A DNA stretch of 64,000 bases from a virus. Location of the stretch: the IMG/VR virus record IMGVR_UViG_3300021957_004906, positions 124,001-188,000 of that record. One strand, 5' to 3'. Shown one piece after another: positions 1-64,000 of this stretch (position 1 is its first letter; every line of letters begins with the position of its first letter). The notes below the pieces were generated by a model. That model had not been told where the DNA came from. It worked only from the letters and a program-made list of their open reading frames with translations, and searched no databases. The position numbers and the translations under genes are program-made.

Positions 1-2
1 AT

Positions 3-437
3 GTGCATGCCATGATAACATGTAATAATCCTGCATGGGATGCAATACTGAATAGCAGCGCAGATGTTATATTTGCACACTATGAAAGTTTTCACAGTGA
101 ACAACATTGTGTTGACTTCTTAAGTCAAGACCCAAGACTTAAATTAGCATTTAAGCCATACCACACAGTACAAAAAATGGATAATATATGTGATAGATTG
201 GATGTAGACTCTTTTTTGCTTATGGCGTATAACCCAGGAATTAAAGTACAAAATAGCTTCTTTGACTTGGATAAATTGACAGATACGCAAAGACATGTTA
301 CAATAGACGGTGGTGTAACATATGAAACATATGAGCGTTTTAAAAATCAAGACAACATTCGGTTAATAGCAGGAAGTAAAATAATATTCAATGAAGACTA
401 TACACAAAACATGCAAAAACTTACTTATTCCATGTAG
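3..437 (+). CDS. ribulose-phosphate 3-epimerase-like protein, 5' end cut by window edge
   Basis: This is the C-terminal two thirds of a TIM-barrel enzyme resembling ribulose-phosphate 3-epimerase, which interconverts ribulose 5-phosphate and xylulose 5-phosphate. Visible are LLMAYNPGIKVQ, matching the family's (V/M)NPGFGGQ loop, and TIDGGVT, matching its phosphate-binding DGG loop, followed by a second phosphate-loop segment (AGSKIIF). Only 144 residues are present against about 220 usual, and the frame is open to the left edge, so the N-terminus lies outside. It overlaps the next gene by 47 bases. With the sugar nucleotidyltransferase and SIS/HAD genes that follow, it probably supplies a pentose or heptose phosphate for a sugar nucleotide (inference). 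A hexulose-6-phosphate synthase-like enzyme is the main alternative. Confidence 0.7.
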   Translation: MHAMITCNNPAWDAILNSSADVIFAHYESFHSEQHCVDFLSQDPRLKLAFKPYHTVQKMDNICDRLDVDSFLLMAYNPGIKVQNSFFDLDKLTDTQRHVTIDGGVTYETYERFKNQDNIRLIAGSKIIFNEDYTQNMQKLTYSM

Positions 438-1791
438 TGGGCCTGGTACTAGGAGTGCTGGCTATACCAAATTTCATAAAACATTAAATCGTGTTGGACC
501 ATATGCTGTAATAGATCATATTATTGCTAGCTATACTGACATAGATACAATATATATTACTCTTGGGTATGAAGGTGATCGAGTACGTGAATACTTGACA
601 CATGCTGGATATAAAAATATAGAATTTATCGAAATAGCAAACTGGAACAGTGGCCAAATTGCTAGCTTTAAACAAATACCTGAGTATGTATTTGATAAGC
701 CATTTTACTATAACGCATGTGACAATTGGAGTACATTGGTTCCTCTGGTTGATGAAAATACTTGGTTCGTATGTTATCCAGAAAATAGTGAATATTATGA
801 TTCAGATAACTGCTCAGTGTATAGCGGCATAAGTTTTATAAAAGACAGTAAAGATTATTATCGCATACTCCAAGACAGCAATCATAGTCGTAATGATTTA
901 TTGATATTAAAAGAGCTCAACAACTTAAATGAGCATGCATTAGATACTTGGTATGATGTAGGAAACAGAGAAAGCAGTAGCGGAGCGTTTACTCATTTTG
1001 AGGATGAATTTTTAGTTCTTGATAAGTCACATCAAGAAGTATATAAAGTAAATGACAGAATAATTAAACTGTTTAGTACGGAAACTAATATTAATGTAAC
1101 AAATACTACATTTCCACATCCATCACCAGTAATATGTACACCAACGTCATTAAGTTATGAATTTGTTAATGGAGATGTTAATCCGTATAATGGAAATTAT
1201 GATAGAATCTACAACAACTTAGAAAATTTATGGACATATTGTTTAAACAACAATGTAGTTGTTAATAATAAAGAATTGTGGCAAGATAAGACTTGGCAAC
1301 GTTTTGAAATGATGTGCGATCAAGACGAGAAGTATGGCGGCGTATTAGACATTAATGGTGTTAATGTCGATTGTACTCGTCTAGTTGAATCAATTAATTG
1401 GGATATACTTAATAATGGGATACTAGGACCATGTCATGGGGATCTTGTATTAGACAATATCGTTGTAACACCAGATAGTATAAATTATATAGACCATCGT
1501 GCTGGCGTAGTCAATGACATATTTTATGATATCTGTAAATTTTATCATAGCTTATGGCTGCACAATATTAACTTAAATCATATGGTAACTGATGGAGTTA
1601 CTGTTACTGAAAAAGACTTAATACGTTTAAATAAATTCAGAGATTCAGATATTTACAAAAATAACTGGCAAAAAATTGAACTGGGTGTAGGTGCCATATG
1701 GTTGTCAATGGCACCATTAAATGTTGATGCTCAGTTAAATCATCAATTATTTTTGTGGTCAATGCAGCATTTGCACAAATATAGTACGTAA
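391..1791 (+). CDS. fusion protein: sugar-phosphate nucleotidyltransferase + APH/choline-kinase-like kinase
   Basis: Residues about 10-230 form an NTP-transferase domain: PCSGPGTRSAGYTKFHKTL is the nucleotide-binding G-x-G-T-R...K signature, slightly altered at its first glycines, and VIDHII follows as in the family. Residues about 240-466 look like an aminoglycoside-phosphotransferase/choline-kinase fold: GPCHGDLVLDNIVV is the catalytic HGDxxxxN loop and NYIDHR replaces the usual IDxx metal-binding motif. A protein of this type could phosphorylate a small substrate and then activate it as an NDP or CDP derivative. The pairing recalls LicA/LicC and Campylobacter capsule genes (family knowledge). 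The start overlaps the epimerase gene; no better in-frame start was seen. Substrate unknown. Confidence 0.7.
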   Translation: MKTIHKTCKNLLIPCSGPGTRSAGYTKFHKTLNRVGPYAVIDHIIASYTDIDTIYITLGYEGDRVREYLTHAGYKNIEFIEIANWNSGQIASFKQIPEYVFDKPFYYNACDNWSTLVPLVDENTWFVCYPENSEYYDSDNCSVYSGISFIKDSKDYYRILQDSNHSRNDLLILKELNNLNEHALDTWYDVGNRESSSGAFTHFEDEFLVLDKSHQEVYKVNDRIIKLFSTETNINVTNTTFPHPSPVICTPTSLSYEFVNGDVNPYNGNYDRIYNNLENLWTYCLNNNVVVNNKELWQDKTWQRFEMMCDQDEKYGGVLDINGVNVDCTRLVESINWDILNNGILGPCHGDLVLDNIVVTPDSINYIDHRAGVVNDIFYDICKFYHSLWLHNINLNHMVTDGVTVTEKDLIRLNKFRDSDIYKNNWQKIELGVGAIWLSMAPLNVDAQLNHQLFLWSMQHLHKYST

Positions 1792-1816
1792 TCTTGCCTT
1801 TTTATATTGACTCATG

Positions 1817-1825
1817 TGTTATAAT
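1817..1825 (+). promoter_or_regulatory. extended -10 promoter-like site upstream of the ParB-like gene
   Basis: The gap at 1792-1890 holds TGTTATAAT (TGn plus TATAAT), an extended -10 element. No good -35 sits at 17 bases. Downstream at 1839-1850 lies GACATCTAAACT, a 12-mer that recurs exactly in the strong promoter at 6053-6064. Confidence 0.45.
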
Positions 1826-1890
1826 ACTGTACAACGAAGACATCTAAACTTTAAACAACAATTTTTTAATTGGAGCAGAAGAGAATATAA

Positions 1891-3084
1891 ATGATGACAC
1901 TAATGACAACCAATAAAGCTAATACTATTAAAACAAGTCCATATGCAGACATTATTAATAGTTCATATCATACAGATGAAGATCATTTTGTAACTATTGG
2001 CGAACGACTACAGGAAATGTATGCTAAAGATAGTGATTTAGAAATGATGTTCCGTGCGCTTGCTGAAGGTATGGTAGGAGCTATGGGGTATGAATCATAT
2101 CATGACATGGTTAAAGATGTAGTAGGCATGGGCAGCATACAATATGTACCAGCTAGTGAAATTGATATTAATGACACTATGCAGCGTTGGCCAGATCGTG
2201 AAAACTTAATTAATATTGTTGCAGAATTTAATCCAGATTTTATTAATCGGATACGCACTTATTTAGACACAAAGCGAGCAGATGGTAAGATTGATAGGCA
2301 TGTAGCATGGGATGGGCAACATACTGGAATTGCTCTTTGGGTTATTGCAGTATATGGATTTGGTATTGATCCCGCACAAGCAATGGTTCCAGTGGATCAA
2401 TATCCAGGTGATGATCGTGCAGCAATTCGCAGACGGTTTGTAGAATTTAATAGTGGACGTACAAGTAAAAAACTTGAAGCAATTGATTTGTATAAGCAGT
2501 ATGTTGCAGGGTTCCGTCATGATGGGTTAACAGACTTTTGGAATATACGATGTGTTAAACTACAAGAATACTTTGAGCAATACTCATACTTTGCTACTAG
2601 CGAAAAGTTTGGTGATGAGAAACGTGCCGGTGCTTGGTCACGTATGACAGAAGTTATGAACCGTAATTTTCCAGTGGAAGTGTTTGAGCGTGTAATGTAT
2701 TATCATTCAGTTAGCAATACTAACAAACCGTTTGTAGCAATGGAGATTGATAACCTTAGTGTATTTTTTCGGCAATGTATGAATCAGGGAATCACTATTA
2801 CAAATACATATATTGATGAAATGTCTGAAATACTGAGTAAGATTACACAGAACACATGGGCACCTAGTGGAACCATTAAAGGACGCAAGGTACAAGAAGC
2901 ATATCAGAATCACTGTAATATTGAAAAGGCAGCAGGGCGTATGATGGAGGGTAAGACTTATCGTTGTAACCAAACAATTGTCGGACCTTATTGGATTACA
3001 ACAGCATTAAAGGTAGCTGGATTTAGTAAAAAACTGCCAGTGTTTAGTGAGACATTTAACTTTACTGAAGAGGATGTAAAATAA
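1891..3084 (+). CDS. ParB/sulfiredoxin-superfamily protein with DGQHT motif
   Basis: The central part (residues about 85-160) resembles the ParB/Srx nuclease-like fold: a VPASEIDI strand, an MQRWPD segment in the place of the QR motif, and WDGQHTGIALW, which matches the DGQHR loop that binds nucleotide in this superfamily but has T in place of R. The C-terminal 200 residues are helical and unrecognised. Proteins of this kind occur singly in phages without a ParA partner, so plasmid-type partitioning is unlikely. A nucleotide hydrolase or regulatory role is possible. The gene follows a 99-base gap with a promoter-like site and overlaps the HNH gene by one base (TAATG). Two ATGs are adjacent at the start; the first is used. 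Confidence 0.55.
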   Translation: MMTLMTTNKANTIKTSPYADIINSSYHTDEDHFVTIGERLQEMYAKDSDLEMMFRALAEGMVGAMGYESYHDMVKDVVGMGSIQYVPASEIDINDTMQRWPDRENLINIVAEFNPDFINRIRTYLDTKRADGKIDRHVAWDGQHTGIALWVIAVYGFGIDPAQAMVPVDQYPGDDRAAIRRRFVEFNSGRTSKKLEAIDLYKQYVAGFRHDGLTDFWNIRCVKLQEYFEQYSYFATSEKFGDEKRAGAWSRMTEVMNRNFPVEVFERVMYYHSVSNTNKPFVAMEIDNLSVFFRQCMNQGITITNTYIDEMSEILSKITQNTWAPSGTIKGRKVQEAYQNHCNIEKAAGRMMEGKTYRCNQTIVGPYWITTALKVAGFSKKLPVFSETFNFTEEDVK

Positions 3085-3530
3085 TGATACGTGAAGCTAC
3101 GGAACGTGTAAGAAAGTCGACTGTTGAAATGAAGTCGGCACTGCGCGGCAAGTGTAAAACACCTGGTTGTAACAGTCATTTAACACTGTGGAAAGGGCCA
3201 GGTGAGAAAGACTATTGTGATCCTTGTCAGCGAAACTTTAGTGCATTTGGTGGTTTAGCAACACCAGCAAAAGCATACAGTCAGCTTCGTGAAAGTAAAT
3301 GTAGTGAATGTCAGTTTGATCCGTCGGAGTTGCCACGTGTTAAGAAATATAAAGAAAGTGATCCTAAAATGTATAACAGTTTATTACGTGCTTCCTTAAC
3401 AGTTGATCATATTGATGGTAATCATGCAAATAATGATCCAGGAAACTTAGTTACACTGTGTAGTAATTGTCATAATATTAAAACAATTGAGCATGGTGAT
3501 AACATTACACCAGCTAATCAGAATCACTGA
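3084..3530 (+). CDS. HNH endonuclease-like protein with zinc-finger cysteines
   Basis: The C-terminal half carries a clear HNH motif: LTVDHIDGNHANNDPGNL followed by LCSNCHNIKT, giving the H...N...H core and a CxxC zinc knuckle. The N-terminal half has two more CxxC-type pairs (CKTPGC and CDPC; later CSEC), suggesting structural zinc sites. Length is 148 residues. In phages such proteins act as homing endonucleases or packaging-associated nicking enzymes. Here the gene sits in an operon with the ParB-like gene (stop and start overlap) and no interrupted gene is visible next to it, so a free-standing homing role is only a guess. Confidence 0.75.
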   Translation: MIREATERVRKSTVEMKSALRGKCKTPGCNSHLTLWKGPGEKDYCDPCQRNFSAFGGLATPAKAYSQLRESKCSECQFDPSELPRVKKYKESDPKMYNSLLRASLTVDHIDGNHANNDPGNLVTLCSNCHNIKTIEHGDNITPANQNH

Positions 3531-3531
3531 T

Positions 3532-4020
3532 ATGAGTGATTTTGACAAAGCATGGTGTGATTATACTAAATTGTATGATCCTGATAAACAGCAAGCAATA
3601 CTAGTTGAACTACAACGTGCAAGAAACATTGTGTTTGTTGCCAAAGGTAGAGTAGGACTAGCATGTAAGATGTTTATGCAGCGGCTAAGTCAACAAGGAT
3701 TACGAGCGTACCACAGTGAAGACTTACAAGTGCCCAATTTAGATAGTAGAGATCTTGTTGTGTTTGTAACAGCTAGTGGAAATACTGCCAGCAGTTTTGC
3801 CTACATAGATATTGCACAGAAGACTAATGCAAAAACTATGAGTATCACATTTAATGCCAATGGCCGTATCAGTAGTTCAACTGATATTTGTATTGAATAC
3901 AGTGAAAGTAAATTACCCATGCTCATGAAAAGCTATCATGAGCTAGGGTTCATTTACATATTTGAAAAATTAATTAGTCACTTTCCGGCGGAGGTATTTG
4001 TTCATACAAATTTTGAGTAA
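3532..4020 (+). CDS. SIS-domain sugar-phosphate isomerase-like protein
   Basis: This 162-residue protein is a single SIS domain. VFVAKGRVGLACKMFMQRL is the first strand with its glycine loop, and VFVTASGNTASS is the phosphate-binding S-G-x-T loop shared by GmhA and 6-phospho-3-hexuloisomerase. The start is the ATG right after the HNH stop; earlier in-frame starts would overlap the HNH gene. Its 3' end overlaps the oppositely oriented HAD gene by 47 bases. With the neighbouring epimerase-like, nucleotidyltransferase-kinase and HAD genes it may build an activated heptose or related sugar (inference). Hexuloisomerase and GmhA activities cannot be told apart by eye. Confidence 0.75.
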   Translation: MSDFDKAWCDYTKLYDPDKQQAILVELQRARNIVFVAKGRVGLACKMFMQRLSQQGLRAYHSEDLQVPNLDSRDLVVFVTASGNTASSFAYIDIAQKTNAKTMSITFNANGRISSSTDICIEYSESKLPMLMKSYHELGFIYIFEKLISHFPAEVFVHTNFE

Positions 4021-4327
4021 ACCAATGTTCACTATTCCAACTTTTGTCGCAAATATATGCATCAAAATGTGGCTTGCTGCCTACATGAAGTTCGTGATAT
4101 TTGCAGCCCCAACCATTAAGTTGTTCTGTAGTAAGATCTGTCCAGTCAATACCGCTAGTGGTGCCTCTGGCAGTCCAGTAGTGTATCTCATGTCCTTCGT
4201 CATACAGTTTGTTAATTACTGCAATTCTGTCCATGTGAGGGTTAGCTCCCTCATAATCTTTGGCACTCTTTCCCATTACTTTTTTCTCGGTGCAGATAGT
4301 GCCGTCAATGTCAATATAAAGTATCAT
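3974..4327 (-). CDS. small HAD-family phosphatase, capsule-biosynthesis type
   Basis: At 117 residues this is a minimal HAD hydrolase. YIDIDGTICT carries the nucleophile and acid-base aspartates (DxD), HYWTARG is motif II with its threonine, and GSKPHFDAYICDKS holds the motif III lysine and late aspartate. Such short HADs are found beside capsule or LPS sugar genes, where they remove a phosphate from a sugar bisphosphate (family knowledge). The ATG at 4327 is preferred because it lies exactly five bases after an AATAAATA late-promoter-like box with no Shine-Dalgarno. It is divergent from the APS kinase gene and convergent with the SIS gene. Confidence 0.75.
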   Translation of the reverse strand: MILYIDIDGTICTEKKVMGKSAKDYEGANPHMDRIAVINKLYDEGHEIHYWTARGTTSGIDWTDLTTEQLNGWGCKYHELHVGSKPHFDAYICDKSWNSEHWFTQNLYEQIPPPESD

Positions 4328-4340
4328 AAATATATTTATT
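4325..4340. promoter_or_regulatory. divergent T4-late-type promoter boxes (ATAAATA palindrome)
   Basis: Positions 4326-4339 are the perfect palindrome ATAAATATATTTAT. It gives CATAAATA on the plus strand (towards the APS kinase gene) and AATAAATA on the minus strand, whose last base is five bases from the HAD start codon. The T4 late promoter consensus is TATAAATA. Confidence 0.6.
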
Positions 4341-4368
4341 ATAGTAGCACTTAATGGAAATAACACCA

Positions 4369-4806
4369 ATGAAAATATTAATATTTGGATTGCCAGGAAG
4401 TGGTAAATCTACACTGGCAAAACCATTTGCAGAATTAGTAGGTGGTGTGCATATTAATGCAGACGAAATTAGAAAGAGTTATGATGATTGGGACTTTAGT
4501 TTGTCTGGTCGTATTAGACAGTCTGTTCGCATGAAGCATCTAGCAGATGGCGTAGTTATGGCAGGTAAGATTGCAGTGTGTGATTTTATTTGTCCTACAG
4601 AAGAAGCAAGGAAAAACTTTAATCCAGACTTTACAGTGTGGATGGATACTATTTCTCGAGGCAGATACGAAGATACAAATGATTTGTTTGAACCTCCTGA
4701 GCAAGTACATTATCATATATCAGAATGGTTTGACAATACCCACGAAACACTAATGCAAGCAGTTGAAAGGTACCAATATTGGAGAGAGAAGGGCGAACTT
4801 GAATAG
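4369..4806 (+). CDS. cysC: adenylylsulfate (APS) kinase-like P-loop kinase
   Basis: GLPGSGKSTLAK at residues 6-17 is a Walker A loop, and HINADEIRKS matches the D-x-x-R region of APS kinase (CysC), which phosphorylates APS to PAPS. Its 145 residues are somewhat fewer than the usual 170-200 of CysC, as in other phage copies. I chose the ATG at 4369, which begins MKILIFGLPG; an ATG 15 bases upstream is also possible. No sulfotransferase or ATP sulfurylase was seen in the window, so its PAPS would have to feed a host or distant phage enzyme. A general small-molecule kinase of the same fold is the alternative. Confidence 0.7.
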   Translation: MKILIFGLPGSGKSTLAKPFAELVGGVHINADEIRKSYDDWDFSLSGRIRQSVRMKHLADGVVMAGKIAVCDFICPTEEARKNFNPDFTVWMDTISRGRYEDTNDLFEPPEQVHYHISEWFDNTHETLMQAVERYQYWREKGELE

Positions 4807-4972
4807 AACACTACAAGATGGTACCGTAGTACCTGCCATTGACATAGCAGTAGAACTCAAAGTAGTTACTAAATGTCCAACCAAATGGCGATTAATAGAT
4901 GAAGAGACTGGAGTTGAATATAGAGGTCAACTACCACAACAAGGTGAATTACATTGGCAAAAAATAAAGTAA
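4799..4972 (+). CDS. small conserved hypothetical protein (57 aa)
   Basis: A short reading frame links the kinase and carbamoyltransferase genes. The likely start is the TTG at 4799, overlapping the kinase stop and preceded by an AGAGAGAAGG ribosome-binding stretch. The product has a V-x-K-C-P-T-K-W-R-L-I-D core and looks like a small beta-rich domain. No function is recognised. The next gene overlaps its end by 19 bases. Confidence 0.55.
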   Translation: MNRTLQDGTVVPAIDIAVELKVVTKCPTKWRLIDEETGVEYRGQLPQQGELHWQKIK

Positions 4973-5931
4973 CTTGGGGTTGGACTGGAATGAGCCACGA
5001 TGCAAGTCTGGCAGTGTTTGTTGGTGACCAGTTTAAATGGGCTAGACGCACACAACAGTATACGCATGTTGTTAATGATAAAACATTATGTTTACCATTA
5101 ATTCAACATGCATTACAATGGGGTAAACCCAGTCAAGTTTATTTTTATGAACAGCCCTGGCTTAAAAAAACACGTCAGTTATACGCAGGACAATACACAC
5201 TACTCAGTAAAGAATCACCTACAAGATATATGCGTAGTCTATGGAAAGATGCCCCTAAAAGCACTACAGTTAGTCATCATTTAAGCCATGCAGCCGCAGG
5301 ATATTACACTAGTTCTTTTGATAATGCGGCTGTATTAGTAATGGACAGTATTGGTGAATGGAATACAATTACTATTTGGGAAGGTAATGACGGAGAACTA
5401 ACTCGTAAGTTTTCACAGAACTATCCACACAGTATAGGTATTTGGTATAGTGCAATGACACAACGAATAGGTCTAAAACCACAAATACAAGAACATGTAA
5501 TATCTGAAATGGCACAAGTTGGTAACAGTGATAGATTTTATGAATTAATTAAAACAGAATTTATTATGAAAATGCCAGATATAAATGACCCACGATTACT
5601 TTTTAAAAGGAATTGTCACAGGGGATGCAGAGATTGGCGACCTGAATTAAATACAGTACAAGACTTAACAGATATTGCCGCTGCAACACAGCGTATATTT
5701 GCAGAGATAGTTGACTCGTTAATCTTGTGTAGTCTAAAACTAACTTGTAGTAAAAATATTGTTCTTATGGGTGGCTGTGCAATGAATGGTGCTTGTCGAG
5801 AATCATCTAATAAATATTTTGATAATACTTGGATTATGCCAAGTCCTGGTGATGCCAGTAGTGCTCTAGGGTGTGTACTAGCGCATACTAAATCAAAAAT
5901 ACGAGTTAAAAAAACTATATGGAGTGAATGA
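4954..5931 (+). CDS. carbamoyltransferase (NodU/CmcH-type), N-terminal Kae1-like domain only
   Basis: The start WTGMSHDASLAVF and the metal-binding VSHHLSHAAAGYYTS are hallmarks of the O-carbamoyltransferase family (NodU, CmcH, TobZ), which moves a carbamoyl group from carbamoyl phosphate to a hydroxyl via carbamoyl-AMP. MGGCAMNG and PSPGDASSALG close the ATP-binding Kae1-like fold. The protein is 325 residues, while full family members are about 500-600; the C-terminal domain is absent. It may be a phage-trimmed form or work with a partner. The first codon appears to be TTG at 4954. With the glycosyltransferase-like and methyltransferase genes downstream it suggests decoration of a sugar or secondary metabolite. 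Confidence 0.8.
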   Translation: MAKNKVTWGWTGMSHDASLAVFVGDQFKWARRTQQYTHVVNDKTLCLPLIQHALQWGKPSQVYFYEQPWLKKTRQLYAGQYTLLSKESPTRYMRSLWKDAPKSTTVSHHLSHAAAGYYTSSFDNAAVLVMDSIGEWNTITIWEGNDGELTRKFSQNYPHSIGIWYSAMTQRIGLKPQIQEHVISEMAQVGNSDRFYELIKTEFIMKMPDINDPRLLFKRNCHRGCRDWRPELNTVQDLTDIAAATQRIFAEIVDSLILCSLKLTCSKNIVLMGGCAMNGACRESSNKYFDNTWIMPSPGDASSALGCVLAHTKSKIRVKKTIWSE

Positions 5932-5933
5932 AT

Positions 5934-6050
5934 ATGCTTAATAAAATTAGAAACTTTTTTATGTATCCTTGGGATAGATATCAAAAAAAGAAAAAGCTAA
6001 AAAAGAGATTAGAAGAGTTACGTAAAAAAGATCCGTTCATTTACGAATAA
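5934..6050 (+). CDS. tiny basic protein (38 aa) ending in DPFIYE
   Basis: ATG at 5934 opens 38 codons just after the carbamoyltransferase stop. The product is strongly basic (K-Q-K-K-K-K-L-K-K-R) and ends L-R-K-K-D-P-F-I-Y-E. From memory, short proteins with this tail recur in T4-like marine phages near glycosyltransferase genes; function unknown. Confidence 0.55.
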   Translation: MLNKIRNFFMYPWDRYQKKKKLKKRLEELRKKDPFIYE

Positions 6051-6079
6051 TTGACATCTAAACTATCATACTGTATAAT
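6051..6079 (+). promoter_or_regulatory. sigma70 promoter TTGACA-17-TATAAT
   Basis: A perfect -35 (TTGACA, 6051-6056) and -10 (TATAAT, 6074-6079) are separated by 17 bases. It should drive the operon starting at 6103, whose TTG start follows an AGGAG ribosome-binding site at about 6089-6093. Confidence 0.85.
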
Positions 6080-6102
6080 GAAGTGTATAGGAGAAGTAAC
6101 CT

Positions 6103-6840
6103 TTGCTAGACGTAATACAAATTAGCTATAATGAACCACAAGCTGATGAAAACTTTGAAATTTTAAAATACTATGCTCCCCACGCAAAGCGTGTTCAGGG
6201 AGTCAAAGGTATATTTGCAGCACATAAAGAAGCAGCTAGGATTGCTGAAACTAGTAACTTTTATGTAATGGATGCGGATGCAGTAATTGAAGAAGGATTT
6301 AATTTTAATTTTACACCTAATAGAGAAGAAGTGGAATATGGGTTTAGACCACAAAACGAGTGTATATATTGTTGGCGCTCACGTAACCCAGTCAATGATC
6401 TAATATATGGTTATGGTGGTGCTAAATTATTCCCACGTAAGGCAATGTTACTAGCTAATCGTTGGACAGTAGATATGACTACTAGTTTAGGGTGTACGTT
6501 TGTGCCAAAGTTTCAGATTAGCAACGTAACGGCATTTAATACATCGCCATTCGATGCATGGCGCAGTGCGTTTAGAGAATGTGCGAAACTATCTAGCAGT
6601 ATCATCGATAATGGCGATAGTGTTGACAATGCATACAGATTAGAGACTTGGTGTTCAAGAGGCAAAGATCGCCCGTTTGGTGATTATTGTATCTTAGGAG
6701 CAAATCAAGGTTCTGACTTTGGTGAATATTACCGTAATGATTTAAAACGTTTAAATAAAATTAATGACTTTTCTTGGCTAAGAGAAACATTTTCTGACGC
6801 AGTGGAGGACACTCCACTGGAGGCTGGCGCTTTTGACTAA
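6103..6840 (+). CDS. glycosyltransferase-like protein (GT-A type), phage family
   Basis: The protein begins DVIQISYNEPQADENFE, includes GVKGIFAAHKEAA, and then has FYVMDADAVIEEGF, which looks like the DxD metal site of a GT-A glycosyltransferase. The rest (WRSRNPVNDLIYGYGGAKLF, ending GANQGSDFGEYYRND) resembles a protein seen beside radical SAM genes in marine phages, recalled from memory. It would transfer a sugar, with unknown donor and acceptor. Start is TTG at 6103, placed 8-10 bases after AGGAG. It leads a promoter-driven operon of four genes that ends in the first radical SAM gene. Confidence 0.6.
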   Translation: MLDVIQISYNEPQADENFEILKYYAPHAKRVQGVKGIFAAHKEAARIAETSNFYVMDADAVIEEGFNFNFTPNREEVEYGFRPQNECIYCWRSRNPVNDLIYGYGGAKLFPRKAMLLANRWTVDMTTSLGCTFVPKFQISNVTAFNTSPFDAWRSAFRECAKLSSSIIDNGDSVDNAYRLETWCSRGKDRPFGDYCILGANQGSDFGEYYRNDLKRLNKINDFSWLRETFSDAVEDTPLEAGAFD

Positions 6841-7912
6841 TACATTGGAATTACCTTTAAACGAACTGCTAGACCGTTACGAATTACTTTATCCAGAAGT
6901 GTCTGCGATAGCTGATCTAAGACGTGCGTTTATTGACCGAGATTTAAGCAGTATATTTAGATTGTGTGACGAAAACGAAGAACTAAGAAAAGCAGTAGTT
7001 GACGAAAATCTTCATAGTATGTTTAGAATAGCTAGTGAATGGGATGTAAGTGGACACAGTGACGATCTAAGAAGAGCTGTTATTGAAAACAATTTATATA
7101 GTTTGTTTAGATTGTTTTCTGAACAAGACGAGAATATACACTTATATCGTACAGCAATAGTTAATAAAAATTTACGCAGTATCTTTAAATTACTTGGCAA
7201 TGACAATTTACGTAAATTAATCATTGATGAAAACGTGTATAAACTGTGGCCTATACTCAGTAGTTATGTGGACACACAATTCACTAGTGCGTTTAAAAGT
7301 TTTTTTATAAACAGTACAGATATTGACAATGATTGTTTTAGCAGAGGGCAATTACAAAGTAAGCTATGGTTAATCGACGAACTTAAAAAGTGTAATGTAG
7401 AACTAGGAACTGTATTTTTATGTGCAGGATGGTACGCTACACTTGCTACAATGTTATTTGAAAGCGACATTAAAGTAGATAAAGTTAGATCTTTTGACAT
7501 TGATCCTAGTTGTATAGACATTGCTGAAACATTTAACAAGCCATGGTTTATGGAGACATGGCGCTTCAAAAGTATTACACAAGATATAATGGATATTGAC
7601 TATGACACTCACAAGTGGCAATCTTGGAGTAATGCTAACAACAGGATGAGCCGACCCATAACAGATACGCCAGATACTATTATTAATACAAGTTGCGAAC
7701 ATATCTCCGACTTTGCTGAATGGTATGCTAAGATTCCAGATGGTAAACTAGTAGTACTACAAAGCAACAATTTCTTTAAAGTAGCGGAGCATGTTAATTG
7801 CGTAAATGATATAGAAGAATTTAAATCACAGGCACCAATGTCACAGGTACTATATAGTGGCAAACTAGCATTGCCTAAGTACAAAAGGTTTATGAGAATT
7901 GGATATAAGTAA
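6833..7912 (+). CDS. SAM-dependent methyltransferase with five N-terminal repeats
   Basis: The C-terminal half (from about residue 170) is a class I methyltransferase: GTVFLCAGWYATLA replaces the glycine-rich motif I, VRSFDIDPSCIDIA supplies the acidic ribose-binding strand, and DTIINTSCEHIS is motif IV. The N-terminal about 140 residues hold five imperfect repeats of about 22-30 residues built on L-R-[RK]-A-[VI]-[VI]-[DE]-x-N-L-x-S-[IM]-F-[RK]-[LI]; they look like a helical binding scaffold. Start is TTG at 6833, inside the end of the previous gene and after GGAGG. The target is unknown. Confidence 0.7.
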   Translation: MTNTLELPLNELLDRYELLYPEVSAIADLRRAFIDRDLSSIFRLCDENEELRKAVVDENLHSMFRIASEWDVSGHSDDLRRAVIENNLYSLFRLFSEQDENIHLYRTAIVNKNLRSIFKLLGNDNLRKLIIDENVYKLWPILSSYVDTQFTSAFKSFFINSTDIDNDCFSRGQLQSKLWLIDELKKCNVELGTVFLCAGWYATLATMLFESDIKVDKVRSFDIDPSCIDIAETFNKPWFMETWRFKSITQDIMDIDYDTHKWQSWSNANNRMSRPITDTPDTIINTSCEHISDFAEWYAKIPDGKLVVLQSNNFFKVAEHVNCVNDIEEFKSQAPMSQVLYSGKLALPKYKRFMRIGYK

Positions 7913-8123
7913 TTTAAAATTAAGACAGTTGCAACAGGAAAGTGCCAGGGCACTAAGTACTATGCAAGCCACAAACAATAACATTTATAAATTTAATAAA
8001 CTAGCACATCATGATAGTCAAAAATGGTATCGTGCAGTTATAGAATGGTATATAGAAGAGTACGGTGATTTGCCCAGCAAGACTGGACCTGGCAAGGATG
8101 TAAAACTAATATACAATGTATAA
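7899..8123 (+). CDS. small conserved hypothetical protein
   Basis: A 74-residue protein starting at TTG 7899 and overlapping both neighbours (14 bases upstream, 8 downstream), which supports translational coupling. It has an N-terminal helix (LRQLQQESARAL) and a conserved-looking W-Y-x-x-V-I-E-W-Y-x-x-E-Y-G-D-L-P core. No function recognised; it may assist the radical SAM enzyme encoded next. Confidence 0.5.
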   Translation: MDISNLKLRQLQQESARALSTMQATNNNIYKFNKLAHHDSQKWYRAVIEWYIEEYGDLPSKTGPGKDVKLIYNV

Positions 8124-9198
8124 CTATGAAGATATAAAACAAGTTCATTTAGAAGTTACACAACGTTGCCAAGCAGCATGTCCTATGTGCGACCGTAATG
8201 AAAATGGCGGAGTAGACAATCGCCATATAGATAATAGTGAACTAAGTTTAGCAGACTGCGAACGTATCTTCCCTCCAGAGTTTATTGCACAATTAAAAAC
8301 AATGTACATGTGTGGTAACTTGGGCGATCCTATTATTGCTCGGGATACACTAGAGATATTTCGGTACTTCAGAAAACACAACCCTACAATGTGGCTAAGT
8401 ATGAATACTAATGCAGGGGCAAAAAATGAAGAATGGTGGAGACAGCTGGCTGAAGTTTTTGGAAGGATGGGTACCGTCATATTTTCGGTGGACGGTTTGC
8501 GTGACACTAATCATTTATATCGCCAAGGAGTTGTATGGGATAATGTAGAACGCAATATGAAGGCTTTTATCTTAGCAGGTGGTAGAGCTCGTTGGGACTT
8601 TATCATTTTCGGACACAACGAACATCAAGTTGATGAAGCAGAAGCACTTGCAGCTAAATGGGGATGTGAAAAGTTTCAGCGTAAGAAAAGCGGCAGATTC
8701 TTTACAGCAAGTAACAAAGGCAAAGATAAACATCAAGCACAAAATCGCAAAGGCCAAGAAACACAACTACTACAAAAACCTCAAAAGTTAGATAATCAAA
8801 ATTTAGCATTGTTAAAACAAAAAGAGATTGAAAAAACATACGGAAGTATGAGCGACTATTACAATAAGTGTAGTATAAATTGCAAAGCCATAGATAAAAA
8901 AGAAATCTTTATTACAGCAGAAGGACTATTGATGCCTTGCTGTTGGACTGCTGGACGCATGTACAAATGGTGGCACAAAGATTATCGTGTAGAACAAATA
9001 TGGGAACATATCGAACGTGCAGGCGGCAAATTAGCTATCGATGCTACATTACACGGATTAGAAAGTGTATTTAACAGCGGTATATTAGAAAGCATAACTG
9101 AGAGTTGGCAAAAAGACAGTGTTGCCAATGGTAAACTTGGCGTGTGTTCTATGAAGTGTGGCAGTGAGTTTGATCCGTTTGCTGCTCAATTTGAGTAG
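8116..9198 (+). CDS. radical SAM protein A, C-terminal SPASM-like cysteines
   Basis: EVTQRCQAACPMCDRN at residues 14-29 gives the CxxxCxxC cluster that cleaves SAM. The MCGNLGDPI strand and TIFSVDG-like segment fit the TIM barrel. A long polar insert (residues about 190-250) follows, and then C-terminal cysteines CSINC, CCW and CSMKC suited to one or two auxiliary Fe-S clusters, as in SPASM/twitch enzymes that modify peptides or small molecules. It shares W-W-x-x-L-A and HNEHQ with proteins C and I of this cluster, so the three form one subfamily. Its stop region overlaps the opposite-strand protein B gene by 50 bases. Confidence 0.85.
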   Translation: MYNYEDIKQVHLEVTQRCQAACPMCDRNENGGVDNRHIDNSELSLADCERIFPPEFIAQLKTMYMCGNLGDPIIARDTLEIFRYFRKHNPTMWLSMNTNAGAKNEEWWRQLAEVFGRMGTVIFSVDGLRDTNHLYRQGVVWDNVERNMKAFILAGGRARWDFIIFGHNEHQVDEAEALAAKWGCEKFQRKKSGRFFTASNKGKDKHQAQNRKGQETQLLQKPQKLDNQNLALLKQKEIEKTYGSMSDYYNKCSINCKAIDKKEIFITAEGLLMPCCWTAGRMYKWWHKDYRVEQIWEHIERAGGKLAIDATLHGLESVFNSGILESITESWQKDSVANGKLGVCSMKCGSEFDPFAAQFE

Positions 9199-10501
9199 CC
9201 AACTCATACAATGGTTGTAACCGTGGAACACTTGTACACAAATCAGTGCCACGAGCAATATCCAATGCATCTATTCCTCGACGCCATGCAAGTAAATTTT
9301 TATAATCTACACTGTATTGTTCTAAGTCTTGATTTAACCAATTGATCCAACGCTGTATATTTTCTCGCCAACTGTAAGGATGAATTTCAGATTTTTGCAA
9401 ACGTTTGAGTGCTTGTAACCCTTGTTGCTGTAGTTCAGGTACATAGTTTATCATACAAGGCTGGGTTGTTGTGTTTGTCCATATAGTTAAGCTACCGTCT
9501 GGTACATTATAAGGCGGATCGTAGTGCGTACCTGGGCAATTGTCAAGATACCAAGTACCAATTTCGTCAATGTTGGGTGCGTTAAACATATTCCAACAAG
9601 TTTGTATTGTAAGTTCTATACCTGATTCTCTTACTTTACGATATGTTTCCAACCATTTTTTATCTTTGTATCCGTAACGAGTATATTCTCCTACGCTGCC
9701 AAACCCATCATTACTCATAGTAACTTTACAGTTTCGCCCCCAATGTACAAGATACTCTTCAATAATATCAACACCTTTATAACTTTTTGTAATACTACCA
9801 TTGGTATGACTCCACACTTGTATAGTTTTGTGCAATCCACGCTTGAGAAGTTCTTCTAATAGCTCATATGTTTCTTGTTGCATCCACGGCTCGCCGCCAT
9901 TTAAGTGTATGCTACGAATAGTGTCTGCGTGTTTTAGAACATAATCTACTTTGTGCTTTCCCATGTTATCCCAATTGGTCATGTGAGGATAATATTGATC
10001 TGCTGAATTATCATTTAGAATAGCAAATTCTTTTCTATATTTGTTGTTAATTGTACTGCTAAGATCAGGGCCGCACCCCAAACAAGCAAAATTACACTTT
10101 GATGTCCACAACAAGTCTAGCCATTCAGGCTTTTGTACGTGCAGTGTTCCGTCTGCATCTGTATTAGCAACAAGTTCACGCAAGTTATCCATATCACTCA
10201 TAGCATTGCCGTGTACCCTGTTTAAACTAGGCTCTCCGTTTACTTCTTGTATCCAACATGCTTCACACTGTGAATGTCTTTCGCCACGCAAAAAAGCTGC
10301 CCTAACGTCTTTAGCATGATCACTGTTGTACATTTCTTCATAGGTTTGCTTGTTACTCCAGCCAATTGGTTGTCTGGTTTTACAGCAAGTACTAACCAAA
10401 CCCTCTGGTCCTTCGTGAAAACTGTTCCAAGGACTTGCACAAAAATTTGGCAGATTGAATTCTTTGATGACATCACTGTGACGTTTATGCTTGTTTCTCA
10501 T
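9149..10501 (-). CDS. radical SAM protein B, N-terminal cysteine motif (twitch-type)
   Basis: The N-terminus carries FCASPWNSFHEGPEG...STCC and later CEACW, a SPASM-like cysteine set placed ahead of the barrel. The radical SAM core follows with TSKCNFACLGCGPDLSS (CxxxCxxC) and HLNGGEPWM, the GGE motif that binds the SAM amino group. The tail is long (450 residues total). The ATG at 10501 is preferred over 10516 because it lies five bases after GATAAATA. It is divergent from protein C and convergent with protein A. The substrate is unknown; relatives act on peptides. Confidence 0.85.
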   Translation of the reverse strand: MRNKHKRHSDVIKEFNLPNFCASPWNSFHEGPEGLVSTCCKTRQPIGWSNKQTYEEMYNSDHAKDVRAAFLRGERHSQCEACWIQEVNGEPSLNRVHGNAMSDMDNLRELVANTDADGTLHVQKPEWLDLLWTSKCNFACLGCGPDLSSTINNKYRKEFAILNDNSADQYYPHMTNWDNMGKHKVDYVLKHADTIRSIHLNGGEPWMQQETYELLEELLKRGLHKTIQVWSHTNGSITKSYKGVDIIEEYLVHWGRNCKVTMSNDGFGSVGEYTRYGYKDKKWLETYRKVRESGIELTIQTCWNMFNAPNIDEIGTWYLDNCPGTHYDPPYNVPDGSLTIWTNTTTQPCMINYVPELQQQGLQALKRLQKSEIHPYSWRENIQRWINWLNQDLEQYSVDYKNLLAWRRGIDALDIARGTDLCTSVPRLQPLYELATQIEQQTDQTHCHTS

Positions 10502-10506
10502 ACTAG

Positions 10507-10521
10507 TATTTATCATAAATA
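10507..10521. promoter_or_regulatory. divergent late-promoter boxes (TATTTATCATAAATA)
   Basis: A 15-base inverted repeat serves both directions: GATAAATA on the minus strand, five bases before the protein B ATG at 10501, and CATAAATA on the plus strand, four bases before the protein C ATG at 10526. No Shine-Dalgarno fits in either gap. Confidence 0.6.
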
Positions 10522-10525
10522 ATGT

Positions 10526-11560
10526 ATGTACTTAATTAATATAGATACAATTGAACGAATTGAATTAGAAATAAGCAGCGATTGTAATGCCGCATGTCCA
10601 GGATGTGCTAGAACACAAAACTTAGATATACTAAAACCACAAAACTTAACACTACAACAAATTAAAACTTGGTTTCCTGATCGCAGACACATTGCAGGTA
10701 AACGTTTTAAGTTTTGTGGAGTACTGGGAGATCCAATTGTTAATCCTGAATGTTTAGAAATTACACAACATTTAGTTGATCACGGAGCGCACATACAGTA
10801 CAGTACCAATGGTGGACGCAACAGTGCAGACTGGTGGGCACGATTAGCACAGTTAGGAGTTGATGTACACTTCTGTGTTGACGGCACTGAAACCAATCAT
10901 ATATATCGTGTAAACACCAATTATAAAATTATTAAACGTAATATGCAAGCATACGCCGATGCCGGTGGCGAAGCAACTTGGATATACATTGTGTTTGATC
11001 ATAATGAACACGAACTAGAACAAGCTCGTGCATTAGCGAAGAGCATGAATTTTAAGTTTGCTACTCGTACTGGAATGCGTAATAGTTATCACAACTGGGT
11101 TGCACAAATTGGCAAAAAGAATAATAAAGTAGAAAAGACTATAACAACCACTGGCGCAAAAGAACACAGTAAAGTAAAAGAAGTAAAACAATTAGATAAG
11201 TTTATACAACAAGAAAACAAAAGTCAAGAAGAAATCGAATCAATTTTGGACAGTATAAGTTGCAAATTTTATCACGATAAAGAAATATTTGTAGCCGCCA
11301 ACAGTACACTATGGCCTTGTTGTTTTTTATGGGACAGTAGTTTTAAAAATAAAGAAGGTATCAATGACAAGTATAGTGGGTTTACGCAAGGTTGGAATAA
11401 TTTAAACACACACTCAATTGATCAAATACTTGCAACTGATTACTATGCACAAACACTTAGCGATAGTTTTGATCCAAGACATAATTTGCACATAAGTCGT
11501 TGTATACGGACTTGTGCCAAAAATCGTGCATATCAAAACGAAATCAAATATGCAGAATAA
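10526..11560 (+). CDS. radical SAM protein C, C-terminal SPASM-like cysteines
   Basis: EISSDCNAACPGCART gives the CxxxCxxC cluster near residue 20. FCGVLGDPIVNPE corresponds to the glycine-rich strand that replaces a classical GGE, and HFCVDGT and FDHNEHELEQA match proteins A and I. After a lysine- and glutamate-rich insert (about 190-240) come SCKFYHDKEIF, LWPCCF and CIRTC, likely ligands of an auxiliary cluster. It has 344 residues. The gene begins four bases after a CATAAATA box and converges with protein D, overlapping by 17 bases. No substrate is suggested by the sequence alone. Confidence 0.85.
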   Translation: MYLINIDTIERIELEISSDCNAACPGCARTQNLDILKPQNLTLQQIKTWFPDRRHIAGKRFKFCGVLGDPIVNPECLEITQHLVDHGAHIQYSTNGGRNSADWWARLAQLGVDVHFCVDGTETNHIYRVNTNYKIIKRNMQAYADAGGEATWIYIVFDHNEHELEQARALAKSMNFKFATRTGMRNSYHNWVAQIGKKNNKVEKTITTTGAKEHSKVKEVKQLDKFIQQENKSQEEIESILDSISCKFYHDKEIFVAANSTLWPCCFLWDSSFKNKEGINDKYSGFTQGWNNLNTHSIDQILATDYYAQTLSDSFDPRHNLHISRCIRTCAKNRAYQNEIKYAE

Positions 11561-12812
11561 AATCAGCTACTTGTGGCTGTAACATTTCATCATAGTTTTG
11601 TTTACGTACAATATCAAGTGTTAGTGTGTCTTGTTTTAGCCTAGCTCTACGTTCCGTTAGTACATCAGGATCATGTGTTTGATTCAAACACCATTCTAAA
11701 TACTTTATAGTTTTTTGTACACCACCCTGTACATATTCATCACACTCTACAGCACACATAGTTTGATATACTATGTCCAATAGTTCTGTACTTGCCCACT
11801 TAACATCTAAACAACTATCTACTGGATGTGGATCAGGGATACACTTCCATGTAATCTTGTGTTCACTATACCAATTGTGTTGTATAATCCAATCAATAAG
11901 GTTACGTATGTTTAACATATTATATGTGGTTAACACACTACAAATATGTATCTCAGTACTGTCTGGATTTTGTGTTTCACAAAGTTTGTTTATATTATTT
12001 TCCAGCTTTCGCCAGTTAAAGGGATATCGTATGTATTCATATGTACTACGGGTACCGTCTATGCTTAGTGTAAAGTGGCGTTTACCGAACTTCTTCATAC
12101 TGTCTAAAAATAAATGATTAAATTTAGTAGCATTGGTTGTTAAATGTATTTTTACATTTTCTGGATAGTTTAAATTATTAACGATACTCCAAAATGTTTT
12201 ACTAACAGTTGGCTCTCCGCCAGTAAACTTTAGCTCACGTATTTCGTCTCCTATATCAATTATCTCTTTTTGATATTCTGTATTAGGTCCAAAAAATACT
12301 TGTGTTCCACTGGGATCAGCTTGACTTTCTGTCTGCTTTATGTTATAATATTCAGGTAACGGTAAGTCAAGTTCTAGTATCTGATTGTAGTCTTTACGTA
12401 GACTATTGCTAACACTGGGCGCACACATTCTACACTGGAGGTTACAACTTTCGTCTATCATAGTATCTAACTTCATTAACTTTTTAGTAGCTGGAGCTGT
12501 ACTTTGTTTTAGCGGTTCAATAGTAGTAATACGTGGGCTGTGTCCTGTTCGACTTTCCAGCCGCCAACAATACTCACATGCTGGGTTGCGTATGCCACTC
12601 AGTAAGTCTAAACGTAGTTGATCAAACTGTGGGCTAGCAAAAATATCTGCTAAACTAGCACCAGCGTCTATTAGAGGTTTTACTCCCATTGGATCGTCAG
12701 TATTGTCCGACTTCATGTTACAACAAGGTGTTACACGATGTGGACGACCATCAACCCAGCTTTTAGGAGCAATGCTTTCAAACGGAAAGCTACAATAAGT
12801 AGGATGTTCCAT
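11544..12812 (-). CDS. radical SAM protein D, N-terminal cysteine motif
   Basis: It starts MEHPTYCSFPFESIAPK, with a following TPCCNM and CEYCW, i.e. the same N-terminal cysteine set as proteins B, E, F and G. The radical SAM site is DESCNLQCRMCAPSVS and the GGE motif is KFTGGEPTVSK. SIDGTRSTYEYIRYP is a segment shared across the N-motif group. The ATG at 12812 is chosen because it is five bases after GATAAATA; a longer frame upstream would run through the divergent promoter and into gene E. Length 422 residues. The core gene of a divergent pair with E. Confidence 0.85.
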   Translation of the reverse strand: MEHPTYCSFPFESIAPKSWVDGRPHRVTPCCNMKSDNTDDPMGVKPLIDAGASLADIFASPQFDQLRLDLLSGIRNPACEYCWRLESRTGHSPRITTIEPLKQSTAPATKKLMKLDTMIDESCNLQCRMCAPSVSNSLRKDYNQILELDLPLPEYYNIKQTESQADPSGTQVFFGPNTEYQKEIIDIGDEIRELKFTGGEPTVSKTFWSIVNNLNYPENVKIHLTTNATKFNHLFLDSMKKFGKRHFTLSIDGTRSTYEYIRYPFNWRKLENNINKLCETQNPDSTEIHICSVLTTYNMLNIRNLIDWIIQHNWYSEHKITWKCIPDPHPVDSCLDVKWASTELLDIVYQTMCAVECDEYVQGGVQKTIKYLEWCLNQTHDPDVLTERRARLKQDTLTLDIVRKQNYDEMLQPQVADFILHI

Positions 12813-12817
12813 TCTAA

Positions 12818-12850
12818 TATTTATCTTATTAAGTACTACGTTAATAAATA
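12818..12850. promoter_or_regulatory. two divergent late-promoter boxes between radical SAM genes D and E
   Basis: GATAAATA (minus strand, 12825-12818) ends five bases before the D start codon, and AATAAATA (plus strand, 12843-12850) ends five bases before the E start codon. A -13 to -6 box with five following bases would put +1 on the A of each ATG. Confidence 0.65.
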
Positions 12851-12855
12851 TACAC

Positions 12856-14217
12856 ATGCACAAGAACTTTTGTATTCTTCCTTTTATACATTTAGCAACC
12901 ACAACAGAAGGCACCTGTCGCTTGTGTTGCAAAGTAAGCAAGCACGATGTTATACTAGATGACAATGGTGTGCCTTATAACGTTAACACTCACAGCATTG
13001 ACGAGATATGGAACAGTAAACATTATCGCGAACTGAGACACAAAGTATGGGAACAAGATCAACAATTGCCAGAGTGTGCGACATGTTGGCGTGAAGAAGA
13101 GATTTTCAGTAGTGACTGGAGCAAACATAAAAAAGAAGAATTGCCCAGTAAGCGGCGCAAAGAAAATCAAAAATGGCTACACAAGCCTCACACAAAAATC
13201 AATGATCAGTGGGAAGACATCATTGATAACCCACGCATACGCTACTATGATATCAGACTGAGTAACTTGTGTAACTTAAAATGTCGTATGTGCTGGCCTC
13301 ACTTTAGCAGTCAGATAGTTCGAGAGCAAAAACAATTTGCATCTATGGGACTTCCTACACACTACAAGCACTATGATGTTGCCGAGTGGGATACTGCTAA
13401 ACTGTGGAGTAGTATCAATGATGGCATTGCAGAGATTGAAGAGATTACATTTGTAGGAGGGGAACCTACACTACACGATGAAATGTATGAACTTGTTGAT
13501 AAACTTGTGCAAAATAACTTGGCTAAAAACATTAGATTAAAACTAACCAGTAATCTCACTAATATACAACAGAGATTTTTAGAGTTGATGCACAAGTTTG
13601 ACAGTGTAGAAATAAACGGCAGTATAGATGGCATCGACGATGTAAACAATTATATTAGATATCCCAGTGACTGGGTAACAATTGAACATAACATTGATAA
13701 ATTACTTGCTATTAAAAATGTACAAATAAATTTAACTCCAGTAATACAAATATATAACATAATGCACATTGATCGCCTAACACGGTGGTATACAGATAAA
13801 TGGATCCAACAACAGCTGGGTAGTAGATTTACACTGAGTTATGATCTATTGTATGATCCCGATTATTTGTCAGCAAAACAATTAAATAAATCTGCTAAGT
13901 ACACATGGTACACAGACGTATATCAGCCAGTGACAAAATATTTAAACAGTATAATAGACACCGTGGATACACAAACACAAACTGTACAAGATCATTGGAG
14001 AGAGTTAGATAAACTTAAAAAAAGAATTGTTAATATTGCACTTTACATTGAAGTATTGGGCTTTGATAAACAAAACAATTCGTGGCGTTACTGGTACAAT
14101 GACACAGCTCTGCCCGAACTTGCTGTAAAATTACACAAGTACACAAAACAACTAGACCAACACAGAGGACAAAATATTACAGATATTGTTCCAAACTTTT
14201 ATGAGATAATACAATGA
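12856..14217 (+). CDS. radical SAM protein E, N-terminal cysteine motif
   Basis: MHKNFCILPFIHLATTTEG with CRLCC and, later, CATCW gives the N-terminal cysteine set; LSNLCNLKCRMCWPHFSS is the CxxxCxxC site and TFVGGEPTLHDE the GGE motif. NGSIDGIDDVNNYIRYP is shared with D and F. The protein is 453 residues with a lysine-rich, tryptophan-rich tail. The start is fixed by a late-type promoter box five bases upstream and lacks a Shine-Dalgarno. It heads a long plus-strand operon that runs to 24.3 kb with mostly overlapping genes. Confidence 0.87.
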   Translation: MHKNFCILPFIHLATTTEGTCRLCCKVSKHDVILDDNGVPYNVNTHSIDEIWNSKHYRELRHKVWEQDQQLPECATCWREEEIFSSDWSKHKKEELPSKRRKENQKWLHKPHTKINDQWEDIIDNPRIRYYDIRLSNLCNLKCRMCWPHFSSQIVREQKQFASMGLPTHYKHYDVAEWDTAKLWSSINDGIAEIEEITFVGGEPTLHDEMYELVDKLVQNNLAKNIRLKLTSNLTNIQQRFLELMHKFDSVEINGSIDGIDDVNNYIRYPSDWVTIEHNIDKLLAIKNVQINLTPVIQIYNIMHIDRLTRWYTDKWIQQQLGSRFTLSYDLLYDPDYLSAKQLNKSAKYTWYTDVYQPVTKYLNSIIDTVDTQTQTVQDHWRELDKLKKRIVNIALYIEVLGFDKQNNSWRYWYNDTALPELAVKLHKYTKQLDQHRGQNITDIVPNFYEIIQ

Positions 14218-15617
14218 CAAAAATACCAAGTGACACATTTTGTATACTGCCCTGGGTGCATCTTAGTACAAGGCCAGATGGCAGTATGCGAGTATGTTGT
14301 ACTGCAAATGCTAGTAGTGTTGGCGCCACTAATGATAAAGAACACGGGGGTATGGTTGGAGTACTTAAAGACGATGAAGGCAAACCCAACAATTTAAACA
14401 TAACTGATTTTCAAAGTTCGTGGAACAGTACATACATGAAGAACGTTCGCAAGCAAATGCTCAACGGCGAACAACCTCCTAGTTGTGTAAAATGTTACAA
14501 GGAAGAAGCAGCAGGGCATCGTAGTAAACGTCAGTGGGAGACCGCATATTGGATGCAACGCACAGATCTAGAAAGTCTCATACAAAATACACAAGAGAAC
14601 GGAGAAGTGCCTCCTAACTTGGCATACATTGATTTACGCTTTGGCACAAAGTGTCAACTAGCTTGTGTTATGTGTAGTCCACACGATTCATCAGGTTGGA
14701 TTAAAGACTGGAAAGCAATAAATCCTCAAATACAAAATGAAAGTTTGAAAAGCAATACACAATGGCGTGACAAAGGCAGTATTAATGGAAGCAGTTACAA
14801 CTGGCATAAACATAATCCAGTATTCTGGGAACAGTTTTACGAACAGATTCCAAATATGCAACAGATATATTTTGCTGGCGGTGAGAGTTTAATTATTGAT
14901 GAACACTATGAGATACTTGAAGAATGTATTAAGCAAGGGCATGCAAAGAATTTAGAACTACGTTATAACTCAAATGGAGTTGAATGGAGGGAGGATTTAT
15001 TTGACTTGTGGAAAGAATTTAAACTGGTAAGATTCCATTATAGTGTAGATAGTATACACGAAATGAATGATTATATTCGATATCCTAGTAAATGGAAACG
15101 CACAGAAGAAGTATTTCATATACTTGATAAAGAAACAAGTAATAATGTTGAAATTACAGTTGCATGTGCAGTGCAAGCTCTAAACATCTATTATCTACCA
15201 GACTTTATCCGTTGGAAACTAGAGCAACGGTTTAATAAAATAAACATGTGGCCGTTTGGCGCAGGTGGTATAAACTATCACTTTGTATATCATCCAGCAC
15301 ACTTAAATGTTAAAGTACTACCAGCCTGGTTTAAAGCTGAGTGTCGTAAAAAATACAAGGAGTTTTATCCATGGTGGGAAGAAAACTGGGAATTAAGTAT
15401 ACCCAGTTGGCACAAGGGCAAAGTTACTTACGAAGAATGGCGAACCGCTGACTACGGTATTAAACGACTTGAAGGTATGATACAGTTTATGGAAAGTGAA
15501 GACTGGAGTGTACGCTTGCCTGAAATGAAAGAATTTTTAAGTTTATGTGATCGTCAACGCAACAACAGTTTCAGTGCAACATTCCCAGAAATGAAAGATA
15601 TATTCAATGACATTTAA
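14214..15617 (+). CDS. radical SAM protein F, N-terminal cysteine motif
   Basis: It overlaps E by four bases (ATGA). DTFCILPWVHLSTRPDGS followed by RVCC and CVKCY is the N-terminal cysteine set, while FGTKCQLACVMCSPHDSS is the SAM-cleaving CxxxCxxC site and YFAGGESLIIDE a GGE variant. SVDSIHEMNDYIRYP marks the group. Length is 467 residues, the longest of the set, with a tryptophan-rich region near 340-400. Paralogous to B, D, E, G rather than duplicated recently: identity outside the motifs looks low, so each probably acts on its own substrate (inference). Confidence 0.87.
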   Translation: MTKIPSDTFCILPWVHLSTRPDGSMRVCCTANASSVGATNDKEHGGMVGVLKDDEGKPNNLNITDFQSSWNSTYMKNVRKQMLNGEQPPSCVKCYKEEAAGHRSKRQWETAYWMQRTDLESLIQNTQENGEVPPNLAYIDLRFGTKCQLACVMCSPHDSSGWIKDWKAINPQIQNESLKSNTQWRDKGSINGSSYNWHKHNPVFWEQFYEQIPNMQQIYFAGGESLIIDEHYEILEECIKQGHAKNLELRYNSNGVEWREDLFDLWKEFKLVRFHYSVDSIHEMNDYIRYPSKWKRTEEVFHILDKETSNNVEITVACAVQALNIYYLPDFIRWKLEQRFNKINMWPFGAGGINYHFVYHPAHLNVKVLPAWFKAECRKKYKEFYPWWEENWELSIPSWHKGKVTYEEWRTADYGIKRLEGMIQFMESEDWSVRLPEMKEFLSLCDRQRNNSFSATFPEMKDIFNDI

Positions 15618-16470
15618 TATTAAATTAAGCAATAGCAGTTACGAGAAGTTTGGTGTAGACCCAAGTGTACTTCATGATGTAAATGGATTACTTTATCCAT
15701 ATGATCCTGCTTGGGCTAATATAGGTGTAAATCTAAGTGGAGGAGCAGACAGTGCAGTTGGTACTGCAACACTGTGTAAACTTATACTAGAACACGGAAA
15801 CAATACAGCAATCACAGTGCTTACCAATGTGAGAGTATGGAACAATAGACCATGGGCAGCCCCTATTAGTGTAGAAGTATACAATAAATTACGTGAAATG
15901 TTTCCTGATGTGATCATGCAAAGAGTACAAAATTTTATTCCGCCTGAGATAGAAGATGGTGCTATAGGAGTTATTGAACAAATCGGCACCACTGGTGACA
16001 GAATATGTACAAGAAGTTTTAATCAATTTGCTGTACATACCTATAACTTAGATGCAGTGTACAACTTTATAACCAATAATCCATCTGACTCACAACTAAC
16101 ACACAGAGAAAAACCATGGGATAGAAGTTGGGATCAGTTAAAATTGGAATTTGCCACATACTGCCCGCAGTATCAGCGGCAGAATGGTTTTGTAGGATGT
16201 CATCCCTGGAAACTAGTAACCAAAGACTTTATTATTAATGAATACATACGCAATAACTGGATGGACTTATTCAACACCACCAGAAGTTGCGAAGGTGACA
16301 AAAACTTGTTTAAATTTATGGAGTCAGAACCATTCAAAGACTATACTGAATATGAACATGGTATTACACCATTGGTGACCTGTAATGATATCACCGACAA
16401 TTCACAAGGGGGTTGTTTTTGGTGTGCAGAAAGAGCATGGGCATTGGGAGTAGTTGGTGCATCCAAGTAA
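15607..16470 (+). CDS. QueC-like PP-loop ATP pyrophosphatase
   Basis: NLSGGADSAVG near residue 43 is the PP-loop (SGGxDS) used to adenylate a carboxylate or carbonyl. Near the C-terminus TRSCEGD, LVTCND and GCFWCAERAWALG provide four cysteines arranged much like the zinc site of QueC, which makes preQ0 from CDG. Length 287 exceeds QueC's usual 220-240. It could be the QueC step for the QueD/QueE/FolE genes 33-47 kb away, or an ATP-dependent amidating or thiolating enzyme serving the radical SAM cluster in which it lies. The cysteine spacing differs from canonical QueC, so I hold the gene name back. It overlaps F by 11 bases. Confidence 0.65.
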   Translation: MTFNIKLSNSSYEKFGVDPSVLHDVNGLLYPYDPAWANIGVNLSGGADSAVGTATLCKLILEHGNNTAITVLTNVRVWNNRPWAAPISVEVYNKLREMFPDVIMQRVQNFIPPEIEDGAIGVIEQIGTTGDRICTRSFNQFAVHTYNLDAVYNFITNNPSDSQLTHREKPWDRSWDQLKLEFATYCPQYQRQNGFVGCHPWKLVTKDFIINEYIRNNWMDLFNTTRSCEGDKNLFKFMESEPFKDYTEYEHGITPLVTCNDITDNSQGGCFWCAERAWALGVVGASK

Positions 16471-17770
16471 ACAAAATACATTTTGCTGGCATCCGTTCAC
16501 ACAGCTAGCTCTTAAAGAATGGAATTCTCAAAGTATTACCAATGCCACACCGTGTTGTAATATGATACGTCCTGAAACACCTGATCCAATGGGCTTGGTA
16601 ACTAAACTTAAAACCACTACTCCCACTGCTAAAGAAATATTTCACGGTGAAGAGATGTCTGAGTTACGAGCAACCATGTTAGCAGGTGAGCGACACAGTG
16701 CTTGTGATGTATGTTGGCGTATGGAAGATCGTGGAGCAAGTAGTTATCGGCTAAGTGAAATAAAATATCACGACTCCCAGTTATTAACTGACCCCGTATT
16801 ACAAGTAATTGATTTTAGTTTCGGAGAGAATTGTAATTTAAGATGTCGTATATGTATGCCAGGGTTAAGCAACAAACTTAGAATAGATTATAGATATTTT
16901 TTAGAAAATGACATCGACACTGTTGGTATGCAGGACTTTGATTATGCCAGTGATCATCCTTTTACACAGGCATTAAACAGTGACCCAGGTAATGAGTATG
17001 CTGTGCATAATTTTGATCAAGACAATCATCAATGGCAAGATATATTAGATAATATTCACGAATTAACACAGATTAAAGCCACTGGTGGCGAAACAACACT
17101 CAGTGGTGGTTTTTTACAATTCCTTGACACTGCTATTGAGCGTGACTGTGCTAAGAATATTGTATTAGAGTTTCATAGTAATTGTACAAAGTTTACTGAC
17201 AAGCTGATGAATAAATTAAATCAATTTAAAGAACTGAGACTGAATGCAAGCATAGACAGTATTGGGAACAATTATCATTACATGCGTTATCCATGGACAT
17301 GGGATCGTTTAACACACAGCGTGGAAAACTATCTCAGTAAAAACACTCGCCCGGGCACAGTGAATTTTAATCCAGTAGTAACTGCACTAAACGTACACCA
17401 CTTAGTGGATCTTTACAATTACCATTACCAGTTGCACACAGTCTACGGTAAATCTCAACTAAGTTGGAGTTTTTGGATAGACCTACTTTGGCCAGAGAAT
17501 AAGTACATTAATATAAAGTTCTTGCCCAAACATATAAAACAAGATCTGATACAACAACTAAGTGCTATAATTCCCAACGAAGAGACTAAATTTTTTGTTA
17601 ATACACAAAACATTATTACATTTTTACAGCAGCATCTGGAGATGACTGTTACTGAACAACATAGACTTAACATGCTCAAAGAAGTAACAGCATTTGACAA
17701 AAGTAGAAATCAAACTTATAATGATTATCTACATGCTGATATAATTGAATTTTTGGAGACCCCACGCTGA
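16457..17770 (+). CDS. radical SAM protein G, N-terminal cysteine motif
   Basis: The start is probably GTG at 16457 (TTG at 16454 is the alternative) inside the end of the PP-loop gene. NTFCWHPFTQLALKEW, then ATPCCNM and CDVCW, is the N-terminal cysteine set, closest to that of protein D (both continue with a D-P-M-G segment). FGENCNLRCRICMPGLSN is the CxxxCxxC site and KATGGETTLSGG the GGE motif; ASIDSIGNNYHYMRYP marks the group. Length 437. D and G look like the closest pair in the array, although encoded on opposite strands. Confidence 0.85.
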   Translation: MHPSKQNTFCWHPFTQLALKEWNSQSITNATPCCNMIRPETPDPMGLVTKLKTTTPTAKEIFHGEEMSELRATMLAGERHSACDVCWRMEDRGASSYRLSEIKYHDSQLLTDPVLQVIDFSFGENCNLRCRICMPGLSNKLRIDYRYFLENDIDTVGMQDFDYASDHPFTQALNSDPGNEYAVHNFDQDNHQWQDILDNIHELTQIKATGGETTLSGGFLQFLDTAIERDCAKNIVLEFHSNCTKFTDKLMNKLNQFKELRLNASIDSIGNNYHYMRYPWTWDRLTHSVENYLSKNTRPGTVNFNPVVTALNVHHLVDLYNYHYQLHTVYGKSQLSWSFWIDLLWPENKYINIKFLPKHIKQDLIQQLSAIIPNEETKFFVNTQNIITFLQQHLEMTVTEQHRLNMLKEVTAFDKSRNQTYNDYLHADIIEFLETPR

Positions 17771-18972
17771 TGCTAGAATTAGAACAAAAAGATTTCACAG
17801 CTATTAATTTACTGGATGGTGACAACTTAACTGTTACTTGGGATGTAGGTAGACGCTGTAACTATGATTGTACATATTGTCCCCCACACCGTCATGATAA
17901 CTTTAGTAAACATGCTGACTTAGCTACACTGCAAAAGACTGGAGAGTTTGTATTTGATTACGCACAACTAATGATGCCACACAAAAAGAATAAGCGTATT
18001 AATTTAAACTTTACTGGTGGAGAGCCCACAAATAATCCAAACTTTTTAGCATTTGGTCAGTGGTTACGTGATACATACAATGAGAAATATGCTGACGACT
18101 TTAAAATGACCCTTACTATTACCAGTAACGGCGCATTTGGCAAGAAGATGGCAGATAATGTTATTGCTAATTATGGATTTATGACTATTAGTTACCATGC
18201 AGAAGCACATGCCAATCTTAAAAAGCAAGTAATAGATAATATATATTATTTTACTGAGCATAAATTTCCAATTAAGATTAATGTAATGTTTCACGCAGAG
18301 TACTGGGACGAGTGTAAAGACTTATGTATACAGTTTGAGCGTGATGGTATTGGATATGTGCCACGAATGATTGGCGAGCATGAGGATAGTAAAAACTCAT
18401 ATGCACACCGCTACACAGATGAGCAACTACAGTGGATGAAAGACTACTGGGCAAATAAAAACGCCGCACTAAACGACAAGCCTAAGCCTGCTCCAGTAAA
18501 GAAACCACCAGCGGGTGTAATGATGATGGCAACTGAGAAACCCCCAGAGAAAAAGTTTGCTAGAGAACTAGGACGTCCATGTTGTGGTAGTCGTACAATG
18601 GAAACATGTGGTAGTGATGGTTGCTGGAGTAAAAGTACATTCTTGGACTTTGCTAAATTCCGTAACTGGCAGTGTAGTGTTAACTGGTTCTTCCTACACA
18701 TTGAACAACAAACAGATACTATATGGCATCATCAGACATGTCAAGCCAAGTTTGACGGTACTCGTGGACCGATTGGTACTATTACAGACTGTGATAAAAT
18801 TATAGACGAACTACGTACTAACTTGGAAAATAAAACAATGCCTGTTATTACGTGTCCACTGGGACCAGGTAAGCATTGTGGATGTGGTATGTGTACACCC
18901 AAAGCAACTGAGCTTGATGCATTAATGGAAATTATGCCACAACATATAGAAGACATGAGTATATTTGGATGA
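17770..18972 (+). CDS. radical SAM protein H with C-terminal cysteine-rich domain
   Basis: WDVGRRCNYDCTYCPPHRH provides the CxxxCxxC site and NFTGGEPTNNPNF the GGE motif at a standard place, with no N-terminal cysteine set. A proline- and lysine-rich linker (residues about 236-265) leads to a C-terminal domain with CCGSRTMETC, CQAKF, CPLGPGKHCGCGMC, enough for one or two auxiliary clusters. It has 400 residues. Together with protein J it forms a third architecture of the cluster. Start ATG overlaps the stop of G by one base. Substrate unknown. Confidence 0.85.
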   Translation: MLELEQKDFTAINLLDGDNLTVTWDVGRRCNYDCTYCPPHRHDNFSKHADLATLQKTGEFVFDYAQLMMPHKKNKRINLNFTGGEPTNNPNFLAFGQWLRDTYNEKYADDFKMTLTITSNGAFGKKMADNVIANYGFMTISYHAEAHANLKKQVIDNIYYFTEHKFPIKINVMFHAEYWDECKDLCIQFERDGIGYVPRMIGEHEDSKNSYAHRYTDEQLQWMKDYWANKNAALNDKPKPAPVKKPPAGVMMMATEKPPEKKFARELGRPCCGSRTMETCGSDGCWSKSTFLDFAKFRNWQCSVNWFFLHIEQQTDTIWHHQTCQAKFDGTRGPIGTITDCDKIIDELRTNLENKTMPVITCPLGPGKHCGCGMCTPKATELDALMEIMPQHIEDMSIFG

Positions 18973-19514
18973 TAGTAACAGGCAATTCAAGACAAGGACT
19001 AGCACACAGTATACACAAACTGTATCCTAATGCAAAGTTTGTGAGTAGAAGCACAGGTGTGAACCTTACTGACAACAGTGATATGGAGTGGTTTGCACAA
19101 GAAGCTGCTAAACACAGTCAAATCATTATCAATAGCGCACTATGGCGCTTCCATCAAACTGTGCTACTGGATCTAGTATACAAGGCGTGTAAAACAGCCA
19201 ACAATGACGCACATATTGTATGTGTAGGCAGTACAACAGACAGAACTAGTAAAGGCACAAGTTGGTTGTACAATGCAGAGAAACGTGCGCTAGCTGATTA
19301 CTGTAATAGTCTGGGACTAATAGGAGTTTGGCACAGTGGTCCTAAGATAACACTGATTAGTTTTGGAACACTCGACAATAATCAACATAAGCATCCTGAC
19401 AGGGTATGTATGCACACAGATGTAGCTGCTGAATATATCAAATGGGTATTGGATCAGCCACAAGGATACTGTGTAAACAATTTAAGTATTGATCCCATGC
19501 AGGAGAGACAATGA
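18969..19514 (+). CDS. short-chain dehydrogenase/reductase-like protein
   Basis: MIVTGNSRQGLAHSIHKL is a compact Rossmann nucleotide-binding start (TGxSxGxG-like), IIINSALW takes the place of the N-A-G strand, and CVGSTTDRTSKG followed by YNAEKRALADY matches the SDR catalytic S...YxxxK pattern with E before K. At 181 residues it is shorter than the usual 250. It overlaps both neighbours by four bases (ATGA). An NAD(P)-dependent oxidoreduction of the radical SAM product is a fair guess. Confidence 0.65.
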   Translation: MIVTGNSRQGLAHSIHKLYPNAKFVSRSTGVNLTDNSDMEWFAQEAAKHSQIIINSALWRFHQTVLLDLVYKACKTANNDAHIVCVGSTTDRTSKGTSWLYNAEKRALADYCNSLGLIGVWHSGPKITLISFGTLDNNQHKHPDRVCMHTDVAAEYIKWVLDQPQGYCVNNLSIDPMQERQ

Positions 19515-20470
19515 TGTGGAGCATGGATACTATAGAATGGCTAGACATAGAGCTTACTAGTTATTGTAACATAGAATGCAAAGGTTGTTTTAGAATTATT
19601 AGCAAACAAGCTGATAAAATACTCAATAAACACTACATTACCATAGATACTATACGTGAACGATTTGTGCGTGGACAATTTCCTAGTATTAAAATTATTA
19701 ATTTTTGCGGCAGTGTGGACGAACCTACAACACACCCACAGTTTTTTGATATTATACGTCACTTTGCTGACTGGAATGCTCACATAAACATTGCTACTAA
19801 TGGCAGTTTGCGTACTACAAAATGGTGGACTGAACTAGCTGGTATATTACCGCCTAGTCATGCTGTTACTTGGGGTATTGACGGCAGTGATGAACTAAGT
19901 GAAGTATATAGACAAGGCAGTAATTTTACAAAAGTAGAACAAAACTATCGTGCGTTCAATGCCGCTGGTGGTAGAAGTAACTGGCAGTTTATTGTGTTTG
20001 AACACAATGAACATCAGTTAGAAGAAGCAAAAGCCAAAGCAACTACTGAAGGATTTAAAAGTTTTAAAACTATTATCAGTCACAGAAAAGACACAACTGG
20101 CGGAGTCAAGTCAGCCAAGACTGAAAAGATTGACAATGCGCCAGAAATACCGTATATTAGTTGTAAGTACGGTAATCAAAAACGTATATTCATAAATCAT
20201 ATGGGCAATGTTATTCCTTGTTGTCATTTAAATAGCAAGATGATGGAATATAGTGTAACAGGTGAAGTGAAAGATCAATTTGAACAACTGTTGTTGGACA
20301 ACAATTATATTGATACAATTAATTTACAAAATGTTAGCATAAAAGATGCAATACATAGTACTGTATGGCAAAATATTCAACAGAGTTGGGATAGCGACAA
20401 TCCTGTTCCACGATGTATGCAAGTATGCAAACAAATGAAACAAGATAAATTTATCAAGGAAGAATTATGA
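19511..20470 (+). CDS. radical SAM protein I, C-terminal SPASM-like cysteines
   Basis: ELTSYCNIECKGCFRI is the CxxxCxxC site; NFCGSVDEPTTHPQF corresponds to the GGE region in its GDP/DEP variant; TWGIDGSD and FEHNEHQLEEAKAKA match proteins A and C. C-terminal SCKYGNQKRIF, VIPCCHL and CMQVC are the auxiliary cysteines. Length is 319. It belongs with A and C in one subfamily but sits 8 kb away, between an SDR and the nucleosidase gene, overlapping each by four bases. Confidence 0.85.
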   Translation: MMWSMDTIEWLDIELTSYCNIECKGCFRIISKQADKILNKHYITIDTIRERFVRGQFPSIKIINFCGSVDEPTTHPQFFDIIRHFADWNAHINIATNGSLRTTKWWTELAGILPPSHAVTWGIDGSDELSEVYRQGSNFTKVEQNYRAFNAAGGRSNWQFIVFEHNEHQLEEAKAKATTEGFKSFKTIISHRKDTTGGVKSAKTEKIDNAPEIPYISCKYGNQKRIFINHMGNVIPCCHLNSKMMEYSVTGEVKDQFEQLLLDNNYIDTINLQNVSIKDAIHSTVWQNIQQSWDSDNPVPRCMQVCKQMKQDKFIKEEL

Positions 20471-21021
20471 ATATATTATTAGTTGTAGCATTGGAAGAAG
20501 AACTTCCAAATCCTCCTAAAAATACCACAGTAGTTTACACAGGTGTTGGTAAAGTACAAGCTGCAACACGACTGGCACAAGCACTATGTAAAAGCACTAA
20601 GCCAAATCTAATTGTCAATTACGGCACAGCAGGTGGGCTTAATCCTATGGTCAAAGGCATGCGTGAGATAGGTACATTTGTACAGCGTGATATGATGGCA
20701 ATGCCTATGGTTGATAGGGGTGTAGTACCGTTTAGCGATCCTATACTCAGTGATATTGGTACAGCGAGTCCAGTTATGCAATTAAGGTGTGGTACTGGTG
20801 ATAGTTTTGTTATGGGTCCAGACAAATGGTTTGTGGAAGCAGACATTGACTGTGTAGACATGGAAGGTTATGCACTGGCATATGTTGCACAAGAATATAA
20901 TATACCTTTTAGAAGTTTTAAATACATTAGTGATATGGCAGATGAAAATGCTGCCCAAGAATGGTCAAAAAATGTCGCAAATGGCGCAGAACGATTTTTG
21001 GAGTTATTTGCAAAATTATGA
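20467..21021 (+). CDS. mtn: 5'-methylthioadenosine/S-adenosylhomocysteine nucleosidase-like
   Basis: This is a purine-nucleoside phosphorylase-fold protein of 184 residues. VNYGTAGGLNP, CGTGDSFV and VDMEGYALAYVA are the family's structural, purine-site and ribose-site (ME) motifs, and KYISDMADENA carries the catalytic aspartate. MTAN enzymes hydrolyse SAH, methylthioadenosine and 5'-deoxyadenosine (family knowledge). 5'-deoxyadenosine is the by-product that inhibits radical SAM enzymes, so its place between two radical SAM genes, overlapping both by four bases, makes a clean-up role very likely. The N-terminal third is shortened against the 230-residue bacterial form. Confidence 0.82.
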   Translation: MNILLVVALEEELPNPPKNTTVVYTGVGKVQAATRLAQALCKSTKPNLIVNYGTAGGLNPMVKGMREIGTFVQRDMMAMPMVDRGVVPFSDPILSDIGTASPVMQLRCGTGDSFVMGPDKWFVEADIDCVDMEGYALAYVAQEYNIPFRSFKYISDMADENAAQEWSKNVANGAERFLELFAKL

Positions 21022-22130
21022 CAGAAGACTTAAAATGGAGTGAATATGATTTTACTAAAATACCCTTTGACGATATCGTCAGCGTTGGGCAAAGGACTTT
21101 GCTTTATCGCGACTTGTTTACTGTTAGTTGGCTGCTCGGAAGATTTTGCAACTACAAATGCTCGTACTGTTGGCCTTACGCCCGTTCCGACCGTAAAGAC
21201 CACCGACCTACTGAGCTCTGCTTGCATACAGTGGATGAAATCAAATCCCAAGCAAGAGCTAACGGCTTCAATAGTTTCCACTTCTCCCTGTCTGGGGGAG
21301 AACCTACCTTTCATCCCGGCTACCTTGACATCCTACAACACCTTGCCAGCGATATATTAAACACAAATTATACTAGTGTTCATATGACAACTAATATGTC
21401 ACGCAATATGAAGTGGCATGAGGATTATGTAGAACGTGTAAAACCCTTCCATAGAGCTAGTATAACCGCTAGTTTACACACAGAACATTTAAATACTACT
21501 GAGAAGTTACAAGACTTTGCAGATAAACTAATCTTGTGTCAGGAGCATGATGTTCAAGTTACAATCAATATGGTTATGGTTCCAAACTGGTTTGAGAGGG
21601 ACTGGGAAAACGCATTGTTCTTCCACGAGCAAGGAATCAACGTTACCCTCAAGCCACAATCAGATCCAACGGCGTCTAGAGTCGTGGACGGTTACACAGA
21701 TGAAATGCTACAGCGATTGTGGAACGGTATGCCTCAAATGGCGTATACTGAATCGAAACGCAAATGGGCGGATCGTCCACGGCCAAGTTTCGAATTGCCG
21801 CCTTACGCAATAGGTGAGAATGACAAGAGTGTGCCATGGCACATGCAAGTAGAGTTTACAGACTCTACAGGCAAGAAATGGTACATGGACCAAGCAGAAC
21901 GGTTTAATGCTTTCAACTTCAATGAGTTTAAGGGATGGAGTTGTAATGCAGGATACAGTGGAATCATTATCAGAGAGCCTGACGGAAGTATCAAACGCAG
22001 TTATAGTTGTGCAGACGTCCCTCTTGGTAATATTGAAACAGGATTTAAATTATTTGATAAGCCTAGAGTTTGTATTAGTGACAATTGTGTTAGTAGTGCT
22101 GATAGTAAGATTCCAAAACGAAAGGCATAA
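21018..22130 (+). CDS. radical SAM protein J
   Basis: GRFCNYKCSYCWPYARS gives the CxxxCxxC site and FSLSGGEPTFHPG the GGE motif; the C-terminal part has CNAGYSG, YSCAD and CISDNC. It shares the design of protein H (both open with a short strand, then the barrel). The ATG at 21018 overlaps the nucleosidase stop (ATGA) and is preferred to an earlier start in that gene. Base composition is unusual: roughly 45-53% G+C in consecutive 60-base steps of 21061-21300, well above its neighbours, and again around 21600-21720, suggesting recent acquisition of parts of the gene. Confidence 0.85.
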   Translation: MTEDLKWSEYDFTKIPFDDIVSVGQRTLLYRDLFTVSWLLGRFCNYKCSYCWPYARSDRKDHRPTELCLHTVDEIKSQARANGFNSFHFSLSGGEPTFHPGYLDILQHLASDILNTNYTSVHMTTNMSRNMKWHEDYVERVKPFHRASITASLHTEHLNTTEKLQDFADKLILCQEHDVQVTINMVMVPNWFERDWENALFFHEQGINVTLKPQSDPTASRVVDGYTDEMLQRLWNGMPQMAYTESKRKWADRPRPSFELPPYAIGENDKSVPWHMQVEFTDSTGKKWYMDQAERFNAFNFNEFKGWSCNAGYSGIIIREPDGSIKRSYSCADVPLGNIETGFKLFDKPRVCISDNCVSSADSKIPKRKA

Positions 22131-22133
22131 ATA
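22126..22133 (+). promoter_or_regulatory. late-type promoter box CATAAATA with downstream SD
   Basis: CATAAATA overlaps the stop codon of gene J. A GGAGG ribosome-binding site follows at about 22144-22148, ahead of the ATG at 22158, so this message would have a short ordinary leader. Confidence 0.45.
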
Positions 22134-22157
22134 TCAATATAGTGGAGGTGTAATTAA

Positions 22158-22436
22158 ATGGCATACAAAAGAACTTTAAAAATTCAAGTCGATTCAGCAG
22201 AAAATATTTTAAACACGGAAGCAACTGCTGTCTTTGACGACTGGGTAGCCGATGGAAAAATATTAGATTCAGGAAGTAATGCAGATCCAGATGACGCTGA
22301 CAATATTATTACGTGGCTAACTTTTAATAACGAAACAGAATGCAATGAATATTTTACGCTACTAGGTACAAAAATGGCAGACGGTGTAGACAATACAAAC
22401 TTTACTATCATTGAAACCACAAACGAACTTTTTTAG
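22158..22436 (+). CDS. small acidic hypothetical protein
   Basis: A 92-residue acidic protein with a good GGAGG ribosome-binding site and its own late-type promoter box. It has no cysteines suited to clusters and no signal peptide. An alternating strand/helix pattern (RTLKIQVDSAENIL...NIITWLTFN) is compatible with a small alpha/beta fold. No function recognised. Confidence 0.6.
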   Translation: MAYKRTLKIQVDSAENILNTEATAVFDDWVADGKILDSGSNADPDDADNIITWLTFNNETECNEYFTLLGTKMADGVDNTNFTIIETTNELF

Positions 22437-22445
22437 GAATACGCC

Positions 22446-23066
22446 ATGTTAGACATACACACAAATATACATAAAAGCGTAATTAAAAGTCAACATTGTC
22501 AACGTAACTGGGACTTATCACAACCTATACCTCAAACTGATATTGATCTAATGATTCATGCAGCAACGCAATGCCCTAGCAAACAAAATAATGCATTTTA
22601 TGGTTTGAGTGTTGTACAAGATAGAAACATCATAGAACAGATACACAATTACACTTTTGGATTCAGAATGTTCAATGAAGAACAGGAAATAATTACAAAC
22701 AGCCAAGTACTAGCAAATATTTTATTTGTGTTTACAAGTGCTGAGTCAAGTTCTAGAGTGCTTGATAAAAATGAACTAGATGAAAACAGTGACCAGACAA
22801 TAATCCAAAGAGATGCCAATATTGCATTAGGTATCGCAAGTGGATACTTAAATCTTACTAGCACAATGCTAGGATATAGTACAGGGTGCTGTCAATGCTT
22901 AGATCCAGAACCAATAAAAGAGATACTACAAACAGACCGCAAGATATTATTGCTTATGGGGGTGGGTCATAAAAATCCTAACTTGAATAGACGCATACAT
23001 CATGCTGACAACGATAAAATTTTCTATTCTATTCCAAAAGAACCCATAAAAATAAAACATTACTGA
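22446..23066 (+). CDS. nitroreductase-family FMN oxidoreductase
   Basis: HAATQCPSKQNNAFYGL near residue 37 is the FMN-phosphate (PSxxN) motif of nitroreductases, and ANIALGIASGYLNLTSTM with the following GYSTGCCQC matches the conserved dimer-interface helix. The C-terminal LLMGVGHKNPN is the usual GxG strand. It is 206 residues, a normal length. Members reduce nitro groups, flavins or quinones, or oxidise azolines in peptide natural products. In this setting it could act on a radical SAM product. One base overlaps the next gene. Confidence 0.75.
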   Translation: MLDIHTNIHKSVIKSQHCQRNWDLSQPIPQTDIDLMIHAATQCPSKQNNAFYGLSVVQDRNIIEQIHNYTFGFRMFNEEQEIITNSQVLANILFVFTSAESSSRVLDKNELDENSDQTIIQRDANIALGIASGYLNLTSTMLGYSTGCCQCLDPEPIKEILQTDRKILLLMGVGHKNPNLNRRIHHADNDKIFYSIPKEPIKIKHY

Positions 23067-23620
23067 TGCATTTTAAACAGTTAAAAGATCTTCCTAGTAT
23101 AGATGTTCATCAAGAACTAGAACAGATGTTGCACAACAACGTTTTAAGTTGGCAACACATGAATCAAATCTGTATCAATGCTACACCCGACAATGACAGT
23201 CCTTATGCAGGAGTAGGTAGTTTGGATTTAGATTGGGCCCGTGCCAGTGACACAGAAAATGGAGTGCATGTACCTAAACGTGAAACTGCACTACGTGAAC
23301 AAGATTTTACTAAACTGTGCAGTGTGTTTGCAGGCACACAGTTTGAACAATTATATACTGCTCTTACTAATGATTATACTGTAGGCAGAGTAAGACTGAT
23401 GCGTACAAATCCTAGATATGCAATGAGCTGGCATTATGACTACAACAACAGAATACACTATCCTATCAAAACACAGTTTGGGTGCTACATGGTAATTGAA
23501 AAAGAAGTAGAGCATTTAGAAAAAAACAAATGGTATTGGACTGAAACTAAAAAATGCTATCATACAGCATTTAATGGCAGTAACGAAGATCGCATACACA
23601 TGGTTGCTTGTCTGCTATGA
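23066..23620 (+). CDS. 2-oxoglutarate/Fe(II) oxygenase, aspartyl-hydroxylase-like
   Basis: MSWHYDYNNRIHYPIKT holds the HxD metal ligands, GCYMVIEKEVEHLEKNKWYW the core jelly-roll strands, and KCYHTAFNGSNEDRIHMV the distal histidine and the arginine that binds 2-oxoglutarate. Length 184. Such proteins hydroxylate Asp/Asn or small molecules (family knowledge). It is the first of two oxygenases at the end of the radical SAM operon. Confidence 0.75.
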   Translation: MHFKQLKDLPSIDVHQELEQMLHNNVLSWQHMNQICINATPDNDSPYAGVGSLDLDWARASDTENGVHVPKRETALREQDFTKLCSVFAGTQFEQLYTALTNDYTVGRVRLMRTNPRYAMSWHYDYNNRIHYPIKTQFGCYMVIEKEVEHLEKNKWYWTETKKCYHTAFNGSNEDRIHMVACLL

Positions 23621-24297
23621 TAGAACTAGACAAATATCTACAATTGCACACTTCTCCTGTTGTAGCGACAGACATAGTAATCGATCCCGATAAGTTTGAA
23701 AGTCTTATGCAACAGCACCAATATGCATTTCGCAGTTGGGGTGAAAAGAAAAAACACTTTCCTAGATACGGATTACCATTGGTAAATCAAAACGGCAGTA
23801 TGTACAACAATCCAGAGCCTGTGTGTTATCCATTAGATGAATGGCTAGAACCATTAGAAGAAGAAGACTGGGTGTTTGACAGAGACTTTACACAAAAAAC
23901 TCCAGTGTTTGAACACAGTGTATTCGATCCTCTTAAATGTTTTGATGATTATTGGTGTCGTAGTTGTATACTGAGATGGGATAGTGAATCATTCTTTTAT
24001 CCACATAGCGATACATGGTTTCCTAGCCCAATACTGAGACTATGGGGAACTACAGATCCAGATAATGTAAAGTTTCAATTTGATAGAGAATTTCGCAGAG
24101 CTCCTACACCAGGAACAGTTAGTAGTATGGAACCTGACATGGTAGATTGGCATGGAGATATTGAACCAGGCAGGATGTATATTGTAGACACTAGCTTAAT
24201 ACACACAGCTCGCAGTCAAGGCGATTCAAGTACATATCAATTCTTTTTATCTGTACATAGTGATGCATTTGATGTACTCAAACAGCATTGCTTGTAA
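23617..24297 (+). CDS. 2-oxoglutarate oxygenase-like protein
   Basis: FFYPHSDTWFPSPILRLWG carries an HxD pair, and GRMYIVDTSLIHTARS has the distal histidine with YQFFLSVHSD forming the last strand. The N-terminal 90 residues are specific to this protein. ATG at 23617 overlaps the previous stop (ATGA), which decides the start over an upstream one. The end overlaps the opposite-strand radical SAM gene K by 20 bases. Substrate unknown. Confidence 0.65.
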   Translation: MIELDKYLQLHTSPVVATDIVIDPDKFESLMQQHQYAFRSWGEKKKHFPRYGLPLVNQNGSMYNNPEPVCYPLDEWLEPLEEEDWVFDRDFTQKTPVFEHSVFDPLKCFDDYWCRSCILRWDSESFFYPHSDTWFPSPILRLWGTTDPDNVKFQFDREFRRAPTPGTVSSMEPDMVDWHGDIEPGRMYIVDTSLIHTARSQGDSSTYQFFLSVHSDAFDVLKQHCL

Positions 24298-25321
24298 TTT
24301 CTTTTCGTACTTTTTCCAACCAAATTAAACAGTCATCTAAATTCATAATGACATCTGCATACTGATTGAACAGTTTGCGCCAGTTGTTTACCAAAGATTG
24401 TTTTGTGTTGTCGCAGTATTGTAAACTTAATGGACCACTATGATCTACACTGCTTCCTGTGATATAAAGTTGTATATTGTATTCACGTGCAAGTTCACCC
24501 ACCCAGTACATATAGTCTGAGAAATGATCCACAGTAAGTGTGCTGAGTGTTGGACTCAATCCTATAAACTCTAGTTGTGTTCTTGCAAAGTAATTACGTA
24601 CATTAGTTTCAAATCTTGGCCAACTTAATCCTTCTCTAACAGTTTCACTAACGTTGCCAGTGCTTTCATTACTAATTACAACAATAACACGCCAGTTGTT
24701 AGGAAATCGATCTAATAGCTCAAAAAATTTCTGTTGTTGTTTTGGTAGGGTATTTGCATTTGTCATAATAGAAATGAATAAGTCTTGCTTATATAATTTT
24801 TGCAACATAAGTTCTGCAAACTTTACAAAGTTTTTGCTGTATGTAACTTCACCGCCAAGAAAACTTAGTGTATAAGGATCTTTAAGTGTTTGCAACCAAT
24901 CTAAAAACACAGCGTAATCTTGGTCATCAGCTTGTAGTACTGATTGTTTAATTCCTAGTTTTTGTGCAATTTTATGACTACTACGAGCATCACAATACTG
25001 ACATGTCATATCACACAAGTTGTCTAGTTTCACTTCTACAAATTTTATAGGTTCAATCTTGCCTGTGTTGTAAACATCTCTGTAGGCTCCGCCTGACTTT
25101 CTATAACTGCTCCAGCAGTGTTTGCAATTTGTATGTTCTATGCCTGCTTGCAATGCTTCACGGCGTTCTAATATACCAGGACTTGCATTGAAAAATTCAG
25201 TATCAAGTTGCTCGGGCATATATTCATTCACACTTTTACAACAATGTCTAACACTTCGTCGAGCAAAGTCTATGTTTACATCACTCCATGCCTTACTACA
25301 AAAAGTGCTACTTAGATGCAT
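24278..25321 (-). CDS. radical SAM protein K, N-terminal cysteine motif
   Basis: STFCSKAWSDVNI, VRHCCKS and CKHCW are the N-terminal cysteine set in a shortened form. The SAM-cleaving site is LDNLCDMTCQYCDARSS, and SFLGGEVTYSKNF is a GGE motif with V for P. The protein has 347 residues. It is the last radical SAM gene of the array, on the minus strand, and is downstream of and overlapping the TauD-like gene by 10 bases, so here it belongs to the minus-strand oxygenase operon rather than to genes E-J. Confidence 0.85.
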   Translation of the reverse strand: MHLSSTFCSKAWSDVNIDFARRSVRHCCKSVNEYMPEQLDTEFFNASPGILERREALQAGIEHTNCKHCWSSYRKSGGAYRDVYNTGKIEPIKFVEVKLDNLCDMTCQYCDARSSHKIAQKLGIKQSVLQADDQDYAVFLDWLQTLKDPYTLSFLGGEVTYSKNFVKFAELMLQKLYKQDLFISIMTNANTLPKQQQKFFELLDRFPNNWRVIVVISNESTGNVSETVREGLSWPRFETNVRNYFARTQLEFIGLSPTLSTLTVDHFSDYMYWVGELAREYNIQLYITGSSVDHSGPLSLQYCDNTKQSLVNNWRKLFNQYADVIMNLDDCLIWLEKVRKEITSNAV

Positions 25322-26289
25322 CGTTCTGTGTGCAGTCTATAAGGTGTTTTGTACCAGAAGCTAGTACGTTGTAATTCACGTTTGGCAGTTTCTGGATCTA
25401 ATCCTTTTTCTAACCATACATTATTACGTCTATGAACGCCTGTTAGCTGTTCCATAAAACAAATGTCTCCAACTTCCCATTCATGTGCATAATGATATTG
25501 ATCACTATCAATATATTCTGCTTTAATTTCTTCATAAATTTCACGATGGTTTTCCAGTTTGTTTCCATCTTTGTCACATATATAACTTAGATTTAAATGT
25601 GGAAAGTATACACCTTTGGTACCCAGTGGATGTCTACTGATCATTTTAAGAGTGTTCGTTTTTTCAAAACGTGGCTCAGCAAATTTGTCTTCAGGTTGAT
25701 CATAGTTTAAACTTCTTTGTATAGCTCTGCTTGCACGTTTTTTGTCAAAGTCTTTGAGCTCTGCAGTAGGTAGTACATAGTGTGCTAGACGATTTTCATA
25801 CGTGTCTTCCATTTTATTTGTGATACTCAAATGCAGTGTGTCATATAATTCACGCTTTTCTTCACTTAGATTATTCCAAAAAGGAATACTGTTGGCCATA
25901 ATTGTTTGACTTCCTTTGGGTATTTCAACTGCCCGTAAGCCCACCATTTCCTCACTATCAGGTGTAAACAATATATTACAGTGCCAGTCTAGTTCTCCGT
26001 GTCCAAACAAACCTTCTGATTCGTGTTCGTCTTTTACTTTAAGATTGGTAACACGATAAATTTGTGGATACTTGTCGTCATTACACCAGATTTCTGCTGC
26101 TTGATGATAACCTACTCGCATCTGAAAATCAATATATTCGTCTACCGTAGCTGTGTCTTTTTTCCACACCACAGTACCATACTCACGTACAAGATCAATA
26201 AAGTCTTGTTCCTTCATATCTTTATATGGTGTTAGTACTCTTGCAGCTACGGTATATCCGCTACTACTTTTAATATCTTCTATTTTCAT
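25312..26289 (-). CDS. TauD/TfdA-family dioxygenase-like protein with altered metal motif
   Basis: The order of elements fits the TauD family: an N-terminal half ending GHGELDWHCNILFTP, a central ANSIPFWNNLSEEKRELYDTL stretch, and a C-terminal GDICFMEQLTGVHRRNN with the distal His-Arg. In TauD the first motif is HxD; here it reads H-C-N, so the acidic ligand is lost or replaced. It might use a shifted ligand, halogenase-like chemistry, or be inactive. Length 325 is normal. Neighbours are other 2-oxoglutarate oxygenases and radical SAM gene K. Confidence 0.7.
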   Translation of the reverse strand: MKIEDIKSSSGYTVAARVLTPYKDMKEQDFIDLVREYGTVVWKKDTATVDEYIDFQMRVGYHQAAEIWCNDDKYPQIYRVTNLKVKDEHESEGLFGHGELDWHCNILFTPDSEEMVGLRAVEIPKGSQTIMANSIPFWNNLSEEKRELYDTLHLSITNKMEDTYENRLAHYVLPTAELKDFDKKRASRAIQRSLNYDQPEDKFAEPRFEKTNTLKMISRHPLGTKGVYFPHLNLSYICDKDGNKLENHREIYEEIKAEYIDSDQYHYAHEWEVGDICFMEQLTGVHRRNNVWLEKGLDPETAKRELQRTSFWYKTPYRLHTERCI

Positions 26290-26773
26290 TTATCATCCTT
26301 TCACATTCATCATATGGTTTTGTTAAAAATAATTGCAGTGTTACTCTATCTTTAGTTATGCTAGCACAATTATCAACAGTGTGTAGTTGACTCACATCCA
26401 GTAATACTGGGTGTTCGTAATAGTATTTTTGTTGTGTTTCCACAAACAAAAATGGTGCAAGTGTTTTTTGGTTTAATAAAATATTTACTTTAGTACTGTT
26501 TACGTCTCTGTGAGGCTTTACAAAGCCTGTGGGCTTGACAACATTAAAGTTATATCCTACACTGTCGTCATATTGATTGTTTAACCACTGTATATCAATA
26601 CCCAATGGCTCAACAATATTTTGTTCTATATACTCACAATCCTCAGGATTGTCAATAAAAACATTTGTGGTACTTGCTACGTTTAAATTATAGTAATCTT
26701 CACTGCGAGTACACCTACGATATATGTCCCACAATTTATTTTTGTTTGTGTATAGATCGTAAGACTTTATCAT
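26270..26773 (-). CDS. small 2-oxoglutarate oxygenase-like protein (paralogue 1)
   Basis: VKPHRDVNSTKVNILLN provides the HxD pair at the start of the jelly-roll, and LLDVSQLHTVDN followed by RVTLQLFLTK gives the distal His and Arg. Length 167. It is one of three consecutive short proteins with the same layout (26.3-27.9 kb), each overlapping the next by 10-40 bases. Confidence 0.65.
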   Translation of the reverse strand: MIKSYDLYTNKNKLWDIYRRCTRSEDYYNLNVASTTNVFIDNPEDCEYIEQNIVEPLGIDIQWLNNQYDDSVGYNFNVVKPTGFVKPHRDVNSTKVNILLNQKTLAPFLFVETQQKYYYEHPVLLDVSQLHTVDNCASITKDRVTLQLFLTKPYDECERMINENRRY

Positions 26774-27374
26774 CTGCTATACTTTCTGCAAAAGTTGTTT
26801 TAAGCGCAATACTAAGGAATGCCCGATCTTCTTTTAGGTCCTCTAAACCGTCCACAGTGTGATCCGCTTGCACGTTTAGTAATAGTGCAGTGTTATCTTT
26901 GTAATTCCAACCTTCTTGTGTGTCAATCCAACGACATGTTCCTGCTTCAATGTTCTTAACTGGTACATTGAGCTTGCATAATACATGATCCACACCAGCA
27001 TTGTGTTGCATAATAGCAGCTTTACCTGCTACAAAACGTGTAAAGTTGATGCTGTTTTTTGGATAAGGAGGCGCAAACCCTTCAGTAAAACTTCCGCTTC
27101 TATCACTGCTTACTGCATTACTGTAGTCTAGTTCAGCAACATTTTCATAGTCTATGCCATAGTATGGAAGTATAGTATCAATAATCCATTGCTGATCTTG
27201 TTGTGTTTCACACCATATTTGATCACAAACAAAGTCTCCATGGTTGGCATGGAACGAAAATTCTAGTATATGTGTAGTACATCTGTCATATATTTCATTT
27301 AGTTTATTATGCCATTCAACTGGCATTGACTCGCATATTTTAAAGTTAATAGGGTCAGCATGTTCATGATACAT
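26736..27374 (-). CDS. 2-oxoglutarate oxygenase-like protein, metal motif missing (paralogue 2)
   Basis: The fold is recognisable from KLNVPVK and LLLNVQADHTVDG with FLSIALKTTF at the end, matching paralogues 1 and 3. Where those show HRD and HVD, this one reads Q-H-N-A-G-V-D-H, with no HxD. It is probably a degenerate or structural member. I start it at the ATG at 27374, which overlaps the preceding gene by 11 bases; a longer frame exists. Confidence 0.55.
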   Translation of the reverse strand: MYHEHADPINFKICESMPVEWHNKLNEIYDRCTTHILEFSFHANHGDFVCDQIWCETQQDQQWIIDTILPYYGIDYENVAELDYSNAVSSDRSGSFTEGFAPPYPKNSINFTRFVAGKAAIMQHNAGVDHVLCKLNVPVKNIEAGTCRWIDTQEGWNYKDNTALLLNVQADHTVDGLEDLKEDRAFLSIALKTTFAESIADDKVLRSIHKQK

Positions 27375-27942
27375 TTTGTTTAATCCTCTTTTTAGCAGTG
27401 TCATAGTCTACGTCCATTATGCTTAATTTTAATAGTATTCTTTCTTGTGGATGTGCAGGTACACAATGTAATTCACTGGTGTTCAACAGTGCAACACGAT
27501 AATCAAACAAGCCAACACCAACAAACTCTACTGGACCTGCATTGTCATTTAAAATGATATTTACACCACATTTGGTATTGTGATCTACATGTTCAGGAAC
27601 GCTGGTGTTTGCTTCTAGTTTATAATACCTGGGTCTAATATCATTGGTTTGTATTATACTAGCAAAGTATTTAGTTACCCTTTTTGTTTCAGGATAGTTA
27701 ATTAAATGATCACTGCCGTCTTTTTGCTCTTGAAAAAATCTAGCTTGTGTCCAATTATTCATCTGCACGTCACTGTCTTTCTCAAACCAATTTGGATCAC
27801 TGTTTTCGTCATCCATTGGCACAACAAAAGGCTCGTACTGTCTACTATACGCTTCGTCTAGTAGTTGTTGTTGATTGTAATCTTTGTAATCAAACACATG
27901 TATTACATGATCACCTATATGTTCAAAATCAATCATCCACAT
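27364..27942 (-). CDS. small 2-oxoglutarate oxygenase-like protein (paralogue 3)
   Basis: VPEHVDHNTKCGVNIILN is the HxD metal motif with the following strand; LLNTSELHCVPA and ERILLKLSIM give the distal His and Arg. Length 192. The same motif style occurs in several oxygenases of T4-like marine phages (from memory). It overlaps the SET gene by 14 bases. Confidence 0.7.
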   Translation of the reverse strand: MWMIDFEHIGDHVIHVFDYKDYNQQQLLDEAYSRQYEPFVVPMDDENSDPNWFEKDSDVQMNNWTQARFFQEQKDGSDHLINYPETKRVTKYFASIIQTNDIRPRYYKLEANTSVPEHVDHNTKCGVNIILNDNAGPVEFVGVGLFDYRVALLNTSELHCVPAHPQERILLKLSIMDVDYDTAKKRIKQNVS

Positions 27943-28441
27943 TTTTGTCTCTCATATATCTTGGATAAGCAGCAAGTAATACTTTAGGCAATTGTTTATA
28001 ATCATCTGTACGTATTGTGGCTCTACAGTATTTACTACCACACGTACACTTATCAATAATAGTTTTTCCGTCACCAACACTAACTGTGCCATAATCAATT
28101 GTAAGTTCTTCGCCTGGACTGATGTCTATAAAACTAACAAGTTCATTAAATCCACGTATGCGGCAGTTTGGTTCACAACTGTGATTAGTTGTTGCTCTAA
28201 ACAATGAGTGTACTTGATGTAAATATAATTTATTACCAATTGGCATGCATATCATTTGATCTGGCTCATCTACTATGACGCCACCTATAATAGCTATTAA
28301 TGTATCCGGAGAAATATTGTCGTCACTGAATCTACCCACTCCTTGTAATCCCTGTCGTTGAGTTGTAGGCACTAAAAAGTGACTAAGGCTGTAGTTGTAT
28401 TTTTCAGCTATTTGATTAAGTAGTTTGAGTTTTTGAGTCAT
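27929..28441 (-). CDS. SET-domain protein lysine methyltransferase
   Basis: The 170-residue protein has a full SET signature: GVGRFSDDNI (SET-N), TTNHSCEPNCRIR (the NHSCxPN SAM-binding knot), GEELTIDYGT (the catalytic-tyrosine motif) and a post-SET zinc element with CTCGSKYC. It should transfer methyl groups from SAM to lysine of a protein. SET proteins are typical of eukaryotes and some intracellular bacteria and large viruses. A copy in a tailed-phage genome points to targeting of a host or virion protein. It lies between oxygenase and desaturase genes and overlaps both. Confidence 0.85.
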   Translation of the reverse strand: MTQKLKLLNQIAEKYNYSLSHFLVPTTQRQGLQGVGRFSDDNISPDTLIAIIGGVIVDEPDQMICMPIGNKLYLHQVHSLFRATTNHSCEPNCRIRGFNELVSFIDISPGEELTIDYGTVSVGDGKTIIDKCTCGSKYCRATIRTDDYKQLPKVLLAAYPRYMRDKNVDD

Positions 28442-29168
28442 TGATTAACAAATATTTTATGATTATAGCAGGTAAATCTATTTCCCACCATTTAACACGA
28501 TTATCCCACGCCTTTGGCTTTGCATGATGTGTGTTATGTAATCCACTACCAAGTGTTAACAAGTTAACCCATGTGTTGTTTGTGCTATGGTCTGGTGTAT
28601 CGTAGTGTCTGTATCCCCACTTGTGACAAAACACATTTACTAGTCCAGCACTGTGAAATGTTAGTGTAGCAGGAACGCTGATCAAAAATACCGCAATACG
28701 CCAATCAATAAGTGCTACCACTGCATAGCTAGTTAAAAGTATTTTTAGATAATGTTTATGTACTAGTTTGATAGTAGGGTCACGTACAAGGTCAACTACA
28801 TATCTTCTTTCGATTGTAAATGGTTCCCAAAATGTACTCCATATACGCCAACCTGATTGACCGCCGTGTGGATCATCTGGTCCTTCACTTTTAGCATGAT
28901 GTTTACGATGTATGCCGCACCAAGCCACAGGAGATCCAAAACAATTGAATACACTTAGAGCTATCAGCAAACGATGTCTAATCCACCCTGTTTTAAAACT
29001 GTTATGACATAGATATCTATGTAGTGCAATTTCACCTCCTACTTTACCAAATAATATCCAACCTACAAAACTTAAAGCAAGCCATGTCCAGTCAGCATAT
29101 AGTAAGCCAAGTACTAGTGCTAGATGATTTGCTAGTAGTATTAGTTTAAGTTTGTATTCGTAAGACAT
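28416..29168 (-). CDS. fatty-acid desaturase (acyl-CoA delta-9 type)
   Basis: Three histidine boxes bind the di-iron centre: ALHRYLCHNSF (HxxxxH), IHRKHHAKSE (HxxHH) and GLHNTHHAKP (HxxHH). Hydrophobic stretches at about residues 8-40 and 145-180 fit four membrane spans. Length 250. It inserts a double bond into a membrane-bound acyl chain. This is the first of two desaturases in the window and is shorter than bacterial ones (about 300-380). Confidence 0.85.
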   Translation of the reverse strand: MSYEYKLKLILLANHLALVLGLLYADWTWLALSFVGWILFGKVGGEIALHRYLCHNSFKTGWIRHRLLIALSVFNCFGSPVAWCGIHRKHHAKSEGPDDPHGGQSGWRIWSTFWEPFTIERRYVVDLVRDPTIKLVHKHYLKILLTSYAVVALIDWRIAVFLISVPATLTFHSAGLVNVFCHKWGYRHYDTPDHSTNNTWVNLLTLGSGLHNTHHAKPKAWDNRVKWWEIDLPAIIIKYLLINDSKTQTT

Positions 29169-29637
29169 ATTGATGTTGTACTCCTGTATTCCAGTTTTCG
29201 CTTCCAGGCATAGGTTGGTGCGTTACATTCCATGAGTATTTACTATGTTCAGCAAAGTAGTGTAGTAGCTCGGGTGATTCTTCTCTGCTTACCCATATAT
29301 CAGTATATCCCAGGTCTTTGGCACGAAGGGTTAGCTTGTCTAATGTTTCTAGTCCACGCTTTAAATCAGCCCGCCATCCTCCAAAGTTGTATTCTCTATC
29401 TCTAGTATGTCTGCAAATTATTCTTATACTTCCGTTATACTCTGGACGCTCTACGGCTGCACTGTAGTAAACCATACGCCCTTGATCCCATCCCATACGA
29501 GCAAATACAGTGTGCTGAAACAACGGATACTTACTATAATTCTGTGCATGTTTGTGATCGGCATTTTTAGAAAACAGATCCTCGATGTCAGCTATATATG
29601 GATCTATTTCACAGAGCTTCCAGATCATCTGTACCAT
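29146..29637 (-). CDS. hypothetical protein, possibly GNAT-like
   Basis: 163 residues, with a central YYSAAVERPEYNGSIRIICR strand pair and a LETLDKLTLRAKDLGYTDIWVSRE helix-strand unit that loosely resembles an acetyltransferase core. I see no clear acetyl-CoA loop (Q/RxxGxG/A). It overlaps both neighbours by 23-29 bases in the desaturase-oxygenase operon. Confidence 0.4.
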   Translation of the reverse strand: MVQMIWKLCEIDPYIADIEDLFSKNADHKHAQNYSKYPLFQHTVFARMGWDQGRMVYYSAAVERPEYNGSIRIICRHTRDREYNFGGWRADLKRGLETLDKLTLRAKDLGYTDIWVSREESPELLHYFAEHSKYSWNVTHQPMPGSENWNTGVQHQYVLRIQT

Positions 29638-30220
29638 CCAAACTAAACATCAGCGCAATTCTAGCATGTTTACTCATGTTAACAACAGCATGTGGATATC
29701 CTATGTTTAGAAAATATGCATTGCCGTTTTCTAAATTATATGCTTCTAATTCCCTGTCACGCCTAAACAAATTAACAACATTCTTGTCTCCGTAAATAGG
29801 AACAATGCATCTAACAGCATAGTTCACATCATAGTCTACGTGAAACGGAATAGTTTTTCCTGGTGCTAGTTTTGTAATACGCACACGACTTGCAGGTGCT
29901 TTAAGTTGTGTTACTATTTCTTCAAAGTAACTGCCTTTGTATTCTGGTGTAGGAATATTGTATAAGTGTTCTTCTCTGCGCCTGATACGTTCTTTAATAC
30001 TTGCTTCGTAAGGTAATATTTCACTAGGTGTTGTTAGATTAATTTGTTCAAAGTTATCGTATACACTATCAACAAGTTCCATGTGATTATCACACAACAT
30101 TGGATTCGCAGTGCGTACATCTACAAACTTTTCAGCAAGTCTAATCATTTCTCCTTGCAATTTATTTAAATCAATATCTAAGTTTAAATTAGCCATACTT
30201 GGCAATTGGTGTTTTCTCAT
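29609..30220 (-). CDS. aspartyl/asparaginyl beta-hydroxylase-like 2-oxoglutarate oxygenase
   Basis: RVRITKLAPGKTIPFHVDYD contains the HxD pair at the standard place, followed by RCIVPI; NAYFLNIGYPHAVVN and ARIALMFSLDG give the distal His and Arg. The first about 90 residues are helical. Length 203. Family members hydroxylate Asp/Asn residues or lipid and peptide intermediates. In this operon a lipid or amino-acid substrate is possible. Confidence 0.75.
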   Translation of the reverse strand: MRKHQLPSMANLNLDIDLNKLQGEMIRLAEKFVDVRTANPMLCDNHMELVDSVYDNFEQINLTTPSEILPYEASIKERIRRREEHLYNIPTPEYKGSYFEEIVTQLKAPASRVRITKLAPGKTIPFHVDYDVNYAVRCIVPIYGDKNVVNLFRRDRELEAYNLENGNAYFLNIGYPHAVVNMSKHARIALMFSLDGTDDLEAL

Positions 30221-30966
30221 AATTCATATACTCCTGCTAAACAGACTCTTGCTACATTTCCGTTACGTCTAAATTTACTATAATCATCATGTGTGCTGGT
30301 AGCAAGCCACACACTGTCACTGGCTATAATATCAAGTTTCTTGCATACATCTACTTGTTGACTGTGTAATCTTCTGTGAACATAGTCTATGTCATAGTTA
30401 CTTATGATATTTTCTGCAACACTGTGAGCATAGTAGTTGTAATATTTTGCACTGTGAGTAAGTGCTTCTAGTTTCGCATCTGGCATACGTGTAAATATCC
30501 ATCCAGTTCTGATGTTGCGTACACCAAAACTTTTGCTCAAACTGTAAAAAACTATATCTGCATCGTGATCAATCTTTTGTATACTTGTACTGCCAACATA
30601 TGCAAGGTCAAGTATTTCGCCTGTAGTTGCTCTCCAGTTTCCGTCAATACTACTGGGTATGCTTTGGTACTTTACACTTTCATCGTACATATTACCCCTA
30701 GGATTTATCCATTGGTAATCGCCGTTATCCATGTATACACTTCTGGATTCTTGGTTGTACCACCAGTCTAACCCTTCCGTAATACCATTTCTTGGATACA
30801 CATGATAATTACTGAGATCAATTACTGGCTTGAGCCACTCACAAATATTGGTGCTGTATTTTACAACACCGTCGTAGTCTATTGGTATATGTTTTATTGT
30901 ATCTTTTACTTCTGGTAATACTGGTGTGCGTATTGCAGTGCTAAGATTTAATATGGCTTCTTTCAT
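30217..30966 (-). CDS. fold-type I PLP aminotransferase-like protein, shortened
   Basis: VYPRNGITEGLDWWY matches the cofactor-phosphate (N/G-x-S/T-E) turn, ILDLAYVGST the D-x-A-Y strand that holds the PLP ring nitrogen, and YSLSKSFGVRNIRTGWIF the lysine-containing motif with its downstream Arg. Only 249 residues are present, against about 380-400, so the small domain is much reduced. The ATG at 30966 is chosen; it overlaps the desaturase by 26 bases. Activity could be transamination or another PLP reaction. Confidence 0.7.
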   Translation of the reverse strand: MKEAILNLSTAIRTPVLPEVKDTIKHIPIDYDGVVKYSTNICEWLKPVIDLSNYHVYPRNGITEGLDWWYNQESRSVYMDNGDYQWINPRGNMYDESVKYQSIPSSIDGNWRATTGEILDLAYVGSTSIQKIDHDADIVFYSLSKSFGVRNIRTGWIFTRMPDAKLEALTHSAKYYNYYAHSVAENIISNYDIDYVHRRLHSQQVDVCKKLDIIASDSVWLATSTHDDYSKFRRNGNVARVCLAGVYEL

Positions 30967-31522
30967 GATGATCTCTGTGTTGGCCCTCAAACGGTGCAAT
31001 TAAATTAATCCAAAACCTATTAACTGGACCATTGTTGTCATGTCCAAACGTGTTGAGTACACCGTATCCAATATAACTGTAAAAGATTATTAAAAAGTTT
31101 ACAGCAATAGCTATGGGTCCAAATACAAAATAAGTGATTACAAAATGTGCAATCCATATAATTTTTCCGTGTTTGTGAAAGAACATAACTCGTGGATTGC
31201 GCAATAAGTCTTTGATAAATTTTCTTGGTATATTTGGTACTTTGTACACACTAAAGAACACTCGCCATTTGGACATTAGTATGGGACTGTGTGGGTCTAG
31301 TTCAGTGTCACTATATGCGTGATGCATACGATGTAAGCCAGCCCATGCTAGCGGGCTTCTAACCCCACACAGTAGTCCACAATATAGCATGAGCGTTTCT
31401 TGTACAACTGATGTACTAATCTCTCGATGACTAAAGCATCTATGATAACCACGTGTGATTCCATACAATGCAACAGCCATATAAATTATGTAACTTAGTA
31501 CTACTGTTTCAAAAACGCCCAC
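30941..31522 (-). CDS. second fatty-acid desaturase-like protein, short form
   Basis: Histidine boxes GYHRCFSHREI, GLHRMHHAYSD and GQHRDHHERS are intact, and hydrophobic stretches at 5-22, 110-150 suggest membrane spans. At 193 residues it is one of the shortest desaturases I know of. The start is GTG at 31522, preceded by AAGGAAA at a suitable distance. It differs clearly from the 250-residue copy at 28.4 kb, so it may act on another chain position or substrate. Confidence 0.78.
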   Translation of the reverse strand: MGVFETVVLSYIIYMAVALYGITRGYHRCFSHREISTSVVQETLMLYCGLLCGVRSPLAWAGLHRMHHAYSDTELDPHSPILMSKWRVFFSVYKVPNIPRKFIKDLLRNPRVMFFHKHGKIIWIAHFVITYFVFGPIAIAVNFLIIFYSYIGYGVLNTFGHDNNGPVNRFWINLIAPFEGQHRDHHERSHIKS

Positions 31523-31532
31523 AGCTTTTCCT

Positions 31533-32198
31533 TTATAGTTCGTTCATAAGCGGAAAGATATCAGCAATAACTTTAGCACATGCATGAGCGATATCCATGT
31601 GTTCTTTTTGTGTACCATTTGCACCACGTAAGTCAATATAATGTACCCAACTGCGGATGGTTCCATTCATATATAATCTTGTCTTGGTATTTCCTTCGGG
31701 CAACACGACCCTTGCCTGTTCTTTTGCAATACCGGCGGCAATCGCCCAGTCATATACTTCTCGAGCTTTGTCGATCACTTCTTGTTGTTTATCAGCCCAA
31801 GCATAGTGAATATCTTCGTCACTATCGATCTCTACACTGTTTTGTCTATTCTTAGTGTCCTGCAGGCGTGCTTCTCTGGTGACAAACATTTCACCAAACT
31901 CTGCTGGATTAGCGTAGCGTTGACTGAACTCTTGAAATGCAAAACTTCGATGTCGCACAATTTGGTGTGCAATGTCTCTGGTAGTGTTGATTTCAAGTGT
32001 AGCATTAACCATCTCTAATGGTGACCAATGTTGGTGTTTAATTAGATATCTAATCAGTCGTTCACTTGTTTCAGTATTAATCTGCGCCGAAGGGTTTGAT
32101 ACTTTTGCACAAAATGCAATAAGCTCTTGGAGATCTGATAGACCTTCTGCTGCAAAGTCTTCTGTAGCTTTTGAATAGCTAACTAGTTTTACTGTCAT
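31533..32198 (-). CDS. thyX: flavin-dependent thymidylate synthase ThyX
   Basis: RHRSFAFQEFSQRY fits the ThyX signature RHR-x7-S with the following R-Y, preceded by HWSPLEMVNATLEI, where a histidine faces FAD. ThyX makes dTMP from dUMP using methylene-tetrahydrofolate and FADH2. Length 221 is normal. Common in marine T4-like phages as a nucleotide-supply gene. It overlaps the upstream gene by 20 bases. Confidence 0.92.
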   Translation of the reverse strand: MTVKLVSYSKATEDFAAEGLSDLQELIAFCAKVSNPSAQINTETSERLIRYLIKHQHWSPLEMVNATLEINTTRDIAHQIVRHRSFAFQEFSQRYANPAEFGEMFVTREARLQDTKNRQNSVEIDSDEDIHYAWADKQQEVIDKAREVYDWAIAAGIAKEQARVVLPEGNTKTRLYMNGTIRSWVHYIDLRGANGTQKEHMDIAHACAKVIADIFPLMNEL

Positions 32199-32514
32199 TT
32201 TTATTTGCCTTTAATAATTTATTGGTAAGATCTGCAATATCGGTTTCAAGTTTTTTATAATCAATAATAATTTCAACATCTGCTATTTCATCTGAAATAT
32301 CACCATTTTCTTCAACCATAGCAATTAGAAGACTAACTACGTCAGTTTGATTATCAGATTCAATATTTAAACTAATATCTTCTCCTTGAAATGTGATCTT
32401 ATCTCCATCTATAGTAATCAGACTAAGCGATTGAATGTAATCTGCTGGAACACTACTAATACTTAAATCACGAACAATATTTTGAAAGTTTCTGTCTCTT
32501 TTATGAACTGGCAT
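32179..32514 (-). CDS. conserved phage hypothetical protein
   Basis: 111 residues with VPADYIQSLSLITIDGDKI and FQGEDISLNI in the first half, an acidic middle, and a lysine-rich tail. Start ATG at 32514 lies inside the end of the upstream gene. From memory this layout recurs upstream of thyX-like genes in marine myoviruses. No function recognised. Confidence 0.55.
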   Translation of the reverse strand: MPVHKRDRNFQNIVRDLSISSVPADYIQSLSLITIDGDKITFQGEDISLNIESDNQTDVVSLLIAMVEENGDISDEIADVEIIIDYKKLETDIADLTNKLLKANKNDSKTS

Positions 32515-33151
32515 CAACTACAGCCTTCGGCTTGCGTCCTCGCTTGGGTTTTAAACTTGGATCCATAGTAAATGCTTCTTCTTTGAGTCTTGCTGCTTCT
32601 GACAGGAATGTTTCTGCTTGTGTTAACATACTTTTTGCAATCGCACTATCGTCAAGTACTCCTTCATTTGAAGGAACTGCTTCACCACTAGGTTGTGTAT
32701 TTAGACTAGTTTGTGATCTTGGCGCACTGTCTGTGTCATCAACCATACTATTTTTAATATCGTTTGGCGACATACCACTAGCACTTTTTTTAATAATTTC
32801 GTTAACTTCACTTAGTAGAACACTAGTACTACTATTTGGTGTCATTAAAATGTTATCAGTGGAATGTTTTTTAAGCCAACCCATTTTGTGTAATTTTTGT
32901 AACATTGGACTACCGTCACTAAACTGTTGGCGTGAAGCAATTTCATAGAATTCTTTTGCTTCCTGCCCGTTTATGCTTTCACATACACGAACAATATCGT
33001 CATGTTCCATGTCTGGCAATCTGTCAGTTTCAAGAACCAAGCAGTGTGTATCGTCTTGGATATTCCCACGCTCGTCATAAATTGCTCTAAATACAACAAC
33101 ACAATTTAGTCCTGTGTTCTTGACTTTTCCAATATGTTTTTTATTCGCCAT
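32501..33151 (-). CDS. conserved phage protein with C-terminal AT-hook-like motif
   Basis: The N-terminal 90 residues (KNTGLNCVVVFRAI, DRLPDMEHDDIVRVCES, GQEAKEFYE) form a conserved-looking domain; a serine-rich low-complexity linker follows, and the last 25 residues include KPKRGRKPKAV, close to the AT-hook core (R-G-R-K-P). This suggests minor-groove DNA contact. Length 216. It may be a structural or DNA-associated phage protein. Confidence 0.6.
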   Translation of the reverse strand: MANKKHIGKVKNTGLNCVVVFRAIYDERGNIQDDTHCLVLETDRLPDMEHDDIVRVCESINGQEAKEFYEIASRQQFSDGSPMLQKLHKMGWLKKHSTDNILMTPNSSTSVLLSEVNEIIKKSASGMSPNDIKNSMVDDTDSAPRSQTSLNTQPSGEAVPSNEGVLDDSAIAKSMLTQAETFLSEAARLKEEAFTMDPSLKPKRGRKPKAVVDASS

Positions 33152-33163
33152 TATAACTCTCCT

Positions 33164-33415
33164 TTAAGTGTTATCATCAGCATTCATGCTATTTTGTACA
33201 CTTGCAACAAACTTTGTGAGTTTATCAAATACTGTACCAATTTGCGCTGCTTCATTAGCACGGAATGCACCTCTGGTCATTGCAATATCAATTATTTGAA
33301 TTGCATTTTGAAGATCTCCAACACCCAATGTTACATTTTCCGTAGACGGTTGATCACCTGGTGTTGGCACTTCAGCTTCTTGCTTATTGTTATCTGTTTG
33401 AACTTCGTCATTCAT
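33164..33415 (-). CDS. conserved small phage protein
   Basis: 83 residues: an acidic disordered N-terminus and a helical C-terminal part with LQNAIQIIDIAMTRGAFRANE, a pattern I know from many T4-like marine phages. Function unknown. It has a leader with an AAGGAA ribosome-binding site and a late-type promoter box 35 bases upstream of its start. Confidence 0.65.
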   Translation of the reverse strand: MNDEVQTDNNKQEAEVPTPGDQPSTENVTLGVGDLQNAIQIIDIAMTRGAFRANEAAQIGTVFDKLTKFVASVQNSMNADDNT

Positions 33416-33449
33416 TTTTTTTATATTCCTTATAAGTTATATACGTAGT

Positions 33450-33457
33450 TATTTATC
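33450..33457 (-). promoter_or_regulatory. late-type promoter box GATAAATA
   Basis: The minus strand reads GATAAATA in the 45-base gap upstream of the small gene at 33164-33415; an ordinary leader with a ribosome-binding site follows. Confidence 0.5.
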
Positions 33458-33460
33458 CAT

Positions 33461-33739
33461 CTAGGATTCGATTGAATTGGACAATTTATATGCTATCATA
33501 TTTTCTCTAAAACAATCATAATCTTGTTTTTTTTCAAACCAAAATTGGTATCTTTTTTTACCTAATACTCTTGCATGATAAAATCCAGTACATCCTGCAA
33601 AATCAATTTCTTCAATATTTGGTGTTTCATCAAATTCTATAATTAATCGTTGTTTAAGCATTGCCTCTAAAATTTTAGTACCAGCGAGTAGTCCTAGATC
33701 ATCATCACTTAAACTAAATTGTTGTTCAATTATACGCAT
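33461..33739 (-). CDS. hypothetical protein
   Basis: 92 residues; DDDLGLLAGTKILEAML and FYHARVLGKKRYQFWFE suggest a small alpha/beta protein. It overlaps the upstream gene by 14 bases. Not recognised. Confidence 0.5.
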   Translation of the reverse strand: MRIIEQQFSLSDDDLGLLAGTKILEAMLKQRLIIEFDETPNIEEIDFAGCTGFYHARVLGKKRYQFWFEKKQDYDCFRENMIAYKLSNSIES

Positions 33740-34034
33740 TAATTAATTTATCCGTTATACGTTTTTCTCTCGTTCGATTAGTCTGTTCTTCAGTAATAGT
33801 GTGTGCTATCACTTCAAACAATAGTTTTTTTGGATCTGATCCTAATGTAACACGCTCTTCAACTGTTAACGGTATTCCCATGTCCACATAAAAATCTGCA
33901 AGATCAGATTTTAGAAACCTCTCTAAAACTTTAACTTTCATACTCTCAGAATACGCATTTTGAATATCTTGCTGGCGATATTCAAAATGGTATCTGTTAT
34001 ACTCTTCGTATGACCATACTACCCAATGCATCAT
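33726..34034 (-). CDS. hypothetical protein
   Basis: 102 residues, mostly helical, starting with a tryptophan- and tyrosine-rich stretch (WVVWSYEEYNRYHFEY). Its ATG overlaps the stop of the VWA gene (ATGA), so it is probably translated with it. No function recognised. Confidence 0.5.
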   Translation of the reverse strand: MMHWVVWSYEEYNRYHFEYRQQDIQNAYSESMKVKVLERFLKSDLADFYVDMGIPLTVEERVTLGSDPKKLLFEVIAHTITEEQTNRTREKRITDKLINAYN

Positions 34035-35239
34035 GCTGCTTCTTTAACTTTTGCACTTTCATAATATACACTTTGACCAAATGGTGCTACTGGCTTACTA
34101 AAGCTATTTTTAATAAGGAATATAGTATCACAGTAGTCTTTATCGCCCCAACTTCTCCAAGGCTCACCATCTGTAAACATAATAAACTGATCTGGTTCGA
34201 TATCATGTTTTTTCATATAATCCCAATTAGCAACAAAGTCAGTGCCTCCGCCACCTCTAATCTGATATTCAGTAATACTACGACCATCATCACTTGTAAA
34301 TTCATCATAACCAGTAACATTAGTATCAAAACACCATACCCGAATTTTATAGCTAGTAAACTGATCCATAATTCCTTGTACTTCACTCATGAAGTCAGTT
34401 ATGTCTCGCATACTAATAGAACCACTTACATCCAGTGCAATGCAGATATCAATCTCTTGATCATTTACCATACCTGGAATTACGCAACTGCTAAACTGAC
34501 TTTTACGATTTGGTGTCATAAAAGTAAAATCACTTTGAACATTACTTTCTAAACTAACACGAATTAATTGCCGCCAATCCATCTTAGGTGCAGTAAGTTG
34601 TCCAATCATCCGCTTAATATCTGCTGGTACATTTCCTGCACCTACTGCCTGTGCCGCTTGTATAACTGCATTTTTAAGTTCGTCACTAATTGCTTTAGCG
34701 TCTTCCTTACTAATAGTAGGTTTGCCTTTTGCTTTGCCGTCTTGTTTATTCCCGTCTCCATCACCATCCATATCCAAATGTATATCCAATGGCATTTCAA
34801 CTGGTGGTTTAGTCTTCATCAAATAATCATATACAGTTTCAGTCCACCAATCATCACTTGCAAACATCGGATCAAATAGTACTTTTACTGTAGTAATAAG
34901 ACGTCCAATTTTTTCTTTAACTAGCATAGCATTAATTTTATAGTCGCCAGCCATATTCCAATACGATTTATTACGATCTCCTACACGTAAAAAGTGTTCA
35001 TATATACAATGTCCAAGCTCATGTCCAACTAGAAATACAGTTTCCTCAATATCCAGTTGCATTACAAATTCTGGATTATAATAAAAGTTGCGTCCGTCTG
35101 TAGCGGCTGTATTGCACCAACCATCTGGATCTTCTTCTACCAACGTTAAACGACAGGCAATGTTACCAAAAAACGGCTGTTGAAATAGCATTTTAATACG
35201 TGCGGCTTGCAGTTTTTCTCGAGCGTTTGAATATTCCAT
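34031..35239 (-). CDS. VWA-domain protein with HExxH-like metallopeptidase segment (DUF2201 type)
   Basis: Residues about 65-85 hold VGHELGHCIYEH, a zinc-metallopeptidase-like HExGH motif, and residues from about 255 on form a von Willebrand A domain with CIALDVSGSISMRD (DxSxS MIDAS) and MFTDGEP. Length 402. Proteins with this layout pair with MoxR AAA+ ATPases, one of which is encoded just upstream at 35961-37061. The pair is thought to act as a chaperone or metal-insertion machine (family knowledge). A TTGACA-16-TATAAT promoter precedes it. Confidence 0.8.
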   Translation of the reverse strand: MEYSNAREKLQAARIKMLFQQPFFGNIACRLTLVEEDPDGWCNTAATDGRNFYYNPEFVMQLDIEETVFLVGHELGHCIYEHFLRVGDRNKSYWNMAGDYKINAMLVKEKIGRLITTVKVLFDPMFASDDWWTETVYDYLMKTKPPVEMPLDIHLDMDGDGDGNKQDGKAKGKPTISKEDAKAISDELKNAVIQAAQAVGAGNVPADIKRMIGQLTAPKMDWRQLIRVSLESNVQSDFTFMTPNRKSQFSSCVIPGMVNDQEIDICIALDVSGSISMRDITDFMSEVQGIMDQFTSYKIRVWCFDTNVTGYDEFTSDDGRSITEYQIRGGGGTDFVANWDYMKKHDIEPDQFIMFTDGEPWRSWGDKDYCDTIFLIKNSFSKPVAPFGQSVYYESAKVKEAA

Positions 35240-35267
35240 AATGAACTCCTGTTCTGGTTACCATTAT

Positions 35268-35295
35268 ATTATAGCATTATTTACTATGATGTCAA
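35268..35295 (-). promoter_or_regulatory. sigma70 promoter TTGACA-16-TATAAT
   Basis: On the minus strand TTGACA (35295-35290) lies inside the last codons of the upstream oxygenase gene and TATAAT (35273-35268) in the gap, 29 bases before the VWA start codon. Confidence 0.75.
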
Positions 35296-35958
35296 CCTTT
35301 TAAAGATATCTTCATCAATAAATTTTTTATGACTCCCTCCATTATCATTTATTAAATGTGTTGGATATAAATCAAATGCTATACTAATTCTTTCGCCTTG
35401 ATATTCGTGATTCACACCATGAGGTACAAAACTAGGAAACATTATTAATTGACCACTTGGCCCATTTATTTGTACATTTTCATCAGACATTGGAGATCGG
35501 TAATTTGTTTGAGTATCAAATTCACTCATTTGAATATTGCCACTAAGGTACGCATTATTGGTACCATTATGTATATGTTCATCCATTCCTTCGCCATCTC
35601 TGAGTATATTGTACCAGCATACAATCTCACATTCACATATCTCAGAACTTTCATGTTGTATAAATTCCATATATGATGTTCTTAACCAATCCAAAAGTAT
35701 ATCTAGTTCTGGGCATTGGTCCACAAAATCAAATAAGTTATACGATCCAAATCGTGTAGTTATCGAATTGTCATCTACTCCAGTACCAGCGTCTCCATTA
35801 CTTGGTAAGTCAAGTATATCTGCTTCTTTTGATATCAGAAATTCACGAATTATTTTCAGATTATCTGAATCTAAGAAATTCCAAACCCCAATGGTAAAGT
35901 TCCATTGGGGTGCAAAGTCTGTTTCTGGTATTGGGTTTTTAAATCGAATTGTTTGCAT
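35284..35958 (-). CDS. 2-oxoglutarate/Fe(II) oxygenase (phage type)
   Basis: CWYNILRDGEGMDEHIHNG and LSGNIQMSE lead the double-stranded beta-helix; LIMFPSFVPHGVNHEYQGERISIAFDL gives the distal histidine and arginine, presented here in two parts. This is the layout of the putative oxygenases common in T4-like marine phages. Length 224. It lies between the MoxR and VWA genes, unlike most copies, which hints at a shared target. Substrate unknown. Confidence 0.68.
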   Translation of the reverse strand: MQTIRFKNPIPETDFAPQWNFTIGVWNFLDSDNLKIIREFLISKEADILDLPSNGDAGTGVDDNSITTRFGSYNLFDFVDQCPELDILLDWLRTSYMEFIQHESSEICECEIVCWYNILRDGEGMDEHIHNGTNNAYLSGNIQMSEFDTQTNYRSPMSDENVQINGPSGQLIMFPSFVPHGVNHEYQGERISIAFDLYPTHLINDNGGSHKKFIDEDIFKRLTS

Positions 35959-35960
35959 TT

Positions 35961-37061
35961 TTACGCCTGTTCAATAAGTTTTCCATATTTTGCAATAAAT
36001 GGCTTGTAGTTATTAAGTTGGTTAAACTTTACACGTATACCATATTTGCTAAGAGCAATAGTAGTAGCCATAACAACCATTTCTGCTTCAAAGTTTGCTT
36101 GGATAAATGCTAAGAAATTATCAAACCATTTGTGCTTCTCTTCTTCATCATTATCAAATGCTGATTTAAGTTCGTAACATAGTGCAGTCGTTAAGCTATA
36201 TTTAGCACTAATATTATCAGTATTTAACTCTGTTACGCTTCCTGAAAGTATATCACTTGGATTAGGAAGTTGTCCAGCAATCTCACGATGTGCTTTAAAC
36301 TTTAGTGCAATGCCTTCACCAATACCAGCAGCAACCATATCAGTTACTTCTTCCTCAGTAAAATCTTCTACGTCTTCGATTGTTTCACTTACAAAAGTCC
36401 AACTACGTGGTGTTGCAAAACTACGCTCACTTGAGCCTGGATCAAAGTTATAAAGATCTTCTTTAAATGTAGTCACATATCCTACAACATCAGGATGTAT
36501 ATGATTACGTACAGCCCAGTCAAACCAATCATGAAATTCTACACGTACTTCGTAATGTAAGAAGCGATTAGCCAGTGGCTTAGGCATACGATATGTAACA
36601 CCCTTGTCTGTCTCACGGTTGCCTGCCGCGGCAATTACTACATTGTCTGGCAGTTTATATTTACCAATTGCACGATTAAGGATCAACTGATATGCTGCGG
36701 CTTGCGTTGCTGGTGCGGCACCATTAAGTTCGTCTAAGAATAATACAATAATATCGTATTCGGCAGCCATCTCTTCATCTGGAAGTTCATCAGGCGCACT
36801 GAATTTCATCTTATTTGATTCTGGATCATAGTAAGGATAACCTTTGAGATCTGTTGGATCCCATAGTGCTAAACGACAATCAATAAGTTTTGCCTTTTTA
36901 CCACTTTTATTGTAATCTGCTACAATCTGTTGAAATGTTTCTGATTTTCCGATTCCTGGAGGTCCCCAAACAAACATGGGACGTTTAGTTTTAAAGTGAT
37001 GCTTTGCATACTTGCTTACTTCACTTAATTTAACGCTACGGGTTTCAGTAGTATCTAACAT
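35961..37061 (-). CDS. MoxR-type AAA+ ATPase
   Basis: VWGPPGIGKSE is the Walker A motif near residue 35, IIVLFLDELNGA the Walker B, and AAAGNRETDKG sensor 1, with a C-terminal helical lid. Length 366. MoxR ATPases remodel or mature proteins together with VWA-domain partners; the VWA protein encoded one gene downstream is the likely partner. A sigma70-like promoter (TTGACA with a weaker -10) lies upstream. Confidence 0.83.
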   Translation of the reverse strand: MLDTTETRSVKLSEVSKYAKHHFKTKRPMFVWGPPGIGKSETFQQIVADYNKSGKKAKLIDCRLALWDPTDLKGYPYYDPESNKMKFSAPDELPDEEMAAEYDIIVLFLDELNGAAPATQAAAYQLILNRAIGKYKLPDNVVIAAAGNRETDKGVTYRMPKPLANRFLHYEVRVEFHDWFDWAVRNHIHPDVVGYVTTFKEDLYNFDPGSSERSFATPRSWTFVSETIEDVEDFTEEEVTDMVAAGIGEGIALKFKAHREIAGQLPNPSDILSGSVTELNTDNISAKYSLTTALCYELKSAFDNDEEEKHKWFDNFLAFIQANFEAEMVVMATTIALSKYGIRVKFNQLNNYKPFIAKYGKLIEQA

Positions 37062-37092
37062 TTTATTTTCCTCTGTTTTATATTACTTTACT

Positions 37093-37121
37093 AGATTAGC
37101 AGGTTACAATTAAAGTGTCAA
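37093..37121 (-). promoter_or_regulatory. sigma70-like promoter TTGACA-17-TAATCT
   Basis: The minus strand has TTGACA (37121-37116) and TAATCT (37098-37093), 17 bases apart, 32 bases before the MoxR start codon. Confidence 0.6.
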
Positions 37122-37129
37122 CACCTTAA

Positions 37130-37531
37130 TTATGATCCCGTAATTAATTCTAGTGTTCCATCATCTTTCATTTCAAAGTCTTCAATGAAGTGATGCCAAT
37201 CACTGTTGTGTGCTTGGGCTTGTTGGAAGCAACTTTCAGCAGCTTTCCAAAGCTCTCCAATTGAACCATCTTTAGCAACGGCAGTATAACCAACGTATGT
37301 TACATCATCCATGCTATTAATTTCTTTAATGCAACGGTAATGTACCAAGTAGTTTTCGCCATTAAAAATCTTATGGTCTAGACCAGCACAGCCTGTTTCG
37401 CTAATGCTCCAAATAGTGTCGTATCCTAGTTCTTCTTGGAGGTCAGCGGTGTGAATACAAATTTCATCAAACCATTCGTCCCACAAAACTGTTTCGTCTA
37501 CATCTTCAAATTTTACTACTGAATCTAACAT
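37130..37531 (-). CDS. hypothetical acidic protein
   Basis: 133 residues, acidic, with WDEWFDEICIHTADL near the start and CIKEINSMDDVTYVGYTA in the middle. It has its own promoter. The VGYTA strand followed by LWKAAESCFQQAQ helix may be a small alpha/beta fold. Not recognised. Confidence 0.55.
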   Translation of the reverse strand: MLDSVVKFEDVDETVLWDEWFDEICIHTADLQEELGYDTIWSISETGCAGLDHKIFNGENYLVHYRCIKEINSMDDVTYVGYTAVAKDGSIGELWKAAESCFQQAQAHNSDWHHFIEDFEMKDDGTLELITGS

Positions 37532-37554
37532 TGTTTTCTCCTTCGTTACACGTA

Positions 37555-37583
37555 ATCATAGCAAATAGGGGCTTGAGTGTCAA
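37555..37583 (-). promoter_or_regulatory. sigma70 promoter TTGACA-17-TATGAT with -35 inside a hairpin
   Basis: On the minus strand TTGACA (37583-37578) and TATGAT (37560-37555) are 17 bases apart. The -35 straddles the loop and one arm of the 10-bp hairpin at 37567-37589, 24 bases before the start codon of the gene at 37531. Confidence 0.7.
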
Positions 37584-37589
37584 GCCCCT
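37567..37589. terminator. perfect 10-bp hairpin AGGGGCTTGA / TCAAGCCCCT
   Basis: A perfect G+C-rich inverted repeat with a 3-base loop lies just after the stop of the gene at 37596-37862. It can stop transcription from upstream, although only a weak T-run follows, and it overlaps the promoter of the next gene. Confidence 0.6.
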
Positions 37590-37595
37590 ATATTA

Positions 37596-37862
37596 TTAAA
37601 TTTGTGTTAACATGCTTGCAGTAACTTTCCACTTAATCACGCCTGCGTCTACAACAACAGTTTTCTGATTAACTTTGGTAACAGTGCCAGTTATAACTTC
37701 ACCACCCCGGCCTGTAAATTGTACTTTTGCACCTTTAACTAAACTACGGGCAGTAGTACTGGAAATATAATTCCGGCGTAATTTAATTTCTGCAATCATT
37801 TCATTAAGTTGAGCTGAATCCATATTACGAACTTGATTAATTGCTGTATTCATATCTACCAT
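37596..37862 (-). CDS. small KOW/SH3-like conserved phage protein
   Basis: 88 residues. The first half is helical (NTAINQVRNMDSAQLNEMI) and the second half a compact beta barrel (KGAKVQFTGRGGEVITGTV, VNQKTVVVDAG) like KOW/SH3-type nucleic-acid binding domains. From memory, a common small protein of T4-like marine phages. Own promoter upstream. Confidence 0.65.
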   Translation of the reverse strand: MVDMNTAINQVRNMDSAQLNEMIAEIKLRRNYISSTTARSLVKGAKVQFTGRGGEVITGTVTKVNQKTVVVDAGVIKWKVTASMLTQI

Positions 37863-37897
37863 TTTATTTCTCCTAGTTTGTGTTAACTTACTCTTTG

Positions 37898-37926
37898 CTT
37901 ATAAGGCCATTATAAACTATTGTCAA
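37898..37926 (-). promoter_or_regulatory. sigma70 promoter TTGACA-17-TATAAG
   Basis: On the minus strand TTGACA (37926-37921) reaches three bases into the end of the peptidyl-tRNA hydrolase gene; TATAAG (37903-37898) follows at 17 bases, ahead of the gene at 37862. Confidence 0.72.
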
Positions 37927-38330
37927 TAGTGTAATTCAAAGTTTCCTAATATTGATTGCAATAATACGTTATCTTTATCTCCAAATATATAACCACAAGT
38001 GTCCACAGGAATAAAATGTGTGGTGTCGCCATCTTGTAGTGGGTAAGTTGGATCATGTATAATATCACATGGAAACTTATCTACACCACAATTGAACACA
38101 ACATCAACTGCGGTTCTCATTTGAGCTTCATTTACACCAAGTACCAACACAGTACCAAAACCTTGTGTTGTTGACTGTCGCCATTCTTCAAACAGTTTTT
38201 CATCTACATTGTATCCAGGCTCTGCTGAATGTACAAATGCATTACTAGCATGACTGGCTTGAGCCATAGCTTTACCAGGATTCATTGAACCCAAATCAGT
38301 TCTCATCAAAATATATAATACAGGTGTCAT
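37923..38330 (-). CDS. pth2: peptidyl-tRNA hydrolase, PTH2 family
   Basis: YILMRTDLGSMNPGKAMAQASHASNAF holds the PTH2 pattern (R-x-D-L-x-M-x-x-G-K-x-A-A-Q-x-x-H-A) split across the N-terminal strand and helix; the middle GTVLVLGVNEAQM and the DPTYP segment also fit. PTH2 releases amino acids or peptides from tRNA. Length 135 is typical. ATG at 38330 overlaps the stop of the upstream small gene (ATGA). PTH2 is usual in archaea and eukaryotes and scattered in bacteria, but occurs in marine phages. Confidence 0.82.
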   Translation of the reverse strand: MTPVLYILMRTDLGSMNPGKAMAQASHASNAFVHSAEPGYNVDEKLFEEWRQSTTQGFGTVLVLGVNEAQMRTAVDVVFNCGVDKFPCDIIHDPTYPLQDGDTTHFIPVDTCGYIFGDKDNVLLQSILGNFELHY

Positions 38331-38536
38331 TTCATATCCTTTCTTTTTCTTTTCCAAAAGCAGACTTTTGCTCCACGAATAGTATACCATATCCATCGAT
38401 TTGGTACTAATCTTAAATAATATGGATACGGACGGTGCACCATATCATTCCAACATTCTGTTCGTTGTTGTTTCCATGGCCAACGACTGTCACCAATTCT
38501 ACTAAGTCCAACACATGCCGCCCATTTAGGTTTCAT
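38327..38536 (-). CDS. small basic tryptophan-rich protein
   Basis: 69 residues, rich in Trp, Arg and Lys, starting right after the upstream stop (TAAATG) and ending in an ATGA overlap with pth2. WNDMVHRPYPYYLRL is the most distinctive part. Possibly a small membrane- or nucleic-acid-associated protein; not recognised. Confidence 0.5.
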   Translation of the reverse strand: MKPKWAACVGLSRIGDSRWPWKQQRTECWNDMVHRPYPYYLRLVPNRWIWYTIRGAKVCFWKRKRKDMK

Positions 38537-38785
38537 TTAACTTGCTATTTTTATAAGTTCCAATTTTTGCATAATAGCAGTTACCATATTCTTTGTCAAG
38601 CCTGGAATAACATCGTCATCATAGTTGATACCTGGCAATTGTACAAAATCACCATCTTTAAATATGGCAGCTTCATATAAAGTTTTTCCAGGTAGTAAAA
38701 CAATACTCAACTGGTATTTGCCAAACTGTTCCTTTGCTTGCCAATGTCCTTCACGAACTGGTTTAAAATTTAATGTATCGAACAT
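38537..38785 (-). CDS. small hypothetical protein
   Basis: 82 residues from ATG 38785. FKPVREGHWQAKEQFG and LSIVLLPGKTLYEAAIFKDG suggest a small beta-rich domain followed by a helix. The last residues abut the next start. Not recognised. Confidence 0.55.
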   Translation of the reverse strand: MFDTLNFKPVREGHWQAKEQFGKYQLSIVLLPGKTLYEAAIFKDGDFVQLPGINYDDDVIPGLTKNMVTAIMQKLELIKIAS

Positions 38786-38786
38786 T

Positions 38787-38996
38787 TTACCACTCCTTAT
38801 ACACGCCGTTAGCTTCATTATCATCAAAACCAGCACAATATGCTTTAATTTGTTCTGGTGTCATTTGATGTTCTTCAATTCTCTGTCCAGTATACGTTCC
38901 TTGCGGATAATAATGTGGTTCTGGTGGACGTCGGTAATAACTATCTGCACTCCCCCTATCAAACGGTCCACCATGTATTTCATCATATTCGGTCAT
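38787..38996 (-). CDS. conserved small phage protein (HGGPFDRGSADSYY family)
   Basis: The 69-residue product contains HGGPFDRGSADSYYRR and PHYYPQGTY, a sequence style I know from many tailed phages and bacteria; function unknown. ATG at 38996 shares a base with the upstream stop (TAATG). The conserved D-R-G-S-A-D-S-Y-Y run makes it a reliable real gene. Confidence 0.75.
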   Translation of the reverse strand: MTEYDEIHGGPFDRGSADSYYRRPPEPHYYPQGTYTGQRIEEHQMTPEQIKAYCAGFDDNEANGVYKEW

Positions 38997-39415
38997 TATG
39001 CTGCCTCCATCCATCTGTTAAGAGTATTCATATCTACGTTAAGTGAATTTGCAAGTTCTGTCATTTTAAGTTCTTCAGCTTTTTTATAAGCTTCTTCAGC
39101 TTTATGCTGGTAATCCATTTCATTACATGCTTCTGTAATAACAGCTTCCAACTGGGCATCTGACATAGTTGAGAAATCAAAGCTACGAGCATATGACTTA
39201 CTGTAAGCATCTGCGGTTGCATAATATGCTGACTCTTCAAGTTCAATACGATTAAACTCTGCAAACGTTCCAGTTGGGACACGGGCGGTCCAGTATGCAG
39301 TATCTTGTGGTGATGGCAAACGGCCCATCCAATTACCTGGAGCTTCTGCTTCAAATGCATCTGCTTCGGCATGCTGGGCTAAAATATAATTAACTAGTTT
39401 TGCTTCAAGTACCAT
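38996..39415 (-). CDS. hypothetical helical protein
   Basis: 139 residues, alanine- and glutamate-rich helices (HKAEEAYKKAEELKM). A short C-terminal helix pair (TELANSLNVDMNTLNRWMEAA) resembles a helix-turn-helix. It might bind DNA weakly. A sigma70-like promoter precedes it. Confidence 0.5.
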   Translation of the reverse strand: MVLEAKLVNYILAQHAEADAFEAEAPGNWMGRLPSPQDTAYWTARVPTGTFAEFNRIELEESAYYATADAYSKSYARSFDFSTMSDAQLEAVITEACNEMDYQHKAEEAYKKAEELKMTELANSLNVDMNTLNRWMEAA

Positions 39416-39455
39416 TTCAACTCTCCTTGTTAACGTATATTTGGCTTATAGCACC

Positions 39456-39483
39456 AATATATCCAAGTGTCAATAGCAGAAAT
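39456..39483 (-). promoter_or_regulatory. sigma70-like promoter TTGACA-16-TATATT
   Basis: On the minus strand TTGACA (39483-39478) and TATATT (39461-39456) are 16 bases apart, in the 72-base gap upstream of the gene ending its start at 39415. Confidence 0.6.
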
Positions 39484-39487
39484 GAAA

Positions 39488-39850
39488 TTAATTCAATTGT
39501 TCTTCCATATGTTCGATCCATGCATCAAGATTTTTACCATATAATTTATACATTATACGATCTTCACTACCAAATAATATTAACTGATTCTTAGTAAAGT
39601 AATATGGATATTGATTATATCTGTCCATGACAATTCTAAATTTTGCAGTAAATTTAATTTCATCATTACTTTTAAATGTTTCGTATTCTATGCCCATATC
39701 TTGCATTATACGAAGTCCAAGCCTAGTTAAACTAAGACCGCTATTATTACGATAATTTTTAAACAGATTACGTAATGAAATATTCTCGTCAGCCCAATGT
39801 GAATTTTTTGCATGTGTTAGTATGCTATTATAAAAGGCTTCCGTTGTCAT
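39488..39850 (-). CDS. conserved phage hypothetical protein
   Basis: 120 residues; LSLTRLGLRIMQDMG and YPYYFTKNQLILFGSEDR with a basic pocket suggest a small nucleic-acid-binding or structural protein. It overlaps its upstream neighbour by 23 bases. From memory it resembles a T4-like marine-phage family; no function known to me. Confidence 0.55.
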   Translation of the reverse strand: MTTEAFYNSILTHAKNSHWADENISLRNLFKNYRNNSGLSLTRLGLRIMQDMGIEYETFKSNDEIKFTAKFRIVMDRYNQYPYYFTKNQLILFGSEDRIMYKLYGKNLDAWIEHMEEQLN

Positions 39851-40139
39851 CTTTCTCTATTACTGTCTGTCCCTCGAGTAACTTTACTACTGTAAATGAA
39901 TCTGTTTTAAATAACTTGTTTAATCGAGTTGCTAAGTTGAAAGCATGGCCGCTATTACTAAAGCTAACTTTTTTATATTTAGGTCCTGGAAAATTTACTA
40001 AGCTATTTAAGCTACGCAAATTAATAGGTTTGTTATTATGAAACACTGCATAGATAGCATCTGCATCTAGTATCTGTTCGCTACGATAACTTTTAGGGTC
40101 GGTAAATTCCATTAATATTTTTGGTTTAGGTCTTGCCAT
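39828..40139 (-). CDS. conserved phage hypothetical protein
   Basis: 103 residues starting MARPKPKILMEFTDPKSYRSEQ and including GPKYKKVSFSNSGHAFNLA, a conserved-looking stretch I associate with T4-like marine phages. Likely a compact basic alpha/beta protein. The preceding 70-base gap (40140-40209) shows no clear promoter. Confidence 0.6.
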   Translation of the reverse strand: MARPKPKILMEFTDPKSYRSEQILDADAIYAVFHNNKPINLRSLNSLVNFPGPKYKKVSFSNSGHAFNLATRLNKLFKTDSFTVVKLLEGQTVIEKDDNGSLL

Positions 40140-40209
40140 TTTTAAATTCCATCATTGTATACTGCTTTAATGTATTTAGTTAAAACACCATATAATTGTG
40201 ATATTTAAA

Positions 40210-40398
40210 TTATATATCTGACCCATTCATGTTAATACATATGGCTTGCTGTTCTGGTTTGAAATAGCCACCTCCCATACCATGAAATTCACTTAACTCT
40301 TCTCTTGCTTGGAAACACTCTACCATATTGGTATGGGTGCTTATTAACTCTACATAAGGTGTTATTTCATAGAAGTATATAAAAACTAATGTCCACAT
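40210..40398 (-). CDS. small conserved phage protein
   Basis: 62 residues with CFQAREELSEFHGMG and GYFKPEQQAICINM. Starts with a hydrophobic strand (WTLVFIYFYEITPYVE). One base overlaps the upstream secreted-protein gene. Known to me as a recurring marine-phage small protein without a function. Confidence 0.6.
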   Translation of the reverse strand: MWTLVFIYFYEITPYVELISTHTNMVECFQAREELSEFHGMGGGYFKPEQQAICINMNGSDI

Positions 40399-40778
40399 TA
40401 TGGAGTATATTCCTTTTTAGAAGGATTAATTTTAGGTCCACTATAAGGTTCAAACTCTCTACCAGTAGCAACCATACATCCAGTACCGTCTGGGTATAGT
40501 GTAATCAAACTCCATGATCCGGTGTCCTGATTAACAAACATCATCATACTGCCAGCATATGCCTTTCCATCTTGTGCAGAAAATTGCAGACCCATTGCTT
40601 TAAATAATGGTTGTTCTCTGTATTTTTCCACTACTAGATCTGTCATTGTTATGACATTGTCACATGCTTGTGTAGCAAAAAATGTTTTCGCAGTTGGCGA
40701 TTTTAGAGCTTTGGGTTTTTCTTGTGCAACACTAATAACTGGTAGTAGTGCTATTGCTCCTGCTAGTAAGAGTTTCAT
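40398..40778 (-). CDS. exported hypothetical protein with signal peptide
   Basis: MKLLLAGAIALLPVISVAQE is a typical Sec signal peptide with an AxA-like cleavage site (VAQ). The mature part of about 107 residues has a conserved-looking TLYPDGTGCMVATGREF stretch and two cysteines that could pair. A periplasmic phage protein of unknown function; it overlaps its upstream neighbour by 47 bases. Confidence 0.65.
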   Translation of the reverse strand: MKLLLAGAIALLPVISVAQEKPKALKSPTAKTFFATQACDNVITMTDLVVEKYREQPLFKAMGLQFSAQDGKAYAGSMMMFVNQDTGSWSLITLYPDGTGCMVATGREFEPYSGPKINPSKKEYTP

Positions 40779-41241
40779 AATCCGATCCTTGTCTTTTTAT
40801 AGCAAGATGCATGTCAGCTTCGTTTTTAAATGGTCCTAAGCTAGTGTAACCTTGCTGTGTTTTATGTCTTGGACAAAAGCTCGGCCTCCATCCTGTAGCA
40901 AATAATAATGCCCAATACCCAGCCACAAAATATGTGTTGCTTTTGGGTGTCTTTGTGTAAGCAGGCACATTATCTAGTAGCTGACCGTTATACACTATAT
41001 CCTGGTTAGTTGGAAACCCTAATACTGATTGATTGTTACTTGTAGTCTTTGTAGTAATAGTTGTAATATTAAAGTCTTTGATATCCACTAACGTTTCTGT
41101 CTTTTCTAAAGTATTATAAAACGTATAGCTATCTAAATTTTTTCTAATTGTTCCAACTCGATTACCACGATTTTCTACAATCCAGAAACTATCTTCTATA
41201 ACACTCTTCGCATTATATTTATACGTATCAGTAGGCTGCAT
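40732..41241 (-). CDS. conserved phage hypothetical protein
   Basis: 169 residues. The region with YFVAGYWALLFATGWRPSFCP and LGPFKNEADM seems conserved in marine T4-like phages (from memory). The N-terminal half is beta-rich. It overlaps the exonuclease gene by 14 bases. Function unknown. Confidence 0.55.
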   Translation of the reverse strand: MQPTDTYKYNAKSVIEDSFWIVENRGNRVGTIRKNLDSYTFYNTLEKTETLVDIKDFNITTITTKTTSNNQSVLGFPTNQDIVYNGQLLDNVPAYTKTPKSNTYFVAGYWALLFATGWRPSFCPRHKTQQGYTSLGPFKNEADMHLAIKRQGSDYETLTSRSNSTTTSY

Positions 41242-42208
41242 TTAAATATTCTGCATGTGCTTGAGAGTTATCGCTGATACGTTGTAAATCATATGTTCCA
41301 CAAAACCGCATAAAATGAATACCTACACCACTAACTGGAGTAGCCTGTACTTGTGAAGTGATAACATCATCCAATGCTACTTTAATGTCGTCAGGTTGTT
41401 GTGTGAGATCAACTAGAGTTACATTACGTAGATAATCATCTAGTACTCGATGTTCATCACCATTATGATCCACCCAACGTTGTAGCATCATATTGTTCCA
41501 GTCAAAGCCTTTTGCATCTTTATCAGCAAATGCCTCAAGTAGACCAACTTTGTTTTTTGTACCTTTTTTACGAACACCTGGAAAAGCACTAAACACGTTA
41601 TCACTGCTATCGCCTCTCATACACTTTTCAAACAGCAACCAACTGGGATCACCAATTTGTTTTTGCTCTTTAGTTTTCTTGTCAATTACAGGCTTGCCAC
41701 GATCATTTACAACGCCATCTATTTTAATATGCTGATTACTAATTCCATTGTACTGTGTTACTTTGTCTGTGAGTAACTGATAAAAGTCACTATCGCTACT
41801 AATAATAACATGTTCATCATCAGGATGATTCTGTATCCAACGAGCAATAAAGTCATCTGCTTCACATTGTTTGTGTTGCAGTACTGTGCAATTTGTTCGA
41901 GTTTCCATAAACTCTTTAAGATTGTCAAATGCTTCCCAATATGCCTTATCTTCTTCCTCTTCCTTAGGAGTAAGTGCATCACGAGCTACTTTGCGATTAG
42001 CTTTGTAAGGCTCATAAAAGTCTTTACGCCAACTGCGTCCTTCTAAACAGAATACAACATGACTGCCGTTAAAGTCTCTATATGCTTTTAAAATACTTGC
42101 AAACATAATGTGATATGCCATACCAATTTTGGTATCAATATCATCTCCACGTACTACATGCCTTGCACGAAAAAACATGTTTGCTGTGTCTACTAGAATA
42201 TATGTCAT
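41228..42208 (-). CDS. rnh: T4 RNase H-like flap/5'-3' exonuclease
   Basis: The N-terminal YILVDTANMFFRARH, the KQCEADDFIARW stretch (acidic metal ligands), SSDSDFYQL and RGDSSDNVFS are the ordered acidic motifs of FEN/5'-nucleases; T4 RNase H, which removes RNA primers and flaps in replication, has 305 residues, close to this 326. A TTGACA-17-TATTAT promoter lies in the 65-base gap upstream, right next to the 3' end of the tRNA. Confidence 0.88.
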   Translation of the reverse strand: MTYILVDTANMFFRARHVVRGDDIDTKIGMAYHIMFASILKAYRDFNGSHVVFCLEGRSWRKDFYEPYKANRKVARDALTPKEEEEDKAYWEAFDNLKEFMETRTNCTVLQHKQCEADDFIARWIQNHPDDEHVIISSDSDFYQLLTDKVTQYNGISNQHIKIDGVVNDRGKPVIDKKTKEQKQIGDPSWLLFEKCMRGDSSDNVFSAFPGVRKKGTKNKVGLLEAFADKDAKGFDWNNMMLQRWVDHNGDEHRVLDDYLRNVTLVDLTQQPDDIKVALDDVITSQVQATPVSGVGIHFMRFCGTYDLQRISDNSQAHAEYLNAAY

Positions 42209-42235
42209 GAATAACCCTCAATTGTTTATCTACCT

Positions 42236-42264
42236 ATAATAGCAACAATCGAGGGTATTGTCAA
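42236..42264 (-). promoter_or_regulatory. sigma70-like promoter TTGACA-17-TATTAT
   Basis: On the minus strand TTGACA (42264-42259) and TATTAT (42241-42236), 17 bases apart, precede the exonuclease gene. The promoter starts ten bases after the CCA end of the tRNA. Confidence 0.65.
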
Positions 42265-42273
42265 GTTTTGTTT

Positions 42274-42376
42274 TGGCTCCAGCCGCAGGATTCGAACCAT
42301 GCACGATTAAATACTTTGCGAGTTATTAATCAACGGATAAACAGTCCGCCGTGTCTACCATTTCCACCAGGCTGGA
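42274..42376 (-). tRNA. class II tRNA with anticodon GUU, unusual variable arm and T-stem
   Basis: On the minus strand a 103-base RNA folds as a tRNA: acceptor TCCAGCC/GGCTGGA (7 perfect pairs), discriminator G and an encoded CCA; a D-arm with the GG pair; anticodon stem GCGGA/TCCGT with loop CTGTTTA, so U33 then GUU (which reads Asn codons AAC/AAU); a 27-base variable arm with GATTAA/TTAATC and an inner ACT/AGT stem; and TTCGAAT as the T-loop. Odd points: an Asn anticodon in a class II body, U instead of a purine at position 37, and a T-stem that pairs only if one U (GCAuGG/CCTGC) bulges. It lies 7 bases after the synthetase-like gene. It may be a special tRNA, or a decaying Leu/Ser-type tRNA. 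Confidence 0.75.
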
Positions 42377-42383
42377 ATAAACT

Positions 42384-43256
42384 TTATGCTGAACGCAGCA
42401 TGGGTTGAATCATACCCATTGGCTCACTTAGTGCATTTATTTTTTCTAGTGCAGGGATCATACGTGTAATACCAATTCCGCCACCTACTCTTTGGAAGAA
42501 GTCAAACTTTAGAAACTCTTCTAGTTCTGCTTCTACACGTTCTTTACCGAATAGTTTGAATAACAACTCTGCGTACTCTCCGTCTACAATGCTATGGAAT
42601 GTATCACGCATCATATCAACATCACACGAGCGTTCTGCTGATCCAATAGTTTCCATACCACCTAGTATAACATCCATCTTCTTGGCAGTTTCGCCATCAT
42701 CGTTACGTGCCATGTTCCAGAAAGGTGATGTTAGTTCTGGAAAGTCAGTAATCAAACAACTACCAAAGTTCATTTCCATAGCTTTTTCGTGACTGTCATC
42801 CATTTCGGTGTCTGCACTTACACCCCAATGCTGTTGCCATTCTCTGTAAGTTTTTTCTGTTAGTGCATCAAAGCCTAAGTATTCACACAGTTCAATTTCC
42901 ATTGCTTTGAGATCATCTACACTGCCTGGCATTTCAAATTCAAACATTGGGAAGATAATATCGTGTCTGCCTGGTATAGCATTTGGCTCTTGTCTATAGG
43001 AAGTGGAGACACAAAAAAACCCCTTACTATCGGGGCTACTTAATAATTCATGTTCTAACCACATCTGGCCTGTTTGGGGTAGTGGCCAAGTGTTGCCTGC
43101 GTAATTGTACGTTGCTACATTGAATGGATCTTCACATGCGGCAAGTATGCTTAGTCTGTTTTGGGTGTGGACTTCCAAGAATCCTTTGTCCAAAAAAAAT
43201 GACCTTAAAAGGCCAACTGTTTGTGTAAATTTTCGTGGGTTTATGAGTTGCGTCAT
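42384..43256 (-). CDS. class IIb aminoacyl-tRNA synthetase-like catalytic core (AsnRS/AspRS/AsnA-like)
   Basis: The 290 residues form a class II synthetase core only. Motif 1 is LLRSFFLDKGFLEVHT, motif 2 is TSYRQEPN...IFPMFEFEM (R-x-E then F-x-x-x-E) and motif 3 is GGGIGITRMIPAL; TGQMWLEHELL matches the Asp/Asn/Lys (class IIb) group. The N-terminal OB anticodon-binding domain is absent. Stand-alone cores of this group include archaeal asparagine synthetase (an AsnRS relative) and EpmA/PoxA, which lysylates EF-P (family knowledge). The tRNA with an Asn-type anticodon directly downstream suggests a real pairing (inference). The leader carries alternative hairpins and a late-type promoter box. 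Confidence 0.8.
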   Translation of the reverse strand: MTQLINPRKFTQTVGLLRSFFLDKGFLEVHTQNRLSILAACEDPFNVATYNYAGNTWPLPQTGQMWLEHELLSSPDSKGFFCVSTSYRQEPNAIPGRHDIIFPMFEFEMPGSVDDLKAMEIELCEYLGFDALTEKTYREWQQHWGVSADTEMDDSHEKAMEMNFGSCLITDFPELTSPFWNMARNDDGETAKKMDVILGGMETIGSAERSCDVDMMRDTFHSIVDGEYAELLFKLFGKERVEAELEEFLKFDFFQRVGGGIGITRMIPALEKINALSEPMGMIQPMLRSA

Positions 43257-43282
43257 TTATCTTTTTCCTTTTTAGTTAATTC

Positions 43283-43316
43283 AGCCTAAAAAAAATTGGC
43301 TCAAAAAAAATTGAGC
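43283..43316 (-). promoter_or_regulatory. alternative leader hairpins upstream of the synthetase-like gene
   Basis: In the 88-base gap 43257-43344, minus strand, GCTCAA/TTGAGC around six Ts (43316-43299) is followed by a run of Ts, like a terminator. Its 3' arm overlaps AGCC (43301-43298), which can pair instead with GGCT (43286-43283). The two structures exclude each other, as in attenuators. Confidence 0.45.
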
Positions 43317-43334
43317 TTTATTTTTCCATCTATT

Positions 43335-43342
43335 TATTTATC
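43335..43342 (-). promoter_or_regulatory. late-type promoter box GATAAATA
   Basis: Minus-strand GATAAATA lies just after the stop of the gene at 43345-44271. Transcripts from it would include the alternative hairpins and an AAGGAAA ribosome-binding site before the synthetase-like gene. Confidence 0.5.
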
Positions 43343-43344
43343 AT

Positions 43345-44271
43345 TTAGTACATTTTATGAACCTGTCCATCTTTAGAGAAAGGATTTGCAGACGCCCAGA
43401 CTGGGTGTATCTGTATACGTTTGCTAGTAAAATATTGACCCCACACTAAACTACCACTAGCTATAGGCGGCATTGACAAATTTTTATTTAATTGTGATGC
43501 TGTAAAATTATCCAAGAACTGCTGATAGTATATAGACGCTATACCATTAAGTATAAATTCCTTAGGTGAATTATAGTTAAATATCCTGTGTTCAAAAACA
43601 GGTCTTAATCCAAATATTCCATTTTCATTGACTTTTACAAGACCATTGTTACTCACTCCATCAATGTTACATGATATCCAGTTATCATATTTAATAAGTT
43701 CATTTGCGTTTCCTAATTCTTTATTGAAATTACTAGGTTGTTTAAACTTATTGTTTGTTTGATTCCATTCTAATGTTTCTTCTAGAGAATCTAATAGATC
43801 TAGTATTGGTAGATTGACTCCGTTGTTTGATTTGGTCCTAACAATTAGGTGTTCGTGTTGTGTCATATAAAACACTTTATAAAATTTATAGTATATCGAT
43901 AGATGTCTACGCTTGTAGTCAACTGCTGAACATTGTGAAGCTTTGAGTAAATCTTCGTGTAGCCATTTGTCCCAGAGCTTTCCAAACTCTGGCATATCTT
44001 CATATATTATTTCATGTATGATTTGATCAAATGTTTGATAAGTTTCTATATCTAATTTATACTTAAAACCAAAATTTTCAATTGCAGTTATTAAATCATG
44101 TGTATTATTATTTTTATGATCCCACGTACTAATATAAAAAGTAACATCATTAATGTTACCTTTGTTTAGTTGATTTGTGATTTGTTCACAATGTGATAAA
44201 AATTCAGAACTTTTACTACCACCGTAAGTTAATCCTGGAATTAAAATTGCCAGATCTCTATTTAAATGCAT
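43345..44271 (-). CDS. hypothetical protein, possible surface-glycan enzyme
   Basis: 308 residues: LAILIPGLTYGGSKS near the start, FYISTWDHKNN (a strand-turn also seen in WavE-like LPS glycosyltransferases), and YYKFYKVFYMTQHEHLIVRTKSN, which has the place and character of a sugar-nucleotide strand. I cannot assign a family with confidence. Its position directly downstream of the NeuB gene suggests it uses an activated nonulosonic (sialic-acid-like) sugar. Confidence 0.5.
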   Translation of the reverse strand: MHLNRDLAILIPGLTYGGSKSSEFLSHCEQITNQLNKGNINDVTFYISTWDHKNNNTHDLITAIENFGFKYKLDIETYQTFDQIIHEIIYEDMPEFGKLWDKWLHEDLLKASQCSAVDYKRRHLSIYYKFYKVFYMTQHEHLIVRTKSNNGVNLPILDLLDSLEETLEWNQTNNKFKQPSNFNKELGNANELIKYDNWISCNIDGVSNNGLVKVNENGIFGLRPVFEHRIFNYNSPKEFILNGIASIYYQQFLDNFTASQLNKNLSMPPIASGSLVWGQYFTSKRIQIHPVWASANPFSKDGQVHKMY

Positions 44272-44281
44272 TTATACTAAA

Positions 44282-45091
44282 TTACCTTAGTTTCTCTAGT
44301 ATCGGGATTTCACATTCTAATACACCAACTCTAGTACCACGTGCCTTCTCGAGCATCTGCATATTTCCTATGAGCTCTTTAAGTTCGTGTGTTTCTAAGC
44401 TACAACTTTGATCAGTCCCCCACAGTGTTTTGTCACTAGTAAAATGACGCTCTAGCCAGTCAATATCCTTTAGAGCAAGTGCAGCTGAAATAAATTTACC
44501 CAACTCATGTCCACTATATCCAACAGGAACCTGATAACGTTTTAAGTAATCAATTGTGTCAATGTGTAGATCTGCCGTCTTTGCTGGATATGTACTTACA
44601 GTGTGCATTAGTACAAGTTTATTCTTGTCTACATATCTAACAATTTGTTCAATTTCTTCCAGTGTACACATACCAGTACTTACTATTACTGTACCATATA
44701 TGGCATTGCACATATTTAAAATTTCAGTGTCTGTGGCTTTTGCACTTGGTACTTTTACTATACTAGTATCAAAATTATTAGCCATAAACTGAATACTATT
44801 TGTATCCCATACACTTACAAACCAATTGATTCCTACTTCTTTACAATGTTGATCAATTTCATAAAACTCGTCATTGAACTCAATACGATGCTTGTACTCA
44901 AGGTATGTCATTTCTCCCCAAGGAGTATCTCTTAATTTAGACTTTTGATCTTCTGGTACACAAACATTCGGATCACGCTTTTGAAATTTTACATAATCAG
45001 CACCTGCTTTTTTTGCGAGTGTGATCATTTCTTTGCATAACCCTAAATCACCGTTGTGATTGATGCCAATTTCAGCTATTGTTTTTACCAT
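44282..45091 (-). CDS. neuB: N-acetylneuraminate synthase-like (NeuB) without the SAF domain
   Basis: TIAEIGINHNGDLGLCKEMI and DYVKFQKRD are the PEP-binding start of the NeuB barrel; VKVPSAKATDTEIL, VIVSTGMCTLEEI, LMHTVSTYPA and PVGYSGHELG complete the known motifs. NeuB condenses a sugar with PEP to give a sialic-acid-type nonulosonate. The protein has 269 residues and ends where the C-terminal antifreeze-like (SAF) domain would start, while whole NeuB has about 340. SAF covers the active site of the partner subunit, so its loss is notable. ATG at 45091 overlaps the NeuA-like gene by 20 bases. Confidence 0.85.
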   Translation of the reverse strand: MVKTIAEIGINHNGDLGLCKEMITLAKKAGADYVKFQKRDPNVCVPEDQKSKLRDTPWGEMTYLEYKHRIEFNDEFYEIDQHCKEVGINWFVSVWDTNSIQFMANNFDTSIVKVPSAKATDTEILNMCNAIYGTVIVSTGMCTLEEIEQIVRYVDKNKLVLMHTVSTYPAKTADLHIDTIDYLKRYQVPVGYSGHELGKFISAALALKDIDWLERHFTSDKTLWGTDQSCSLETHELKELIGNMQMLEKARGTRVGVLECEIPILEKLR

Positions 45092-45767
45092 AATGTTTTT
45101 CCCAATAAGTTGTATATACTTCGAATTGCCATTCGTAATCAATATCAAGGCATTCGAACTCTTTCATTTCAAATAGTGCAGGATTGTTTTTTGTAAAGTC
45201 ACCCATCCAACGCTCTTGGCCAATTAGATCAAGTCTTCCAGCGTATAATGCATGTGCAGCTTCAAGTGTAGGTTCTACTACTTTGGTGTTCATAATAGTT
45301 ACACCAGCTGGCCAGGGTGTGATCATTTCACCTTGGGTGTTCCAATAGTATTGCTTTTTAGACATAACACCAAAAAGGCCATCGTGCTCACTACTAACAT
45401 ATTGATCTACAAACTGATTTATAGTATTTACGCTTAAGAATGGCAAACATGGATTGAATAATACAACATACTTGTATTGTGGAAATTTGTCCCACCATTC
45501 GTACATTTGTACTAAATCATTTTCGCTGTTGCGTGACGCTAAACTGCGATTAAATATGTTAACTTCATGTTTGTTACATATATCAATAAGTTCTTGATCG
45601 CAAACACTTGCGTAAAAGTTTTCCATTGGTATATTGGTTTGTTTAATCTTATTAATGAATATCTCAAATAGACAAGTACCTGCAAATTCTCTTGTCATTT
45701 TTGCAGGTACACGTTGACTATTAGTCCTTGCTTGTACTATAAACAGCACGTCTTTAATGTTTTTCAT
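45072..45767 (-). CDS. neuA: acylneuraminate cytidylyltransferase-like (NeuA)
   Basis: IVQARTNSQRVPAKM is the CTP-binding motif of CMP-nonulosonate synthetases (I-x-A-R-x-x-S-x-R-x-P-x-K). YVVLFNPCLPFLSVNTI and the C-terminal CLDIDYEWQFE also fit the family. It would activate the NeuB product as a CMP-sugar. Length 231 is typical. The start at ATG 45767 overlaps the upstream stop (ATGA). The NeuA-NeuB pair and the unknown gene at 43345 form a compact cassette. Confidence 0.8.
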   Translation of the reverse strand: MKNIKDVLFIVQARTNSQRVPAKMTREFAGTCLFEIFINKIKQTNIPMENFYASVCDQELIDICNKHEVNIFNRSLASRNSENDLVQMYEWWDKFPQYKYVVLFNPCLPFLSVNTINQFVDQYVSSEHDGLFGVMSKKQYYWNTQGEMITPWPAGVTIMNTKVVEPTLEAAHALYAGRLDLIGQERWMGDFTKNNPALFEMKEFECLDIDYEWQFEVYTTYWEKHYGKNNS

Positions 45768-45961
45768 TTTGAGTACCAATCCTTCCCACGATTAACTGTA
45801 CCTGAAGAAGTTTCAATTCCACTAAAACTACGGCCTTTGTATATTTTTTTAGGTTGTTTAATTTGATGAATAATTTCGCCTTCTTGCTGCCGGCGTTCTT
45901 TTTTCATAGCTTGTCTACGTTCTTCGCTATCTTGAATACGTTGCGATTCTGCGTTTTTCAT
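45764..45961 (-). CDS. small basic hypothetical protein
   Basis: 65 residues, strongly charged (SEERRQAMKKERRQQEGE) and probably helical or disordered, ending GRSFSGIETSSGTVNRGKDW. It overlaps both neighbours by four bases. Not recognised. Confidence 0.5.
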   Translation of the reverse strand: MKNAESQRIQDSEERRQAMKKERRQQEGEIIHQIKQPKKIYKGRSFSGIETSSGTVNRGKDWYSK

Positions 45962-46182
45962 TCTTCGATCATACGTTTTTCCATATTGTCCTTAACATCT
46001 AATACAGCATCGTTTTTAATGATATCAATGATAGTTTCATTCAATCCGATCTCACGCCTAAGCCAATACATTTTACTTTGTAGCTTTTCTAATTCTTTTT
46101 CGTAAAATTGTAGTTCTTTCTCTTTGCGAACTTTTTGTTCGATTATATCAGTAAGTAGTATTAATTTAGGCTGTTCATTCAT
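45958..46182 (-). CDS. small coiled-coil protein
   Basis: 74 residues; residues 16-45 (EQKVRKEKELQFYEKELEK, LQSKMYWLRREIG) form a heptad-like coiled coil. Overlaps both neighbours by four bases. Function unknown. Confidence 0.5.
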   Translation of the reverse strand: MNEQPKLILLTDIIEQKVRKEKELQFYEKELEKLQSKMYWLRREIGLNETIIDIIKNDAVLDVKDNMEKRMIEE

Positions 46183-46448
46183 AAATCTTCTCCAGCAGCA
46201 TCTGCTGCTACACTACGACATAAATCATTAAACCATAGGTCAACAATTTGTTCAGGTGTCTCACCAGCATAGCCAGCCTCACCTAGTAGACCAACGAAAT
46301 CTTCGTTCCAGTCTAATTCAAAATAACCTTGTGTGGGGTTGTCTTTATCGAAGTGTACCTCTACTACCTTGACCCACGGACCTTTGGCATTTTCTTTAGT
46401 TTCTACTTCTTTACTTTTATTAAAAATATTCTTGAGTTTGTCTAACAT
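46179..46448 (-). CDS. conserved phage hypothetical protein
   Basis: 89 residues with GPWVKVVEVHFDKDNP, QGYFELDWNEDFVGLL and IVDLWFNDLCR, which resembles a small protein common in marine T4-like phages (from memory). No function known to me. Confidence 0.6.
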   Translation of the reverse strand: MLDKLKNIFNKSKEVETKENAKGPWVKVVEVHFDKDNPTQGYFELDWNEDFVGLLGEAGYAGETPEQIVDLWFNDLCRSVAADAAGEDL

Positions 46449-46465
46449 ATTTACTTTCTCTAAAT

Positions 46466-46867
46466 CTATTTAGTGGGCATAGTAAACAACGCTCTCACGT
46501 CATGTGGCTCATCGCCTTCGATAGGTTTACGTGCAAAAATACACCACTTGTATGCAAACATTGTTTGATTACTTGTGCAAAACTCCCTAAAACTTGTGCC
46601 TGTAGTGTACACATCATCTACAACCATCCAAGGATGATCACCAGGTGTTACATATTTTTCCATTGCATACTGTAGTGGCAACCCGCCACGTGGAATACCA
46701 ACTACTTTACTAAAAGGCTCGGTTTGATAGTCCATGATCATACGTGCTAGTCCGTCCCACCACTCTGGGCGTATAGCATCGCACTCAATTTTCCATGCTA
46801 GTTTGTTTCCTGCGTGACTGATAAAGTCACCTACTTCAAATAAGTTTGCAGTTGTATAATACGGCAT
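46466..46867 (-). CDS. phosphoribosyltransferase-fold protein (orotate PRT-like)
   Basis: VVGIPRGGLPLQYAME and WMVVDDVYTTGTSF are the PPi loop and the PRPP-binding motif (VVDDVxTTGxS) of type I phosphoribosyltransferases. Length 133, short for PyrE (about 210). ATG at 46867 shares its last base with the upstream stop. Substrate unassigned: orotate or a purine base. The window has three more nucleotide-salvage genes of this fold or linked to it. Confidence 0.75.
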   Translation of the reverse strand: MPYYTTANLFEVGDFISHAGNKLAWKIECDAIRPEWWDGLARMIMDYQTEPFSKVVGIPRGGLPLQYAMEKYVTPGDHPWMVVDDVYTTGTSFREFCTSNQTMFAYKWCIFARKPIEGDEPHDVRALFTMPTK

Positions 46868-47178
46868 TAATACCATCCCATCATCATTCGTGTATCTTCT
46901 GGTACCATTTCTATACTAAATGGTGGTTCAAATACTAGTTCTCTTTTAACTGATTCAACACCTGAAATTTCACCAACTGCTTCTTCAATACCTTGACAAA
47001 TTTCATCTGCAAACGGACACATCATACTTGTCAATGTATGCTTAATGTAAACTTCTTGTCCGTTAATTTTTACTTCATAAATTAATCCTAGCTCTTGTAC
47101 ACTAAGACTAACTTCTGGATCATATACGTTTAGTAATGCTTCTCTGACTATTTCTTCAGTTATTATTTTCTTTACCAT
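46867..47178 (-). CDS. MIP18/SufT-family (DUF59) Fe-S assembly protein
   Basis: VYDPEVSLSVQELGLIYEV, HTLTSMMCPFADEI and VKRELVFEPPFSIEM are in order the conserved DPE, T-x-x-x-C-P and ELVWDPPW-like segments of the DUF59/PaaD/SufT family, which helps mature Fe-S proteins; the reactive cysteine is present. Length 103 is typical. It is co-encoded with MetK (7 bases overlap), linking SAM supply to cluster supply. In a phage with at least twelve radical SAM enzymes, this pairing makes functional sense. Confidence 0.83.
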   Translation of the reverse strand: MVKKIITEEIVREALLNVYDPEVSLSVQELGLIYEVKINGQEVYIKHTLTSMMCPFADEICQGIEEAVGEISGVESVKRELVFEPPFSIEMVPEDTRMMMGWY

Positions 47179-48263
47179 CCAATTTTCTCCCAAGGAACAT
47201 CTTTAGCACCAAAGTGTCCATATACACAATTTTTGCTGTAGTTGGTATAGTTAAACAAGTCAAATCTGTCAATAATTCCTTTTGGAGTTAAATCAATCTC
47301 ACGTTCAATAAACTTAGCAATACTAGCGTTGTGCCCGTTACTATCAACATAAATGCTTGTGGGCTCTTTAACACCAATAGCATAACTTAATTGGATATTA
47401 CACCAGTCTGCCATATTATCTGCTACAACATTTTTAGCAAGCCAACGAGCCATATAGGCTGCAGAGCGGTCGACTTTAGTAGGATCCTTGCCACTAAAAG
47501 CACCGCCACCATGAGGAGCGAAACCGCCATAAGTGTCCACGATAATCTTTCTTCCTGTGACACCAGCATCGCCGTCAGGACCACCGATAACAAAATTACC
47601 TGTAGGATTAAGATGCCATATAGTGTTGTCATCCACTAAATCTCCAAGTTCTTCCATTGCTGAAAGTTTACAAAGATGTCTAGCTTCCTCTACATTACCT
47701 TCAGTATGCTGAGTACTTATTACAACTTGGTCAATACGTTTAATTATACCATCTCTTCGAGCACCATAGTACTCTACACTTACTTGACTCTTAGCATCTG
47801 GTCCTAGTATAGCACCACGTTTGCTTTTCAAGTTCTTTAGTATCTCATGGCTGTAATGAATAGGTGCTGGCATCATACTGTCTGTATGATTACAAGCATA
47901 GCCAAACATTAGTCCTTGATCTCCTGCACCAAAGTCGTCTGTGCCTAGCGCAATGTCTCCACTTTGTGAGTGAATCTCATTGTAGATACGCAAGTTATCC
48001 CAATGAAATCCTTCTTGTTCATAACCAATCTCTTTAACTTTGTCACGAACGATTTGTTTTACCTTGTCTTTGCTTACGTTAAAGTTTTTTACTTCGCCCG
48101 CTAACGTTACATGGTTAGTGGTTACAAGTGTTTCAATAGCTACACGAGTTGTTTCGTCGCCATTGGTTAGTCCGGCATCTACTAGTGCATCACTGATTTG
48201 ATCTGCTATTTTATCTGGGTGTCCATCACTAACGCTTTCGCTTGTAAAGATATAGTTGTTCAT
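47172..48263 (-). CDS. metK: S-adenosylmethionine synthetase MetK
   Basis: SESVSDGHPDKIADQISDA at the N-terminus is the methionine/ATP-binding HPDK motif; GAGDQGLMFGYACN is the GAGDQG loop and GGGAFSGKDPTKVDRSAAY the C-terminal signature. It makes SAM from methionine and ATP. Length 363 is slightly below the usual 380-400 but all key motifs are present. The SnoaL-like gene is directly upstream and the DUF59 gene downstream, in one operon with queE. Confidence 0.93.
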   Translation of the reverse strand: MNNYIFTSESVSDGHPDKIADQISDALVDAGLTNGDETTRVAIETLVTTNHVTLAGEVKNFNVSKDKVKQIVRDKVKEIGYEQEGFHWDNLRIYNEIHSQSGDIALGTDDFGAGDQGLMFGYACNHTDSMMPAPIHYSHEILKNLKSKRGAILGPDAKSQVSVEYYGARRDGIIKRIDQVVISTQHTEGNVEEARHLCKLSAMEELGDLVDDNTIWHLNPTGNFVIGGPDGDAGVTGRKIIVDTYGGFAPHGGGAFSGKDPTKVDRSAAYMARWLAKNVVADNMADWCNIQLSYAIGVKEPTSIYVDSNGHNASIAKFIEREIDLTPKGIIDRFDLFNYTNYSKNCVYGHFGAKDVPWEKIGW

Positions 48264-48611
48264 TTATGTTGACTCCTGGTGGAATGCATCTACCTTGATA
48301 ATTTTATTGTTTTTGTCAAAAGAAATAACATCAATTACCTTTATGTGTAAATTTTCTTTTTGACTTACAACAGTAATTTCTGCATATGATTTTTTTAGTT
48401 TTTCACAAACACCAATATGCATTAACAATACATGTATATCTGGTACATTTTCCCAAATATCAGCATTAGCATTAATTACGTTTTCTCTGCCATGTACTTT
48501 AACATTCCAATCTTGTAGTGTAATATCTTCTGCAAATATACTTTGGAGCGTAGATTTATCTCTTGTATTCCAAGAAGAAAGATATTTTTTAGTAATACTA
48601 TGTAAATTCAT
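48264..48611 (-). CDS. SnoaL/NTF2-like small protein
   Basis: 115 residues in an NTF2-like cone fold: YLSSWNTRDKSTLQSIFAEDITLQDW with a following HGRENVINANADIW, then LKKSYAEITVV and IIKVDAFHQ strands, as in SnoaL-like polyketide cyclases and ketosteroid isomerases. An enzymatic or ligand-binding role is possible. It ends immediately before the MetK start and begins with an ATGA overlap. Confidence 0.6.
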   Translation of the reverse strand: MNLHSITKKYLSSWNTRDKSTLQSIFAEDITLQDWNVKVHGRENVINANADIWENVPDIHVLLMHIGVCEKLKKSYAEITVVSQKENLHIKVIDVISFDKNNKIIKVDAFHQEST

Positions 48612-48706
48612 AATCCAGCCTTTCTAATTTTATCTTCATTAATGGGTGCCTTCATAGCTCGTTCGTGTTGCTTATTTTTATATTTTTTATTAAGTGCCCC
48701 ACGCAT
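48608..48706 (-). CDS. tiny basic protein (32 aa)
   Basis: Between QueE and the SnoaL-like gene a 32-residue basic frame starts MRGALNKKYKNKQ. It overlaps queE by 17 bases and ends with ATGA into the next gene, which makes translation plausible. A longer frame reading back into queE exists but is a shadow. Function unknown. Confidence 0.4.
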   Translation of the reverse strand: MRGALNKKYKNKQHERAMKAPINEDKIRKAGL

Positions 48707-49586
48707 TTCCGAAGAGTGAAATGTGAAGTCTTGGGGTGAAACGCCACCCTTTTTCCATGCAGATGTTTGCAACTTCTTGGACGTTAAGATTGTACTCTTC
48801 AGACCTACCACCCAATGGCATAAGGTACACAGGGCATTCCAAACCTTCAGCACGATATTCTTCAACAGCTTGCTCAGCTTCTTCAATGTCCATACGATCA
48901 GCGACAACAAACTTGAGATACAAGTCACTGCCGTCCACAAGACTATACTCATGAGCAACTTTAGGTTTAATAGCAGTATCCCAAGGTTCTCCACTAACAC
49001 TAAGTTTCGGGGAACATGACCATGTGACAGTAATCCTGTCGCTATTGTTGAGATAGTCAAAGAGATCGTCTTTGAGAAATTGTGTAGTATTTGTTTCAAA
49101 TGTAACATTTTTTAGATCCTGCATACGTGGATGTTCAAATAATTCTATGTACAGTCGTTGCCACGCCAACAACGGTTCACCTCCGGTCATTATCAAATGT
49201 ATGTCTTGACCGTTATCACAAGTCCACTTTCCTTCTGGCAGTAAACTAATTAAATGCTCTACAACTTCGTCAACTGTAGCTTGCTTGTTAAAGTGTTTAA
49301 ACTCTGGATAGATACTTGCATATGTATCACAGCCTGTGTGTATAATGGGCAAGTCTGTAAATACTTCTGTAGTTTCATGTACTTTATTGTCTAATAGACC
49401 TTGTACTTCTTCGTTATGTATTACACCTTGTTTTTGTTTTACGTCACGCATTGGCTCGCTTCTATCAAGTCCAAAGTTCATGCAACGAAAGTTACAACCA
49501 AAAGTACGCAGAAATACACTAGGTACTCCCACAAACTTGCCTTCACCTTGTACACTGTAGAATGCTTCGCTATATCTTAACTTCAT
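48690..49586 (-). CDS. queE: QueE-like 7-carboxy-7-deazaguanine synthase with displaced cluster cysteine
   Basis: SEAFYSVQGEGKFVGVPS is the typical QueE start, IHLIMTGGEPLLAWQ the GGE motif and VTFETNTTQF the following strand. QueE makes CDG, a precursor of preQ0, from carboxy-tetrahydropterin. The radical SAM site reads GCNFRCMNFG: C31-x3-C35, but the third position is Phe, and the next cysteine is C86 (HTGCDTYA), so the motif is C-x3-C-x50-C. Marine-phage copies I recall share this arrangement. Length 298, longer than bacterial QueE because of the insert. A perfect sigma70 promoter lies 30 bases upstream. Confidence 0.82.
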   Translation of the reverse strand: MKLRYSEAFYSVQGEGKFVGVPSVFLRTFGCNFRCMNFGLDRSEPMRDVKQKQGVIHNEEVQGLLDNKVHETTEVFTDLPIIHTGCDTYASIYPEFKHFNKQATVDEVVEHLISLLPEGKWTCDNGQDIHLIMTGGEPLLAWQRLYIELFEHPRMQDLKNVTFETNTTQFLKDDLFDYLNNSDRITVTWSCSPKLSVSGEPWDTAIKPKVAHEYSLVDGSDLYLKFVVADRMDIEEAEQAVEEYRAEGLECPVYLMPLGGRSEEYNLNVQEVANICMEKGWRFTPRLHISLFGNAWGT

Positions 49587-49616
49587 AAATTTTCCTATAA
49601 GATTGTATTTTCTAAT

Positions 49617-49645
49617 ATTATATTACTTTTTTATTAGTCTGTCAA
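49617..49645 (-). promoter_or_regulatory. sigma70 promoter TTGACA-17-TATAAT upstream of queE
   Basis: On the minus strand perfect TTGACA (49645-49640) and TATAAT (49622-49617) are 17 bases apart in the 69-base gap, 30 bases before the queE start. It should drive queE through the DUF59 gene. Confidence 0.87.
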
Positions 49646-49655
49646 ACTACTTTTA

Positions 49656-50018
49656 TTAGTCCCATAAGTTTTCATAGTATTTTCCAAACAATGTAAATGC
49701 ATTTGTAAGGCGTTCTTGTGTTTCTTTCAAGCAAGCCTTGCATACTGGATCACCAAAGTTTGAACATTTGTCTGCACACATATCTCCAGCATCCATTTCT
49801 TTTGCTTTGTGTCCGAATGCCCAAATCATTTCATCTAGTATTTCGTTCCAACGTTCTTCAGTAAGATCACTAGGATATCCATGTGTTGTTGCTTTGAGTT
49901 GTACAAGCATAGGATGAATAATCATAGCAAGTGTACAATCCATGCTCCATGTGTCGTGCGGTTCTATTTCAACTCTTGTAGCACGATTCTTTCTGTATGG
50001 TCCTATTCTGACTCGCAT
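49656..50018 (-). CDS. conserved phage hypothetical protein with cysteines
   Basis: 120 residues from ATG 50018. TRVEIEPHDTWSMDCTLAMI and ERWNEILDEMIWAFGHKAKEM precede a C-terminal CADKC...CKACL set that could bind zinc. Resembles a common marine-phage protein near the replication genes; no function known to me. Confidence 0.6.
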   Translation of the reverse strand: MRVRIGPYRKNRATRVEIEPHDTWSMDCTLAMIIHPMLVQLKATTHGYPSDLTEERWNEILDEMIWAFGHKAKEMDAGDMCADKCSNFGDPVCKACLKETQERLTNAFTLFGKYYENLWD

Positions 50019-50188
50019 TTTTTTATACTCCAGCCGCCATGATCTAGTTCTTCCCAAATCAATGTATCGCCTACATCCCATCCAACTTGACTAAGTGCAT
50101 CCGGCGGAAACTCAATGAATAGCTCTTTTGTTTTTCCGTTTTCTTGGACTTCGATTGTCCAACTGTTTGTGCCTGTTTGTTTATGCAT
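50003..50188 (-). CDS. small AbrB-like phage protein
   Basis: 61 residues: NSWTIEVQENGKTKELFIEF, then PPDALSQVGWDVGDTLIWEE and WSIKK. The V-G-W-x-x-G-D-T-L-x-W segment resembles AbrB/SpoVT swapped-hairpin proteins. A small DNA-binding regulator or antitoxin-like protein is possible. Confidence 0.6.
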   Translation of the reverse strand: MHKQTGTNSWTIEVQENGKTKELFIEFPPDALSQVGWDVGDTLIWEELDHGGWSIKKCESE

Positions 50189-50306
50189 TGTCTATACCCA
50201 TTTGTAACATACGATATGGTATAGTACATACCCATATATAGATAGGCCAGAACAGTAAATTACCTATGATAATACCACTGTTGTTTATAATTGTTTCTGT
50301 TATCAT
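50181..50306 (-). CDS. small single-span membrane protein (41 aa)
   Basis: ATG at 50306 opens 41 codons. Residues 11-30 (GIIIGNLLFWPIYIWVCTIP) are a transmembrane helix with a short hydrophilic start and end. It overlaps the upstream gene by four bases (ATGA) and the downstream one by eight, so it fills the gap exactly. Likely a phage inner-membrane microprotein. Confidence 0.6.
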   Translation of the reverse strand: MITETIINNSGIIIGNLLFWPIYIWVCTIPYRMLQMGIDNA

Positions 50307-51103
50307 TGTCCAGGTTCCCATCCAGGATTGTCAGCAATCTTTTGTGCTCTTGCTTGTTCGTATTCTTTACGTTCTTGTTGTTTAAGTTCTTCCATTTCAG
50401 CATCATAATCTGTCCAAACATCTTCCCAGTGTTCTTCAGTTATACCATCTGGTGTGTCGTGCCATTCATCTTTAAGCCAGCCTACATATGCATAGTAGCC
50501 TTTGCCAGTTGAGTCCATGTAATCATAGACAGTTTCCAGATGTTGTTTATCATAGTACATGCCATCTACTAGTTCACATAAATCTGTTTCTACTTGTGTG
50601 TATGCTAGTTTTTTAGGATCAAATGGTTTGTCTGTTTCAATAAACCATTGGCCAAAGCCGCCTTTCTCACCACTATGAAAACACAATACAGGAGTATAAC
50701 CTTCCAAGTCTTCAGGCTCTTCTTTATTTGCATAACATTCTCTACTCATTAAGTGGTATGGATCTACCTCAACTGCATCTTCGTCCCATCCCTGTGCTTC
50801 TTCACTTTCTGGGTCATTGCCTGAAACATCATGGACACTAAATGTACCGTCAGCATAGTAACCATTTTGATGTTCATACTCGTCACATTCGTACCAGTTG
50901 TTCCAGTAATCCATATCTTCATATGGATCTGGACTATTAGTATCAACATCTTCACTATCGTCCCAATCCAATCCAACAATGTGTGATACTAGATCATCTT
51001 GGTCTTTGTCTTGCCAATAGCGTACAAATTCTGCTGTTACTTTACCAATTGCTAATTCTCCGCCATATCGTCCGCCATCAACTCTATATAAAAATTTGCT
51101 CAT
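50303..51103 (-). CDS. acidic hypothetical protein
   Basis: 266 residues, very rich in Asp/Glu, Trp and Tyr (DSEDVDTNSPDPYEDMDYW). A middle domain has CFHSGEKGGFGQWFIE. The C-terminus is charged coil (ELKQQERKEYEQARAQK). It might mimic DNA or bind metal. Not recognised. Confidence 0.5.
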   Translation of the reverse strand: MSKFLYRVDGGRYGGELAIGKVTAEFVRYWQDKDQDDLVSHIVGLDWDDSEDVDTNSPDPYEDMDYWNNWYECDEYEHQNGYYADGTFSVHDVSGNDPESEEAQGWDEDAVEVDPYHLMSRECYANKEEPEDLEGYTPVLCFHSGEKGGFGQWFIETDKPFDPKKLAYTQVETDLCELVDGMYYDKQHLETVYDYMDSTGKGYYAYVGWLKDEWHDTPDGITEEHWEDVWTDYDAEMEELKQQERKEYEQARAQKIADNPGWEPGQ

Positions 51104-51664
51104 TTAATATTCTCCTACGTTTTCCCAAGGATAAACTAGCCAAACATCTTGTTCTGCTTTATTAATTTCGTGACATGTGTAAGCACAATGCTCTGTAAAT
51201 TCACTAGCCAAATTGTCTGTTAATGTGGCAAATCGAACATTATTGTTCCATACACTATTCCAACCATTTTCTTCTTCGGGGAAACAACTTGCTTGCCAAT
51301 CTTTTATAATCCAATTGAATGTTGCACCTGTATCATTGATATCATCTACAATAAGAATATTCTTACGAAGTTTAATATCCCATCGTGCACCAGTAATACC
51401 AGATTTGTCTGGATCGTTATATCCAAATGCATCTTCAGACATCCATAGGTTACTTTCTGGTCCTACTTCATCATCTCGCAAACTTACTTTAAGTGCTTCA
51501 CAACGAATGCCTGTCATGTTACTAATAATAGTAGCAGGTACATTCCCTCCACGAGTAAGTCCTACAATATAATCCGGACGCCAATTGTCAGCATACATTT
51601 GTAATACAATACTACTACACATATTTTCAATATCTTGCCAACTGTAATAATGTTTCTTAATCAT
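51104..51664 (-). CDS. phosphoribosyltransferase, xanthine-guanine type
   Basis: YIVGLTRGGNVPATI is the PPi loop and ILIVDDINDTGATFNW the PRPP motif (VDDxxDTG), which is typical of xanthine-guanine or related purine PRTs. It attaches a purine base to PRPP. Length 186. The next gene is DHODH-like, with an 8-base overlap, so a pyrimidine (orotate) role cannot be excluded. Confidence 0.78.
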   Translation of the reverse strand: MIKKHYYSWQDIENMCSSIVLQMYADNWRPDYIVGLTRGGNVPATIISNMTGIRCEALKVSLRDDEVGPESNLWMSEDAFGYNDPDKSGITGARWDIKLRKNILIVDDINDTGATFNWIIKDWQASCFPEEENGWNSVWNNNVRFATLTDNLASEFTEHCAYTCHEINKAEQDVWLVYPWENVGEY

Positions 51665-52349
51665 TTATAATTCCTTTAATACGCCAAGGAGTAAAACATA
51701 CACTGCCTATACTAATATGATCTGCTCCAGCGTTAATATATCTATCAACACTAGCTTTATCTTTTACTCCGCCGCCTGCGATAACTTCAACATGAGGATG
51801 TGTACTTTTTATGTATTCTAGTATTCTCAAAGTGTGTGGTACAATTACATCACCACTAAGTCCACCTTTCGCTGTTGGAATAGTATTGCTTGCATGTATT
51901 TGATTATAGCCTAGTTTAACTATTTTGTCAATCTGTTTGTTTGTTATAGTTGGTGGTACTTTTACAATGCACCAGAAGCGTTGATCTTTTGCAAATGCTT
52001 TAGTTAAGTCTGGATGTTCATCTACATTTGGGCAACTTATGTTAAGTTCTACATTCTGATGCTTGGGCACTATTTCATATAGTATACGCCAATCATTTGG
52101 TTCCAAACTAGCAATACTCATTACATTGTGTGGTGCAGTGTTGTCCAACCCCTTAAATATTCCTGGGTTACGCAAACCTAGTTTGTTGCGCCAGCCTGTT
52201 CTAGTATACCTAAGTGTTTTTATAATTTGTTTTGCTAGTCCAGGACGTGGCTTCACCGTAAATGTTCCAGTAACACTGACTATTGGTTTGCCACTTAGAA
52301 AGTTTGTGTACTGTAAATAATTGCCAAATGGCGCACTGATAAAATACAT
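51657..52349 (-). CDS. dihydroorotate dehydrogenase-like protein
   Basis: The barrel shows VTGTFTVKPRPG, NISCPNVDEHPD (the conserved N-x-S-C-P-N), KVPPTITN, and IAGGGVKDKASVDRYINAGADHISIGS, the FMN-phosphate-binding end. DHODH oxidises dihydroorotate in pyrimidine synthesis. At 230 residues it is shorter than usual (about 300), lacking part of the front of the barrel. With the phosphoribosyltransferase next to it, it may give UMP. Confidence 0.78.
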   Translation of the reverse strand: MYFISAPFGNYLQYTNFLSGKPIVSVTGTFTVKPRPGLAKQIIKTLRYTRTGWRNKLGLRNPGIFKGLDNTAPHNVMSIASLEPNDWRILYEIVPKHQNVELNISCPNVDEHPDLTKAFAKDQRFWCIVKVPPTITNKQIDKIVKLGYNQIHASNTIPTAKGGLSGDVIVPHTLRILEYIKSTHPHVEVIAGGGVKDKASVDRYINAGADHISIGSVCFTPWRIKGIIND

Positions 52350-52538
52350 TTACTTATTTGCACCATCTATAATTTCACGTCTTCCTTTAACACCAATTTG
52401 ACTGTCAAGCATAACTTTAACCTTATCTAGCATAACGCATGCCATCATTAAGATATCTTCTCTGTTATCGCACATCATAATTTGTCGTTCAATTGGCTCA
52501 CATAGCTCTAACATTCTAGCTTGTATTTCATTACTCAT
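52350..52538 (-). CDS. small helical phage protein
   Basis: 62 residues from ATG 52538. LELCEPIERQIMMCDNREDI and a methionine-rich helix (LMMACVMLDK). Overlaps the oxygenase gene by eight bases. A common-looking phage small protein; function unknown. Confidence 0.55.
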   Translation of the reverse strand: MSNEIQARMLELCEPIERQIMMCDNREDILMMACVMLDKVKVMLDSQIGVKGRREIIDGANK

Positions 52539-53250
52539 TTGATGATTCCTGCAAGGGTGGGTAGTTAATATTATAATAATTCCAACTACATGTAATTCGT
52601 TCAACATCACTTTTATAAGGATAAACTTGATGTCTCAGTATAGATGGAAACATATATACATCAGCCTCTCTTGAAACAACCCTATGTGGTGATGCTTGGC
52701 CGTTTGCACTAACAAACTCTAATTTTCCACCAGCTCTCCAATTTGGATCTTCATCATTCTCTGCTTCTTTTTGAATTTCCTCAGGTACCTTTACCATACA
52801 TATTGCACTTATTTCTCCATGATGATTGTGTAATGGATTAAATTCATATTTTTTCATATAATTAAACCAAGGTCCTTGGTTTAACGAATAACTAAGTTTT
52901 TCATAATCACCACTAACAATTTTCCAAAATGGTGTATTTTCTCTTTCATGCTCAGAACGTTCAGAATCTTCTTCTAAGACAAAATTAGCCGTTCTGTTAA
53001 TTTGATCCATATAGTTTTTTAAATGTGGACGAAAAATTTTATCAAAGTTATTTACATCTTGTTGATTTTTAATCATGCCATGTCGTTGTTCTTTTATATT
53101 TCCAACTAAAGATTTACTAGCATCATCGCCTTCCCTTGAGGATTCAGCTAAGTCTTGCATAAATTTAAGACCATCAGCGTCTACTTTTGATCTATAAATA
53201 TATTCACCAAATGGATAAAGTATATCATGGTCTTCATATTTAATTTTCAT
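52531..53250 (-). CDS. 2-oxoglutarate/Fe(II) oxygenase, T4-like phage type
   Basis: WFNYMKKYEFNPLHNHHGE with the strand ISAICMVKVPEE is the metal-site region of the phage P4H-like family, and MFPSILRHQVYPYKSDVERITCSW the distal His and Arg. In this group the usual HxD is H-x-H/H-H-G-E. Length 239. The hydroxylation target is unknown. A strong hairpin lies just upstream. Confidence 0.72.
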   Translation of the reverse strand: MKIKYEDHDILYPFGEYIYRSKVDADGLKFMQDLAESSREGDDASKSLVGNIKEQRHGMIKNQQDVNNFDKIFRPHLKNYMDQINRTANFVLEEDSERSEHERENTPFWKIVSGDYEKLSYSLNQGPWFNYMKKYEFNPLHNHHGEISAICMVKVPEEIQKEAENDEDPNWRAGGKLEFVSANGQASPHRVVSREADVYMFPSILRHQVYPYKSDVERITCSWNYYNINYPPLQESSNE

Positions 53251-53267
53251 TATATTATCCTTATATT

Positions 53268-53294
53268 AAACGGCGGGGATCTCCCCCACCGTTT
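53268..53294. terminator. G+C-rich hairpin between yhhQ and oxygenase genes
   Basis: AAACGG-GGGG/CCCC-CCGTTT with a 4-base loop and a 1/2-base internal asymmetry. A T-run follows on the plus strand and a weaker one on the minus strand. It separates the yhhQ gene (upstream) from the oxygenase gene. Confidence 0.55.
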
Positions 53295-53305
53295 TTAATT
53301 TTGTA

Positions 53306-53926
53306 TTATTCGGCGTCTTCTTCTGAAAGTTTACCATTTAAGTAACGTAATAGCACACCGTATGCTGGTAGGAAGATAATAAGTCCTACTGCAATCTTAA
53401 TCACAACTTGTGATCCTGCGATCTCTACCCAGTTTGCAGCCATATATTCGTCTGCACTGTTGTTGAACGCAACCCAAAAGAATGTGTATGTGTCAATGAC
53501 GTTTGCCGCTACAGTTGATACTGCTGGCGCAATCCACCAATGCTTCATAAAGTTTTCACGTAGGTATTGAAATACATATACATCCAACATTGTGCCAACT
53601 GCATATGCTGTTGCACTAGCTAAACCAATACGCATTGCTACACTACTTGGTGCACCCTCCGCCATTACAACTAAAATTGAGCCAATAATTGCCAACGGAT
53701 AAGCTGCCGCAATTGTTGAACGTGCAATGTTTTTACCTAACATTCGTACTGTTAAGTCAGTTGCTAGTACAACTAACGGAAATGTAAATGCAGCCCAGGT
53801 AAGTTTAATTCCAAAAATTTCTACTGGAATACTTACTAGTGCGTTACTTACTACGATAACAATTACATGTAGTGCTACTAGTTTCAGCAACATGCTTCTG
53901 TCAATATCTTTAAAAAATCCTAACAT
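53306..53926 (-). CDS. yhhQ: YhhQ-family queuosine-precursor transporter
   Basis: 206 residues with six or more hydrophobic helices (for example LLKLVALHVIVIVVSNALV, AYPLAIIGSILVVMA). FTFPLVVLATDLTVRMLG is the loop of the DUF165/VUT family, and FWVAFN is also typical. YhhQ imports preQ0/preQ1 (family knowledge). With queE, queD, folE and the DpdA-like gene, the phage could both make and import a 7-deazaguanine. It is followed by a terminator-like hairpin. Confidence 0.85.
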   Translation of the reverse strand: MLGFFKDIDRSMLLKLVALHVIVIVVSNALVSIPVEIFGIKLTWAAFTFPLVVLATDLTVRMLGKNIARSTIAAAYPLAIIGSILVVMAEGAPSSVAMRIGLASATAYAVGTMLDVYVFQYLRENFMKHWWIAPAVSTVAANVIDTYTFFWVAFNNSADEYMAANWVEIAGSQVVIKIAVGLIIFLPAYGVLLRYLNGKLSEEDAE

Positions 53927-53960
53927 AATATATTTCTCCCTGTTAGTGTTATTTCTTTCT

Positions 53961-55166
53961 CTAAAAGAAAGAATCTTGTAATAAAATAGTTTGATCTCTT
54001 TCTGGTCCAGTTGATATCAAAACTACTTCGGTTTGTGTTAATTGCTCAATACGGTTAATATACTCTTGAGCAAGTCTTGGTAAATCTGAATAATCAGTTA
54101 TACCTATTGTACTAGTACACCAACCAGGTAGCTCTTCATACACTGGTATTCCGTTGTGTACGTCAGTACAAATCTTAATAGTCTCGAGTTTATCGAGTAC
54201 GTCTATTTTCATTAATGCTATGCCAGTAACACCATTTAACATACATGTTCGTTTTACTTGTGATACATCAAACCATCCACAGCGTCTGCTTCTACCAGTT
54301 ACTGTACCTTTTTCTTTACCTACACTTGCTAGATGCTCTCCAACATCATCAAATAATTCAGTCGTCATTGGCCCTTCGCCAACTCGAGTTGTGTATGCTT
54401 TTGTTATACCAATTACATTTGGTATCTTATTATGCGGTACCCCTGAGCCTATACTAGCCATACCTGCTAGTGTGTTTGAGCTTGTTACATAAGGATAAGT
54501 GCCAAAGTCTACATCTAGCATGCTTCCTTGTGCGCCTTCGAATAATATATTAAATCCTAAGTCAGTCTTTTGATTTAGATAAAGTGGTACATCATTTACA
54601 TATTGTAATACATGTTTTTTGATATGTGCTAGCTGATTAAACAACTGTTGTTGGTCAAAGTCGTGATACTCTGCGGCTATTGCTAGTCTATGTTTGAGTA
54701 GTTCATCATCTCTAAGATCTCCTACTTTAATTGCACGTCTTCCTGCTTTATCTTCATATGCAGGACCAATGCCTCTGCCAGTAGTACCGATTTTTTTATC
54801 AGTTACTTCTTCTCTTGACTGATCTAATGCTTGGTGATAGGGTAAAATTAGCGGAGTGTTTTCTGCAATCATCAATCTACTAGGATCAATGTTTACACCT
54901 TGTGACTGTACTAGTTCAATCTCTTCTAATAGTTTCCAAGGATTCAATACAACACCGTTACCAATAACCGAAACTTTATCTTCTCTTACTATACCGCTGG
55001 GCAGTAAGCTAAGTTTAAAAACTTTGTCACCTATTACCAGTGTATGCCCTGCGTTATGTCCTCCTTGAAAACGTACTATAACATCTGCTTGTTCTGCTAG
55101 TAAATCAACTACTTTGCCTTTGCCTTCATCGCCCCATTGGGTTCCTATTACTACTAAGTTTGCCAT
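53961..55166 (-). CDS. purA: adenylosuccinate synthetase PurA
   Basis: IGTQWGDEGKGKVVD at residues 7-21 contains the catalytic aspartate; QGGHNAGHT, GTTGRGIGPAYEDK and GVPHNKIP follow as expected for PurA, which couples IMP, GTP and Asp to adenylosuccinate. In the phage PurZ variant, which makes 2-aminoadenine, that aspartate is replaced; here it is retained, so canonical IMP activity is indicated. Length 401 is slightly under the bacterial 430. Confidence 0.93.
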   Translation of the reverse strand: MANLVVIGTQWGDEGKGKVVDLLAEQADVIVRFQGGHNAGHTLVIGDKVFKLSLLPSGIVREDKVSVIGNGVVLNPWKLLEEIELVQSQGVNIDPSRLMIAENTPLILPYHQALDQSREEVTDKKIGTTGRGIGPAYEDKAGRRAIKVGDLRDDELLKHRLAIAAEYHDFDQQQLFNQLAHIKKHVLQYVNDVPLYLNQKTDLGFNILFEGAQGSMLDVDFGTYPYVTSSNTLAGMASIGSGVPHNKIPNVIGITKAYTTRVGEGPMTTELFDDVGEHLASVGKEKGTVTGRSRRCGWFDVSQVKRTCMLNGVTGIALMKIDVLDKLETIKICTDVHNGIPVYEELPGWCTSTIGITDYSDLPRLAQEYINRIEQLTQTEVVLISTGPERDQTILLQDSFF

Positions 55167-55682
55167 TTAATAATTTACACCTGCGTAAAATGGTATGTTA
55201 CGATTCTTAACATAATCACTTCCGCCAAGTTTAGGTAAGTCCATTATACATGCAACTGCTTTTATGGTTACTTCTATTTCATCACACATTTCAATAACTG
55301 CTTTCATAGTTCCACCAGTTGCTATTAAGTCATCTATAATAAGAACAGTGTCGCCCTTATCAAAACTATCTCGTTGCATTACTAGTTCGTTGGTTCCGTA
55401 CTCTAGTTCATACTCACGACTAATAGTACTACCTGGCAACTTCCCTGGTTTACGTGCAAGCACAAGTGGTCCTCTAGTCCTGTGTGCAAACACACTTGCA
55501 AAGATAAAACCTCTAGCATCAATACCAATAATTTTATCTACTGGACAATACTTCAATAAATTACTGTATATAAAATTGTTGGCTAGTTCAAACCCATCCT
55601 GTGATGCACATAAACTTGCGGTACATTTAAAATCAATACCGTCTTTAGGAAAGTCCATGTAACTTTTTATATATTGTTTCAT
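55167..55682 (-). CDS. apt: adenine phosphoribosyltransferase-like
   Basis: FPKDGIDFKC, KIIGIDARGFIFAS, LARKPGKLPG and VLIIDDLIATGGTM are in the order and form of Apt, which makes AMP from adenine and PRPP. 171 residues is normal. It ends one base before the PurA start. Adenine is also released by the nucleosidase at 20.5 kb, so Apt could recycle radical SAM by-products. Confidence 0.88.
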   Translation of the reverse strand: MKQYIKSYMDFPKDGIDFKCTASLCASQDGFELANNFIYSNLLKYCPVDKIIGIDARGFIFASVFAHRTRGPLVLARKPGKLPGSTISREYELEYGTNELVMQRDSFDKGDTVLIIDDLIATGGTMKAVIEMCDEIEVTIKAVACIMDLPKLGGSDYVKNRNIPFYAGVNY

Positions 55683-55683
55683 A

Positions 55684-56547
55684 TTAATAACTCTGTGCTA
55701 GGCGCCACATCAAATACTCTTTTGATTCAATTGGCGGATATTTAGGCGCTTCGTGGAAACGCAGATTATCAACAATAGTACCCGGTGTAGGATCTACAAA
55801 GTGTGGCATACTATAGCGTTGTTGATGTATGTGACTGTTTACAACTCTGTGCTTGGTTGACTTGAAATAGTCATTAGTCCATCGTTGTAACAAGTCGCCT
55901 ATGTTACAAATTACTGCATCCTTTTCATATGGTACTGCATGCCATGTTCCATCAAGGTCTTGAACTTCGAGTCCTGGTACATCGTTAATTTGCCAAAGTA
56001 AAGTAATAGTACCGTAGTCACTATGTTCTCCTATACGCATTTGTTTATCTTGTACTGGTCCATCATATGCTGGATAATGAATGACCCTTGTTGTATTAAA
56101 AGGTTGTAAATGTGAATCTACTAGTGTAGTTCCGCTATCTAGGATAGTATCAAACTTTTCTAATATCTTTAGTGTAAGTTTATCGGCAATATCTATACTT
56201 TGTAATGCTGTTGATTTAAATCCATTTAGTTCAGTAGGCCAAAGATCATCTGGCATACGTGTATTGTTATAATTAAAACTTTCTTTAATATCCTTGGGTG
56301 CTGTAGGGTCTACATTTTCATCACCTACCATACTGTAACCTAAGTTAGTATCTGCGTTGTAAGGATAGCTTTGTTTTGTATCCATTGGCAATTCAAAGAA
56401 TGCTTTCATTTGTTCTTGCCAAGACTTGATGTCTTGTTGATGTGTGTCAGTTAACGCATTTGTAAACACTGCGAAGCCTACTGTTGTGTAGGCTTCGTCA
56501 ATGCGATCTAAAGCGTCTGATGCTTGTAAATCAATTACTGGAATCAT
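55684..56547 (-). CDS. isopenicillin-N-synthase-like 2-oxoglutarate oxygenase
   Basis: The family's fold is clear: an N-terminal VIDLQASDALDRIDEAY strand-helix, GEHSDYGTITLLWQ with the HxD pair, and NIGDLLQRWTNDYFKSTKHRV with the distal His and R-V. Length 287 is slightly short. Members oxidise small molecules, including nucleosides and gibberellins. It overlaps the next gene by one base and may act on a purine or other small metabolite. Confidence 0.8.
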   Translation of the reverse strand: MIPVIDLQASDALDRIDEAYTTVGFAVFTNALTDTHQQDIKSWQEQMKAFFELPMDTKQSYPYNADTNLGYSMVGDENVDPTAPKDIKESFNYNNTRMPDDLWPTELNGFKSTALQSIDIADKLTLKILEKFDTILDSGTTLVDSHLQPFNTTRVIHYPAYDGPVQDKQMRIGEHSDYGTITLLWQINDVPGLEVQDLDGTWHAVPYEKDAVICNIGDLLQRWTNDYFKSTKHRVVNSHIHQQRYSMPHFVDPTPGTIVDNLRFHEAPKYPPIESKEYLMWRLAQSY

Positions 56548-57623
56548 TAACCAGGTACCTGTGATGTGATGCCTTCGACATAAAACATCATAGTGTCTAG
56601 TTGCTGTCTCGTTGCTACTTCACCTTCTTTCAGGAACACTGTTCCGTCTTGCTTGTTAATTGGACCTGTAAATCCAAACAACTCGCCTGCGCTAATAGCA
56701 TCTTTTACACGTTGTGCTTCTGCTTGTACATCAGCTGGCATATTAGCAAATGGTGCCATTTGTACAGCACCTTCGTTCATATGTCCAAAGTAATCGCCTG
56801 TTTCCCATGTACCATCTAGTACTTGTCCTACTTTGTCGATGTAGTAAGGACCCCAATTGTCAATAGTTGCTGTCAATTGTGCGTTAGGAGCAAACTTCAT
56901 TTGATCACTTGCTTGTCCAAAACCAAGTACACCTGCTTGTTCTGCCGCTTGTAGCGGAGCAGGTGAGTCAGTGTGTTGTGCTACAATGTCACAACCTTGT
57001 TGGATCAAAGCCACAGCCGCATCTTTTTCTTTGCCTGGATCATACCATGTGTAAACCCACGCAATTGATAGTTCTACATCTGGATTATACTTACGTGCGC
57101 CCAAGAAGAATGTGTTAATCTCACGCATAACTTCTGGAATTGGGAATGAAGCAATATAACAAATTTTGTTTGTTTTTGTCATCATACCTGCTACAACACC
57201 TTGTACGTGTCTTGCTTGGTATAGTTTCAAACCATAGTTAGCAACGTTGTCAGATGATTTATAACCTGTAGCATGTTCAAACTTTACGTTTGGAAACTTC
57301 TTTGCTACGTTCATTATTGGATCCATATATCCAAATGATGTCGCAAAAATAATGTCTGCGCCCTGTAGTGCCATTTGTGTCATTACACGTTCAGCGTCAG
57401 CACCTTCTGCTACACTTTCAACAAACGTAGTTTCGACACGATCTCCGTATGCTTCTTCTACTTGCTGACGACCAATATCGTGACGATATGTCCAACCGTG
57501 ATCACCTGTTGGGCCAACGTAAATAAATGCGACTTTTGCTTTATCCTTAGGAGCATCTGCACTTGCAGAAACGCCTACAGCTGCCACTACTAGTGTAGCA
57601 GCCAATAGTTTTAATAGTTTCAT
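56547..57623 (-). CDS. BMP-family nucleoside-binding periplasmic protein
   Basis: MKLLKLLAATLVVAAVGVSA is a Sec signal peptide with an AxA cleavage site and no lipobox cysteine. The mature protein shows KVAFIYVGPTGDHGWTYRHD, IFATSFGYMDP and GVLGFGQASDQMKF, features of BMP/Med/PnrA proteins that bind purine nucleosides for ABC import. 358 residues is usual. The closest type I recall is alphaproteobacterial. A phage-borne substrate-binding protein is rare apart from PstS; beside Apt and PurA it suggests purine uptake from seawater. Confidence 0.85.
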   Translation of the reverse strand: MKLLKLLAATLVVAAVGVSASADAPKDKAKVAFIYVGPTGDHGWTYRHDIGRQQVEEAYGDRVETTFVESVAEGADAERVMTQMALQGADIIFATSFGYMDPIMNVAKKFPNVKFEHATGYKSSDNVANYGLKLYQARHVQGVVAGMMTKTNKICYIASFPIPEVMREINTFFLGARKYNPDVELSIAWVYTWYDPGKEKDAAVALIQQGCDIVAQHTDSPAPLQAAEQAGVLGFGQASDQMKFAPNAQLTATIDNWGPYYIDKVGQVLDGTWETGDYFGHMNEGAVQMAPFANMPADVQAEAQRVKDAISAGELFGFTGPINKQDGTVFLKEGEVATRQQLDTMMFYVEGITSQVPG

Positions 57624-57695
57624 TTTTTTCCTTTCTGAAGGGTATTCTTTAACTAATGCCTCACCCTTATATAAATTACTAATGCAATTTAAAAA

Positions 57696-57983
57696 TTATA
57701 TCCATGGGTGTTGATATGTGCCAACATGGATTTTTAGTTTTCGTGGCGATCTATCTGATGCCACTTTTATAGAAACATCGTAAGTAATCGCTGTGTCACG
57801 AATGTTACTATATACGTTAAAATCTGATATTTGTTGATCTGAACGTAAGTCTTTAAGATACGCTTCAAAAAGTCGACGGATCGACTTTTCTCCACGTGGC
57901 TTATTTTCGAGGATACCATCAAATGGTTCAATGATCTTTATTAGATCCCATTTGATATCGTTAATGCTTAAACGGGTATACAT
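57696..57983 (-). CDS. hypothetical protein, paralogue 1 (pair with 62057-62380)
   Basis: 95 residues with SINDIKWDLIKIIEP, ITYDVSIK and LKIHVGTYQ. The second copy at 62057-62380 shares SINDIK, DLIKIIEP, ITYDVS and KLKIHVG. The C-terminal strand pattern (DF-x-V, ITYDV, KLKI) loosely resembles the last domain of tail-sheath proteins; no firm call. The pair flanks the folE to dpdA block. Confidence 0.55.
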   Translation of the reverse strand: MYTRLSINDIKWDLIKIIEPFDGILENKPRGEKSIRRLFEAYLKDLRSDQQISDFNVYSNIRDTAITYDVSIKVASDRSPRKLKIHVGTYQHPWI

Positions 57984-58009
57984 CTTTATTCCTTATTAAT
58001 TGTTTACAT

Positions 58010-58699
58010 TTATCTTGGAGCATATTCTTGTTGTAGTTTAATATTATCCATGAATTCTTTTTTGCATCCAGGATCATTATGGAAGCTACCTTTAAGTACT
58101 GTAGTTTGTGTTAAACTACTATGTGCCATAATACCTCGATTTTCACAACAGCCATGGGTAGCCTGAATGTAGACCCCTACATTTTCACTTTCTGTTGCTT
58201 TCATAATTTCTCGAGCAATGTCGGTTGCCAACTCTTCTTGTAAAGTTCCACGTCTTGCACACCACTGTGCAATTCTTGTATACTTACTTAGTCCAATTAA
58301 TTTATTAGAGGCGATAATGCCAATATATGCAACTCCTGCTACTGGCTGATGATGATGTGAACACATGCTTCTTAATTCACTACGTACAACTAGCATACCT
58401 TCATAACGTTCAGCACTATCATTTGGAAATGCTGTTGCACTAGGTGCTGGCTCATACCGTCCACTCATTAATTCATTAAAATACATCTTAGCAAGACGCT
58501 TGGCAGTTCCATGACTATTTGGGTCATTATCCCTGTCAATAATTAATGAGTCTAATACATCTTCAAAACTAGTTGTCGCTTCATCAATAAGTTTTTGTTT
58601 ATCACCATCTTCTAATACTGAGCTAATGTTGTCACCAGCCCAATGTCTAATATTTTGATCTTTAAGTCGTTGCTTAATCAAATCGGAAGTCTTTGTCAT
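58010..58699 (-). CDS. folE: GTP cyclohydrolase I FolE
   Basis: MCSHHHQPVAGVAYIG and THGCCENRGI provide the zinc ligands (Cys, His, Cys), and RLAKMYFNEL with the preceding DNDPNSHGTA fits the N-terminal helix region. FolE turns GTP into dihydroneopterin triphosphate, the entry step to folate and to preQ0. 229 residues is usual. Here QueD, QueE, yhhQ and the DpdA-like gene show the 7-deazaguanine branch. Confidence 0.9.
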   Translation of the reverse strand: MTKTSDLIKQRLKDQNIRHWAGDNISSVLEDGDKQKLIDEATTSFEDVLDSLIIDRDNDPNSHGTAKRLAKMYFNELMSGRYEPAPSATAFPNDSAERYEGMLVVRSELRSMCSHHHQPVAGVAYIGIIASNKLIGLSKYTRIAQWCARRGTLQEELATDIAREIMKATESENVGVYIQATHGCCENRGIMAHSSLTQTTVLKGSFHNDPGCKKEFMDNIKLQQEYAPR

Positions 58700-58715
58700 T
58701 ATACTATGTTCCTTT

Positions 58716-59777
58716 TTATTGTAGTATGTTGTTTATCATAACACTGCTATTTAGATAATTTTCAATAAGAATGTTACGTTGCTTAACCAATACGTCTTGG
58801 TATTTGTCAAACATGATTAGTTTTTCTTTTATAAATCCTACTAGTGAATCCCTATGTTGTTTGTATGATTCAAAACTTGCAGTCCATTCAGATGGGTACT
58901 TAAATTCTGGCAAATACATCTCACTATAGCTTGCACGATCTGGTACAATAGGAATAGCACCAGTTAGTACTGCTTCCATAACACTGATACCTAAGTTTTC
59001 ATGTAATGCACAACTAAAAATTAATTTACTTTCTCCCATTTTAGCATAGTACTGTGATTTGTCAAGGTTCATTTTTTGTGTAATAACCATATCAAAATCT
59101 TGTGCTAATGCCAATGCAATATCCGGTTGCTTATCATCATTCCACCTATGTGGCCACATAATTTTATCACTCTTTGGTGTATTTTGATGCTTTACTAAAC
59201 TATCAACAATAAGCTCGTGCGGTTGCCCACTACGTATTGCTCTTCCATGATCTTCTACTGGAATATCCAAGTTGCGTAAAAACATATTTTTGTGGAAATT
59301 TGTTGCAAAGTAATTATAATCACTACTATAATACCAACTTTTTTCAACATGTGAAGGCCAAGGCTTACTCATTTTATAGCCAAGTATGTCTGTAGGATCA
59401 TATGCACCAGCATGCCAAATACTATGTATCTCTACTGGAATATCTAATAAGTCACTCATGTATTTGATTGGAGTGATGATAAAGTTCCAAGCATCAGTTA
59501 TCAGAAATTTGTCACCTGCTTTAACTTTGCCATTGCTAAACATACGACTTACTTCTGCCGCTTGTGTTGCTTTGTATACATTAGTTGCACCAAAGTCAAG
59601 AAAGGCACCTTCAGTTCTCACATCAGGTTTAAAATCTTCACCATCAATAGTTTGTACAAAATAATTAAGTTCACGTTCTGCAATTTTTGCTTTTAATGTA
59701 AGTGGAATATTATCGTACCACTGTTTAGTATAACGCTGGTCAATAGGCTCAATTGGTATAATCCAAATTGTGTTCAT
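58716..59777 (-). CDS. GT-B glycosyltransferase (family 4-like)
   Basis: The C-terminal half has KLIFSCALHENLGISVMEAVLTG and IPIVPDRASYSEM, the E-x7-E motif region used to hold the nucleotide-sugar donor in GT4-type enzymes. The N-terminal half is a Rossmann-like domain ending in SIWHAGAYDP. 353 residues. In T4-like phages such enzymes glucosylate modified bases or surface sugars; the neighbouring DpdA-like and nucleotidyltransferase genes allow either. Confidence 0.72.
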   Translation of the reverse strand: MNTIWIIPIEPIDQRYTKQWYDNIPLTLKAKIAERELNYFVQTIDGEDFKPDVRTEGAFLDFGATNVYKATQAAEVSRMFSNGKVKAGDKFLITDAWNFIITPIKYMSDLLDIPVEIHSIWHAGAYDPTDILGYKMSKPWPSHVEKSWYYSSDYNYFATNFHKNMFLRNLDIPVEDHGRAIRSGQPHELIVDSLVKHQNTPKSDKIMWPHRWNDDKQPDIALALAQDFDMVITQKMNLDKSQYYAKMGESKLIFSCALHENLGISVMEAVLTGAIPIVPDRASYSEMYLPEFKYPSEWTASFESYKQHRDSLVGFIKEKLIMFDKYQDVLVKQRNILIENYLNSSVMINNILQ

Positions 59778-60544
59778 TAATCTCTTCTTTCAATATCATC
59801 TTCTGTTAATTCATCGCCCATCCAAACTTCAATAACTTTTGCTGTTGTGCTACCAATGTTAGTCGCTTTGTGCCAAGTTAAAACAGGAATGTCAATACTT
59901 TCGCCTGATGTATATATTGTACTAGATTTTTCGCCATTGTCAAACTCTAAATCCATTTGTATAGTGCCTTCAACTACATGCCAATGTTCACTACGAATAA
60001 AATGTCGTTGATCACTTAGTGGAGTTTCAGTACCAAATGCTAGTTCTTTTACTGCCCAGCCTGGGCCATTGTGAAGTACTGTATAAGTACCCCATGCTCT
60101 TTTTGTAGTAGGTTGGCTCCAGTCTTTTAGTATCCAACTACTAGAGTTCTTTTTATCTTCACCACCAACACCAAACTCAAATGTAACGTTATCGAATTGT
60201 TTAGCAAATTCTAGTTCTGGTGTTGTGCCTTTTTTACGGTCTCCGCCATTGGCAAATATAATATTATCATTCGGATATTCTGAAATCATTTCTGAAATTG
60301 CATCAACAGCGGTGCCATCATCATCGTTAAATCCAATAACCTCATCAACACACTCAAGTTCGCCAATAATACTACTACGTTCATTCCAAGACATAAATGG
60401 TCTACCTTTTTTACGGGTAAGCCAACTGTCGCTATTCAGCCCGACAACTAAGATATCACCTAGTTCCCGAGCTGCTTTAAAATAAGCAATATGTCCTGAG
60501 TGTAACGGATCAAATCCACCAGTTACTAAAACAATATCACGCAT
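59777..60544 (-). CDS. fusion protein: cytidylyltransferase-like domain + cupin (mannose-6-P isomerase type II)
   Basis: Residues 1-140 form a nucleotidyltransferase of the RfaE/TagD kind (VTGGFDPLHSGHIAYF with HxGH, SWNERSSIIGEL as the ISTER-like motif). Residues about 150-255 form a cupin of the type found at the C-terminus of ManC (WGTYTVLHNGPGWAV, FIRSEHWHVVEGTI, SIDIPVLTWHKATN). Such a fusion is unusual. It could activate an alcohol or heptose phosphate and bind or epimerise the sugar. One base overlaps the GT-B gene. Confidence 0.75.
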   Translation of the reverse strand: MRDIVLVTGGFDPLHSGHIAYFKAARELGDILVVGLNSDSWLTRKKGRPFMSWNERSSIIGELECVDEVIGFNDDDGTAVDAISEMISEYPNDNIIFANGGDRKKGTTPELEFAKQFDNVTFEFGVGGEDKKNSSSWILKDWSQPTTKRAWGTYTVLHNGPGWAVKELAFGTETPLSDQRHFIRSEHWHVVEGTIQMDLEFDNGEKSSTIYTSGESIDIPVLTWHKATNIGSTTAKVIEVWMGDELTEDDIERRD

Positions 60545-60545
60545 T

Positions 60546-62057
60546 TTATACCTCCAATGTTTCTAAGAAGTTTTCAGCCTCAGCTTCTTGTTCAGCTGTC
60601 ATTTCATTTGATTCTTCTGAAACCACATCGTTAACTTCAAACAAGTTACTAAAACTTCCAGCACTTGATGTTTGTAGTTTCTGTCCACTAAAGTTAGCAA
60701 GCATAGACTCCGCTTCGTCTAACATTTGCATTGGCGTTTCACTACGGAACAGTTGATCAATAAATTGCGTCATATAAACAATATTACGTGGTACATACGG
60801 ACTAAACACTTCATCTTTACTGGTCGCTTTTAGCTTACGCCACTGTCTGTAGTCTGTACTTACTGTTGTGTTTACCATATCAGTAAGTGCGTTTGCACGT
60901 TGTACACTTTCAATATGACTGTATACATTATGTGACATTAACAGCATGTATGTAAAACTATCCCAACTAGTTTTCCCTTCTTTGCCAATTTTATTCAGCA
61001 TGCCAGGTGCATAATGACAAATGTCACCTAAGTTAAGTCTTTCGCCAATTGGACTACCAAAGGGAAATGCCAACTTACTACCGCTTAGTGCTTTATTGTC
61101 CATTGCTTTATCCATAACATAACCAAAGCGGTCATTTTTATGTACATGTTGGGTATACATTGTACCATTTGCTGTTGCTAAGAAAGGCGATGCACAGTCA
61201 AACATTACTTGAACATCTTCGTTTACATGCTCACGCAATGCACGTTGGATTGCTGTATAGGCTGTTGCCCATTCCAGTCTACCAATGCCCAAGTAGTGTA
61301 GTACATCACGTTTGCCACGTTCAAGTTGCTGATCATCACGCATCTTAATAAGTGTTCGTAGTACAATATTAATATCGTTCTTAGCACTACCACCAAACGC
61401 AAAGCCTTCCAAATCATGATGCTTCATAGTTTCATACCAATGTTCTGCTTCAGCCCAATTACGGCCTTGCATAACATTAAGATACTTTGTTTGATACTTG
61501 CGGTGTTTCTTAAACCAGTTTACATTAAAGTCTGTAAACTCCAAACACTGATTAAAACTAGTAATACCAGTACGTCCACTAAATGTAGGATCCGCCGCCA
61601 GTGTTGGAATATCCAGGATCATACTATAGTCACCTGTGTGTTCCAACCAGTTTAAGATCTTCTGACGTAAACTGTCATCAGTTTTAAAGTTATCCCAATC
61701 ACACTGGATAACACCTTTAATAATCTGAAACCCGCCACTGTCACAGAGCATAAACGTTTTGTCACGATCACGTCCTTGTACCATTGCATCTGAATCATTA
61801 GCTTTGCTTAAATTAAGTTGGGCATGTCCTGCGGAGTATAACCCCCACTTGTAACTATAGTAAGCATCCTTCTCATTGAGAAAGTTCATGCCTTCCATGC
61901 CAGTTTCAAAACCATCTGGCATGCGGTCTGGCAAAATGTGCTGTCCACCGGTTACTCGTTGTTTAGCAATATAATTATTATAAAATGTACTAATACTAGG
62001 CAAAAATACTGCATAGTCCTTATTACGTTCTGTTAAGTTAATACGGGTCGCTGTCAT
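60546..62057 (-). CDS. dpdA: DpdA-like DNA-guanine transglycosylase (queuine tRNA-ribosyltransferase family)
   Basis: 503 residues with the TGT-family barrel: FMLCDSGGFQIIKG (the DSGG catalytic-aspartate loop), MILDIPTLAADP with the second aspartate, YLNVMQGRN, and LHYLGIGRLEWATAY. The phage and bacterial DpdA proteins exchange guanine in DNA for preQ0 or related bases (family knowledge). The tRNA enzyme's zinc site (CxCxxC) is absent, favouring DpdA over Tgt. Neighbours QueD (333 bases upstream) and FolE complete the setting. Confidence 0.82.
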   Translation of the reverse strand: MTATRINLTERNKDYAVFLPSISTFYNNYIAKQRVTGGQHILPDRMPDGFETGMEGMNFLNEKDAYYSYKWGLYSAGHAQLNLSKANDSDAMVQGRDRDKTFMLCDSGGFQIIKGVIQCDWDNFKTDDSLRQKILNWLEHTGDYSMILDIPTLAADPTFSGRTGITSFNQCLEFTDFNVNWFKKHRKYQTKYLNVMQGRNWAEAEHWYETMKHHDLEGFAFGGSAKNDINIVLRTLIKMRDDQQLERGKRDVLHYLGIGRLEWATAYTAIQRALREHVNEDVQVMFDCASPFLATANGTMYTQHVHKNDRFGYVMDKAMDNKALSGSKLAFPFGSPIGERLNLGDICHYAPGMLNKIGKEGKTSWDSFTYMLLMSHNVYSHIESVQRANALTDMVNTTVSTDYRQWRKLKATSKDEVFSPYVPRNIVYMTQFIDQLFRSETPMQMLDEAESMLANFSGQKLQTSSAGSFSNLFEVNDVVSEESNEMTAEQEAEAENFLETLEV

Positions 62058-62380
62058 TACTTTACTCGTTTCTGATATACACCCACATGAATTTTGAGTT
62101 TCTTATCACTACGTTCTTGACTCATTTTAACAGAAACATCATATGTAATTGCATTATTACGTATAGCACTTCTAATATTAAAGTCATTTACTAAACCAGC
62201 GTATCTTAAGTCACTCAAATAACGAGTAAAAAGATGACGTACAAGTTTATCACTTCCTTCATTTGTTGCTAACCACCCATCATGTGGTTCGATAATCTTA
62301 ATCAAGTCAAACTTGATATCATTAATACTCACACGACCTTGACGAAGGTCTCGAATATCTGTACCTACATTATTCACCAC
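62057..62380 (-). CDS. hypothetical protein, paralogue 2 (pair with 57696-57983)
   Basis: 107 residues with RVSINDIKFDLIKIIEPHDG, NAITYDVSVKM and KLKIHVGVYQ, clearly related to the 95-residue copy about 4.4 kb away. It ends one base before the DpdA start codon finishes (TAATG-type overlap). An extra 12-residue N-terminus precedes the shared part. Function unknown. Confidence 0.55.
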   Translation of the reverse strand: MVNNVGTDIRDLRQGRVSINDIKFDLIKIIEPHDGWLATNEGSDKLVRHLFTRYLSDLRYAGLVNDFNIRSAIRNNAITYDVSVKMSQERSDKKLKIHVGVYQKRVK

Positions 62381-62389
62381 TATATTCCT

Positions 62390-62836
62390 TTATGCTGGAT
62401 AAACAATTTGACAGCCGTTTTCGCCATCTTCGGCGACATCAATGACAACAAACCGGCCGGGGTATTTGCTGTTGATGTGTAGATATAAGTCATCTGCAAT
62501 CATTTCACATGACTTGTAATCTAGTTCGAGAATATCTTCTTTATAAAGATTCTCTAACCAACGCTTGAATTGAATAAATTCAATATCTCTATCGTTGTGT
62601 GTTACTTGTATTTGTACTTTAAAATGAAAAGTATGTCGATGTGGGTATCCTAAGAAACTTACATCATACTCATCTCCTGTTGCTAGTGCAGGATCGTCTA
62701 ATGCTGCTGGATACTTATGGATACCTTCTTTAGTGAAAGTTACCCAAATACTACGTTTAGCATTATTCATTTTTGCATCCTCTTCTTTTGATCTCCGTCG
62801 CATATATGCTTCGTAGGGTTCATAATTATCAGCCAT
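62390..62836 (-). CDS. queD: QueD-like 6-carboxytetrahydropterin synthase
   Basis: FLGYPHRHTFHFKVQIQV carries two of the zinc-binding histidines (H-x-H) and DRDIEFIQFKRWLENL the usual D-F-x-x-L/K helix of the PTPS/QueD family; CEMIADDLYLHI follows. QueD turns dihydroneopterin triphosphate into CPH4, the substrate of QueE. 148 residues. The N-terminal 20 residues (AYMRRRSKEEDAKM) are an extra charged tail. It overlaps the small gene upstream by eight bases. Confidence 0.82.
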   Translation of the reverse strand: MADNYEPYEAYMRRRSKEEDAKMNNAKRSIWVTFTKEGIHKYPAALDDPALATGDEYDVSFLGYPHRHTFHFKVQIQVTHNDRDIEFIQFKRWLENLYKEDILELDYKSCEMIADDLYLHINSKYPGRFVVIDVAEDGENGCQIVYPA

Positions 62837-62999
62837 CGTCGAGAACTAACCCATCAGCCCCAATTTTCTTTTCTAATCTCTGCATAATTTGCAAGATTTC
62901 CCATAGCTTCCAATCCATAGATTTTGCTAGCTCTGTCATATTTTCTGCATCTCCAGTATTTTCAATATCTGGTTCAATAACTCTAATTTTTTTTACCAT
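62829..62999 (-). CDS. small conserved phage protein (56 aa)
   Basis: ATG at 62999 opens 56 codons ending in the queD start. The product has a MVKKIRVIEPDIENTGDAEN start and a helix LAKSMDWKLWEILQIMQRL. From memory, similar short helical proteins occur in T4-like marine phages. No function known. Confidence 0.6.
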   Translation of the reverse strand: MVKKIRVIEPDIENTGDAENMTELAKSMDWKLWEILQIMQRLEKKIGADGLVLDDG

Positions 63000-63171
63000 T
63001 TCTATTCTCCAATTCGGTAATTTTATCTTTGAGATCTAATTTCTCAATTTTAAGGGTTTTTAAGGTACGTTCACTATTAGTTGTATTATATAACTTTTGG
63101 ATCCTGATGTCAAGATTTTTATGTTGTTCACGTAGTTTATTTAGGCGAGCTTCTTTTTTGGCAGGGTGCAT
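62983..63171 (-). CDS. YdcH/DUF465-like small protein
   Basis: 62 residues from ATG 63171; a coiled coil with RLNKLREQHKNLDIRIQKL and LKIEKLDLKDKITELE matches the DUF465/YdcH layout (two helices, last K-x-x-L-K-D-x-I). It overlaps its two neighbours, so a longer frame may just be a shadow. Function unknown. Confidence 0.6.
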   Translation of the reverse strand: MHPAKKEARLNKLREQHKNLDIRIQKLYNTTNSERTLKTLKIEKLDLKDKITELENRNGKKN

Positions 63172-63574
63172 TTTCCACTCTCTTCCTAAGATCACTAGTA
63201 CTAAACCTATGATCTCGTTTGTTAAAATATAGTTCGATTTCTCTTTTGCGACAAACTTCTTTTCCAGTAAAATCTTTTTCTCGATATTCTTCTCCAAGGA
63301 TTCGAATATCAATATGATACATTTCAAGTATGTCAGTTAAGTCCTGTTCAGTTTGATAAGGTATTATTTCATCAACATATTTAGTAGCTGCTAATTGTGC
63401 GTATCTTTCTACTAAACTCTGTACTGGTTTATTCTTTTCGTCTGGTCTATCAATAGTTGGGTCAGTTTGTAACCCAACTATTAAGTAATCAACATGATCT
63501 TTAGCTTCACGTAGCATTGCAATATGACCTGCATGTAGCAGGTCAAATACACTACATGTGAACCCAACTATCAT
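63137..63574 (-). CDS. cytidylyltransferase-like protein (TagD type)
   Basis: IVGFTCSVFDLLHAGHIAML is the nucleotidyltransferase start with the HxGH motif, and DEIIPYQTEQDLTD plus the C-terminal RDHRFSTSDLRKRV (the STS-x-x-R-like end) match glycerol-3-phosphate/ethanolamine-phosphate type CTases. 145 residues. It could make a CDP-alcohol for lipid or teichoic-like polymer, linking to the other sugar-activation genes. Confidence 0.8.
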   Translation of the reverse strand: MIVGFTCSVFDLLHAGHIAMLREAKDHVDYLIVGLQTDPTIDRPDEKNKPVQSLVERYAQLAATKYVDEIIPYQTEQDLTDILEMYHIDIRILGEEYREKDFTGKEVCRKREIELYFNKRDHRFSTSDLRKRVENAPCQKRSSPK

Positions 63575-64000
63575 TAACTTTGTGCCGGAAAGATGTATTC
63601 ATAAATGGCCATGCCATTGTCTACATCAATTTTAAGTGCCCCACTATCACTAAACCGCATAGTAATGTCACCATTGATATTTAATACGTTTAATACCTCT
63701 GCAACTGGATATTTCCAGCTTTGTTTTAGTGATCCAGATATGTCTGCCTGAAATACTAAGTTTCCAGTATGTCCACTATCATCGCCAAAATAAAACTTTA
63801 GATTGGTGTCTTCAGTTTTTGCAATAAACACACTTTCTTCACTATTTGCTTGGCTTTGGAATTTAAACCGTTGTACGCTTGCACTATGTGGTTCAAACTC
63901 TACATCCCAATTAGCACCTTTAAATCTTACTTCTGGAATACGTTGGGTAACTAGTTCCTTACTCATAAAGCGGAAGTCATTTTTAAAGTCGCCACCTGCA
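63574..64000 (-). CDS. DNA polymerase sliding-clamp-like protein (T4 gp45 type), N-terminus outside window
   Basis: The frame stays open through the right edge: upstream of the ATG at 63966 codons read A-G-G-D-F-K-N-D-F-R-F with no stop, so this is a C-terminal fragment. ANSEESVFIAKTE, LKFYFGDD, WKYPVAEVLNVLNINGD and ALKIDVDNGMAIYEYIFPA look like the C-terminal half of a T4-like sliding clamp. The clamp would act in phage replication with the polymerase, consistent with T4-like gene order. The identification rests on pattern recall alone. Confidence 0.55.
   Translation of the reverse strand, partial: AGGDFKNDFRFMSKELVTQRIPEVRFKGANWDVEFEPHSASVQRFKFQSQANSEESVFIAKTEDTNLKFYFGDDSGHTGNLVFQADISGSLKQSWKYPVAEVLNVLNINGDITMRFSDSGALKIDVDNGMAIYEYIFPAQS

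Follow-up and report, generated by a model that had tools for sequence, protein, structure and literature searches.

The window, a stretch of 64,000 nucleotides from the 198-kb record of an uncultured large phage of aquatic origin, carries a dense array of radical SAM (rSAM) genes interleaved with other enzyme genes (Table 1). An earlier note on this DNA had described eleven genes with a CxxxCxxC cluster motif, named A to K, between positions 8116 and 25321. All eleven were found at the coordinates given there, with the starts of D and J corrected to near 12812 and to 21018, respectively. Within this interval, the motif occurs in 11 of the 17 genes of at least 100 aa, compared to a mean of 0.11 genes and a maximum of 2 in 2000 composition-preserving shuffles. 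Outside the interval, it was found in 3 of 126 genes of the record. A profile search with PF04055 gave 20 match places in the record, which include all eleven window genes; B and K individually stay below the Pfam cut-off, but both have the motif, GGE and the family match. Together, the motif and the PF04055 or fold matches assign the array to the radical SAM superfamily. The observation of an rSAM array is therefore confirmed, but it was understated: the record encodes 21 different rSAM genes with intact cluster cysteines, located between 102 and 149 kb, and 10 of them, one being of the B12-binding type, lie to the left of the window. They form two blocks separated by sugar-nucleotide and related genes (UDPG_MGDP_dh, Ribul_P_3_epim, SIS, carbamoyltransferase). 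Selection on the array genes is purifying, with dN/dS values of 0.03-0.21 in those that allowed a measurement.

Table 1. Features annotated in the window, with the evidence for each
Feature	Position	Strand	Evidence and occurrence
Probable NTP-transferase/phosphotransferase fusion (sugar activation)	391..1791	+	by eye; no Pfam match
SIS-domain sugar-phosphate isomerase-like	3487..4020	+	PF01380 E=3e-12
APS-kinase-like small kinase	4354..4806	+	PF01583 E=3.4e-7
Carbamoyltransferase (N-terminal domain)	4954..5931	+	PF02543 E=3.5e-25; 12/20 relatives
GT, GT-A fold glycosyltransferase (predicted), core	6103..6840	+	AlphaFold pLDDT 88.3; 16/20 relatives
MT, putative class I SAM methyltransferase, core	6833..7912	+	by eye; no Pfam/PHROG match; 15/20 relatives
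s74, conserved 74-aa ORF 5' of A, candidate substrate or scaffold	7899..8123	+	no known family
A, rSAM, C-terminal auxiliary cysteines, HNEH, core	8116..9198	+	PF04055 37.9 bits; 17/20 relatives
B, N-twitch rSAM, accessory	9149..10516	-	NF033640 224 bits; dN/dS 0.08
C, rSAM of type A, accessory	10526..11560	+	motif positions, comparison with relatives
D, N-twitch rSAM, lineage-specific	11544..12812	-	NF033640 213 bits; ortholog in 0/20 relatives
E, N-twitch rSAM	12856..14217	+	NF033640 312 bits; clade with bacterial members, SH-aLRT 90
F, N-twitch rSAM, core	14214..15617	+	NF033640 424 bits; fold; 17/20 relatives
PP-loop (SGGADS) ATP-dependent enzyme, conserved cysteines, accessory	15607..16470	+	motif
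G, N-twitch rSAM, accessory	16454..17770	+	NF033640 243 bits
H, rSAM, cysteine-rich tail, accessory but frequent	17770..18972	+	PF04055 29.9 bits
SDR-like protein	18969..19514	+	YxxxK by eye; no Pfam match; 5/20 relatives
I, rSAM of type A, accessory	19511..20470	+	motif positions, comparison with relatives
MTA/SAH-type nucleosidase	20467..21021	+	PF01048 E=5e-22; PDB 4pr3 E=1.4e-11
J, rSAM, cysteine tail, core, best conserved	21018..22130	+	PF04055 59.1 bits
Nitroreductase-family flavoprotein	22446..23066	+	PF00881 E=5e-6
Asp/Arg-hydroxylase-type 2OG oxygenase	23066..23620	+	PF05118
Possible 2OG oxygenase (call of the earlier note)	23608..24297	+	no Pfam match; relatives in 2/20 phages
K, N-twitch-like rSAM, short	24278..25321	-	NF033640 133.8 bits; four N-terminal Cys + GGE
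TauD-type 2OG oxygenase	25312..26289	-	PF02668 E=7e-21
AT, aminotransferase-like PLP protein, shared with bacterial loci	30217..30999	-	PF00155 weak

The three architectures proposed for A to K were borne out by the cysteine and motif positions. In A, C, and I, an HNEH motif and C-terminal cysteines accompany a cluster motif located at residues 18-20. In B, D, E, F, G, and K, four invariant cysteines (C10, C28, C91, and C94 in F) precede the barrel, and GGE is present; H and J combine a standard barrel with cysteines in the tail, those of H being invariant. The second group has the same N-terminal cysteines followed by a barrel as the NCBI family of N-terminal twitch rSAM proteins (N_Twi_rSAM, NF033640; cut-off 170 bits): B, D, E, F, and G reach 213-424 bits, and eight genes upstream of the window also pass. 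K falls short of the cut-off, as do A, H, I, and J (30-51 bits) and C (26.9 bits). This family covers one of the three architectures and is silent on arrays, partners and function. Among the members scanned for the SPASM domain (PF13186, with a gathering score of 21.5 bits), B was the one with a reported match, at its N-terminus (25.3 bits). A PHROGs search gave no family for GT, MT, or the PP-loop protein and only partial matches to the rSAM proteins. The set of 14 N-twitch proteins was too divergent for scanning the collection. Structure prediction supported the radical SAM fold for F, since its AlphaFold model (pLDDT 84.8) matched only radical-SAM structures at E<=0.001. The nearest of these are the peptide maturases SkfB, CteB, and SuiB, none of them close. 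The closest PDB sequence to A is the cytosylglucuronate decarboxylase BlsE (E=4.6e-10), a remote similarity restricted to the barrel; the NCBIfam BlsE model was not reported for A, C, or I. For J, it is viperin (E=1e-3), which is not close either. Scores with the viperin model NF038283 were at most 44 bits against a cut-off of 180.

The other enzymes said to be interleaved with these genes fared differently. The SGGADS motif of the PP-loop enzyme is nearly invariant over 16 homologues, and nucleosidase and nitroreductase were matched by PF01048 and PF00881. For the SDR, the YxxxK motif was recognised by eye and Pfam gave no match. One of the two 2-oxoglutarate (2OG) oxygenases inside the interval matches PF05118, the other no Pfam family, and the TauD gene lies just outside. 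In the nucleosidase, the catalytic Glu and Asp (VDME and ISD) align with PDB 4pr3. Judged from its sequence, this enzyme could clear the 5'-deoxyadenosine made by the rSAM enzymes, which inhibits them (PMC8102628). It was rejected as a core part, since PF01048 occurs in 4 of 24 records and lies inside the array in only two (G000, G001). A general role in Fe-S supply was also rejected: an A-type carrier was found in 4 and IscU in 1 of 17 records, neither of them in this one. Ferredoxin (PF00111) was found in none of 24 records. Next to a bacterial array (L254), NTP-transferase and kinase-like functions are encoded by separate genes, and L254:707-1846 corresponds to PF12804.

Not all of the array belongs to a fixed system. 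Across IMG/VR contigs, the order GT-MT-A-F-J is conserved: A precedes F in 141 of 142 loci and F precedes J in all 61, and MT adjoins GT in 62/62 and 50/52 loci in two locus counts. This core contains one rSAM enzyme of each architecture (A, F, J), and 5-12 rSAM-motif genes lie in the span from A to J. Depending on the core gene tried, at least 240 to at least 563 contigs were found, and in J, alignment columns across phages and bacteria are on average 74% identical. The identity of GT was decided by a fold search, in which nearly all of the best 50 PDB matches were glycosyltransferases and the rest the nucleotidyltransferase HddC; a PDB search with the GT profile returned only noise. Accordingly, GT is predicted to be a glycosyltransferase of the GT-A fold. 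A separate conserved set, gt1-gt2-GTx-n2-n3-n5-n8, adjoins baseplate genes. As for the pelagimyophage host recognition cluster, an island between VrlC and the neck gene gp14, the likeness seen here is that baseplate-wedge and tail-like genes lie next to the rSAM region. A suspected fusion of the n2 and n3 reading frames was rejected because of ordinary stops. C, H, I, the PP-loop enzyme, SDR and nitroreductase are exchangeable extras, H being present in 28 of 33 A-to-J spans of one locus set, and B, D, E, G, and K seem to be accessory members or specific to a lineage.

Both the core and the n2-n3-n5-n8 type of set are also found in chromosomes of Bdellovibrionota, where seven N-twitch clades together with A, J, GT, and MT recur, some of them in polysaccharide loci. 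Phage and bacterial members are joined in orthologous clades in the tree. Bacterial orthologs of F reach 55-61%, J was found in 6 of 129 bacteria of one class (61-69%), and the AT family in four bacterial genomes. A contig labelled 'Acidimicrobiaceae' (L269/L270) has the look of phage DNA placed in a bacterial bin and was grouped with the phages. One locus (G033) holds three GT1 genes, a DegT aminotransferase, a carbamoyltransferase and an ABC-2 exporter, and another (G035) three GT2 genes and a flavin amine oxidase-like gene. In G043, genes recognised by eye as CapD/WecB/glycosyltransferase-like lie at a distance of a few kb from F-J-GT. In G111, homologues of the B12-rSAM, a TauD-like enzyme and AT occur together with F-J-GT. 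Some bacterial N-twitch arrays adjoin housekeeping genes (obgE/rplU; ATP synthase) and not glycan genes.

The A-F-J cassette is fixed, widely shared and also present in chromosomes of predatory bacteria, and therefore represents a real multi-step modification pathway. The earlier suggestion that such a set is a biosynthetic or modification system in itself is supported by the conserved gene order, the distinct old orthologous groups, purifying selection and the members shared with bacteria, but only for part of the array, and rSAM-rich phages have precedents. Our preferred reading is a pathway of several steps in which an unusual glycan, belonging to the surface of the infected cell or to the virion, is built and decorated; that the array is the radical-chemistry part of such a phage-borne pathway has, in our estimate, a probability of about 0.5. 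It is suggested by the GT-A fold, the fixed GT-MT partners and the sugar genes between the rSAM blocks, by BlsE, a sugar-nucleoside enzyme, as the closest solved relative of A, by the polysaccharide-type loci of bacterial homologues (G033, G035, G043), and by the pelagimyophages, whose host-recognition island has already been seen to hold rSAM cassettes along with LPS genes (PMC7029224). Glycosyltransferases and sugar-nucleotide enzymes, as expected of a surface-glycan (O-antigen-like) locus, are both present. No flippase, polymerase or exporter was recognised in the phage proteins scanned. Sugar-nucleotide enzymes would prepare a sugar, to be transferred by the GT-A enzymes. On this sugar or the glycan, A, F, and J may then act one after another by radical chemistry, for instance by decarboxylation, dehydration/deoxygenation, epimerisation or cross-linking, and MT, carbamoyltransferase, 2OG oxygenases and aminotransferase may finish the product. 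Accessory rSAM enzymes would vary its structure from phage to phage. The product could be added to the surface of the infected host, where it might for instance block other phages, or to the tail. Some members may bring their own support, in principle the nucleosidase against the inhibitor 5'-deoxyadenosine and, in some relatives, Fe-S carriers or IscU. Against the glycan reading, the UDP-sugar dehydrogenase is rare (5 of 20 relatives), and RPE, SIS, and NTK were found in none of the relatives' stretches compared. The bacterial N-twitch arrays beside housekeeping genes, and the closest structures of F and J, also count against it.

Its main rival, which we consider rather unlikely, is a peptide or protein substrate: rSAM enzymes, oxygenases and glycosyltransferases would modify a ribosomal product, s74 or a tail protein, like SPASM/twitch maturases in RiPP pathways. 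Hydroxylases of the Asp/Asn type and the conserved s74 fit a protein substrate equally well as a glycan. The s74 ORF is conserved in 135 viral loci (85 distinct sequences) and has no Pfam match, PF05118 hydroxylases are found in the phage and in G035, the closest structures of F are sactipeptide/SkfB maturases, a PqqD-like protein is encoded near the G033 array, and in G093 gt1-gt2-GTx-N_Twi are accompanied by a homologue of a tail protein. An rSAM enzyme is likewise paired with a glycosyltransferase in the mycofactocin system. Like the RiPP rSAM/SPASM systems (SkfB, CteB, mycofactocin), the array has auxiliary-cluster rSAM enzymes and a small conserved ORF beside A, but it misses their equivalog cut-offs by far. 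Moreover, s74 is conserved along its whole length without a variable core, and several phages have A-F-J without it. A bacterial counterpart of s74, or another precursor, was not found in the bacterial loci, and no small-ORF family recurs in three or more bacterial genomes. Noncoding space averages only 3% in the A-to-J segments, and no recognition element (PqqD/RRE) was found among the window proteins scanned; one bacterial locus (L257) encodes a PqqD/S74 protein.

The B12-rSAM of the KedN5 type, the nearby TauD, desaturase and aminotransferase genes, the G111 locus with its B12-rSAM, TauD-like and AT homologues beside F-J-GT, and the resemblance of A to the blasticidin enzyme BlsE would also suit a small metabolite, either diffusible or lipid-linked and resembling a nucleoside, sugar or lipid, instead of a surface polymer; these enzymes and the PP-loop protein would tailor it. 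We regard this as unlikely, because no NRPS/PKS-type scaffold gene was seen and GT and MT accompany the rSAM genes most constantly, whereas the tailoring extras vary among phages. Loosely gathered auxiliary metabolic genes for Fe-S related host support, with no common product, would agree with the Fe-S reading of a marine genome with 12 rSAM genes (PMC5332604), with the A-type carrier or IscU of some relatives and with the gain and loss of accessory members. However, the cassette order is fixed in more than 140 loci, deep orthologous clades are shared with bacteria, and Fe-S assembly genes are absent from most relatives and from this record, which makes this explanation very improbable. Hardly any weight can be given to DNA or nucleotide hypermodification or a viperin-related antiviral-like function: J is weakly similar to viperin, and several members weakly resemble viperin, MoaA, and QueE models, but all scores are far below the cut-offs, and no DNA-base-modification enzyme was found among the genes scanned, the partners being GT and MT.

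The N-terminal cysteine architecture is already known as NF033640, and rSAM-rich marine phages have been reported. The large T4-like marine virus genome TARA_ERS488813_N000010 has 12 rSAM genes and an Fe-S carrier (PMC5332604); the available part of that description reads them as Fe-S metabolism, without subfamilies, gene order or partners. The pelagimyophage host recognition cluster is a variable island that lies near tail and baseplate genes and contains rSAM cassettes besides glycosyltransferases and LPS genes (PMC7029224). These cassettes are only mentioned, whereas here 21 genes include a conserved three-enzyme core, in a lineage with a baseplate closest to jumbo phages. Vibrio phage K566 (OZ196521, 255 kb), an isolate, has five N_Twi-type rSAM genes in one region, without relatives of GT, MT, J, H, or the PP-loop enzyme. 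In the literature, we came across no account of the core cassette or of its sharing with predatory bacteria. Going beyond the glycan reading, we propose more tentatively that a conserved cassette of three rSAM enzymes, GT and MT, moving between large aquatic phages and predatory Bdellovibrionota, modifies a glycan or glycoprotein by a formerly undescribed multi-step radical route, with accessory rSAM enzymes being swapped to diversify the product.

Radical-SAM enzymes require oxygen-sensitive clusters and much SAM. That a virus devotes 21 genes to such enzymes suggests a large benefit. Contigs with core genes are numerous in IMG/VR, but J, s74, and n2 gave no hit among 50,697 deposited phage genomes, which indicates a chemistry missed by culture-based work. 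What has so far been read as many Fe-S auxiliary genes would become a testable pathway with named core enzymes. Vibrio phage K566 offers an isolated phage for its N-twitch part, and the homologues in predatory bacteria provide a cellular system in which to look for the product.

CxxxCxxC was found in 11 of the 17 genes of the interval that the earlier note had described as an array of eleven radical-SAM (rSAM) genes (A-K), against 0.11 expected from shuffled proteins, so this count holds; the remainder of the record has the motif in 3 of 126 genes. In the whole IMG/VR virus record (197,947 bases), the Pfam domain PF04055 has 20 match places, and one further gene was identified by motif and by NF033640, the NCBIfam N-twitch rSAM family (N_Twi; cut-off 170 bits). 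This gives 21 rSAM genes, ten of them left of the window. The record is clearly phage, since its baseplate wedge protein resembles jumbo-phage versions (35-40% identity, e.g. Salicola SCTP-2, Atu_ph07 and PA5oct). In the phage stretch L013, a large open reading frame (3745 aa) immediately follows the baseplate wedge gene.

The three architectures proposed for A-K were borne out by their motif sets. The 14 N-twitch proteins (B, D-G, K and eight encoded upstream) have CxxxCxxC, GGE, a C-terminal Arg and, at the N-terminus, four invariant cysteines in common; 13 of them passed the NF033640 cut-off, with only K below it. CxxxCxxC near residue 18, H-N-E/Q-H and C-terminal cysteines mark A, C and I as well as a single upstream gene, and in both H and J the barrel is accompanied by tail cysteines. 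A 625-aa upstream gene encodes a B12-binding, KedN5-like rSAM. The model of F (pLDDT 84.8, pTM 0.85) retrieved no structures other than radical-SAM ones at E ≤ 0.001; because their TM is low, F has no close solved relative. The nearest solved relatives are all remote: BlsE, a sugar-nucleoside enzyme, for A, the peptide maturases SkfB/CteB for F and viperin for J.

Among 20 large relatives, A and F were each present in 17, J and the glycosyltransferase GT in 16 and the putative methyltransferase MT in 15, whereas C, H, I, the PP-loop enzyme, the SDR-like protein and the nitroreductase each occur in 3-7 and D in none (counted in the parts of each relative read; true frequencies may be higher). 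A lies ahead of F, in the same orientation, in 141 of 142 loci, J follows F in 61/61, and GT adjoins MT in 122 of 130 (A, F and large-record sets); retrieval via A, F or the upstream N-twitch gene n2 biases these loci toward neighbours, not toward their order. Each span from A to J contains 5-12 genes with the rSAM motif. A second conserved set (glycosyltransferase-type gt1, gt2 and GTx with N-twitch n2, n3, n5 and n8, as gt1-gt2-GTx-n2-n3-n5-n8) adjoins baseplate genes. Wherever synonymous change is unsaturated, dN/dS is 0.03-0.21. The window also encodes two fatty-acid-desaturase-like proteins and a SET-domain protein.

Close relatives were found on at least 240 (F), 366 (A) and 563 (n2) IMG/VR contigs. 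All 27 large relatives searched have several rSAM genes, at least nine of them 15-19. Among 50,697 phage records, J, n2 and s74, a 74-aa ORF, had zero matches; F matched deposited phage records only weakly. The isolated Vibrio phage K566 (OZ196521, 255 kb) encodes five N_Twi-type rSAMs in a region without relatives of J, GT or MT, close to a gene with a PagP-like (lipid A) annotation; this phage is a tractable model. An 80-kb contig of phage-like appearance in an Acidimicrobiaceae bin (L269-L270) encodes relatives of A, F, G, H, I and J, two B12-rSAMs and, by eye, two tryptophan-halogenase-like flavoproteins.

A bacterial genome scan yielded 12 loci, mostly Bdellovibrionota, in genomes with 5-26 NF033640 matches each, often arrayed. 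Clades n1/n2, n3, n5, n7, n8, E and F each mix phage and bacterial members (SH-aLRT 85-100); therefore, the N-twitch subfamilies predate exchange. Within one bacterial class, 6 of 129 genomes encode J at 61-69% identity. Long bacterial contigs (up to 1.6 Mb) carry F, J and GT together, and A, MT and an aminotransferase-like protein often accompany them. In G093, a Bacteriovoracia MAG, an F-GT-J block adjoins pheST and is followed by a homologue of a phage tail protein and by gt1, gt2, GTx and N_Twi genes in the same order as in phages. This arrangement is a direct trace of phage-bacterium exchange, subject to the reservation that the bacterial contigs come from MAGs. Also recurrent next to bacterial rSAM loci are HTTM-like membrane proteins, in some cases accompanied by a small partner; by eye they are gamma-carboxylase-like. 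Bacterial rSAM/oxygenase genes are repeatedly flanked by genes for small proteins that appear to carry twin-arginine signal peptides and may be exported substrates.

Coordinates of the features discussed
Feature	Sequence	Position
rSAM array A-K	window	8116-25321
PF04055 match places	record	104.4-149.0 kb
Further rSAM gene	record	102075-103817
s74, just upstream of A	window	7899-8123
Nucleosidase	window	20467-21021
SET-domain protein (PF00856), beside 2OG-type genes	window	27929-28441
Desaturase-like (PF00487), minus-strand oxygenase block	window	28416-29168
Desaturase-like (by eye), same block	window	30941-31522
Tail-protein homologue and following genes, G093	L355	2388-9378
N_Twi-type genes, K566	L354	4346-21719
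3745-aa ORF	L013	3990-15227
HTTM-like protein	L267	5914-7464
HTTM-like protein	L268	12263-13144
HTTM-like protein	L347	8693-9682
HTTM-like protein	L349	10027-10845
Twin-arginine-type proteins	L346	1237-1635, 8430-9017
Twin-arginine-type protein	L349	9135-9542
Twin-arginine-type protein	L268	834-1307

The genomic partners favour a glycan as substrate of A, F and J. GT and MT are constant partners of these core rSAMs; GT is a glycosyltransferase of the GT-A type, and almost all of the 50 structures that best match its model (pLDDT 88.3) are glycosyltransferases. Between the two rSAM blocks lie genes for a UDP-sugar dehydrogenase, a ribulose-phosphate-3-epimerase, a SIS isomerase, an APS-kinase-like protein and a carbamoyltransferase, the last found in 12 of 20 relatives. 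Polysaccharide-type loci hold the bacterial homologues in G033 and G035, and such a locus lies near them in G043; other homologues adjoin housekeeping genes. Pelagimyophages offer a precedent for this reading (PMC7029224). That the array modifies a peptide or protein instead is less likely: s74, which has no recognised domain or family, is conserved in 135 viral loci, but along its full length rather than as a leader with a variable core, and the bacterial loci have neither s74 nor another recurring small ORF. It may be a substrate, scaffold or regulator. The predicted nucleosidase, whose alignment with MTA/SAH nucleosidases covers the active-site motifs, is a plausible helper, because the by-product 5'-deoxyadenosine inhibits rSAM enzymes (PMC8102628). 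PF01048 was found in 4 of 24 records, inside the array in two, and Fe-S carrier or IscU genes in few relatives.

The N-twitch family is already named (NF033640), phage rSAM cassettes were noted before (PMC7029224), and a marine phage with 12 rSAM genes is on record as well (PMC5332604). For the A-F-J/GT/MT core, its fixed order and its sharing with predatory bacteria, we found no description in the searchable open-access literature. The product of the array is testable.
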